Below are positions 1-37,717 of a DNA stretch of 37,717 bases, in pieces. A program made the translations under genes and the position numbers. Every line of letters begins with the position of its first letter. Position 1 is the stretch's first letter. Below the pieces are notes generated by a model. That model saw nothing but the letters and a program-made list of their open reading frames with translations. It did no database searches and had not been told where the DNA came from. The stretch comes from an uncultured Verrucomicrobiota bacterium (GTDB lineage: Bacteria > Verrucomicrobiota > Kiritimatiellia > Kiritimatiellales > Tichowtungiaceae): contig CAIKWE010000008.1 in assembly GCA_903831085.1 (NCBI GenBank), positions 1 to 37,717 of the forward strand, given 5' to 3'.

Positions 1-326
1 ATGAAAAACAGCTCCGCGCCGGGGTGCTCGGCCTGAAGGTGCGTTATCGTGTCAAAGGTGTAGGAAACCCCGCCCCGCTGAAGCTCCATATCAGACACTT
101 CAAAACTCAGATTACCCTCCGTCGCCTGTTGAAGCATTGCTAGGCGATGCCGCCCTTCGGCCAGCGTATGCCCCTGCTTATGCGGCGGAACGGCGGCAGG
201 CACAAAAATCAGCCGGTTGAGCTCAAGTTGCTCCACCGCATCCTGCGCAATCGTCAGATGACCCAGATGCACCGGATCAAACGACCCGCCGAATACCCCG
301 ATCCGTTCTGTGGTTTTCTCTCTCAT
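1..326 (-). CDS. nadD: Nicotinate-nucleotide adenylyltransferase NadD (N-terminal part, cut by window edge)
   Basis: This enzyme adenylylates nicotinate mononucleotide to deamido-NAD in cytosolic NAD biosynthesis. Only the first 108 codons are inside the window. Translation gives MREKTTERIGVFGGSFDPVH at the start. GGSFDPVHLGHL is the nucleotidyltransferase signature with the HxGH-type ATP-binding motif, followed by FVPAAVPPHK, which is typical of NadD. The ATG at 326-324 is the only sensible start, because the signature begins about 13 residues in. No strong ribosome binding site is visible. The gene diverges from the sulfatase, so 327-462 is a shared upstream region that contains a 9-bp tandem repeat and one TTCCAA-N3-TTGGAA palindrome. 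Confidence 0.93.
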   Translation of the reverse strand, partial: MREKTTERIGVFGGSFDPVHLGHLTIAQDAVEQLELNRLIFVPAAVPPHKQGHTLAEGRHRLAMLQQATEGNLSFEVSDMELQRGGVSYTFDTITHLQAEHPGAELFF

Positions 327-350
327 TTCCAATGGTCGGAGGATTTTAAC

Positions 351-377
351 CACGGAACACACGGAACACACGGAAAA
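351..377. repeat. Three tandem 9-bp units (CACGGAACA type)
   Basis: Units at 351-359 and 360-368 are identical (CACGGAACA) and the third (369-377) ends in AAAA. The period and sequence resemble the CACAGAGGA units that form the ends of the GxxExxY cassette at 4028-4452. This is therefore probably a solitary relative of the same repeat family, with no gene attached. Confidence 0.7.
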
Positions 378-392
378 TTCCAATGTTTGGAA
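378..392. repeat. TTCCAA-N3-TTGGAA palindrome, exact copy (spacer TGT)
   Basis: This is a perfect inverted repeat with 6-bp arms and a TGT spacer, between divergent nadD and the sulfatase gene, 70 bp upstream of the sulfatase start. It is one of a family scattered through the whole window. A degenerate version (TTTCCAATGGTCGGA) overlaps the start region of nadD at about 326-340. Confidence 0.9.
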
Positions 393-462
393 AAGGTAAT
401 GACCGCAAAGCGACTGGCAGGAACCTCTTTACCAACTACCCGCCAAACTGTTAAAAGTCCCC

Positions 463-1881
463 ATGAATATGAACAAAAGAAACCTTTTAACCACAGCCGG
501 AATCGCGCTCGCGGCGGCCGGTGCCACAGGAGCCGAATCGCAGACTCCTTCTAAACCGAACATCCTCTGGATCATGACCGACCAGCAACCCGCCGACATG
601 ATGAGCTGCGCGGGAAACGCCAACCTGCGCACTCCGGCTATGGATGCTCTCGCAACCAACGGCGTCCGCTTTGAACTCGCCTACACCGCCAACCCGATCT
701 GCGTTCCCTCCCGAACCTCGATGATGACCGGACGCCTGCCGCACGAGACTGGAGTGAAATTCAACCTCGCCCGCTTCGACGTCTCTGCGGAGTCGCTCGG
801 AGCCCGCATGAAGCAGGCCGGCTATGACACCGCCTACATGGGCAAATGGCACATCCCGATGGAAAGCAAGAACAGCAAATGGCACGGATTCGATGTCATG
901 CTGGATGATCCAAAGGAATTTAATGACGAGCATCTTGAAGCACCCTTGACCGCTTTCATTAAGCAGAAACGGGATAAGCCCTTCTTTCTCGTCGCCTCGT
1001 TCACCAATCCGCACGACATCTGTGAATTCGCCCGCAAGCTGGCCAACTTCGGAAAGGGTGAAGAACCGAAGAATGGACCGTTCTTCGACCCGCCGCCGCC
1101 GGCACAGTGCCCTAAGCTGCCGGCCAACTTTGCCATTCCTCAAAACGAACCCGACATGATTCGCGTGCATCAAACGTGGCAGGAAAACACCTACCCGGCC
1201 CGCGACTGGACCGACGGACTCTGGCGGCAATACCGCTGGGAGCTCTGTCGCCTGACCGAACTCGTTGATTCCCGCATCGCCACCCTGCTCGACGCCCTGC
1301 GCGCGGAAGGACTGATGCAGAAGACCTTAATCGTACTGGTCAGCGACCATGGCGATGGCAACGCCGCGCACCACTGGAATCAGAAAACGCTCTTTTATGA
1401 TGAAACGGCGCGCGTTCCGCTCATCCTCAGCGGCCCCGGTATCTCAGCACCGGGCCGCACCGACCGCGAGCACCTCGTCTCAACCGGTCAGGATCTGTTT
1501 CCCACCTTCTGCGACTACGCCGGAATCGAAACGCCGGAAACATTGCGCGGACGGAGCCTTCGTCCGCTGGCCGAAGGCCGTGCGACCGCCTGGCGCAATC
1601 AGCTGGTTTCTGAAAACGATCTGGCCCGCCGGTTTGGCCTGGGCAGCGGCGTGGAGGGAAGAATGCTCCGCACTCAGAATTATAAATATGTGGTCTACTC
1701 CTACGGAAAAATACGCGAACAACTGACCGACATGCGCAACGACCCCGGCGAGATGAATAATCTGGCCGTCGATCCGAAATTCCGGGAAATCCTGCAGGAA
1801 CACCGTAACCGCCTCGCCGCCGAACTCAAAGAAACCGGCGACTTCTTCAACGTCCCCGGCACCGACTCCGCACCGCTTTAA
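463..1881 (+). CDS. Secreted sulfatase (arylsulfatase/alkaline phosphatase superfamily)
   Basis: This is a hydrolase of sulfate esters, probably acting on sulfated polysaccharide outside the cytoplasm. The 472-residue protein starts with a signal-like stretch (KRNLLTTAGIALAAAGATGA) and then PNILWIMTDQQ, where D40 and Q41 lie in the metal site. CVPSRTSMMTGR at 80-91 is the sulfatase signature, and C80 would be converted to formylglycine by a maturase that is not in this window. GKWH at 127-130 and SDHGDGN near 293 are further active-site motifs. Residues 1 and 3 are both Met, so the start could be 463 or 469; no clear ribosome binding site precedes either. The substrate cannot be told from the sequence. 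The KR pair near the N-terminus is not a proper twin-arginine motif, so Sec export is more likely. Confidence 0.93.
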   Translation: MNMNKRNLLTTAGIALAAAGATGAESQTPSKPNILWIMTDQQPADMMSCAGNANLRTPAMDALATNGVRFELAYTANPICVPSRTSMMTGRLPHETGVKFNLARFDVSAESLGARMKQAGYDTAYMGKWHIPMESKNSKWHGFDVMLDDPKEFNDEHLEAPLTAFIKQKRDKPFFLVASFTNPHDICEFARKLANFGKGEEPKNGPFFDPPPPAQCPKLPANFAIPQNEPDMIRVHQTWQENTYPARDWTDGLWRQYRWELCRLTELVDSRIATLLDALRAEGLMQKTLIVLVSDHGDGNAAHHWNQKTLFYDETARVPLILSGPGISAPGRTDREHLVSTGQDLFPTFCDYAGIETPETLRGRSLRPLAEGRATAWRNQLVSENDLARRFGLGSGVEGRMLRTQNYKYVVYSYGKIREQLTDMRNDPGEMNNLAVDPKFREILQEHRNRLAAELKETGDFFNVPGTDSAPL

Positions 1882-1897
1882 TCAGCCCGCAGAATTC

Positions 1898-1974
1898 TTC
1901 CAATGTTTGGAAACTGTAGGTGCTGGCGATGACCGCGCCCACCGTGCGCGGCTACAGGACATCCAATGTTTGGA
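1898..1974. repeat. Two TTCCAA-N3-TTGGAA palindromes flanking a GC-rich palindrome
   Basis: The first copy at 1898-1912 is exact (spacer TGT), 16 bp after the sulfatase stop. The second, at 1961-1975, has one mismatch (ATCCAATGTTTGGAA). Both are in the same orientation and bracket the inverted repeat at 1914-1957. Confidence 0.85.
1914..1957. repeat. GC-rich nested palindrome
   Basis: CTGTAG at 1914-1919 pairs with CTACAG at 1952-1957. Inside it, CCGCGC (1933-1938) pairs with GCGCGG (1946-1951). It could form an asymmetric hairpin in RNA. No run of T follows, so it is not a classical terminator of the sulfatase gene. Confidence 0.65.
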
Positions 1975-1978
1975 AAAC

Positions 1979-2027
1979 GGTTGCGACGGAGCGCAACCCT
2001 CCTGGAGGGCGCTGCTCCGTCAGCGCC
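1979..2027. repeat. Compound palindrome with two alternative folds
   Basis: GGTTGCG (1979-1985) pairs with CGCAACC (1992-1998), and GGCGCTG (2008-2014) pairs with CAGCGCC (2021-2027), giving two small hairpins. Alternatively GACGGAGC (1985-1992) pairs with GCTCCGTC (2014-2021) around CCCTCC/GGAGGG, giving one long hairpin. The rest of the 329-base gap before the next gene (2028-2210) has a further inverted pair, GGCGGGCC near 2095 and GGCCCGCC near 2157, but no reading frame I can support. Confidence 0.65.
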
Positions 2028-2210
2028 GATTGTTGAAGTGGCCTTAAAATCTTTACCGCCGCCGCACTTGCCTGCCGCGCCGTAGCCATGCGAAGGCGGG
2101 CCGCCTCTTATCCTGATTGTCGCGCCGAAGTGTACGAAGGCGGAAGCTTGCCGAAAGGCCCGCCAACCTGCTATAAACCTCCCGTGCCGTACGTCATTTG
2201 AAAAATTGAA

Positions 2211-2543
2211 ATGAAGAAATCGAAAAAACTGCTCTGCTGGTTTATTGGAGTCCCCGCAATATCGCTCGGTCACGTCTTCCTCATTTTTGGATTATTCGGG
2301 CTGTTGTTCGGTTTGGGTGAAAGTCTACCTCCACCATCGCCATGGATTATGAGATCCCTTTCCGCAAGTTTTGCCGTTCTGAGTCCTCTCACCTATCTGG
2401 TTGGGTTTCTAGACCGCGCCATAAGAATGCCTGAGTTTTGTTATTACCTCTCCTTTGTCATTGGCCCCCTTTTGTGGTGGAGCTTAATTGCATGGCTGAT
2501 CACGGAGAAGCCCATGAATAAATGGAGAAAAAAAGGCCTTTAA
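2211..2543 (+). CDS. Small hypothetical membrane protein
   Basis: I do not recognise this 110-residue protein. It has a basic N-terminus (MKKSKK), a hydrophobic segment at about residues 8-36, another at about 50-66, and a third at about 77-97, and it ends in a basic tail (NKWRKKGL). This suggests a small inner-membrane protein with three or so spanning segments. The base composition is visibly more AT-rich than in the neighbouring genes, and the ribosome binding site is poor (TTGAAA just before ATG). It lies alone between a repeat-rich gap and the convergent gatB gene. It may be a recent arrival or a fast-evolving orphan. The reading frame is supported by its coherent hydrophobic pattern rather than by homology. 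Confidence 0.55.
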   Translation: MKKSKKLLCWFIGVPAISLGHVFLIFGLFGLLFGLGESLPPPSPWIMRSLSASFAVLSPLTYLVGFLDRAIRMPEFCYYLSFVIGPLLWWSLIAWLITEKPMNKWRKKGL

Positions 2544-2588
2544 CCTTAATTTAAACGGCTAAATTCTTCGCGTCTTGGCGGGTAAACC

Positions 2589-4013
2589 CTATGCATCCAG
2601 CTTCTTCTTGAGCATGGCGATGACGGCGGGAGGATTGGCTTTGCCTTTGCTCTGCTTCATGACGTAGCCCATGAGCGAATTGATGGATGCCGGATTGCCG
2701 GCCTTATAATCCGCGACGGCCTTGGTGTTTCCGGCGATCGCTTCTTCGGCCCATTTTTCGAGCGCGCTGTCATCGTTGACCTGCGCCATCCCTTTGGCTT
2801 CAACTACGGCTTTCGGATCGCCGCCTGCGGTGAAGAGAATTTCAATCAGTTCGTTGGCGGCGCTGGAGCCGATGGTTCCACCGCTGACCAAGTCGGCGAC
2901 CTGTGCCAGCGCGTCCGGAGTCAGCTTGCTTTCAACAACGCGGATGCTCTTTTCCGTAACGAGACTGGCGACTTTGCCCATCATGTAGTTTGAAACCAGC
3001 TTGTACTGTTTCGTCTTTTTGCAGGCGGCATCGAAGAAGTCGGAAGTGGATTTTTCGGCGGTGAGGACTTTAGCATCGTAGTCGGGCAGTCCGAGTTCTT
3101 TGACGTAACGTTCACGGCGCTGGACAGGCAGTTCCGGCAGTTCCGATTTCCACTGAGCGATCTGCGCGGCGGAAATTTCAACCGGAAGCAAATCCGGCTC
3201 GGGGAAGTAGCGGTAGTCGTGGGCGTCTTCTTTGGTGCGCTGCGAAAAGGTTTCGCCGCGATCAGAGTCGTAGCCGCGGGTTTCCTGGACGACTTTGCCG
3301 CCGTTTTCAATCACTTCGATCTGCCGCTCAATTTCGTACTTGATGGCCTCAACAATGAAGCTGGGCGAATTCATGTTTTTGATCTCAACCTTGGCGCCGA
3401 GCTTTTCCTGTCCGACCGGCCGGACGCTGACGTTGACGTCGGAGCGCATGTGCCCTTTTTCGAGGTCACAGTCGGAAATGCCGCCGTATTCCATGATCAG
3501 CTTGAGCGCCTGAATGTAGGCGAAGGCGTCGTCGGCCGAATGCATACAGGGCGTGGAAACAATTTCCATCAGCGCGGTGCCGGCGCGGTTATAGTCGATC
3601 AGGCTGCCACTGGCGGCGTGGGTGTTCTTAGCGGCGTTTTCTTCCTGATGAATCCGCTCCAGAGTGAAAGTTTTCAGCTCGCCGTTCACTTCCGTCACGA
3701 TCTGTCCGCCGAGGCAGAGCGGCTGGTCGGCCTGCGTGATCTGGTAGTTTTTGGACATGTCGGGGTAGAAATAGTTTTTGCGGTCCCACTTGGAGTGCGG
3801 GTTGATCTTGCAACCGAGCAGCAGTCCGGCCTTACAGCAGAGCTCGATGGCCTTGGCGTTGAAAACCGGAAGCGCGCCGGGATAGCCGAGACAGACGGGG
3901 CAGACGTTGGTGTTCGGCGCCGCGCCGTACTCGTGCTTACAGCCGCAGAACATCTTCGTCCGCGTCTTCTGCATCACATGGGTCTCAAGCCCGATACATG
4001 CTTCGTATTTCAT
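2589..4013 (-). CDS. gatB: Aspartyl/glutamyl-tRNA(Asn/Gln) amidotransferase subunit B
   Basis: GatB phosphorylates and transamidates misacylated Glu-tRNA(Gln) or Asp-tRNA(Asn), using ammonia delivered by GatA. The protein (474 residues from the chosen start) opens with MKYEACIGLETHVMQ, the standard GatB beginning. Cysteines at 23, 25, 38 and 41 (FCGC...CPVC) match the zinc-site spacing, and LDYNRAG-like SLIDYNRAGTALMEIV and the C-terminal YqeY-like tail are present. An in-frame ATG four codons upstream (4025) is possible. The inner ATG at 4013 is preferred because GGAAG sits 5 bases before it and the family starts there. The gene follows gatC-gatA on the same strand but is separated from gatA by an inserted cassette. 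Normal length. Confidence 0.97.
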   Translation of the reverse strand: MKYEACIGLETHVMQKTRTKMFCGCKHEYGAAPNTNVCPVCLGYPGALPVFNAKAIELCCKAGLLLGCKINPHSKWDRKNYFYPDMSKNYQITQADQPLCLGGQIVTEVNGELKTFTLERIHQEENAAKNTHAASGSLIDYNRAGTALMEIVSTPCMHSADDAFAYIQALKLIMEYGGISDCDLEKGHMRSDVNVSVRPVGQEKLGAKVEIKNMNSPSFIVEAIKYEIERQIEVIENGGKVVQETRGYDSDRGETFSQRTKEDAHDYRYFPEPDLLPVEISAAQIAQWKSELPELPVQRRERYVKELGLPDYDAKVLTAEKSTSDFFDAACKKTKQYKLVSNYMMGKVASLVTEKSIRVVESKLTPDALAQVADLVSGGTIGSSAANELIEILFTAGGDPKAVVEAKGMAQVNDDSALEKWAEEAIAGNTKAVADYKAGNPASINSLMGYVMKQSKGKANPPAVIAMLKKKLDA

Positions 4014-4027
4014 ACCAACTTCCATTC

Positions 4028-4452
4028 ACCACAGAGGGCACGGAGGAACACAGAGGGGTCAGTTTACCCGCCGTGTAATACCTTCCCTAAGGTGCTTCAC
4101 ATTAAAATTTATAAGCAAACCAACTTTGCATCTACTCAACTTCAAATAGGTAATCAGTTGCGCCTCATGAACCGGAAGCGTCTTTTCAACTGACTTCAAT
4201 TCAACAATCACCTGATCTTCAACCAGAATATCCAGCCGGTAACCGGCATCCACTTCAACACCCTCATACACCACCGGAAGAATCACCTCCGCCTTTACAG
4301 CTAGTCCTTGCTTCTTCAATCATACACCAGACAGGCCTGATAGGCACTCTCGAGGAGCCCCGGGCCAAGCGCCGAATGCACCTTCATGGCCGCACCAATT
4401 ATTTTCTCTGTCAATTGATCCATCCTCAGTGATCCTCTGTGTCCTCTGTGGT
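4028..4452. mobile_element. Putative cassette with 29-bp inverted ends carrying a GxxExxY gene
   Basis: The left end at 4028-4056 reads ACCACAGAGGGCACGGAGG and continues. The right end at 4424-4452, read on the minus strand, starts ACCACAGAGGACACAGAGG. By eye 25 of 29 positions agree, so the two ends are imperfect terminal inverted repeats built from 9-bp CACAGAGGA-like units. The GxxExxY frame fills the space between them: its ATG touches the right end and its stop lies 2 bp from the left end. The unit sits between gatA and gatB, which normally adjoin. Repeats of this ACAGAGG type near GxxExxY genes are familiar from other genomes, but mobility is my inference. No transposase is present. Confidence 0.65.
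4059..4423 (-). pseudogene. GxxExxY protein (PD-(D/E)XK nuclease-like), frameshifted
   Basis: The start frame reads [20 protein letters not shown] and then [15 protein letters not shown] before a stop. GLLESAY is the family's G-x-x-E-x-x-Y motif. The second frame continues with KKQGLAVKAEVILPVVYEG, then YRLDILVEDQVIVELKSVEK, and ends GITRRVN. The D...ELK pattern is the PD-(D/E)XK-type catalytic core. The two frames join near 4320: one missing base turns the expected Tyr-Glu-Leu-Lys-Lys into a stop. The total length, 365 bases, is one short of 122 codons, which fits a single deletion. A TTG at 4319 could start the second half (86 codons), but that product would lack the motif. Function of the family is not established. 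A sequencing error in the source would restore an intact gene. Confidence 0.85.
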
Positions 4453-5915
4453 TAAATTCTTGGTTTCTGCCGATGCCAATCGGTGGTCTGTTCGTAGGCG
4501 TGGCCGATTTTGAGGATATTCGCCTCTTTGAACGAGTCGCCGAGAATCTGGAGCCCGATCGGCAGGCCCGCCTTCGAAAATCCGCACGGCACGCTCAGTC
4601 CGCAGATGCCCGCGAGATTGACCGGCGTGGTTAGAATGTCGTCGAGGTACATCTTGAGCGGGTCGTTGGTCTTCTCGCCGATTTTATAGGCAGGTGTCGG
4701 CGTAACCGGCGCGAGGATCGCGTCGCACTGCTTGAAGGCTGCGGTGAAATCGTTACGGATGAGCGTGCGGACTTTCTGAGCGCGCAGGTAATAAGCGTCG
4801 TAGTAGCCGCTTGAAAGAACGTAGGTGCCAAGAATAATGCGGCGTTTGACTTCCGGCCCGAAGCCAGCGGCGCGGGTTTTGCCGTACAGCTCAATCGGAT
4901 CGGCACCGTCTTTGCGCAAGCCGTAGCGGATGCCATCGAAGCGCGCGAGGTTGGCGGAGGCTTCGGCGGTGGCGATGATGTAATAGACCGCAATCGCATA
5001 CTTTGAATGCGGCAGACTAATATTCACAATCTCTGCGCCGAGTTCCTGACAATGCTTTTTTGCATTCCAGACAGCCGTTGCAACTTCGGTATCCATACCA
5101 TCGACAAAATATTCGTTCGGCAGGCCAAGCTTCATTCCCTTGAGGCTGTGGTCATCCGTCAGCTCTTTTGCAAAGTTCGGAACGGGCAGATCGATCGAAG
5201 TGGAATCCATTTCGTCTTTGCCCGCCATCGCTTCGAGCAGAATGGCGGAATCCTTCACCGTCTTGGTGATCGGACCGATCTGGTCGAGCGACGAGGCAAA
5301 GGCGGTTAGGCCGTAACGCGAAATCATACCGTAAGTCGGCTTCAGGCCAACGCATCCGCAGAAGGCGGCGGGCTGGCGGATCGAGCCGCCGGTATCGGAG
5401 CCTAGCGCGGCGACCGCTTCGTCGGCAGCGACGCTGGCGGCGGAGCCGCCGGAGGAGCCGCCGGGAACGTGGTCGGTATTCCACGGATTGCGCGTCTTCT
5501 TAAACGCCGAGCTTTCGGTGCTGGAGCCCATCGCAAACTCGTCCATGTTGACGCGGCCAAGGAAAACCGCGCCCGCTTCGCGCAGTTTGGCGATGGCGGT
5601 GGCATCGTACGGCGCGATGTAGCCCTCGAGGATTTTCGACGAGCAGGTGCAGGGCTGACCTTTGACGTTGAGCAGGTCTTTAATCGCCAACGGGATGCCA
5701 AGCAGCGCGCCCTTTTTACCGGCGGCGCGCGCCTTGTCGGCGGCTTCGGCCTGTTTCAGCGCGGAGGCGCGGTCGAGGGTCAGGTAGGCGTTGATTTTCC
5801 CGTCGCGCGCATCAATCGCGGCGAGCACATCGTTGACGATCTCGACGGAAGTGCATTTTCCCTGCTCCAGAAGGTCGGACAACTCGGAAATTGTTTTGGT
5901 GTTAAGGTTAGCCAT
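4452..5915 (-). CDS. gatA: Aspartyl/glutamyl-tRNA(Asn/Gln) amidotransferase subunit A
   Basis: GatA is the glutaminase of the GatCAB complex and feeds ammonia to GatB. The 487-residue protein is an amidase-signature enzyme with the full Ser-cisSer-Lys triad visible: K79 in AIKD, S154 in GGSSGG and S178 in DTGGSIRQP. Length is normal for the family. It starts 2 bases after the gatC stop, so the two are co-transcribed. Its stop codon (TAA at 4454-4452) overlaps the end repeat of the inserted cassette, and the C-terminus (DWHRQKPRI) looks complete. GatB, the third subunit, follows after that cassette. The presence of GatCAB implies that at least one of Gln-tRNA(Gln) or Asn-tRNA(Asn) is made by transamidation in this organism. 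Confidence 0.97.
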
Positions 5916-5917
5916 GG

Positions 5918-6208
5918 TTATTCCAAAATTTTGGGGACGAGTATCTGCCCGTCGCGGGCGGCCGGAGCGTTGGCGATGACGGCGTCGTGATCAAGCGAGG
6001 CGCGCGGTGTGTCGTCACGAAGCACGTTAACCAGCGCCATGGCATGCGCGGTCGGCTCGACATTCGAAACGTCGAGTTCGCCCAGCTGCTCAACATACGT
6101 GAGCACCTGGTCGAGCTGTCCCTGAAACAGCTTCGTTTCCCCGTCCGTGAGGTGAATCCGCGCCAGATGCGCGATATAGGAAACGTCCATATGAGTTGAG
6201 TCGGCCAT
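5918..6208 (-). CDS. gatC: Aspartyl/glutamyl-tRNA(Asn/Gln) amidotransferase subunit C
   Basis: This 96-residue small subunit stabilises the GatA-GatB interface. The sequence [20 protein letters not shown] matches the GatC start, followed by [21 protein letters not shown] and the conserved C-terminal LRDDTPR segment. The reading frame stays open far upstream, but the start at 6208 is chosen because GGAGA lies 8 bases before this ATG and family alignment begins here. It is first in the gatC-gatA-(cassette)-gatB order. The region 6209-6328 is a divergent promoter region shared with trmB and contains a TTCCAA-N3-TTGGAA palindrome. Confidence 0.95.
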
Positions 6209-6269
6209 GCTTTTCTCCAAATGAGGCCAAACTATAGACAGGCCGCTAGAACCGGGCAAGCGGACACTT

Positions 6270-6284
6270 TTCCAATGTTTGGAA
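6270..6284. repeat. TTCCAA-N3-TTGGAA palindrome, exact copy between divergent gatC and trmB
   Basis: The arms are exact, the spacer is TGT, and extra flanking T and A extend the symmetry. A half-site (TTCCAAACAT) follows at 6301-6310, just 19 bp before the trmB start. The position suits an operator acting on either or both divergent units, but no regulator is known. Confidence 0.88.
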
Positions 6285-6328
6285 ATTTCCGTTGATATTC
6301 TTCCAAACATCGTAAAAATGGCCGCCCT

Positions 6329-6922
6329 ATGACACAGCTCCCCGAAACCCAGCGCATCTTTCCCGAACAGTGGCTCGAACCGGTCGACTTTTCGGCCCGC
6401 TTCGAACATCCGGAGCGTCCGTTCGAAATCGACCTCGGCTTCGGAAAGGGGCGCTTTCTGCTGGCACGCGCCCGGAAGTTTCCGGAAACCAATTTCCTGG
6501 GAATCGATCGTCTGCTCAACCGGACAAAGCGGATGGACAAGAAAGTGCGGCGGCAGGGCCTGCCCAATGTCCGCGTTTTACGCCTGGACGGCTATTATGC
6601 CGTTACCTATCTCGTGCCGCCGCAAAGCGTGGACACCTATTACGTTTTCTATCCCGACCCGTGGCCGAAAGGAAAACACCACCACCACCGTATTTTCAAT
6701 GAACTGTTTATGGATGCCATCGCCCGCACGCTCAAACCCGGCGGAAAACTCCACGCCTCGACCGACCACCTGCCCTACTTCAAAGAAATCTACAAGCTGA
6801 TCAAAAACGACAGCCGCTTCGAAGAAACCGAAACGTTCGTTCCGTCTGAGGATGAAGTCAGCGACTTTGAGCTAATCTTCGCCCACAAAACGCCGGGCCG
6901 CTGCTCGTTCATCCGTAAGTAA
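6329..6922 (+). CDS. trmB: tRNA (guanine-N7-)-methyltransferase TrmB
   Basis: TrmB methylates N7 of guanosine 46 in tRNA using S-adenosylmethionine. The 197-residue protein shows the SAM-binding loop DLGFGKGRFLL (35-45), the acidic FLGIDR segment (57-61), and YPDPWPKGKHHHHR (108-121), the family's FPDPWPKxRH catalytic motif. The four histidines in a row are unusual, since the family normally has H-x-K-R-R there. No good ribosome binding site precedes the ATG. A four-codon frame (ATG GCC GCC CTA TGA, 6318-6332) overlaps the start as ATGA and might deliver ribosomes by coupling. It heads the plus-strand run trmB-ymdB-yceH-xseA-xseB. Confidence 0.95.
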   Translation: MTQLPETQRIFPEQWLEPVDFSARFEHPERPFEIDLGFGKGRFLLARARKFPETNFLGIDRLLNRTKRMDKKVRRQGLPNVRVLRLDGYYAVTYLVPPQSVDTYYVFYPDPWPKGKHHHHRIFNELFMDAIARTLKPGGKLHASTDHLPYFKEIYKLIKNDSRFEETETFVPSEDEVSDFELIFAHKTPGRCSFIRK

Positions 6923-6961
6923 ATCTTTTGCCCGCCAAGGCGTTATGGCAGACTCGGCGGC

Positions 6962-7732
6962 ATGAAGATTCTTTTCACAGGCGATATGGTTGGCAGCGCG
7001 GGCCGGCAGGTTTTTCAACGCGTCACGGAGCGGCTTCGCGCGGAAGGCCGGATCGATCTCGTTATCGCCAACGCCGAGAACGCCGCAGGCGGGCGCGGCC
7101 CGTCGCCTGAAATCGTCGAAGCTCTTTTTGTTGCCGGAGCCGCCGCGCTGACACTCGGCGACCACGCCTGGGACGATAAAACACTAATCCCTCTGCTCGA
7201 CACCGAGCCGCGCCTGATCCGTCCGGCCAACCTGCCGCCCGCCGCGTCGGGTCGCGGTATGACGACCATTGAAACGGACGAAGGCCCGATTTGCATCATT
7301 TCGCTGATCGGGCGCGTTTTCCTCGATCCGGCCGACTGTCCGTTCCGCACCGCCGACCGGCTGATCGGCATGGCCAAGGCCAAAACCATCCTGATTGATT
7401 TCCACGCCGAGGCGACGTCGGAAAAAATCGCGCTAGGCCGTTACCTCGACGGACGCGTCACTGCTGTGCTTGGAACGCACACGCACGTCCAGACTTCGGA
7501 CGAAGCTCTTCTGCCGAATGGCACGGCCTACATCACCGACCTCGGCATGACCGGCCCGAAGGATTCCGTGATCGGGCGCGAGGTCGAACCGGTTGTTCAA
7601 AAATTCATTACCGGCATGCCGCAGAAGTTCGATACGGCGAAAAATGATCCGGCGCTCGAAGGCGTCATTCTGGACATCGATATCCAGACCGGTAAAGCAC
7701 GCTCCATTGAGCGGATTAGAGAACGGAACTAA
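6962..7732 (+). CDS. YmdB-family metallophosphoesterase (cyclic-nucleotide phosphodiesterase type)
   Basis: YmdB-type enzymes hydrolyse 2',3'- and 3',5'-cyclic nucleotides with a di-metal centre. The 256-residue protein has the ligand set in order: D8 (FTGDMVG), E39 and N40 (NAENAAGG), position 67 and H68, H148 (IDFHAEATSEK), and H173 and H175 (GTHTHVQT). Position 67 is Asp (LTLGDHAWD), whereas the usual motif is GNH with Asn as ligand. Asp can also bind metal, so activity is not excluded. Length matches the family. The ATG at 6962 gives the canonical MKILFTGD start. The stop is one base from the yceH ATG, indicating translational coupling. The biological role in this organism is not shown by context. 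Confidence 0.9.
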   Translation: MKILFTGDMVGSAGRQVFQRVTERLRAEGRIDLVIANAENAAGGRGPSPEIVEALFVAGAAALTLGDHAWDDKTLIPLLDTEPRLIRPANLPPAASGRGMTTIETDEGPICIISLIGRVFLDPADCPFRTADRLIGMAKAKTILIDFHAEATSEKIALGRYLDGRVTAVLGTHTHVQTSDEALLPNGTAYITDLGMTGPKDSVIGREVEPVVQKFITGMPQKFDTAKNDPALEGVILDIDIQTGKARSIERIRERN

Positions 7733-7733
7733 A

Positions 7734-8399
7734 ATGGACGCGTTACTAAATCAAGTTGAGGCCCGGGTGCTCGGATCGCTGATCGAAAAACAGATCACAA
7801 CCCCCAGCTACTATCCGCTGACACTTGCCGCGCTGACTGCGGCCTGCAACCAGAAGAGCAACCGGAACCCCGTAACCGCTCTTGATGAGAAGGATGTCGC
7901 CCGCGCCATCCTGACGTTACGTGACAAACATCTGGCCTGGGAAACCGCCGAGGCCGGCGCGCGGGTTATGAAATACAGTCATAATCTGTCTCAGCATTTT
8001 GAATTTTCCGATCAACAGCTGGCGGTTGTGTGCGAATTAATGCTTCGCGGGCCGCAAACCGGTGGCGAACTACGCACACACTGCGAACGCATGCACCCGT
8101 TAGGAGACATCACACAGACGGAAGCCGTGCTCCAGTCTCTCATTGATTATCCCGGTTCTCCGCTCGTGGCTAAACTTCCTCGGGAGCCGGGCCGCCGTGA
8201 AAACCGCTTTACTCATCTCCTGTGCGGAGAAGTTGTCCTGCCGCCGGAAACACTCAAGCCGCAGCCGGAACCCGCCACACTTGCTGTCCGCGCAGAAAAC
8301 GAACGGCTTGCTGCTCTTGAAGACGAGGTTAAAAATCTTCGTACAGAAGTAGACACCCTTCACCGTCAACTCGCCGAGTTCAGTAAACAATTTGAATAG
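7734..8399 (+). CDS. YceH family protein (DUF480)
   Basis: This 221-residue protein belongs to the YceH/DUF480 family: LLNQVEARVLGSLIEKQITT near the start, then PSYYPLTLAALTAACNQKSN and RNPV, which is the family hallmark. A second winged-helix repeat lies around ELMLRGPQTGGELRTHCERM. The last 45 residues form a likely coiled coil (NERLAALEDEVKNLRTEVD). The molecular function of YceH is not established; two winged-helix domains suggest nucleic-acid or protein binding. The frame is open upstream, but the ATG at 7734 is chosen because it begins one base after the ymdB stop and starts the conserved domain. The xseA gene follows 3 bases after its stop. Confidence 0.92.
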   Translation: MDALLNQVEARVLGSLIEKQITTPSYYPLTLAALTAACNQKSNRNPVTALDEKDVARAILTLRDKHLAWETAEAGARVMKYSHNLSQHFEFSDQQLAVVCELMLRGPQTGGELRTHCERMHPLGDITQTEAVLQSLIDYPGSPLVAKLPREPGRRENRFTHLLCGEVVLPPETLKPQPEPATLAVRAENERLAALEDEVKNLRTEVDTLHRQLAEFSKQFE

Positions 8400-8402
8400 C
8401 AG

Positions 8403-9602
8403 ATGGAAGAGACACGCAAAATCTACAGCGTCGCCGAACTGAACCGCGCGGCACGCTACACGCTCGAAAACGGCATCGGCGAAGTCTGGGTCGAGGGCGA
8501 GATCTCGCGACTGACACGCCAGTCGAGCGGTCACTGGTATTTTACGCTTAAGGACGAAGCCGCCGCCGTCTCCTGCGCCATGTTCAAACAGAACAACGCC
8601 TCAGTCATCTTCGAGCCGAAGGATGGACTCAAGGTTCGTGTTTTCGGGCAGGCCAGCCTTTACGAGCCGCGTGGAAGCTATCAGCTCATCATCCGCAAAA
8701 TGGAAGAAGCCGGCAAAGGTTCGCTCCAGGAGCAGTTTGAAAAGCTGAAGGCGAAGCTCGCTGCCGAAGGGCTATTCGACGAAGCGCGCAAAAAGCCGTT
8801 GCCGCTCCTGCCGCAGAAAATCGGCGTGGTCACCTCCCCGACTGGCGCGGCTATCCGCGACATCATCAACGTGCTGACGCGGCGGTTTCCAAACCTTGGA
8901 ATCCTGCTCGCACCGGTCACCGTGCAAGGCGAAGGCGCGGCGGAAAAAATCGCCGCCGCCATTGAATATCTCAATACCCGCGACGACATCGACCTGATGA
9001 TTGTCGGGCGCGGCGGCGGAAGTATCGAAGATCTCTGGGCGTTCAACGAAGAGGTCGTCGCCCGCGCCATTGCCGCTTCGCGGATTCCGGTGATTTCAGC
9101 AGTCGGCCACGAAATTGATTTCACCATCAGCGATTTTGTCGCTGACGTTCGCGCACCGACGCCGTCGGCCGCCGCCGAGCTCGCTGTTCCGGTGAAAGCC
9201 GAGATGGAAACGCAGATTGCGCGGCTGGCCGCGCGACTTGGCGGATCACTGCAGAATCAGGTTCATATTCTGCGCGAGCGGATTCCCGGCTTTCGAAAGA
9301 CCATGGCACATGCCCTGCGCAATGGTGTACAACAGAGACAGCAGCGAGTCGATCAGTCCGCCGTCGCCCTTTCATACCGTCTGCAAAGCGCGGTCATGGA
9401 GCGGAAACAGGATTTAAAACGGCTGGGACTTCAGTTTCGTGCGCTGAGTCCGCTGGCCGTGCTCGACCGCGGCTACAGCCTGACGCAGACAGCGGAAGGC
9501 GATGTTGTACGCGATGCAAGCCATTTGAAAAAAGGCGACACGCTGAAGACCCGATTTGCAAAAGGAACCGTTCTGTCAGAAGTCAAAAAGAAGGAGGCGT
9601 AA
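8403..9602 (+). CDS. xseA: Exodeoxyribonuclease VII large subunit
   Basis: XseA is the catalytic subunit of exonuclease VII, which degrades single-stranded DNA from both ends. The 399-residue protein has the N-terminal OB fold (YSVAELNRAARYTLENGIGE, then WVEGEISRL), the central catalytic region with KIGVVTSPTGAAIRDI and VGRGGGSIEDLWAFNEE around residues 200-216, then SAVGHEIDFTISDFVADVRA and TPSAAAE. A helical coiled-coil segment and the C-terminal LDRGYSL motif follow. An exact TTCCAA-N3-TTGGAA palindrome lies inside the gene at 8887-8901, encoding FPNLG. The small subunit gene follows 3 bases downstream. Confidence 0.97.
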   Translation: MEETRKIYSVAELNRAARYTLENGIGEVWVEGEISRLTRQSSGHWYFTLKDEAAAVSCAMFKQNNASVIFEPKDGLKVRVFGQASLYEPRGSYQLIIRKMEEAGKGSLQEQFEKLKAKLAAEGLFDEARKKPLPLLPQKIGVVTSPTGAAIRDIINVLTRRFPNLGILLAPVTVQGEGAAEKIAAAIEYLNTRDDIDLMIVGRGGGSIEDLWAFNEEVVARAIAASRIPVISAVGHEIDFTISDFVADVRAPTPSAAAELAVPVKAEMETQIARLAARLGGSLQNQVHILRERIPGFRKTMAHALRNGVQQRQQRVDQSAVALSYRLQSAVMERKQDLKRLGLQFRALSPLAVLDRGYSLTQTAEGDVVRDASHLKKGDTLKTRFAKGTVLSEVKKKEA

Positions 9603-9605
9603 GTT

Positions 9606-9836
9606 ATGGCCGAAAAAACTGTCGATTTTGAAAAATCGCTCGAACGGCTCGAAACCCTTGTTGAAGAGATGGAAAGCGGAGATCTTTCGCTCGAACAGAT
9701 GATCAAACATTTCGAAGAAGGCTCGAAACTGGTGACTCTCTGCTCCGGCAAGCTCAACGAGGTCGAGCAGAAGATAGAAAAGCTGGTGAAAAAAGGCGGC
9801 GCACTGACTACCGAGCCGTTCAAGCCAGAGGAGTAG
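9606..9836 (+). CDS. xseB: Exodeoxyribonuclease VII small subunit
   Basis: XseB wraps the coiled-coil arm of XseA to form the active exonuclease VII complex. The 76-residue protein contains DFEKSLERLETLVEEMESGD followed by LSLEQMIKHFEEG, the standard XseB core, with LCSGKLNEVEQKIEKL behind it. The ribosome binding site AAGGAGG overlaps the end of xseA, consistent with coupled translation. Transcription probably ends in the two-hairpin element that begins 4 bases after the stop. Confidence 0.95.
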   Translation: MAEKTVDFEKSLERLETLVEEMESGDLSLEQMIKHFEEGSKLVTLCSGKLNEVEQKIEKLVKKGGALTTEPFKPEE

Positions 9837-9839
9837 TCC

Positions 9840-9950
9840 TTTTGGAATGCGGTGATAAAGGTATTCCGTACCACCGCTTTTCCAGCGCGAATTTTCACAA
9901 GACAAAAAAAAGCGGCGATAAGCCAAAGGCTTTATCGCCGCACTCCAAAA
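9840..9950. repeat. Two-hairpin element with inverted ends, copy A (likely bidirectional terminator)
   Basis: The ends are inverted copies of TTTTGGARTGCGGYGATAAA. The left hairpin pairs GCGGTG with CACCGC and is followed by TTTT. The right hairpin pairs GCGGCGATAA with TTATCGCCGC and is preceded by AAAAAAAA. Read outward on each strand, each hairpin is followed by a T run, so the element can stop transcription from both xseB (plus) and the CBS gene (minus), which converge here. A homologous element is at 21233-21345. Confidence 0.85.
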
Positions 9951-9958
9951 CTCTTCAC

Positions 9959-10396
9959 TTACATGCCGGGACCGGCGATATAATCCTGCAGGTTTTTGAT
10001 CAGGAAATCTTTTTCATGCACCATGTGTTTGACGATGTCGCCGATCGAAATCACTCCGATAACCCGGTCGCCGTCCATCACCGGAAGATGACGGATTCGT
10101 TTGTCGGTCATCAGGTTCATGCAATCTTCAAGCGACGTATCGACTGTCACCGTGGTGAGCTCGGTGGACATCATCTTGCTCACCTTGACGTTCTTTCCGC
10201 ATTCGTCCTGTAGATAGATTTTGCGGATAAAGTCGCGTTCTGAAAAAATGCCGACAAGCTTGTTGCCGTCCATCACCAGCGCTGTTCCCGCAGATTTCTC
10301 AGCCATTTTCGCAACAGCATCGCGAATCCCGGTGTCCGGCGATACAGAAATGATTTCTTTGCCTTTTTCCTCGAGCAGCTTACTTACATTGGCCAT
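9959..10396 (-). CDS. CBS-domain pair protein
   Basis: This 145-residue cytosolic protein consists of two CBS domains and little else. The first spans about residues 15-70 (ISVSPDTGIRDAVAKMAEKS, LVGIFSERDFIRKI) and the second about 78-135 (TVDTSLEDCMNLMTDKRIRH, VIGVISIGDIVKHMV). Stand-alone CBS pairs of this kind usually bind adenosyl ligands and act as energy sensors or regulators of a partner, but the partner cannot be read here. A ribosome binding site AAAGGA precedes the ATG. The gene lies 99 bp downstream of dapA on the same strand, so it may be the last gene of the lysA-dapA unit or have its own promoter. Confidence 0.93.
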   Translation of the reverse strand: MANVSKLLEEKGKEIISVSPDTGIRDAVAKMAEKSAGTALVMDGNKLVGIFSERDFIRKIYLQDECGKNVKVSKMMSTELTTVTVDTSLEDCMNLMTDKRIRHLPVMDGDRVIGVISIGDIVKHMVHEKDFLIKNLQDYIAGPGM

Positions 10397-10495
10397 GTGA
10401 CAGTCCTTTCTGCTGAAATAAATCGTCTTCCATTATAGAGAGCAGACCACTCTGCGGCAAGCCTTGAGCAATACTCAGATTGGGTCTGATTACTG

Positions 10496-11362
10496 TCAAA
10501 GCAAGCCGTTCGCCACCATTACCTTCCGCAACGACTCCTTATCGGCTTCACTCATTTCACAGAGCGGCAGACGGTAAACCTCTTTAATTTTCCCCAGCAT
10601 CGCCAAGGCGGCCTTAACCGGGATCGGGTTGGTGTCGATAAACATCGTATCGAACAGCTTCACGTACCGGTCGTGTAGCGCCTGAGCCGCCTTCCAGTTA
10701 CCTTCCAGCGCAGCGTGGACAAGTGAAGCCACCGCGTCCGGCACCACATTCGAGACCACGCTGATTACGCCGATTGCACCGTCGCGCATCATCGGCAAAG
10801 TCAGCGCGTCATCCCCGGAAAGCACTTCAAGGTCGCAAACATCCAGTGTCTGCTTGACGCGCTCCACTTTGCCGCCAGCCTCTTTGACCGCCACCACGTT
10901 GGGATGATTCGCCAGCCGCGCCACGGTTTCGATGGCGATCTCGCGGGCGGTGCGTCCCGGCACGTTATAAAGCACAACCGGCAGACCGATATCGGCGACG
11001 GTGGAAAAATGACGGTAGAGCCCTTCCTGATTGGGCTTGTTGTAATACGGTGTCACCTGCAGCGTGGCATCCACGCCCAGCTTCTTGGCCTGTTTAGTTA
11101 ATTCGACAGCCTCCGCGGTGGAGTTGGCTCCCGTTCCGGCAATCACCAGAACGCGACCGTTAACCGCTTTGACGGTCTCTTCGATCACCTTCATGTGCTC
11201 TTCGTTATTGAGCGTCGGCGATTCGCCGGTCGTGCCGACCGGCACAATGCCGTCGATACCATTCTCAATCTGAAATTCAATCAGTTTACGGTAACGGATG
11301 TAGTCCACCGATCCGTTCTTATTGAACGGCGTGACGATCGCTGTATGGGCTCCCTGCAACAT
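10496..11362 (-). CDS. dapA: 4-hydroxy-tetrahydrodipicolinate synthase
   Basis: DapA condenses pyruvate with aspartate semialdehyde in the lysine/diaminopimelate pathway. The 288-residue TIM barrel has the expected residues: T44 and T45 (VPVGTTGESPT), Y132 (LYNVPGRTAREI) and the Schiff-base lysine K160 (NVVAVKEAGG). Length and the start MLQGAHTAIVTPF are canonical. A strong AAGGAGAG ribosome binding site lies just upstream. It follows lysA by 29 bases on the same strand, so two enzymes of the same pathway are co-transcribed. No lysine riboswitch is visible in the lysA upstream region. Confidence 0.97.
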   Translation of the reverse strand: MLQGAHTAIVTPFNKNGSVDYIRYRKLIEFQIENGIDGIVPVGTTGESPTLNNEEHMKVIEETVKAVNGRVLVIAGTGANSTAEAVELTKQAKKLGVDATLQVTPYYNKPNQEGLYRHFSTVADIGLPVVLYNVPGRTAREIAIETVARLANHPNVVAVKEAGGKVERVKQTLDVCDLEVLSGDDALTLPMMRDGAIGVISVVSNVVPDAVASLVHAALEGNWKAAQALHDRYVKLFDTMFIDTNPIPVKAALAMLGKIKEVYRLPLCEMSEADKESLRKVMVANGLL

Positions 11363-11391
11363 GTTTCTCTCCTTAGGCCTTGGACTATGCC

Positions 11392-12657
11392 CTACACCTT
11401 GAATTTATTCAAACCCGCAAAATCGAGCGTGGCAAAATAGTCCTGAACCGTTTCGGCGCGGCGGATCTGAACGACCTCCCCGTTTTCGCGTAGAAGCAGT
11501 TCAGCCGAGCGCAACTTGCCGTTATAGTTGAAGCCCATCGCATGACCATGCGCGCCGGCATCGTGGATCACCACCAGATCGCCGATCTCAACCGGAGGCA
11601 GCGCGCGGTTGATGGCAAACTTATCGTTGTTTTCGCAGAGCGAGCCGGTCACATCGCAAACAAAGTCATGCGGCAAGGTCTCTTTACCCGGCACGGTGAT
11701 GTGATGATAAGCCCCGTAAAGCGCCGGGCGCATTAAATTGGCCATGCAGGCGTCGAGGCCGACATACTGCTTGTAGGTGTTCTTCTTGTGCAGCACACGA
11801 CTGACCAGCCAGCCGTACGGGCCGGTCACCATCCGTCCGCATTCCAAACGGACATCAAGCCGACCAAGTCCGGCCTTTTCAATCTTCTCTTTGTAGAGCT
11901 TGCGGACGCCCTCGCCAACGACCTTTAGATCGACGGCCTTGTGCTCCGGCTTGTACGGAATACCAATGCCGCCGCCGATGTTGACGAATTCAAACTGGAT
12001 CCCCAGCTCCGCAGAAAGCTCGCCGACGAGGTCGAAGAGAATGTGCGCCGTTTCGATGAAATAGTTCGCATCGAGTTCATTCGAGGCAACCATCGTGTGC
12101 AGACCAAAACGCTTCACGCCCTTGTCGCGAAGAATCCGGTAGCCCTCAAAGAGCTGCGGACGGGTAAAGCCGTACTTCGCCTCTTCAGGATGGCCGATGA
12201 TTGCGTTGCCGCCCTTGAGCGGGCCGGGATTATAGCGGCAGCAGACCATCTCCGGCAATCCCGCGCACTGTTCGAGGAAATCGATGTGCGTGATGTCATC
12301 GAGGTTGATAATTGCGCCAAGTTTAGCCGCCTTCACATATTCGTCGGCCGGGGTGTCGTTTGAAGTGAAGATGATCTCTTTGCCCGAAAGACCAACCGAT
12401 TCAGCCAGCATCAGTTCGGGAAGCGATGAACAGTCCGCACCGAAACCTTCTGCCTTCAGGACTTTCATCAGATAGGGATTCGGCGTCGCCTTGACGGCAA
12501 AATATTCCTTGAAGCCGAGGTTCCACGCAAACGCGGCTTTTAAGGCGCGGGCGTTGGCGCGGATGGCCGCCTCATCGTAGAGATGAAACGGCGTCGGATA
12601 TTTTTTTATCAGCGCTTCGAGCTGATCGCGATTTAAAGGGCACTTTTTTTCAGACAT
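11392..12657 (-). CDS. lysA: Diaminopimelate decarboxylase
   Basis: LysA decarboxylates meso-diaminopimelate to L-lysine with pyridoxal phosphate. The 421-residue protein is a fold-III PLP enzyme: K56 in EYFAVKATPNP is the PLP lysine, NIGGGIGIPY is the phosphate-binding glycine loop, and ECGRMVTGPYG and LCENNDKF provide substrate-binding and catalytic residues. CENND replaces the more common CES-x-D, which fits a divergent LysA subgroup. Specificity for diaminopimelate rather than a related amino acid is inferred mainly from the dapA neighbour. Upstream, 12658-12760 holds two exact and one degenerate TTCCAA-N3-TTGGAA palindromes, the nearest only 13 bp before the start codon. Confidence 0.93.
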   Translation of the reverse strand: MSEKKCPLNRDQLEALIKKYPTPFHLYDEAAIRANARALKAAFAWNLGFKEYFAVKATPNPYLMKVLKAEGFGADCSSLPELMLAESVGLSGKEIIFTSNDTPADEYVKAAKLGAIINLDDITHIDFLEQCAGLPEMVCCRYNPGPLKGGNAIIGHPEEAKYGFTRPQLFEGYRILRDKGVKRFGLHTMVASNELDANYFIETAHILFDLVGELSAELGIQFEFVNIGGGIGIPYKPEHKAVDLKVVGEGVRKLYKEKIEKAGLGRLDVRLECGRMVTGPYGWLVSRVLHKKNTYKQYVGLDACMANLMRPALYGAYHHITVPGKETLPHDFVCDVTGSLCENNDKFAINRALPPVEIGDLVVIHDAGAHGHAMGFNYNGKLRSAELLLRENGEVVQIRRAETVQDYFATLDFAGLNKFKV

Positions 12658-12669
12658 GGGTTACTCCGG

Positions 12670-12747
12670 TTCCAAACATTGGAACTTTCTACTCCAATTC
12701 TTCCAATGTTTGGAAACATTTCCGGCTAAAAGTTCCAATATCTGAAA
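12670..12747. repeat. Cluster of TTCCAA-N3-TTGGAA palindromes upstream of lysA
   Basis: Two exact copies lie in opposite spacer orientation: 12670-12684 (spacer ACA) and 12701-12715 (spacer TGT), with centres 31 bp apart, close to three helical turns. A degenerate third copy (TTCCAATATCTGAAA) lies at 12733-12747, with its centre 32 bp further. The regular spacing places all three on one face of the DNA. Confidence 0.85.
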
Positions 12748-12766
12748 AGCCTCCCAGCCGGACAGC

Positions 12767-12796
12767 AAAAAACCCCGCACAATGTACGGGGTTTTT
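12767..12796 (-). terminator. Rho-independent terminator of the EF-hand gene
   Basis: AAAAACCCCG and CGGGGTTTTT form a 10-bp stem around a 9-base loop, 21 bp past the EF-hand gene stop on the minus strand, ending in TTTTTT. The symmetrical form would also terminate plus-strand transcription. Confidence 0.85.
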
Positions 12797-12817
12797 CGAG
12801 ATAAAGGTGTCCGCTAA

Positions 12818-13060
12818 TTACTCAGCTTTTTCCTTTTTCGGTGCCGGAGCCTGTTCTTCGACGCTCAACGTGCCGTCTTTATTCACATCCAGTTTAGCAA
12901 ACTTTTCTTTTGATTTGGCTTCGTCATAAGCCGTTCCCTTTTTCTCTGCAGAAGCTTTCTGCTTTGCGAGATATTCGTCCAGAGTCAATGGACCCTTGGG
13001 TGCCGCCTGAGCGACAATGCCCAGCATCAAAACAGCCGTCAAAAGAAACAAACGCTTCAT
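12818..13060 (-). CDS. Small secreted EF-hand protein
   Basis: The 80-residue protein has a clear signal peptide (MKRLFLLTAVLMLGIVAQA) and a mature part of about 60 residues that is rich in Lys and Glu. DVNKDGTLSVEE is a canonical EF-hand loop with acidic or polar residues at positions 1, 3, 5, 9 and 12 and Gly at 6, so calcium binding is likely. Only one loop is present, and a second, partly helical segment (DEYLAKQKASAEKKG) precedes it. The start at 13060 is preferred to the in-frame ATG at 13090 because GGGAG sits 7 bases before it and the signal peptide begins there. The role is unknown. It stands alone between its terminator and a divergent region shared with rnhC. Confidence 0.88.
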   Translation of the reverse strand: MKRLFLLTAVLMLGIVAQAAPKGPLTLDEYLAKQKASAEKKGTAYDEAKSKEKFAKLDVNKDGTLSVEEQAPAPKKEKAE

Positions 13061-13264
13061 GCCTAATCTCCCTTTTACACACCATCCCAACAGACACCCT
13101 TCACACGAATGATCATCTGTTTATATGGGAAGACTTGTACTCTTCACCTTGACCAAAAGCAATAGAAATCCGGTACGGGGCGCATAGCGGTAGATTGTAT
13201 GTCTAAACGCCCTCACCTTTTGTTTTTCCATTTCCAACCGGACTCTGCTAATAACCTCCGGCAA

Positions 13265-14209
13265 ATGAAGCAGAACTCTTTCACCATTAAACTCACCAGC
13301 GAACAGCAGGAAAAACTGGCCGCCCTGCTCCGCGCCCCGCACTACACGCTTGTTGAAGTCCCGTACACGCAGATCGCTGTGGATACCGGAACCTGCCGAG
13401 TCAACCTGTACACCTCCGGCAAATGTCTCGTGCAGGGCAAGGGCGCTGAAGAATGGATCACTTTCACCCTTGAGCCCGAAGTTCTCGGCGAAGCGCGCAT
13501 CGGCTACGACGCCGTCCACGACCCCGAGAGTGTCCAGCCCCACATGGGCATCGACGAAAGCGGCAAAGGCGACTTCTTTGGTCCGCTCGTTATCGCTTCG
13601 GTCTACACCGACGCGAAAACCGTTGAATTTCTTAAAGAGCTCGGCGCGCGCGACAGCAAAAAAATATCCAGCGACCGCGTTGCCTTGCAAATGGCTTCCG
13701 ATATCCGGAAAAAACTCGAAGGCAAATACGCCATCGTCGCCATCGGCCCCGAAGCCTACAACCGCATGTACGCCAAAATCGCCAACGTCAACCGACTGCT
13801 CGCCTGGGGCCACGCCCGCGCCATCGAAAACCTGCTCGAAAAAGTTCCCGACTGCCCGCGCGCCCTTTCCGACAAATTCGGTCCGACTGCCCGCATCGAA
13901 CGTGCGCTAATGGAAAAGGGTAAAAAAATCAAAATGGATCAGCGCACCAAAGCGGAATCCGATCCAGCCGTCGCCGCCGCCTCTATACTTGCGCGCGCCG
14001 GCTTCCTGATGGCTCTGCGAAAAATGGAAAAAGATTTCGGCATCGAAACTGTACCGAAAGGTTGCTCCGCCAAAGTCAAACAGATCGCCGCTGAACTGGT
14101 CGCCAACAAAGGCCCCGGCATCCTGCTAAAAACCTGCAAGTGCCACTTTAAAACCACTGACGAAGTGCTCGGTATGAACGGCTACAGCCGCAACGACCTG
14201 AAACCCTGA
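13265..14209 (+). CDS. rnhC: Ribonuclease HIII
   Basis: RNase HIII cleaves the RNA strand of RNA-DNA hybrids. The 314-residue protein has an N-terminal TBP-like substrate-binding domain (FTIKLTSEQQEKLAALL, then CRVNLYTSGKCLVQGKG), followed by the catalytic domain. MGIDESGKGDFFGPLVIASV contains D97 and E98 of the active site, ARDSKKIS is a further conserved segment, and KAESDPAVAAASILAR carries the later acidic residues. The frame is open back to an ATG at 13199, but the conserved domain begins at MKQNSFTIKL, so 13265 is chosen. Neither start has a good ribosome binding site. The stop is TGA. The divergent gap 13061-13264 shows no repeat of the window's families. Confidence 0.93.
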   Translation: MKQNSFTIKLTSEQQEKLAALLRAPHYTLVEVPYTQIAVDTGTCRVNLYTSGKCLVQGKGAEEWITFTLEPEVLGEARIGYDAVHDPESVQPHMGIDESGKGDFFGPLVIASVYTDAKTVEFLKELGARDSKKISSDRVALQMASDIRKKLEGKYAIVAIGPEAYNRMYAKIANVNRLLAWGHARAIENLLEKVPDCPRALSDKFGPTARIERALMEKGKKIKMDQRTKAESDPAVAAASILARAGFLMALRKMEKDFGIETVPKGCSAKVKQIAAELVANKGPGILLKTCKCHFKTTDEVLGMNGYSRNDLKP

Positions 14210-14281
14210 AGCGTGTGCTTCCTGCCGTGAAGTGTGCTGTGCTCTAAACTTCTACGGCGCGCCGGCCTCGGTCTTCTGTAG

Positions 14282-14321
14282 CCGGGGTCGCCGACCCCGG
14301 AAAGGCGAGCCCACCGGGCTC
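14282..14321. repeat. Double GC-rich palindrome downstream of rnhC
   Basis: CCGGGGTCG-C-CGACCCCGG (14282-14300) is a perfect 9-bp inverted repeat around one base. GAGCCC-ACC-GGGCTC (14307-14321) follows 6 bases later. Neither is followed by a T run. The leading TGTAGCCG word (14277-14284) recurs next to the 27506-27564 palindrome and, on the opposite strand, in the 1914-1957 palindrome. Confidence 0.75.
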
Positions 14322-14359
14322 ACCCACAGAAAGAATGCAATATCGACTTTCGTGGCTGC

Positions 14360-14386
14360 AAAAAAAACGGGCCGCAATGCGGCCCG
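14360..14386 (-). terminator. Rho-independent terminator of the PEP-CTERM gene
   Basis: CGGGCCGC-AAT-GCGGCCCG gives an 8-bp GC stem. On the minus strand it is followed by eight T (the A run at 14360-14367). It lies 26 bp beyond the PEP-CTERM gene stop. Confidence 0.9.
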
Positions 14387-14412
14387 AATTGAAAAGGGGT
14401 CAAAATTAAAGG

Positions 14413-15171
14413 TTAAGCATCCATCTCTTCTGTGGATCTCTTTTTGTTGCGGCGAACCAGCCAGGCGCCCATTCCACCGAGACCGAACAGGAGGAATGTA
14501 GCCGGTTCAGGAATGGCTGTCGTGTTAAAATTATTGAAGGCCAGACCAACACCGCTTGTCTTTGTCCCAGTGAACTCGATCACGAACCGGTCAAAATCAC
14601 CGCCAGACAAACCTATGATTAGAGCTTGTCCATCGTAGGAGGTGGTGTCGAGGTTGCTAGTTTCCAACGACGTTTGCTGCGAACTGACCGGAGTTAACCA
14701 ATCGCCATTGTAGGTCGTGATTTTCCATCTCTCAGAACCAGCAGTGCCGCCGTCTAGATCCCAAACCTCAAAACTGGCTGCTGTGACCGCCGTGCTATAC
14801 AGGACAGTAAGACTGTCGCGAGAATAAGAAGTTGTACGAAGGAAATAGCTGCCCATTGCACTGTTCCGCTGAGCTTGCGTCAGCCCATCCAGTCCTACAC
14901 CAGGGGCAACCGTGTCGACCTCACTTGCACCACCACCATCTGGTCCGTACCCAAAACCGGAATTACCGCCCCCGACTGTTTCTCCCGCCTGTTGACCCAT
15001 CTGCTCCAAATATGCGGTTCCAGTGAAAGAACCGTAATTTGTAGCACCGTATGCTCCCGTATGGAACGTCACCCCGGCCCCGGCGAGATATTCCGTTGTA
15101 ATGGGCTTGTTGTCCACAGCCGCTACACCGAAGTCGCCGTCCTCGAACGTGACCAAAGCCGCCTGCGCCAT
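14413..15171 (-). CDS. PEP-CTERM sorting domain protein; signal peptide interrupted by an in-frame TGA
   Basis: The 252-residue frame ends with IPEPATFLLFGLGGMGAWLV and then RRNKKRS, a PEP-CTERM signal: Pro-Glu-Pro, a membrane segment and a basic cluster. Exosortase would cleave it for surface or extracellular display. The middle is a Gly/Thr/Ser-rich extracellular domain that I do not recognise. The ATG at 15171 gives MAQAALVTFEDG, which lacks a signal peptide. In the same frame a further upstream ATG at 15219, with AAAGGA before it, encodes MKIKSIITMVLIAL, then TGA, then GMAQAALV. The original gene therefore very probably began at 15219 and has a nonsense change at 15177-15175. Reinitiation at 15171 would give a protein without an export signal. 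Confidence 0.85.
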   Translation of the reverse strand: MAQAALVTFEDGDFGVAAVDNKPITTEYLAGAGVTFHTGAYGATNYGSFTGTAYLEQMGQQAGETVGGGNSGFGYGPDGGGASEVDTVAPGVGLDGLTQAQRNSAMGSYFLRTTSYSRDSLTVLYSTAVTAASFEVWDLDGGTAGSERWKITTYNGDWLTPVSSQQTSLETSNLDTTSYDGQALIIGLSGGDFDRFVIEFTGTKTSGVGLAFNNFNTTAIPEPATFLLFGLGGMGAWLVRRNKKRSTEEMDA

Positions 15172-15219
15172 TCCTCACAGCGCAATCAGCACCATCGTTA
15201 TAATTGATTTTATTTTCAT
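15172..15219 (-). other. Signal-peptide start of the PEP-CTERM gene, cut off by TGA
   Basis: Fourteen codons (MKIKSIITMVLIAL) follow a good AAAGGA ribosome binding site, then TGA at 15177-15175, then GGA and the ATG of the downstream frame. Basic start, hydrophobic core and a following AQA cleavage site make a normal signal peptide if the TGA is read through or corrected, for example to TGG or CGA. Confidence 0.85.
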
Positions 15220-15361
15220 TGTTTTTCCTTTATGTAACCTTAATCCCCGTAGGAACTGTCAGGAATTTATCTGCTACCCCCACAAAACACAACCTAATTT
15301 TTATAAGATAAAGTTAACCCGCTTTTGCAGTCCGGAAGGTCGTCTTGACCATCAGCTGAGT

Positions 15362-15447
15362 TTCCAAACATTGGAAACTGCGACATTCTGGCTCTCTCTG
15401 CCGGACAAATGAGACAGATCGGTCGGAAAGTTTCCCAACCATTGGAA
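15362..15447. repeat. TTCCAA-N3-TTGGAA palindromes upstream of dnaK
   Basis: The copy at 15362-15376 (spacer ACA) is exact, and the symmetry extends outward to AGT/ACT, giving 9-bp arms. A second copy at 15433-15447 has one arm mismatch (TCCCAA). Both lie in the 342-base gap between the PEP-CTERM gene and dnaK. The remainder of that gap holds a heptamer array at 15471-15498 and no gene I can support. Confidence 0.85.
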
Positions 15448-15470
15448 GCCTGTATTATTACAATCAGCTT

Positions 15471-15498
15471 ATAACTAATAACTTATAACTGATAACTG
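15471..15498. repeat. Four tandem heptamers ATAACTN upstream of dnaK
   Basis: ATAACTA, ATAACTT, ATAACTG and ATAACTG follow each other without a gap, ending 63 bp before the dnaK start. The AT-rich array could overlap the dnaK promoter. No CIRCE element is present. Confidence 0.85.
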
Positions 15499-15561
15499 TC
15501 GTCCGGCACACTGTCTGCTAAATTGGAGGCAGATTTTAATTCAACTGAAAGGAACAATACT

Positions 15562-17490
15562 ATGGCAACTACATCAAAAGTTTTAGGAATCGACCTCGGG
15601 ACGACTAATTCCTGTATGGCGATTATGGAAGGTGGCGAACCCACCGTGATTCCAAACGCCGAAGGCGGACGCACCACTCCGTCGGTTGTGGCATTCACAA
15701 AGGACGGAGAACGTCTCGTCGGTCAGGCGGCTAAACGTCAGGCGGTTACCAACCCGAAGAACACGGTTTTCTCGGTGAAGCGTTTCATGGGCCGCAGCTA
15801 CAGCGAAGTGGCGCATGAAATTGAACTGGTGCCCTATCAGGTGGTGAAAGCCTCCAACGGCGACGCTAATATCAAAATTGGCGACAAGACCTACGCGCCG
15901 CCGGAAATCTCCGCGATGATTCTTCAGAAGATGAAGACTGATGCCGAAGCTTACCTCGGCGAAAAAATCACTCAGGCCGTGATCACGGTTCCGGCTTACT
16001 TCAATGACCGTCAGCGCCAGGCAACCAAAGACGCCGGCAAGATCGCCGGTCTCGAAGTGCTGCGTATCGTCAACGAGCCGACCGCCGCATCACTGGCTTA
16101 CGGTCTCGACAAAAAGCATGACGAAAAAATCGCCATCTACGACCTCGGGGGCGGAACGTTCGATATTTCAATTCTTGATATCGGCGACGGCGTTTTTGAA
16201 GTAGCCGCCACCAACGGCGACGGCCACCTCGGCGGTGACGACCTCGACCAGAAGGTAATGGACTGGCTGGTGCAGGAATTTAAAAAAGAACAGGGCGTGG
16301 ATCTTTCCAAAGATGCGATGGCTCTGCAACGTCTCAAAGAAGCGTCCGAAAAAGCAAAGTGCGAACTTTCCAGCTCGCAGTCGACCGATATCAATCTGCC
16401 GTTCATCACGGCGGATGCCAGCGGTCCGAAACACATGAATGTCACCCTCACCCGCTCCAAACTGGAACAGCTGGTGGATGATCTGATCGCCCGCGCAGAA
16501 GGCCCGGTCAAGGCCTGTCTGCAGGATTCGAAGCTGAGCACCAGCCAGATTGACGAAGTGATTCTGGTCGGTGGATCGACCCGTATGCCGCGCGTTCAGA
16601 ATTCGGTAAAGGCGCTGTTCGGCGGCAAAGAGCCGCACAAAGGTGTGAACCCGGACGAAGTGGTCGCGGTCGGCGCGGCGATTCAGGGAGGCATTATGAA
16701 GGGCGAAGTGAAAGATGTGCTTCTGCTCGACGTAACCCCGCTGACTCTCGGTATCGAAACGCTCGGCGGTGTACGCACTCCGCTGATCGAACGCAACACG
16801 ACGATCCCGACCAAGAAGAGCGAAATTTTCTCAACAGCCGCCGACAATCAGCCCGCCGTGGACATTCACGTTCTTCAGGGCGAGCGCAAGATGTCCCGCG
16901 ACAACAAGACGATCGGCCACTTCCAGCTCGACGGCATTCCATCCGCTCCGCGCGGCGTGCCGCAGATTGAAGTGACGTTCGACATCGACGCCAATGGCAT
17001 TCTGAACGTAAAAGCCAAAGACCTCGGTACCGGCAAGGAACAGCACATCACCATCACGGCTTCGAGCGGTCTATCCAAAGATGAAATCGAAAAGATGATG
17101 AAGGATGCTGAAGCCCACGCCGCTGAGGACGAAAAGGCTAAGGAGCGCGTTGATCTGCGCAATCAGGCCGACAGCACCGTCTTCCACACGGAAAAATTCC
17201 TGAAGGAAAACGGCGATAAGATTTCCGCAGACAAGAAAGCGGAAGTTGAAAAAGCGATTGAGCCGGTGAAGGAAGCGCTGAAGAAGGATGATGACGCCGA
17301 AATCAAAGCCACCATGGAAAAACTGAACGAAGCCATGCAGGCCGCGGCGACGGAAATGTATTCCAAGGCTCAGCCCGAAGGCCAAGCTCACCAGCAGCAG
17401 GCAGGCGGCGCACAGTCCGGCGGCGAAAAGCAGGCGGATGGTGACGTGATCGACGCCGACTACAAGATGGACGACGATAAGAAGAAATAA
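15562..17490 (+). CDS. dnaK: Chaperone protein DnaK (Hsp70)
   Basis: DnaK is the ATP-dependent Hsp70 foldase. The 642-residue protein has the nucleotide-binding domain ([20 protein letters not shown] at the start, [14 protein letters not shown] and [14 protein letters not shown] further on), the linker [15 protein letters not shown], the substrate-binding domain and a C-terminal lid ending in the conserved [12 protein letters not shown]-type tail. The start at 15562 is preferred to an in-frame ATG at 15523 because AAAGGA lies just before it and the family begins [13 protein letters not shown]-like. It is followed 78 bases later by groES and groEL. DnaJ and GrpE genes are not in the window. 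Confidence 0.98.
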
Positions 17491-17512
17491 TCTCAGATAT
17501 TAACTGTGTGCG

Positions 17513-17531
17513 GCGGCGCGTTCTGCGCCGC
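17513..17531 (+). other. Stem-loop between dnaK and groES
   Basis: GCGGCGC and GCGCCGC form a perfect 7-bp stem with a five-base loop, 22 bp after the dnaK stop. No T run follows, so it is at most a weak or attenuating terminator or an mRNA-stability hairpin between the two transcription units. Confidence 0.5.
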
Positions 17532-17568
17532 TGTGAAGAACTGAAACCAAAAAAGGAGGAGTGCATTC

Positions 17569-17856
17569 ATGAACATTAAACCGTTAGGCGACCGCGTGTT
17601 GGTCGAACCGATTAAAGAAGCTGAAATGAAAAAAGGCGGAATCATCATTCCTGACACGGCGAAAGAACGGCCGCAGGAAGGTAAAGTGATCGCGCTGGGA
17701 ACCGGCAAGCTGGACGACAACGGCAAAGTCATTCCCTTCAACGTCAAAAAAGGCGACACCGTTCTCATGCCGAAATACGGCGGAACAGAAGTCAAAATCG
17801 GCACCAAAGAATATCAGATCATGCGCGAAGAAGATATTCTCGCTGTGATCGGCTAA
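17569..17856 (+). CDS. groES: Co-chaperonin GroES
   Basis: GroES caps the GroEL folding chamber. The 95-residue protein begins [14 protein letters not shown], contains the mobile-loop region ([20 protein letters not shown]) and ends EEDILAVIG, all standard. A strong AAAGGAGGAG ribosome binding site precedes the ATG. groEL starts 30 bases downstream on the same strand. Confidence 0.98.
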
Positions 17857-19521
<1,665 letters not shown>

Positions 19522-19560
19522 GTCGCTGATAAAGCCTAAATTGCCGTTTGACGGCGGAAA

Positions 19561-19590
19561 GCGGGGCGTGTACATTACGCCCCGCTTTTT
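19561..19590 (+). terminator. Rho-independent terminator of groES-groEL
   Basis: GCGGGGCGT (19561-19569) pairs perfectly with ACGCCCCGC (19577-19585) around a 7-base loop and is followed by TTTTT. It lies 39 bp after the groEL stop and 28 bp before rpoZ. Confidence 0.93.
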
Positions 19591-19617
19591 AGTTTCAATG
19601 AGAGGACTGATCGCACT

Positions 19618-19878
19618 ATGAACTTCGAATACCTGAGCAAAGCAGAAGAAAAAATCGGCAGCATCCCGACGCTGGTGAACCTCGTTTCCTATCGCACCCG
19701 CCAGCTCATCCGCGGTGAACGCCCGATGGTCAAGCGCGACTTCCCCGAGCAGGACTATCACGACGTCGTCCTCAAAGAAATTGTCGAAGGCAAGCTGACC
19801 GTTGAAATGGGCGTTCAGCCCATTGATATGGGCTCCTCCTTTGAAACCTTCGACGAAGGTTCAGATATCGTCCTGTAA
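19618..19878 (+). CDS. rpoZ: DNA-directed RNA polymerase omega subunit (RpoZ-like)
   Basis: The omega subunit assists assembly of RNA polymerase. The 86-residue protein matches the omega core in order: a short helix with LVNLVSYRTRQLIRGERPMV, an acidic stretch, then VVLKEIVEGKLTVEM, the counterpart of the family's ALREIAEGK motif. It is acidic at the C-terminus. The assignment rests on this short pattern, so it is slightly less certain than for its neighbours. The smpB gene starts 2 bases after its stop, so the two are surely co-transcribed, downstream of the groEL terminator. Confidence 0.85.
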   Translation: MNFEYLSKAEEKIGSIPTLVNLVSYRTRQLIRGERPMVKRDFPEQDYHDVVLKEIVEGKLTVEMGVQPIDMGSSFETFDEGSDIVL

Positions 19879-19880
19879 CC

Positions 19881-20357
19881 ATGTCCCAAAAGGCAAAAGA
19901 ATCCCGGGATGCTTCCGGCGTGCTGGCCACCAACCGCAAAGCGTTCCGGGATTTTCACGTCCTGGAAAAGCTCGAAGCCGGCATTGAACTGCGCGGCACG
20001 GAAGTCAAATCGATCCGCGAAGGTCATATCCGTATCGACGAGGCTTACGCCCATATCGAAAACGGTCAGGCCGAAGTACTCCAGATGACGATTCAGCCGT
20101 ACAGTCACGGCAATGTCCATAACCACAGCCCGACCCGCCCGCGCCGTCTGCTCCTGCATAAAAAAGAGATCTCTCGTCTCCGGAGTAAGATCGGTGAAAA
20201 AGGGCTGACGCTCGTGCCGCTCAAAGCCTACCTCAAAGACGGCAAGGTTAAAATCGAACTGGCGCTCTGCAAAGGAAAAGACACCGTCGATAAGCGCGAG
20301 ACGCTGAAGAAGAAAGCGGCTGATCTTGACACCCGCCGTGCACTGCGCGGACGGTAA
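19881..20357 (+). CDS. smpB: SsrA-binding protein SmpB
   Basis: SmpB binds tmRNA and is required for trans-translation on stalled ribosomes. The 158-residue protein shows ATNRKAFRDFHVLEKLEAGI and ELRGTEVKSIREG, the conserved OB-fold beginning, then RPRRLLLHKKEI, LVPLKAYLKDGKVKIELALC KGK and the basic C-terminal tail (DKRETLKKKAADLDTRRALR) that enters the ribosome A site. The ATG follows the rpoZ stop by 2 bases. The tmRNA gene itself was looked for and not recognised in the window. Confidence 0.97.
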   Translation: MSQKAKESRDASGVLATNRKAFRDFHVLEKLEAGIELRGTEVKSIREGHIRIDEAYAHIENGQAEVLQMTIQPYSHGNVHNHSPTRPRRLLLHKKEISRLRSKIGEKGLTLVPLKAYLKDGKVKIELALCKGKDTVDKRETLKKKAADLDTRRALRGR

Positions 20358-20400
20358 CTGCGTTACGGCACCGCGCTTCGCGGCGCAAGTGCGACACAAG

Positions 20401-20436
20401 TTCCGATGTTTGGAAACTTTCCTTCAATGTTTGGAA
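20401..20436. repeat. Two imperfect TTCCAA-N3-TTGGAA palindromes after smpB
   Basis: TTCCGATGTTTGGAA (20401-20415) has one arm change and CTTCAATGTTTGGAA (20422-20436) has two, both in the left arm and both with spacer TGT. They lie in the gap between smpB and the unknown gene, 24 bp before its ATG. Confidence 0.8.
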
Positions 20437-20459
20437 ACTTTTCGTTACAGTCCGCTCCC

Positions 20460-20870
20460 ATGAGAAGCCGTGAAGCCATGCAATGGGAGGAAACGCTCAA
20501 AGGCGTTTTTGACTCCATTGACGCCGAACTCGAAACGGAATACAGCGGAAGATATTCACTTCACCCTTCCCGTCCGGCACGCGGCATCACCGCCAATCCG
20601 GAAGACGATGGACTCTTCAATGTCGGCGCGGCCTTTTCAGCGGGATTCGGTTCAAAATACGGCCCCGGCTACGTCGTCGAGATCCGCCTGTCCACGCTCA
20701 TCAATGTGCCCGACGAAGTGCGGGCGGAGATTAAAGCCAAAGTTTTCCAACGTTTGGAAAAACAGCTTCCGGCGGCCTTCCCCGGCAAGGAACTGCACGT
20801 CTCTGAGGAAAACGGCGTCATCCGCATTCACGGCGATTTGAGTCTGGACGACTGCGTTTCAAAATCATAA
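20460..20870 (+). CDS. Hypothetical soluble protein
   Basis: I do not recognise this 136-residue protein. It has no signal peptide or membrane segment. It looks like a small alpha/beta protein with a Glu-rich N-terminal helix (EETLKGVFDSIDAELETEYS) and a C-terminal part containing YVVEIRLSTLINVPDEVRAE and VIRIHGDLSLDD. The start at 20460 is chosen because the earlier in-frame ATG lies inside the palindromes; no ribosome binding site is obvious. A perfect TTCCAACGTTTGGAA palindrome with 8-bp arms is inside the gene (20745-20759), encoding part of VFQRLEKQ. The last 43 bases overlap the end of the convergent minus-strand gene. It could be co-transcribed with rpoZ-smpB. Confidence 0.7.
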   Translation: MRSREAMQWEETLKGVFDSIDAELETEYSGRYSLHPSRPARGITANPEDDGLFNVGAAFSAGFGSKYGPGYVVEIRLSTLINVPDEVRAEIKAKVFQRLEKQLPAAFPGKELHVSEENGVIRIHGDLSLDDCVSKS

Positions 20871-21229
20871 CCCCAGACCGATTTGCCGTTGATATCGAAG
20901 TATAGACGTTTCGAATCCGCGCTCCAGCGCAGCTTTTCATTCAGCGCTCCGGCAGGCGCATTGGTGTATTCAGACATGTAAAACAGCGTGTGCCAAAGAT
21001 GCCGTTCGCGTACAGCGATTTTAAACCCCGGCTTCGAATAATAGTAAATGTGCTGCAGCCGCGCGTCGCGGCTTCCATCGGGCGCGGATAGAATTTGCAC
21101 GGTTTTTACCGGCGGCGTAAAAATCCGGAACGAGACAAACAGCACGAACCCCATCAGCACCAAAAAGCCGATGGCGCGCAGCGGCGGCATATCGCCGAAA
21201 AATGTCCGTTTATGGAATCGATCCATCAT
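20828..21229 (-). CDS. Hypothetical single-pass membrane protein
   Basis: The 133-residue protein has a basic N-terminus (MMDRFHKRTFFGD), one membrane segment at about residues 18-37 (AIGFLVLMGFVLFVSFRIF) and an exported C-terminal part. LRWSADSKRLYFDINGK resembles a TolB/WD40-like propeller strand, but there is room for only one or two blades. The function is unknown. The frame extends upstream into the repeat element at 21233-21345, so the double ATG at 21229/21226 is the more sensible start. It lies after rseP on the same strand, and its 3' end overlaps the opposite gene by 43 bases. Confidence 0.7.
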   Translation of the reverse strand: MMDRFHKRTFFGDMPPLRAIGFLVLMGFVLFVSFRIFTPPVKTVQILSAPDGSRDARLQHIYYYSKPGFKIAVRERHLWHTLFYMSEYTNAPAGALNEKLRWSADSKRLYFDINGKSVWGYDFETQSSRLKSP

Positions 21230-21232
21230 AAA

Positions 21233-21345
21233 TTTTGGACTGCGGTGATAAAGGCGCAGCCGTATCACCGCTTTTCTTTTTCACCCGTTTACATGACTGA
21301 ATCAAAAGCGGCGATACGGAATACCTTCTATCGCCGCACTCCAAA
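21233..21345. repeat. Two-hairpin element with inverted ends, copy B
   Basis: The left end TTTTGGACTGCGGTGATAAA and the right end, inverted, TTTGGAGTGCGGCGATAGAA match copy A at 9840-9950. The left hairpin pairs GCGGTGATA with TATCACCGC and precedes CTTTT. The right hairpin pairs GCGGCGATA with TATCGCCGC and follows AAAAG. The element begins directly after the rseP stop codon, so on the minus strand it may end or weaken transcription from rseP into the next gene. Confidence 0.85.
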
Positions 21346-22731
21346 CTATTTCTGCTCCGTCTGAGCAGGAATCGATCGGCCAAAAAACTTTTTGATCTGA
21401 AACTTACGATCAATGTCGTTGAAGGAAAGAATAAGCATCGCGCCGATCAGCAGAACGGCGAAGAAATTGATCAGAACCGTCTGAATTTTTACATTTATCT
21501 TGCGGCGGGTGATGCCGTGCCAGAGTGAGAAGACGATGTGCCCGCCGTCGAGTACCGGAATCGGCAGAAGATTCAAAACTGCAAGATTGACGTTGAGGAA
21601 GCGGATCAGCCCGAGCGTATTCACGAGACCCATTTTAATTGCCATTGTCAACATGCTGAAAATCGCAATCGGCCCCCCGAGTCCGCCCGCCGCCTGTTTG
21701 GCTTCCGACGGTGTAACCAGCGCTTTGAGCACGCGGACAATGGCAAGCGCGTCATATTTGAGCTGGTCGAGCGGATTTTTGTAAAGCATCCACGGCAGGC
21801 CGCTACCGCCGAGCTGCACACCGATCATGATGCGTTTATATTCTGCGTTGTATTCGGGCACGATGAAGAGATTAAGCCGTTCGCCTTTGCGCTCAATGGT
21901 GAGCGCCGCCGGGACGCCGGGCTCGACCGCCTGCACCAGTTCGGTGAAATGTTCCCAGCCCAGCACGGTCACTCCATTAAACAAAAGCGCTGTGTCGCCG
22001 CTTTTGACGCCCGCCAGATCGGCCGGACTGCCCTTTGTCACCGAACCGAAAAGACAGGGAATGGCGGGTTCAACCCCTTCAATTGTGCGCACACCCTCTT
22101 CACCCTTCACCACCGGAACATCCAGATGCCGGTCGATGCCGGCGTTGCGGAGATCTAGCGCGACGGTGTCGCTGTTTTTCAAAAAGGCCTCCACCGTGAA
22201 GTCATACCAGCTCTTAATGGCGGCACCGTTGACGACTGTGATCTCGTCCCCTTTGCGCAGACCGGCGGCGTAAGCGGCACTGTTGGTTTCAATACTTCCA
22301 ACGATTGGACGGATTTGCGTACTCGCGTCATTGCCGGGAATCAACCAGATGGCGATTGCCAGCAGAACCGCCAGCGCGATGTTGCCGAGTGGTCCGGAAA
22401 CGGCGACGGCGATTTTCTTCCACGGCGAAACATCGGGATACGTCTCTGCTGTTTCGTCGCCCTGAATTTTTTCCATGCCTTCCGGATCGAGCTGCGGAAG
22501 CGCGACATAACCGCCGAAAGGAATCCAGCCGATTTTGTAGAGGATGCCGTCCTTTTCCCATTTAAAGATGGCTTTTCCGAAACCGATTGAAAAAGTTTTG
22601 ACGACCAATCCGCAGCGGCGCGCCACAATAAAATGGCCGAATTCGTGAACGAAAATAGTGATGCCGAACAGAAACAGCGCCGCTAAAACGGTGTAGAAAA
22701 CGGTCCAGCAGGTCAGGAAAAAATCAGCCAT
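21346..22731 (-). CDS. rseP: RIP metalloprotease RseP (site-2 protease family)
   Basis: RseP is an inner-membrane zinc protease that cleaves anti-sigma factors and signal-peptide remnants within the membrane. The 461-residue protein has HEFGH at 29-33 in the first membrane segment, GWIPFGGYVALPQLDPEG, two PDZ domains in the periplasmic region (GSIETNSAAYAAGLRKGDEI and GSVTKGSPADLAGVKSGD), and NLLPIPVLDGGH near the end, the second zinc motif. It lies 18 bases after cdsA in the order purA-uppS-cdsA-rseP, and uppS-cdsA-rseP is a very common envelope operon. The anti-sigma substrate is not in the window. Confidence 0.96.
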   Translation of the reverse strand: MADFFLTCWTVFYTVLAALFLFGITIFVHEFGHFIVARRCGLVVKTFSIGFGKAIFKWEKDGILYKIGWIPFGGYVALPQLDPEGMEKIQGDETAETYPDVSPWKKIAVAVSGPLGNIALAVLLAIAIWLIPGNDASTQIRPIVGSIETNSAAYAAGLRKGDEITVVNGAAIKSWYDFTVEAFLKNSDTVALDLRNAGIDRHLDVPVVKGEEGVRTIEGVEPAIPCLFGSVTKGSPADLAGVKSGDTALLFNGVTVLGWEHFTELVQAVEPGVPAALTIERKGERLNLFIVPEYNAEYKRIMIGVQLGGSGLPWMLYKNPLDQLKYDALAIVRVLKALVTPSEAKQAAGGLGGPIAIFSMLTMAIKMGLVNTLGLIRFLNVNLAVLNLLPIPVLDGGHIVFSLWHGITRRKINVKIQTVLINFFAVLLIGAMLILSFNDIDRKFQIKKFFGRSIPAQTEQK

Positions 22732-22749
22732 TGGAAAACGTCCGCCTTT

Positions 22750-23604
22750 CTAGCGAAGGAAAAACTTGATGTAGATGTACATGAAAGGCGCGGTGAAAAG
22801 CAGGCTGTCGATCATATCGAGCATACCGCCCAATCCGTGCGCAATCGCGCCGGAGTCCTTGATATCCACCGCCCGTTTAAACAGGGATTCCACCAGATCG
22901 CTGACGGTTCCAATGATTGGAAGAAGAACGCCGAGAATCAGAGCGTGAACCAGAGAGAACTTATACGGCCCGAGCATGCCGTTGGCAAAGTGCCACCAGA
23001 GTACGCCGACCACGCAGGAAAAAAGGATGCCGCCGAAAAGTCCTTCCCAGCTTTTCTTCGGAGAAATACGTGGACACATTTTATGCTTCCCGAAACGCGA
23101 ACCGATGAAATAGGCCCCGCCGTCGCCCCATTTGACAACCAGCAGAAGATAAAACGCGGTCAGGCCCGGCGCGTCATTTCCGCCCGCCATATACAACCGG
23201 ACAAAAAAGCTCCAGAAAAACGCCACGTAAAGGAAACCGAACAGCGTGCCCAGCGCATTGCGCAACGCCTGTCGTGCATCGGTATAGCCGAACAGCCGGA
23301 GAAAAATAACCATCAGAATAATCAAAAGCAGCGACCACAGCATGTCATCACCGGAAAATATTGGACAAGGATACTTCGCGGTCAGCCAGGTCATGGCGAC
23401 AAACAGCAGCCCGCAGGTTATCCCCATCTTCTCCGAGGCAAGCAGTTCGGCGCGCTGCATCAGCGCATAGACTTCGCGCGTAGCCAGACCGCAAATCGCC
23501 AGAAGTCCCAGCAGTACCGCGATATTTCCCGCCGGAACCAGCAACATCGCGATCGAAAGAACAACGGCTATAGTCAGCCCCGTTATGATTCTTTTTTTAT
23601 CCAT
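22750..23604 (-). CDS. cdsA: Phosphatidate cytidylyltransferase
   Basis: CdsA makes CDP-diacylglycerol, the precursor of bacterial phospholipids, in the inner membrane. The 284-residue protein is hydrophobic with about eight spanning segments. It contains KWGDGGAYFIGSRFGKHK, SPKKSWEGLFGG and the CdsA signature region SLFKRAVDIKDSGAIAHGLG followed by GMLDMIDS. The last part departs from the usual HGG-IVL-DRxD: here it reads HGLGGMLDMID, so the Arg is Met. An exact TTCCAA-N3-TTGGAA palindrome is inside the gene at 22908-22922. The start at 23604 follows the uppS stop by 8 bases with GGGGGAA as ribosome binding site. Confidence 0.95.
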   Translation of the reverse strand: MDKKRIITGLTIAVVLSIAMLLVPAGNIAVLLGLLAICGLATREVYALMQRAELLASEKMGITCGLLFVAMTWLTAKYPCPIFSGDDMLWSLLLIILMVIFLRLFGYTDARQALRNALGTLFGFLYVAFFWSFFVRLYMAGGNDAPGLTAFYLLLVVKWGDGGAYFIGSRFGKHKMCPRISPKKSWEGLFGGILFSCVVGVLWWHFANGMLGPYKFSLVHALILGVLLPIIGTVSDLVESLFKRAVDIKDSGAIAHGLGGMLDMIDSLLFTAPFMYIYIKFFLR

Positions 23605-23612
23605 AGTTCCCC

Positions 23613-24344
23613 CTACTGCGTCACGACTCCGCCGTAGCGGCGTCCACGCTGATTAAAAGCTTCCAAGGCCTGGAAAAACTGCTCCTCGCGGAAATCCGGC
23701 CAAAACACATCAGTCACATACAACTCGGCATAAGAAAGCTGCCAGAGCAGAAAGTTACTCAGACGCAGCTCGCCGCTGGTGCGGATCATCAGTTCCGGAT
23801 CCGGCACATCCGGCAGGTAAAGATGCTGCGCCACCGTCTCCTCATTCACCGTTTCGGGATCAAGCTCTCCGGACGCCGCCTTGCGCGCGATCGCTTTCGC
23901 CGCTTCGGCGATTTCGAGGCGGCTGCCGTAACTCAACGCCACGATCAACGTGTATTCATAATCCTTTGCCGACTTCTCCATCAGTTTCGAAAGCTTCTTC
24001 TGCAGATTCTCCGGCAGACGTTCGATCTGACCCATCACCCGCAAGCGGATTTTATTTTTCAGAATCTCGCCTTCATAGCGATCCATGAAAACACCCAGCA
24101 GATTCATCAACCCTTCGACTTCATCTTTCGGGCGGATCCAGTTTTCCGTGCTGAATGCGTAGAGCGTCAGATATTTCACGCCCGCCTGCCGCGCCGCACG
24201 AAGCACCGCGCGAACCGACTCCGCGCCCTGCTCATGGCCTTTCAGCCGCGGAAGCCCGCGCTGTTTCGCCCAGCGTCCGTTGCCGTCCATAATGATCGCA
24301 ACGTGCTCCGGGATTTTTTCAAGCTTTGGAACTTCAGGGTTCAG
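23613..24344 (-). CDS. uppS: Isoprenyl transferase (undecaprenyl diphosphate synthase), apparent non-ATG start
   Basis: UppS builds undecaprenyl diphosphate, the lipid carrier for peptidoglycan and other envelope polymers. MDGNGRWAKQRG and the later LMIRTSGELRLSNFLLWQLS, with YAELYVTDVFWPDF, are the family signatures. Starting at the first ATG (24290) would give 225 residues and cut off the conserved beginning: directly upstream in frame lies PKLEKIPEHVAII, the family's P-x-H-V-A-I-I-M-D-G-N-G. No ATG, GTG or TTG occurs between the in-frame stop at 24350-24348 and 24290. CTG at 24344, with GAGG 8 bases before it, is the best candidate, giving 243 residues. It starts 10 bases after the purA stop. 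Confidence 0.93.
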   Translation of the reverse strand: MNPEVPKLEKIPEHVAIIMDGNGRWAKQRGLPRLKGHEQGAESVRAVLRAARQAGVKYLTLYAFSTENWIRPKDEVEGLMNLLGVFMDRYEGEILKNKIRLRVMGQIERLPENLQKKLSKLMEKSAKDYEYTLIVALSYGSRLEIAEAAKAIARKAASGELDPETVNEETVAQHLYLPDVPDPELMIRTSGELRLSNFLLWQLSYAELYVTDVFWPDFREEQFFQALEAFNQRGRRYGGVVTQ

Positions 24345-24354
24345 GTTTCAGCCC

Positions 24355-25635
24355 TCAGCCTTTTAATTCGATCGTGCTCTTGCGGTTCGGTCCGACGGAC
24401 AGGATATCCACCGGTACGCCGGTCAGTTTTTCGAGCCAGCGGACATATTTCTGCGCCTGCTTCGGCAGTTCTTCAAAGGTGGTCGCTTCGCGGGTCGAGC
24501 AGTTCCAGCCTTTGAATTCTTCATAGACCGGTTTGCAGCGCGACAGCTTGCTGATACTGGCCGGAACCGTGTCCACCCGTTCGCCGTCGCATTCGTAGGC
24601 GACGCAAACTTTGATCGTTTCAAATCCGTCGAGTACGTCCATTTTCATCAGCGCCCAGCGGTCAATGCCGCAAATCATAGCGGAGTAGCGAGCAACCACC
24701 GCATCGAACCAGCCGCAGCGCCGCGGACGGCCGGTGGTGGCGCCGAATTCGCGGCCGACGCTGCGCATCTTTTCGCCGTCGGCATCAAGCAGTTCGGTCG
24801 GGAACGGCCCTTCGCCCACACGAGTCGTGTAGGCTTTTACAATGCCGATCACGTCATCGATGCAGTGCGGCGGAATGCCCGCGCCGGAGGCCACGCCGCC
24901 CGCGCCGGTGGACGATGAAGTCACAAAGGGATAAGTGCCGAAATCGACATCGAGCATGACGCCCTGCGCGCCTTCAAAAATCACGTTGTTTGCCGGATCG
25001 CGCACAGCGGCATTGAGCATCGGAACCGGATCGCAAATGAACGGTTTAAGATAATCAAACGCCACGCGGTATTTGGCGACCAGTTCGTCGGCATTCAGCG
25101 GAGCCGCGCCGAGCACGGCCAGCATGGCGTTCTTCGCCGCGATGCGTTCGCGCAGCATCGATTCAAAATCCTTCTCAAGCACATCGCCCATCCGCAGGCC
25201 GGAGCGGTCGGCTTTGTCGGAATAAGCCGGACCGATTCCGCGCTTGGTCGTACCGATCTTTTTTCCGATCGCCAGTTTGGCCTCTTTCGCGCCGTCGAGT
25301 TCCTTGTGGTACTGAATCACCAAATGGGCGCGGTCACTGACAAACAGCCGACCTTGAATATCAATGCCGCGTTTTTCCAAATCCTGCAGTTCTTCGGCCA
25401 GACCGATCGGGTCAACGACCAAACCATTGCCGATCACGCATTTCACGCCGGGGCGGAGAATGCCCGACGGAGCCAAATGCAGAACATATTTCTGGTCGCC
25501 GATTTCCACCGTGTGACCGGCGTTATTGCCGCCCTGATAGCGAACCACCCAGTTCGCGTTAGCGGTCAAAACATCAATGACCTTGCCCTTGCCTTCATCG
25601 CCCCACTGCGCGCCGATTAAAACTGTATTTGCCAT
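24355..25635 (-). CDS. purA: Adenylosuccinate synthetase
   Basis: PurA joins IMP and aspartate with GTP in the first committed step to AMP. The 426-residue protein begins MANTVLIGAQWGDEGKGK with catalytic D13, and H41 lies in GGNNAGHTVE. KIGTTKRGIGPAYSDKADR, EGAQGVMLDVDFGTYPFVTS and SVGREFGATTGRPRRCGW are the remaining signatures. The ribosome binding site AAGGGG precedes the ATG. It is first in the minus-strand series purA-uppS-cdsA-rseP. The divergent gap 25636-25809 carries two TTCCAA-N3-TTGGAA palindromes. Confidence 0.98.
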   Translation of the reverse strand: MANTVLIGAQWGDEGKGKVIDVLTANANWVVRYQGGNNAGHTVEIGDQKYVLHLAPSGILRPGVKCVIGNGLVVDPIGLAEELQDLEKRGIDIQGRLFVSDRAHLVIQYHKELDGAKEAKLAIGKKIGTTKRGIGPAYSDKADRSGLRMGDVLEKDFESMLRERIAAKNAMLAVLGAAPLNADELVAKYRVAFDYLKPFICDPVPMLNAAVRDPANNVIFEGAQGVMLDVDFGTYPFVTSSSTGAGGVASGAGIPPHCIDDVIGIVKAYTTRVGEGPFPTELLDADGEKMRSVGREFGATTGRPRRCGWFDAVVARYSAMICGIDRWALMKMDVLDGFETIKVCVAYECDGERVDTVPASISKLSRCKPVYEEFKGWNCSTREATTFEELPKQAQKYVRWLEKLTGVPVDILSVGPNRKSTIELKG

Positions 25636-25740
25636 GCCTAAAACCCCTTGATACTGCGTTGGTTCCTAAAGGCGCAGAGAGTAGACCACCGTACCGGACG
25701 GGTCAATTTCCAAAGCAACTGCGTTGCGGCTTGCTGTTTT

Positions 25741-25788
25741 TTCCCAAGGTTTGGAAAAATATGGGGGAAAAGTTTCCAATCCTTGGAA
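25741..25788. repeat. TTCCAA-N3-TTGGAA palindromes between purA and the SDR gene
   Basis: The copy at 25774-25788 is exact (spacer TCC). The copy at 25742-25756 has one arm change (TCCCAA, spacer GGT). Their centres are 32 bp apart, as in the lysA upstream cluster. Confidence 0.85.
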
Positions 25789-25809
25789 AATCAGGCAGGG
25801 TTTCTCTCC

Positions 25810-26676
25810 ATGAAAACTGCTCCGGTAAAAATAAAAACGGTTTTGGTCACCGGATGCTCATCCGGCATCGGATTGGCAACGGCGCGGCTTCTGCACGAAC
25901 GCGGCTGGCAGGTCGCCCCGACGGCTCGCAAGGCCGCCGACCTCGACATGCTCCGCGCCGAAGGCTTCGATCCCGTCGTGCTCGACGTGACCGACAGCGC
26001 CTCGATTGCCAATGCGGCCAGCGCCGTGCTCGCCCGCTTCGGCGGACAGCTCGGAGCCATAGTCAATAACGCCGGCTTCGGCCTAACCTCGGCCATCGAA
26101 GACGCGCCGCGCGCCATGCTCCGCGATATTTTTGAAGTGAACGTCTTCGGACTTCAGGAACTGACCAGCCGGTTCATTCCCCTTTTCCGCAAACAAGGCT
26201 ACGGCCGCATCGTCAACGTCAGCTCGGTGGTTGGCGAGTTGAGCCTGCCGTTTGCCGGCGTTTATTCGGCGTCGAAATTTGCGGTCGAAGCGCTTTCCGA
26301 CGCCCTGCGCCGAGAACTGTTCGATTCCGGCGTCGCCGTCTCGATCATCCAGCCAGGGCCAATTGAAACGAAGTTTTCTGAAAATCTGGCGCACCACACT
26401 GAACGTTATCCAGCGAATCCGGACTCGCCGTTCACAGAATTTTACAAGGAAGCGATTGGAACGCGTAAAACCGGCAAGGCCGCCCGCACGGCAGAGAAAT
26501 TCATGAAACCGCCGGAAGCCGTCGCAGAGAAAATTTTCCAATGTCTGGAAAGTGCCCGCCCGCCGATCCGCGCCCGCGTCACCGCCGTCGCTTATTTTGG
26601 AGCCTTCGTCCGCCGCGCCCTGCCCGCCTCACTGGTTGACGCGGTTATGATCTCTCAACTGAAAAAGCGTATCTGA
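25810..26676 (+). CDS. Short-chain dehydrogenase/reductase (classical SDR)
   Basis: This is a cytosolic NAD(P)-dependent oxidoreductase of 288 residues. The TGCSSGIG cofactor motif is at 14-21, NNAG at 86-89, the catalytic serine in VNVSS at about 139, and Y152 and K156 in YSASK. The C-terminal extension (about residues 190-288) is of the length seen in retinol-dehydrogenase-like SDRs. The substrate cannot be read from the sequence. The frame is open upstream to 25648, but 25810 is chosen because the Rossmann fold begins there and the upstream part is palindrome-rich. It contains a near copy of the palindrome at 26536-26550. It ends 2 bases before the convergent TPR gene. Confidence 0.93.
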   Translation: MKTAPVKIKTVLVTGCSSGIGLATARLLHERGWQVAPTARKAADLDMLRAEGFDPVVLDVTDSASIANAASAVLARFGGQLGAIVNNAGFGLTSAIEDAPRAMLRDIFEVNVFGLQELTSRFIPLFRKQGYGRIVNVSSVVGELSLPFAGVYSASKFAVEALSDALRRELFDSGVAVSIIQPGPIETKFSENLAHHTERYPANPDSPFTEFYKEAIGTRKTGKAARTAEKFMKPPEAVAEKIFQCLESARPPIRARVTAVAYFGAFVRRALPASLVDAVMISQLKKRI

Positions 26677-26678
26677 GA

Positions 26679-27386
26679 TTACTTGTCTTTATTTTTCTCG
26701 CTCCACTCTTTCAAGCGATTCATGTCCTCCAGATAGCTGGGGGTGGGTTTGTATCCAAGGCGCACCGCCTCGTCGAGTTTTGCCTTAGTGTTGAGATAGT
26801 TTTTCTTCCAGAATTCGAGTACTGAACAGTTGTAATAAAGATTGGGGTTTGTAGATTCGGTTTTCATTGCTTCACCTAAAATGGTCTGCGCTTTTGAAAA
26901 TTCATCCTCCGCACCTGTTTTCTTCTTAAAATTAAGGAACGCTCCGAGCGTTGTATGGGAAACTGCGAGATCAATCATGATGCGCCCATTTTCCGGGGCC
27001 TTTTCACTGGCCGTTTCTAGCAGTGTTATGGATTGCCGGATATCAGCTTCCGTTTTCGCACGCCGTCCAACGATAGCTCCAAAACCTTGGTAGGCATCTG
27101 CGTTGTTTGTATTGAGAAGCCAAGCTTGATTGAAGCGTTTCATTGCTGTACCGAGATCATTCTGATCGTAGTATTTCCAACCCAGATCGACAGCCGCAAC
27201 GCTCGCCTTCTCTCTACTTCCATGTGTGCTTACAACCGCATCAATAAATTTCTGATCAGCTTTCTGCATTTCGGGCGACCGTGGAATTCCCCCATACATG
27301 GGAAGTTCATTTTCTTGGGAACTTCCGTAACAACAAAGTAACGGGATAACTACAAATTGAATGGCCAACATTCTTACTTTCATCAT
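26679..27386 (-). CDS. TPR-containing exported protein, possible lipoprotein
   Basis: The 235-residue protein has a hydrophobic start (MMKVRMLAIQFVVIPLLCCY) with a Cys pair that could serve as a weak lipobox, followed by a polar, charged body. FIDAVVSTHGSREKASVAAV, DQNDLGTAMKRFNQAWLLN and further Ala/Leu/Tyr-patterned segments look like three to four tetratricopeptide repeats, so a protein-binding role in the periplasm or on a membrane is likely. The start at 27386 is preferred because AAGGAG lies 7 bases before it. The gene is more AT-rich than its neighbours. No functional context is visible. Confidence 0.8.
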   Translation of the reverse strand: MMKVRMLAIQFVVIPLLCCYGSSQENELPMYGGIPRSPEMQKADQKFIDAVVSTHGSREKASVAAVDLGWKYYDQNDLGTAMKRFNQAWLLNTNNADAYQGFGAIVGRRAKTEADIRQSITLLETASEKAPENGRIMIDLAVSHTTLGAFLNFKKKTGAEDEFSKAQTILGEAMKTESTNPNLYYNCSVLEFWKKNYLNTKAKLDEAVRLGYKPTPSYLEDMNRLKEWSEKNKDK

Positions 27387-27505
27387 TTTATACTCCTTAT
27401 GTGTTTTGGGCATTTCCCACACCGCCGACTTATAGGTCAAGGGACGGAATTTAAGAAGCTGAATTTGCGCAAGAACCGGCAAGTTGATCTGCTCAATCTT
27501 CCTCA

Positions 27506-27564
27506 AAGGTGGAGCGTGATCGCCGAGCACGCTCAAAACGCGCCCGGCGGTCGCGTTCCACCTT
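27506..27564. repeat. 59-bp near-palindrome upstream of the PFOR gene
   Basis: The sequence begins AAGGTGGA and ends TCCACCTT. Of 29 base pairs, 22 are Watson-Crick, and three of the mismatches are G-T, so plus-strand RNA could fold into one long hairpin. It lies in the 405-base gap 27387-27791 between the TPR gene and PFOR. An open frame crosses the gap, but I see no protein evidence for it. Apart from this palindrome and the PFOR ribosome binding site (CAGGAGAAAG), the gap shows nothing I can name. Confidence 0.75.
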
Positions 27565-27791
27565 GTAGCCGAGTCTACATTTTTCCGTACTTTGGACTGA
27601 AAAAAGGCTTCTGTTCGGGGCCGATTTTTGAAATTCTCTCAGCTCCGCATGACAAACAGCGGAAAGTGAATTTGCAAGAACCCCTTTTTTACGGAAAACC
27701 GGCAGGAAAGCGGCAAAGGCAACAAACCGGAGATGAGAGTTTCCACGGAATTTAAACAGAAACGCACAATCCTCAGGAGAAAGAAGCAGAC

Positions 27792-31310
<3,519 letters not shown>

Positions 31311-31332
31311 CTGAAAGACAAGGAGACACCCG

Positions 31333-31494
31333 ATGAAAAAATATACCTGCATACCTTGCGGCTACATCTACGATCCGGCTGTCGGTGATCCCGACGGCGG
31401 AATCGCTCCCGGCACAGCGTTCAAGGACATTCCAGACGATTGGGTTTGCCCTGAATGCGGCGCGGCCAAGGAATACTTCGAACCGGTTGAATAA
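31333..31494 (+). CDS. Rubredoxin
   Basis: This 53-residue one-iron electron carrier reads [20 protein letters not shown], then [19 protein letters not shown]. The two C-x-x-C pairs (CIPC at 6-9 and CPEC near 39-42) and the GYIYDP segment are diagnostic. The ribosome binding site AAGGAG is strong. It is placed between PFOR and the DHOD-like gene, which suggests it carries electrons for one of them or for an oxygen-defence enzyme elsewhere. Confidence 0.97.
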
Positions 31495-31527
31495 AAACCG
31501 GTGCCGGAAAAAGGCAGGAGGCAACTG

Positions 31528-32478
31528 ATGGTAAATTTAAAAACCACCTACATGGGGTTGAATCTTAAAAACCCGATTATTGTCGCCTCCTCGCCTGTAT
31601 CTCAGAATCTTGATGACCTCCGCAGAGCCGCCGATGCGGGTGCCGCGGCGGTCGTCATGTTCTCCCTTTTCGCGGAACAGCTCGGGTCTCTCGGCGAAAC
31701 GCCTTATCTTCCTGATGTTTACGTCTGCGATCCGGATGCTTATCTAAACCTCATTCAGAAGGCCGTCAAGCAGTCCGGAATTCCAATCATTGGAAGTCTC
31801 AACGGCGTGACCAACGAAGGATGGGTTGAGTATGCCAAAGAAATCGAGCAGACCGGCGCGGCCGGACTCGAACTGAACATCTACCACGTCGCCGCCAATC
31901 CCGAAGAAACCGGCGCCGAGATCGAGAAACGGCATCTCGACATCCTCAAAGCCGTCAAGAGCGCCGTCACCATTCCCGTTGCCATGAAGATCAGCCCCTA
32001 CTTCAGCTCGCTGGGCAATATGGCTAAACAATTCGACGATGCCGGGGCCGACGCTCTCGTTCTCTTCAACCGGTTTTACCAGCCCGACTTCGACCTCGAA
32101 GCGATGGAGGTTGAAGCGACTCTCGACTTCAGCTCGTCTGCTGAAATCCGCCTGCCGTTGCGCTGGATCGCCATGCTGCACGGCAAGCTCAAGGCCTCGC
32201 TGGCCGCCTCCATCGGTGTGCAGAACGGCGCGGAAGTTGTCAAATATCTACTGGCTGGCGCGGATGCCGTTATGACCGCTTCCGCCTTGATCAAAAACGG
32301 ACCGGGATATGTCGGCGTTCTGATCGAAGAGCTTCAGGAGTGGATGAAACAGAAAGAGTACGACTCTCTCGAACGGCTCAAGGGCGCGATGAGCCAGCGC
32401 GCCGTTCCCAATCCCGGCGAATTCGAGCGGGCCAACTACATTAAAGTGCTCGAAACCTATAAGCGGAAGCAGGTCTAA
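31528..32478 (+). CDS. Dihydroorotate dehydrogenase-like flavoprotein
   Basis: The 316-residue TIM-barrel protein opens MVNLKTTYMGLNLKNPIIVA SS like class 1 dihydroorotate dehydrogenases, and keeps the FMN-binding Lys region (VAMKISPYFS, K154) and the late phosphate-binding GVQNGAEVVKYLLAGADAVM. The region that holds the catalytic Cys or Ser in true enzymes (N-x-S-C-P-N) reads ELNIYHVAANPEE here, so the usual base is absent. It is therefore probably not the pyrimidine-pathway enzyme. Genes of this type are often found next to PFOR. The start at 31528 is chosen over an upstream GTG because AGGAGG precedes it. An exact TTCCAATCATTGGAA lies inside at 31781-31795. Confidence 0.88.
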   Translation: MVNLKTTYMGLNLKNPIIVASSPVSQNLDDLRRAADAGAAAVVMFSLFAEQLGSLGETPYLPDVYVCDPDAYLNLIQKAVKQSGIPIIGSLNGVTNEGWVEYAKEIEQTGAAGLELNIYHVAANPEETGAEIEKRHLDILKAVKSAVTIPVAMKISPYFSSLGNMAKQFDDAGADALVLFNRFYQPDFDLEAMEVEATLDFSSSAEIRLPLRWIAMLHGKLKASLAASIGVQNGAEVVKYLLAGADAVMTASALIKNGPGYVGVLIEELQEWMKQKEYDSLERLKGAMSQRAVPNPGEFERANYIKVLETYKRKQV

Positions 32479-32487
32479 CCCGGGCTT

Positions 32488-32558
32488 TTCCGATGTTCGG
32501 AACCGGCCTTCGCTGAAAGCTACGGCGTGTCAGGGAAAAAAGTTTCCCAAGATTGGAA
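32488..32558. repeat. TTCCAA-N3-TTGGAA palindromes upstream of pyrG
   Basis: TTCCGA-TGT-TCGGAA (32488-32502) carries matched changes in both arms, so symmetry is kept. TTCCCA-AGA-TTGGAA (32544-32558) has one change and extended flanking symmetry. Both lie in the 166-bp gap before pyrG, with the second 86 bp from the start. Confidence 0.8.
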
Positions 32559-32644
32559 ACTATTCCTTGGACAACCCCGCACAAGCTACTTAAAGTGCCT
32601 TCCCGTAGCAGGGAAAAAGTTCAGAGATTACGGGATACACTAAA

Positions 32645-34252
32645 ATGGCCAAATATCTTTTCATTACGGGCGGCGTTGTTTCATCACTCGGCAAAGGAAT
32701 CACCGCCGCATCGATCGGACGACTTCTCATCAACCGCGGACTCAGCATCCGCATGCTGAAACTCGATCCCTACCTCAACGTCGACCCCGGCACCATGAGC
32801 CCCTACCAGCACGGCGAGGTTTACGTCACCGACGACGGCGCGGAAACCGACCTCGATCTCGGACACTACGAGCGCTACACCGGTCAGCCGACCTCGCAGA
32901 AAAGCAACATCACCGCGGGCCGTATTTACTGGGACGTTCTCCATAAAGAGCGGCGCGGCGACTATCTCGGCGCAACCGTCCAGATGATTCCGCACATCTC
33001 CAACGAAATTAAATCCAAGATCCGCCAGCTCGAAACGGAAAATCCCGACGTGATCGTGATTGAACTCGGCGGCACCGTCGGTGACATCGAAGGACTTATT
33101 TTTCTCGAAGCGATCCGCCAGCTCGGCGCAGACGTCGGCCGCGACAACTCCATGTACATTCACCTCACCTACGTTCCCTACATCCGGGCCGCCGGCGAAG
33201 TGAAAACCAAACCCACCCAGCAGAGCGTCGCCAAACTGCGCGAAATCGGCATCCTGCCGCATATTCTCGTCTGCCGCACCGAAGTGGATCTGACCGAGGA
33301 GCACATTGATAAACTGGCGATGTTCTGCAACGTGCCCAAAGAGTGCGTCATCGTCGAAAAAGATGTCGAAACCTCCATCTACGAAATCCCGCTGGTGCTG
33401 GCGGAACAAGGCGTGGACGAGCTGATCCTCAACCACTTCCGCATCGCCAAACCCACCAAGCCGCTGAAGGACTGGCATAAACTGATCTCCGTTATCAAAA
33501 ATCCAAAAGGGAAAGTCCGCATCGGCGTCGTCGGCAAATATTCAGAACTGCAGGATGCCTACAAATCCATCTACGAAGCGCTCTACCACGGCGGATATGC
33601 GGCCGAATACGAAGTGGAAATTGTCAAATTCCACGCGGAAGAGATTGAGAAAAATCCCGATATCCTGAAAACCGTCGCAGGCATCCTTATCCCCGGCGGC
33701 TTTGGCGTGCGCGGCATGGAAGGTAAAATCCGCGCGGCGCAATACGCCCGCGAAAATAACATCCCCTTCCTCGGCATCTGCCTCGGCCTGCAATGCGCGG
33801 TGATTGAATTCGCCCGCAATGTCTGCGGCCTCGCGGGCGCGGATTCGACCGAGTTCGACGAAGAACGCGGTGTCAAAACCAAACATCCGGTCGTCTGTCT
33901 GCTCGAAGAGCAGCGTACGGTCACCGAAAAAGGCGGCACCATGCGCCTTGGCGCCTGCCCCTGCGTGCTCGAAAAAGGCACTAAAGCGTTTGAGGCTTAC
34001 GGCGAAAAGAAAATCTCCGAACGCCACCGCCACCGCTACGAGGTGAACAACAACTACCGCAAACAGCTTGAAGAAGGCGGACTGGTCATTTCCGGAGCCA
34101 ACCCCGACATCGGTGTGATAGAAATGATTGAGCTGGCGGATCATCCGTGGTACGTCGCCACACAGGCGCATCCGGAACTCAAGAGCCAGCCGGTTCTGCC
34201 GCATCCGCTCTTCCGCGAATTCGTCGCCGCCGCCATTAAGAACAGTCCATGA
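32645..34252 (+). CDS. pyrG: CTP synthase
   Basis: PyrG aminates UTP to CTP using glutamine and ATP. The 535-residue protein has the synthase domain ([48 protein letters not shown]) and the C-terminal class I glutaminase with the nucleophile elbow [11 protein letters not shown] and the His-Glu pair in [10 protein letters not shown]. Length is normal. The ribosome binding site is weak. The stop overlaps the ATG of the MFS gene as ATGA, so the transporter is translationally coupled to it. Confidence 0.98.
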
Positions 34253-35694
34253 ACCGTTTCTTTGCCACAGTGCGTGCACTGACCGCTCCGGCAGAGACAT
34301 CCGATCCGCTTATCCTAAGCCGCAGAACGCAGCGCCTGTCGATTTGGGAAGGTTCGCTGTGGGCCGTGCTCTGGGGGTTCGGGGAAACCTATATCGCGCC
34401 GTTCGCTATTTTCTTGAATGCCGGCAACCTCGCTATGGCGTTTGTCGGCACCGCACCGGTGCTGATTGCGGCGATCGCCCAGATTGCCGGTGCCGTTCTG
34501 CTGGATCGGGTCGGACGCCGCATGCCGATCATTCTAGTCGGATTCTCTGTGCAGGCCGCCGCCTATCTGCCGCTCTTCCTGCTTCCCGTCCTGCTTCCGG
34601 CCGGCGGCATACCGGTACTGCTGGCCGCCATAACGGTTCTCTTTTTCTTTTCCGGCCTGGCGGTCCCGGCCTGGATGAGTCTGATGGGCGATGTCGTCGA
34701 CCCGGAAGACCGCGGACGCTATTTTTCAAACCGGACGCGCATTGTCATGTACACCATGCTGGCCGCCACACTGCTGGCCGGTGTGATTATCAACCGATGG
34801 AAAAATGAGGGGAATCCGGTTGTCGGATTCGGATTTTTATTCGGCATCGCCTGCCTGTTCCGGTTTATCAGCATCTTCTTCATGCGCCGGCATTATGACG
34901 CGCCGCTGAAAAAAACTCAGGACAACGTCTATTTCTCATTTTTTGATTTTGTGCGCGCCACACCGCGATCGAATTTCGCCCGGTTCACCTTCACGGTGGC
35001 TCTGATGAACGGAGCCACCCAGATCGCCGGACCGTTTTTCGCCGTGTACATGCTCAGGGATTTACACTGGTCCTATCTCCAGTTCACAGCGAACGCGGCG
35101 GTTTTCCTGCTGTCGCAGACGCTGTTCGTGCGCTGGTGGGGTGCACTTGGCGACCGGCACGGCAACCGCGCCGTATTGGTGGCCACCAGTTGCCTTCTGC
35201 CGCTGTTGCCGCTGTGCTGGGCGTTTTCAACCAATTATTTTTTTCTGCTCCTGGCGCAGGTTTTTTCGGGCGCGACCTGGTCCGGCTTCAATCTGGCCGC
35301 ATCGAACTTTATCTATGACGCGGTCTCTCAGGAAAAACGCGCCCGCGCATTCAGCTACTACAATGTGCTCAACGGACTTTTTTCCGTGGCCGGTGGCGTT
35401 CTGATCGGAGCGCCTCTCGCCGAGTTTGTCCCGGCGGCATTCACACTAGGCCCGGTTCATATTCAGATGATATCGTCCCTGCCTGTTGTATTTGTTGTTT
35501 CAGGCGTTTTACGGGCACTCATCGTGGTGGCCATGCTGCCGCGATTCAAAGAAGTGCGTTCCGCCGAACCGATCTCCACCATGCGTATTCTGTGGCGGCT
35601 GGGCGTCGGGCAGCCTCTTTTCGCGCAGGTCGGCGAATTTATTCCTCTCATCCGCAAGATCTATTCATCCTCGACCGGACGGAATGGAAAATAA
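34249..35694 (+). CDS. MFS transporter
   Basis: This 481-residue membrane protein has about twelve hydrophobic segments in two halves separated by a charged loop (around residues 205-235, [20 protein letters not shown]). The motif between segments 2 and 3, [13 protein letters not shown], is the major-facilitator G-x-x-x-D-R-x-G-R-R signature, with a second version ([12 protein letters not shown]) in the other half. The first 30 residues before the first segment are polar. The substrate cannot be inferred. It starts within the pyrG stop (ATGA overlap). Its last 47 bases overlap the end of the convergent PAP2 gene. Confidence 0.9.
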
Positions 35695-36439
35695 TCTTCA
35701 AACGGGCAAGCGCCCGTTCGCGAATCGGCCTGAACATAAAGAGCGGAAAAAAGAATAGGTAGAACGGTAGACTGCCTGCCACGATATCGGACAGCCAGTG
35801 GCCGCCGCCCGCCAGACGGGGAAGCACAAAAAAAACCATTCCTAAGGCCGCCGCCACGCCATACCAGGAGCGCAGGCGGTAAATGATGTATGAACCGATA
35901 AACATCAAAACCGTGGCATGATCACCGGGGAAGCTGTCGTTGGATTTAACCTTAACCTTCCAGGTGATGACATCCTTCAAGTCCGAAAGAATAACCGCCC
36001 GCTCTTTCAATCCCGCAGTTTCCGTCGGTGATGGGCGATAGAAATGAATAGTTGATTCGCAGATAAGTATAACCAGAAGAAGTGTAACCGTCATATAGAT
36101 ACCGAACTGCACCAGCTCGGCGCGGTCTTCGTTCCGCGGATTGCGGATAAGATAAATAACAAAAAGCAGAACCATCCAGGAAGCGGCGGCCAGATCAAAC
36201 GCGCGGTGATTGGTCACGCCCCAGACCATCTGCATGGCAGAGTTGTTCTTCATCGTGCCGTTGAGGGCGAGAAACACGCTGTAATCCATTTTCTTCCACA
36301 GCGAGTCCTGCTGTGTATAGCGGACGGCCCAGCGCCCCTTGTGATCCCTATAACTTTCCTGACATCGGAACCAGCTGGAAAAAAGGGTGACGGCCAGAAC
36401 CATGGACAGCAAAACCAACACGATCGACTGCTTTTTCAA
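35648..36439 (-). CDS. PAP2-family membrane phosphatase
   Basis: The 263-residue protein has an N-terminal membrane anchor (MKKQSIVLVLLSMVLAVTLF) and five further hydrophobic segments. The PAP2 motifs appear as FYRPSPT (motif 1, partial), SFPGDHATVL (motif 2, catalytic His) and PRLAGGGHWLSDIVAG (motif 3, His and Asp). Enzymes of this type remove phosphate from lipid diphosphates such as undecaprenyl diphosphate or lipid A. Which lipid is used cannot be told, although motif 2 with GDH rather than SGH is the version common in lipid A-type and related phosphatases. The C-terminus is basic. The end overlaps the MFS gene by 47 bases. Confidence 0.9.
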   Translation of the reverse strand: MKKQSIVLVLLSMVLAVTLFSSWFRCQESYRDHKGRWAVRYTQQDSLWKKMDYSVFLALNGTMKNNSAMQMVWGVTNHRAFDLAAASWMVLLFVIYLIRNPRNEDRAELVQFGIYMTVTLLLVILICESTIHFYRPSPTETAGLKERAVILSDLKDVITWKVKVKSNDSFPGDHATVLMFIGSYIIYRLRSWYGVAAALGMVFFVLPRLAGGGHWLSDIVAGSLPFYLFFFPLFMFRPIRERALARLKIIFHSVRSRMNRSCG

Positions 36440-36511
36440 AATAAGTTCCCTTGAGTTATTTTTTCAGGGACGGATGAAACAAAATTTCAAGCCCTTGCTC
36501 AAGACAATCCT

Positions 36512-37687
36512 TTATTCCGCACGGCAGAGAAGGCCTTTGAGATAAGCCCCTTCCGGAAAATTCAAGGCGACCGGATGATCCGGCGACTGATTCAGAACCG
36601 CCAGAATCTGCGCGCTGCGTCCGGCATCCAGCGCTGAATCAGAAACAATCTTCTGAAACAGCGGCATCTCCATCAGGCCGGAACAGGAAAAAGTAAAAAG
36701 CAGTCCGCCGGGCCGCAGCAGTTTAAAGGCCAGCAGATTGATATCCTTGTAACCGCGCGCGCCGCCGTCGAGCTGACTGCGCGATTCGATGAATTTTGGC
36801 GGATCAAGGATGATGAGGTCGAAGTCGCGCCGCGAGTCGCGGAAGCGGCGCAGCTCCTTGAAAACGTCGCCGCACATATATTCTGATGCCGCCGGATCGA
36901 GTCCGTTGAGCACCGCGTTCTGCCGCGCAATTTCGAGCGCAGGTTCCGAACTGTCCATCTGTAAAACATACTTCGCGCCGCCCAGCAGCGCGGCGACGCC
37001 GAAGCCGCCGGTGTAGGAAAAGCAGTTGAGCACGTCGCGGCCATCGGCCCAATTTCGCACGGCGGCGCGGCTGTCGCGCTGATCGAGGTAGTAACCGGTC
37101 TTGTGCCCGCCTTTAATATCCACCAGCAGGCGCATGCCGTTTTCGTTGATCTCGACGTGCTCCGGCGGCTCCGTGCCAGCCAGTACGCCGCAACGTGACG
37201 GAAAGCCTTCCTTTTCGCGCACCGAAACATCAGAGCGCTCGTAGATGGAAAGTCCGGGGAAAATTTCATGTAACAGTTCGACGATAGTGTCTTTCCAATG
37301 TTCGGAACCGGCGGAAAGAAACTGGCAGACAATCCAGTCTGCGTAGCGGTCGATGATCAAGCCGGGCAGTCCGTCTGACTCCGCCGCGACCAGACGGATT
37401 GCATTGGAATTGATCTTCCGGCGGGCGGAAACCGCGTTTTTCAGCTTCGTACGGAAAAAAGCCGCATCGATGATCGTCTCCGGATTAAAGCTCCAGACAC
37501 GCAGGGCAATCTGCGACTGCGGTGACCACGCCGCCTGCGCCAGCGGCTTGCGGTCGAACGAACAAACCGTGACGGTTTCGCCGACACCCGGCGCGCCTTC
37601 AACACGCTCAATCGCGCCGGAAAATATCCACGGATGCCGCTGAAGCAGATTTTTTTCGCGACCTTTTTTGAGGATGACGGAGGACAT
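36512..37687 (-). CDS. rlmI: Class I SAM-dependent rRNA methyltransferase (RlmI-like)
   Basis: RlmI methylates C5 of a cytosine in 23S rRNA (C1962 in E. coli). The 391-residue protein has an N-terminal PUA domain (ILKKGREKNLLQRHPWIFSG), a middle EEHD-like domain, and a Rossmann-fold methyltransferase domain with NCFSYTGGFGVAALLGGAK for SAM, ILDPPKF and FTFSCSGLM, whose Cys would be the catalytic nucleophile. Length matches RlmI. The start at 37687 has a good AAGGAGG ribosome binding site. It is the last gene of a minus-strand unit that enters the window from the right. The exact target base in this organism is inferred. A near copy of the palindrome (37293-37307) is inside. Confidence 0.93.
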   Translation of the reverse strand: MSSVILKKGREKNLLQRHPWIFSGAIERVEGAPGVGETVTVCSFDRKPLAQAAWSPQSQIALRVWSFNPETIIDAAFFRTKLKNAVSARRKINSNAIRLVAAESDGLPGLIIDRYADWIVCQFLSAGSEHWKDTIVELLHEIFPGLSIYERSDVSVREKEGFPSRCGVLAGTEPPEHVEINENGMRLLVDIKGGHKTGYYLDQRDSRAAVRNWADGRDVLNCFSYTGGFGVAALLGGAKYVLQMDSSEPALEIARQNAVLNGLDPAASEYMCGDVFKELRRFRDSRRDFDLIILDPPKFIESRSQLDGGARGYKDINLLAFKLLRPGGLLFTFSCSGLMEMPLFQKIVSDSALDAGRSAQILAVLNQSPDHPVALNFPEGAYLKGLLCRAE

Positions 37688-37696
37688 GCGACCTCC

Positions 37697-37717
37697 TTAA
37701 AGCACGATGCGGGCGAA
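37697..37717 (-). CDS. Possible C-terminal end of an unseen upstream gene
   Basis: On the minus strand the last bases of the window read FARIVL followed by TAA, 9 bases before the rlmI start. Such tight spacing and the ribosome binding site over the gap suggest a neighbouring gene in the same operon, but six residues are too few to name it. Confidence 0.3.
   Translation of the reverse strand, partial: FARIVL

What the first reader, a model, noticed from the sequence alone, without database searches (positions are those of the whole stretch)
378..37307. A dispersed 15-bp palindrome, TTCCAA-N3-TTGGAA, at high density across the window
Exact copies are at 378, 1898, 6270, 8887, 12670, 12701, 15362, 20745, 22908, 25774 and 31781. 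Near copies (one or two arm changes) are at 1961, 15433, 20401, 20422, 23661, 25742, 26536, 32488, 32544 and 37293. Twelve fixed bases should occur about 0.002 times by chance in 37.7 kb, so 11 exact copies are far beyond expectation. The intergenic copies cluster upstream of sulfatase, gatC/trmB, lysA, dnaK, purA/SDR and pyrG, and none lies in the short gaps inside operons. The symmetrical design with a short spacer resembles a dimeric protein operator, an uptake or segregation signal, or a chromosome-organising site. I know of no named system for it.
Basis: partly seen in the sequence, partly recalled or inferred. Interest (0 to 1): 0.82.

Follow-up and report, generated by a model that had tools for sequence, protein, structure and literature searches.

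The report
Chromosome-wide phased palindromes in Kiritimatiellia
A short mirror-image DNA word is repeated hundreds of times around the chromosomes of many bacteria of one little-studied class, and neighbouring copies sit whole turns of the double helix apart, which points to an unknown DNA-binding protein that may coat or fold these chromosomes.

Summary
The window has 11 exact TTCCAA-N3-TTGGAA copies, against 0.00 in shuffles and 0.03 in an order-5 Markov control. Its genome has 379, against 1 for the reversed pattern. Of 131 genomes of its class examined, 36 hold 14 to 1,339; none of 256 genomes of other classes in the phylum exceeds 5.

The working motif is TTCC-RR-NSN-YY-GGAA with T/A flanks. 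Neighbouring copies mostly lie 21-22, 31-32, 41-42, 52-53 or 62-63 bp apart, i.e. whole helical turns, inside genes too. Among motif-rich congeners the arms stay fixed while the spacer drifts; in motif-poor ones they erode at nearly the flank rate. In the window's genus copies also lie in genes and convergent gaps, so promoter operators alone do not explain them; in three other families exact copies are intergenic only.

Best explanation: a dimeric protein binds one face of the helix in cooperative arrays along the chromosome, probably architecturally. The protein is not identified; TetR and LysR families fail as universal reader, and the core Lrp-like protein has an unconserved recognition helix. 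I found no description in the papers searched.

The parts
327..341 (.). near copy (2 mismatches), divergent gap
378..392 (.). exact copy, divergent gap upstream of the sulfatase gene 463-1881
1898..1912 (.). exact copy between converging genes; partner 1961 lies 63 bp (6 turns) away
1961..1975 (.). near copy (1 mismatch), pair with 1898
5168..5182 (.). near copy (2 mismatches) inside gene 4452-5915 (-)
6270..6284 (.). exact copy, divergent gap gatC / trmB; partner 6301 lies 31 bp away
6301..6315 (.). near copy (2 mismatches), 31 bp from 6270
8887..8901 (.). exact copy inside the exonuclease VII large-subunit gene 8403-9602; same position in congeners, exact in 6 of 7 motif-rich and 0 of 5 motif-poor genomes compared
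12670..12747 (.). array of three (12670 exact, 12701 exact, 12733 with 2 mismatches), spacings 31 and 32, upstream of the lysA-like gene 11392-12657 (-)
15362..15376 (.). exact copy upstream of the HSP70 (dnaK) gene
15433..15447 (.). near copy (1 mismatch) upstream of dnaK
20401..20436 (.). pair of near copies (20401 with 1 mismatch, 20422 with 2), 21 bp apart
20745..20759 (.). exact copy inside ORF 20478-20870 (reads FQRLE)
22296..22310 (.). near copy (1 mismatch) inside gene 21346-22731 (-)
22908..22922 (.). exact copy inside the CTP_transf_1 gene 22750-23604 (-)
23661..23675 (.). near copy (1 mismatch) inside gene 23613-24290 (-)
24317..24331 (.). near copy (1 mismatch), tandem gap
25742..25788 (.). 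pair (25742 with 1 mismatch, 25774 exact), 32 bp apart, divergent gap purA / SDR
26536..26550 (.). near copy (1 mismatch) inside the SDR gene 25810-26676
28467..28481 (.). near copy (2 mismatches) inside gene 27792-31310
31781..31795 (.). exact copy inside the DHO_dh gene 31528-32478
32488..32558 (.). two near copies (32488 with 2 mismatches, 32544 with 1) upstream of pyrG; 56 bp apart, off the helical pattern
37293..37307 (.). near copy (1 mismatch) inside gene 36512-37687 (-)

Best explanation
TTCC-RR-NSN-YY-GGAA, with T-rich and A-rich flanks, is the double-stranded DNA site of a dimeric sequence-specific protein, one dimer per palindrome. Dimers on the same face of the helix, 2, 3, 4 or more turns apart and most often 3, contact one another and build phased arrays. 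Because the sites are spread over the chromosome, and in the window's genus lie in every kind of intergenic gap and inside genes, the complex most likely acts on the chromosome as a whole, by wrapping, bridging or compacting DNA, rather than as the operator of a regulon. The factor seems dispensable: in several species of the genus the sites evolve almost as if unconstrained. Shown: excess, motif, phasing, array structure, conservation and its near absence in some relatives. Not found: the protein.
For: Pair distances of 16-130 bp concentrate at whole turns: concentration R = 0.88 over 82 pairs in G081 (1000 jittered nulls, maximum 0.44) and 0.62 over 61 pairs in the own genome (null maximum 0.47); 29 and 20 pairs at 30-33 bp against null maxima of 7 and 6. 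Best period is 10.05-10.45 bp in six genomes. Coding-coding pairs show it too. In family f10 (G090) three of five groups are symmetric arrays, 22-31-31-30-22 (twice) and 22-30-31-31-31-22, with different spacer sequences; the other two are 22-30 and 22. Arms differ in 0.034 of positions against 0.195 in flanks between motif-rich congeners, and 0.168 against 0.203 from motif-rich to motif-poor; exact copies kept 41 of 58 and 3 of 48. Per orthologous group, after dropping one ascertaining copy: 13 of 28 against 2 of 23, Fisher p 0.005. Density per kb (up to 2 mismatches) in convergent, tandem and divergent gaps is 2.49, 1.90, 1.25 in the own genome and 2.92, 1.61, 1.15 in G081.
Against: No reader protein was found. 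Copies are 3 to 5 times denser between genes than in genes in the own genome and G081, and in three other families all exact copies that could be classed are intergenic (18 of 18, 22 of 22, 8 of 8), as a regulatory role would also give. In those families convergent gaps are not enriched: G012 1.98 per kb against 6.69 divergent, G090 0 copies in 2.0 kb, G162 0 in 2.2 kb (small samples). Motif-poor congeners still hold 181-403 relaxed copies (controls 0-1) and their core positions change somewhat less than flanks (0.141 against 0.203), so loss is recent or partial, or the word has shifted. Repeated loss is odd for a central architectural protein. Motif-rich and motif-poor labels rest on the same kind of count as the decay test, which is partly circular (G393 is on the boundary), and only 7 orthologous groups hold both kinds; in 4 of them the kinds do not differ.
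Confidence: 0.5

Rival explanations
1. Global transcription regulator: the palindromes are operators of one regulator with a very large regulon; coding and convergent copies in the genus are tolerated by-products.
For: 6 of 11 exact copies in the window lie upstream of a gene. Copies are 3-5 times denser between genes, and exact copies are fully intergenic in G012, G090 and G162, where convergent gaps hold 7, 0 and 0 copies with up to 2 mismatches and G012 divergent gaps are densest. Groups of 15-bp sites with short regular spacers resemble known Lrp-type operators.
Against: In the own genome and G081 convergent gaps are at least as dense (rate ratios 1.48 and 1.93, p 0.20 and 0.11). In G012 and G090 tandem gaps the sites lean towards the upstream gene's stop rather than the downstream start. 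Among 339 flanking genes of intergenic arrays, one cluster recurred in 5 genome groups (lysA-like, partly congeners) and four in 3 groups. Coding copies are evenly spread along genes (chi-square p 0.49 and 0.68).
Confidence: 0.25
2. DNA uptake signal: a competence receptor prefers the word and transformation drives copies through the genome, as with the DUS and USS of Neisseria and Pasteurellaceae (recalled).
For: In the genus copies occur in genes and gaps alike, mostly change by substitution at fixed positions, vary widely between species, and no exact copy is listed in the 95-220 kb stretch of G081, where the one 20-kb piece that I read holds a sulfatase and other accessory-type genes. ComEC-type proteins are nearly universal in the class: 35 of 36 motif-rich and 43 of 44 motif-poor genomes.
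Against: Uptake needs no helical phasing and no symmetric 6-7-site arrays. G118, with 271 exact copies, gave no ComEC match (its assembly is 94% complete). Four viral contigs that fit the motif carry paired copies.
Confidence: 0.1
3. HIP-like mutational or repair product: a methyltransferase or mismatch-repair bias creates the word, as proposed for HIP1 in cyanobacteria.
For: The same gross behaviour as HIP1: a high-frequency palindrome in one lineage, low in some members and replaced by another palindrome in others (abstract of PMC4390886; here G015 has 334 relaxed but 3 exact copies).
Against: A repair bias gives no reason for whole-turn spacing. The contained word CCA-N5-TGG outside the motif (94 in the own sample) lies between the counts for N4 (47) and N6 (138), so no clear depletion or excess.
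Confidence: 0.06
4. Mobile palindromes of REP/BIME or MITE kind.
For: Dispersed, often intergenic short palindromes in arrays in several families.
Against: Spacers differ between arrays. Orthologous sites in congeners mostly align without gaps and differ by substitutions; gapped alignments are 8 of 66 and 7 of 55. RAYT genes were not searched.
Confidence: 0.03
5. RNA hairpin (terminator or attenuator).
For: The word is self-complementary.
Against: On both strands the stem is followed by A, not by a U tract. Compensating double mismatches are few (8 of 62 and 7 of 78). Phasing at about 10.4 bp is a property of double-stranded DNA. No fold was computed.
Confidence: 0.02

Closest known systems
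HIP1 (GCGATCGC) and alternate HIPs of cyanobacteria
   Same: Very frequent palindrome through a lineage, low in some members, replaced by another palindrome in others (abstract of PMC4390886); placement in genes and gaps is recalled.
   Different: Here 15-19 bp with a gap, far rarer per kb (HIP1 density recalled), phased by helical turns, no methyltransferase link shown.
Lrp-type arrays, e.g. BarR of Sulfolobales
   Same: Regularly spaced semi-palindromic 15-bp sites; Sa-BarR and St-BarR 4-5 sites with 15-17 bp spacers, Ah-BarR 17 and 27-29 bp spacers (passages of PMC10201364). By my reckoning 15-17 bp spacers put 15-bp sites 30-32 bp centre to centre, as here; the paper itself speaks of two turns for these and three for 27-29.
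   Different: BarR sites are AT-centred and described in one intergenic region; here the centre is G or C, the sites are chromosome-wide, and the core Lrp-like protein has an unconserved recognition helix.
MatP/matS, Noc/NBS, SlmA sites (recalled)
   Same: Dispersed palindromes read by chromosome-organising proteins; matS (recalled as GTGAC-RNY-GTCAC) also has a 3-bp centre.
   Different: Tens of sites, biased to or away from the terminus (recalled); here hundreds, found near both GC-skew switches and elsewhere in a 10% sample of G081.
NrdR box pairs (recalled; one search found no paper)
   Same: Two palindromes 31-32 bp apart bound by an oligomer.
   Different: Confined to ribonucleotide reductase promoters; other sequence.
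DNA uptake sequences (DUS/USS; recalled)
   Same: Hundreds of copies, in genes too, with lineage dialects.
   Different: Not palindromic, not helically phased.

Membership tests
HIP (highly iterated palindrome) | palindrome far above expectation genome-wide | tested here: met
   379 against 1; 0.03 in Markov control for the window
HIP (highly iterated palindrome) | matching methyltransferase | tested here: inconclusive
   only an indirect count of CCA-N5-TGG was made; no methyltransferase search
Transcription-factor operator (regulon type) | sites concentrated at promoters | tested here: not met
   own genome and G081: convergent gaps at least as dense; 41 of 67 and 47 of 64 classed exact copies in genes. 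For G012, G090 and G162 (exact copies intergenic only, 18, 22 and 8) the test is inconclusive. Gene calls are from my script
Lrp/AsnC array | an Lrp-type protein in every motif-rich genome | tested here: met
   PF01037 in 36 of 36 motif-rich and 39 of 44 motif-poor genomes
Lrp/AsnC array | recognition helix conserved where the site is conserved | tested here: not met
   16 proteins aligned: the helix region differs between motif-rich genomes G000, G081, G012, G090, G162
TetR-family reader | present in all motif-rich genomes | tested here: not met
   no PF00440 match in G388, G391, G393, G162, i.e. 4 of the 14 motif-rich genomes among 23 searched; these assemblies are 81-93% complete
LysR-family reader | present in all motif-rich genomes | tested here: not met
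   no PF00126 match in G000, G321, G393, G012, G065, G162, i.e. 6 of the same 14; assemblies 81-96% complete
XRE-family reader | present in all motif-rich, absent in motif-poor congeners | tested here: inconclusive
   PF01381 in 23 of 23 genomes, 2-15 matches each; orthologues not resolved and the match list was cut
matS/parS-type segregation site | bias to terminus or origin | tested here: not met
   20 stretches of 20 kb around the G081 chromosome, 60 exact copies: near both GC-skew switches and elsewhere, 4 of the 60 in the six stretches at 0.1-1.1 Mb; a 10% sample
DNA uptake sequence | preferential uptake of DNA carrying it | not testable with these tools
   ComEC presence only
REP/BIME or MITE | insertion events in orthologous sequence | tested here: not met
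   mostly gap-free at orthologous sites; 8 of 66 and 7 of 55 alignments gapped, not examined further

The most novel reading that the evidence does not exclude
Kiritimatiellia carry a chromosome-wide binding code for an undescribed nucleoid protein that forms same-face, in one family symmetric, nucleoprotein arrays of up to 7-8 sites over about 150-260 bp. It imposes its word even on protein-coding sequence, has lineage-specific architectures and probably a diverged word in one family, and has been lost or weakened repeatedly within a genus, leaving sites to decay.
Probability: 0.37. Interest if true: 0.87.

Novelty: new variant of a known kind. Interest (0 to 1): 0.72.

Why it matters
Few bacterial lineages are known to have a strongly iterated genome-wide palindrome, and the role of the best known one, HIP1, is still argued from models (abstract). 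Here the helical phasing gives a direct physical clue (a protein on one face of double-stranded DNA), and congeners with intact and decayed sites form a natural loss experiment.

Tried and rejected
Whole-turn phasing as a codon effect: rejected, since 22, 31 and 53 are not multiples of 3. Methylation word CCA-N5-TGG: no signal. Recurrent neighbours of arrays: none convincing. Lrp/AsnC, TetR and LysR as universal reader: rejected as stated; XRE unresolved. Competence gene comEC: does not discriminate. Regular spacing of clusters: 14 clusters in 60 kb of one G012 contig, 9 of 13 gaps 4-7 kb, not tested further; in the own genome the gaps look near random (variation coefficient 0.91). Viral stretches L130-L133 were set aside: none of their exact copies has a G or C centre. 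Left out before counts: stretches with over 30% masked bases (G162 120 of 140 kb kept, G090 106 of 114 kb kept), all four G159 stretches (masked), gapped alignments. The 23 kb of G148 that I read held no copy, although that genome has 365. After the self-check I lowered the best explanation from 0.55 to 0.50 and the novel case from 0.40 to 0.37, and raised the regulator rival from 0.20 to 0.25, because convergent gaps are not enriched outside the genus.


Full report
OBSERVATION. Eleven exact copies compare with 0.00 in 100 dinucleotide shuffles and a mean of 0.03 (maximum 1) in 200 order-5 Markov sequences. Twenty-eight copies have up to two mismatches, against 1.91 expected. An unbiased scan of the window for 6-bp inverted repeats with gaps of 0-8 put TTCCAA-N3 first by far (11; at that gap the next had 1; the next best overall, TTTCCA-N5 with 5, is the same word one base wider). 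The window's genome (G000, 2,138,574 bases, 60 contigs) has 379 exact copies; the same pattern read backwards has 1.

DISTRIBUTION. Of 387 genomes drawn from the phylum, 131 belong to the window's class and 256 to other classes. In the class 36 of 131 have 14 to 1,339 exact copies, in 12 of 40 families, and the rest have at most 7. In other classes the maximum is 5. Reversed-pattern controls are 0-3. The session does not name the genome. Such MAG labels are often old or wrong, so class Kiritimatiellia is my inference. G162 and record MHBK01000001.1 (Lentisphaerae bacterium GWF2_57_35) have a contig of the same length, 168,062. With the relaxed pattern TTCCRRNSNYYGGAA, 44 chosen genomes were counted: own 684 (control 4); the f6, f10-g17, f11, f12 and f19 members chosen stay at 0-6 (controls 0-7). 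G015 of family f5 has 334 (control 2) although it has only 3 exact copies, so 'absent' can mean 'another dialect' for some families. G050, G087 and G038 have 20-24, and G023 has 49. Motif-poor congeners have 181-403 (controls 0-1).

MOTIF. In 390 kb of the own genome (72 exact copies) the base before the arm is T in 72% and the one before that T in 51%; the central base is G or C in 94%. Among copies with one mismatch (95 in the own genome, 69 in G081) most changes are A to G at the two inner arm positions (55 of 95 and 45 of 69); the outer T changes in 21 and 7. TTCC...GGAA is the rigid core.

HELICAL PHASING. In the own sample, pairs with up to two mismatches peak at 31-32 (20 pairs) and 21-22 (5). 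In 420 kb of G081, a one-contig 3.88-Mb genome with 567 copies, distances up to 66 bp are 22, 30-33, 41-43, 52-54 and 62-64 and nothing else. Against 1000 jittered nulls, R at 10.5 bp is 0.88 (null maximum 0.44) in G081 and 0.62 (0.47) in the own genome; pairs at 30-33 are 29 (null maximum 7) and 20 (6). Best periods in six genomes are 10.05-10.45 (G162 has only 14 pairs). The own genome also has off-pattern distances such as 16, 18, 38, 48 and 56. Of five groups in G090, three are symmetric arrays of 6-7 copies with 22 at both ends and 30-31 inside; the others are 22-30 and a single 22. G162 has strings of 31, G012 mostly 31-32. Spacers differ from array to array, so tandem duplication is an unlikely source.

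PLACE RELATIVE TO GENES. Gene calls are from my own script and are approximate. In the own genome 41 exact copies are coding and 26 intergenic (intergenic share of bases 0.106, p 1.4e-9). In G081: 47 and 17 (p 1.4e-4). In G012, G090 and G162: 0 coding and 18, 22 and 8 intergenic; copies at stretch ends were not classed. In the own genome and G081 convergent gaps are at least as dense as others (rate ratios 1.48 and 1.93, p 0.20 and 0.11), and in 49 kb of G388 they hold 5 copies in 0.5 kb. Outside the genus they are not: G012 1.98 per kb against 3.78 tandem and 6.69 divergent, G090 none in 2.0 kb, G162 none in 2.2 kb. Coding copies are spread evenly along genes and use all three frames: FQxLE 17, xPxxG 13, SxxW 10 in the own genome. 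In tandem gaps, G012 and G090 copies lean to the upstream stop codon, own and G081 copies are spread. Twenty sampled 20-kb stretches of G081 hold 60 exact copies, near both GC-skew switches and elsewhere; the six stretches at 0.1-1.1 Mb hold only 4 of them, although about 100 copies are listed for the first 649 kb. No exact copy is listed in 94.6-220.6 kb; the one 20-kb piece read there has two copies with 2 mismatches and holds a sulfatase and other accessory-type genes (read by eye).

EVOLUTION. Exact copies in motif-rich genomes of the genus, compared with other motif-rich ones, differ at 0.034 of arm positions, 0.316 of spacer positions and 0.195 of flank positions, and 41 of 58 are still exact (6.5 expected from the flank rate). 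Compared with motif-poor ones the figures are 0.168, 0.410 and 0.203, and 3 of 48 (4.9 expected). From motif-poor to motif-rich, 3 of 5 are exact, and between motif-poor 0 of 1. Gapped alignments, 8 of 66 and 7 of 55, were left out. The core eight positions alone give 0.037 and 0.141, so some constraint or recency remains in motif-poor genomes. Many comparisons share a site, so I regrouped into 25 orthologous groups: after dropping one ascertaining copy per group, motif-rich genomes keep 13 of 28 and motif-poor 2 of 23 (p 0.005); seven groups have both kinds, and in four of them the two kinds do not differ. The split (at least 100 copies per Mb; G393 lies on it) comes from counts and is partly circular with this test. 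On a dnaK tree of 13 congeners the density class changes at least 4 times, but several forks are unresolved and the count cannot tell gain from loss.

PF01037 (Lrp/AsnC) is in 36 of 36 motif-rich and 39 of 44 motif-poor genomes (80 of the 131 class genomes were chosen). TetR (PF00440) is missing from 4 and LysR (PF00126) from 6 of the 14 motif-rich genomes searched. Within the genus LysR is in 6 of 9 motif-rich and 1 of 5 motif-poor genomes, which is suggestive but not universal. XRE (PF01381) is everywhere and unresolved. ComEC is in 35 of 36 and 43 of 44. Flanking genes of intergenic arrays show no recurrent DNA-binding gene (clusters only, not every gene was identified).

VIRUSES. Nine viral stretches hold paired copies. 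Five of them, L134 to L138 (four contigs), also have the G or C centre; L134 and L135, two stretches of one contig, hold the most copies.

LITERATURE. Six spelled-out forms of the word occur in none of the 5.39 million papers held. Listings for Kiritimatiell with palindrom, binding motif or nucleoid (10 of 17 listed for the last), for Kiritimatiella glycovorans genome repeats, and for Verrucomicrobia palindromic repeats show nothing on it by title and abstract start; the bodies were not read. A search for the two arms with 'bacteri' was too broad to use (20 of 1,613 listed). I read only the outline and abstract of PMC4390886 (HIP1) and four passages of PMC10201364 (BarR).

CONCLUSION. A real, class-level feature. 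The data fit a dimeric protein that binds one face of the helix in cooperative arrays along the chromosome. Architecture is the best single reading (0.50), a global regulator next (0.25), uptake drive third (0.10).

Noticed in passing
window 9836-9958 and 21230-21345: Two copies, about 73% alike, of a roughly 115-bp intergenic element with inverted ends (TTTTGGA...TCCAAAA, GCGGTGATA...); further full or partial copies elsewhere in the own genome and congeners. Looks MITE-like.
   Followed up: partly
window 27503-27565: A 60-bp near-palindromic intergenic repeat (AAGGTGGA...TCCACCTT) with many copies in the own genome and congeners.
   Followed up: partly
window 14250-14520: GC-rich intergenic repeat with partial matches on several own contigs, about 75-92% identity.
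   Followed up: no
G015 (family f5): 334 copies of TTCCRRNSNYYGGAA but only 3 of TTCCAANNNTTGGAA: a probable dialect of the word.
   Followed up: no
G081:C1:94631-220624: Stretch of 126 kb without a listed exact copy; the 20 kb read hold a sulfatase and other accessory-type genes.
   Followed up: partly
L175, L178, L180: In genomes with only 2-5 copies, pairs 31-32 bp apart sit beside restriction-, CD-NTase- or RhuM-like genes, suggesting import from motif-rich relatives (identities read by eye).
   Followed up: partly
L134, L135 (IMGVR_UViG_3300035698_006241): A viral contig with several phased arrays of the same word, some inside genes.
   Followed up: partly
L322 (own genome C39:47200-48100): Class-wide core Lrp-like protein with a strongly conserved effector domain but an unconserved, partly acidic recognition helix.
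   Followed up: partly
L212-L214 (G012 contig 1): Fourteen clusters in 60 kb, 9 of 13 gaps between 4 and 7 kb, more even than expected by eye; not tested.
   Followed up: no
genus g1, PF00126 matches: A LysR-type protein is in 6 of 9 motif-rich and 1 of 5 motif-poor congeners.
   Followed up: no
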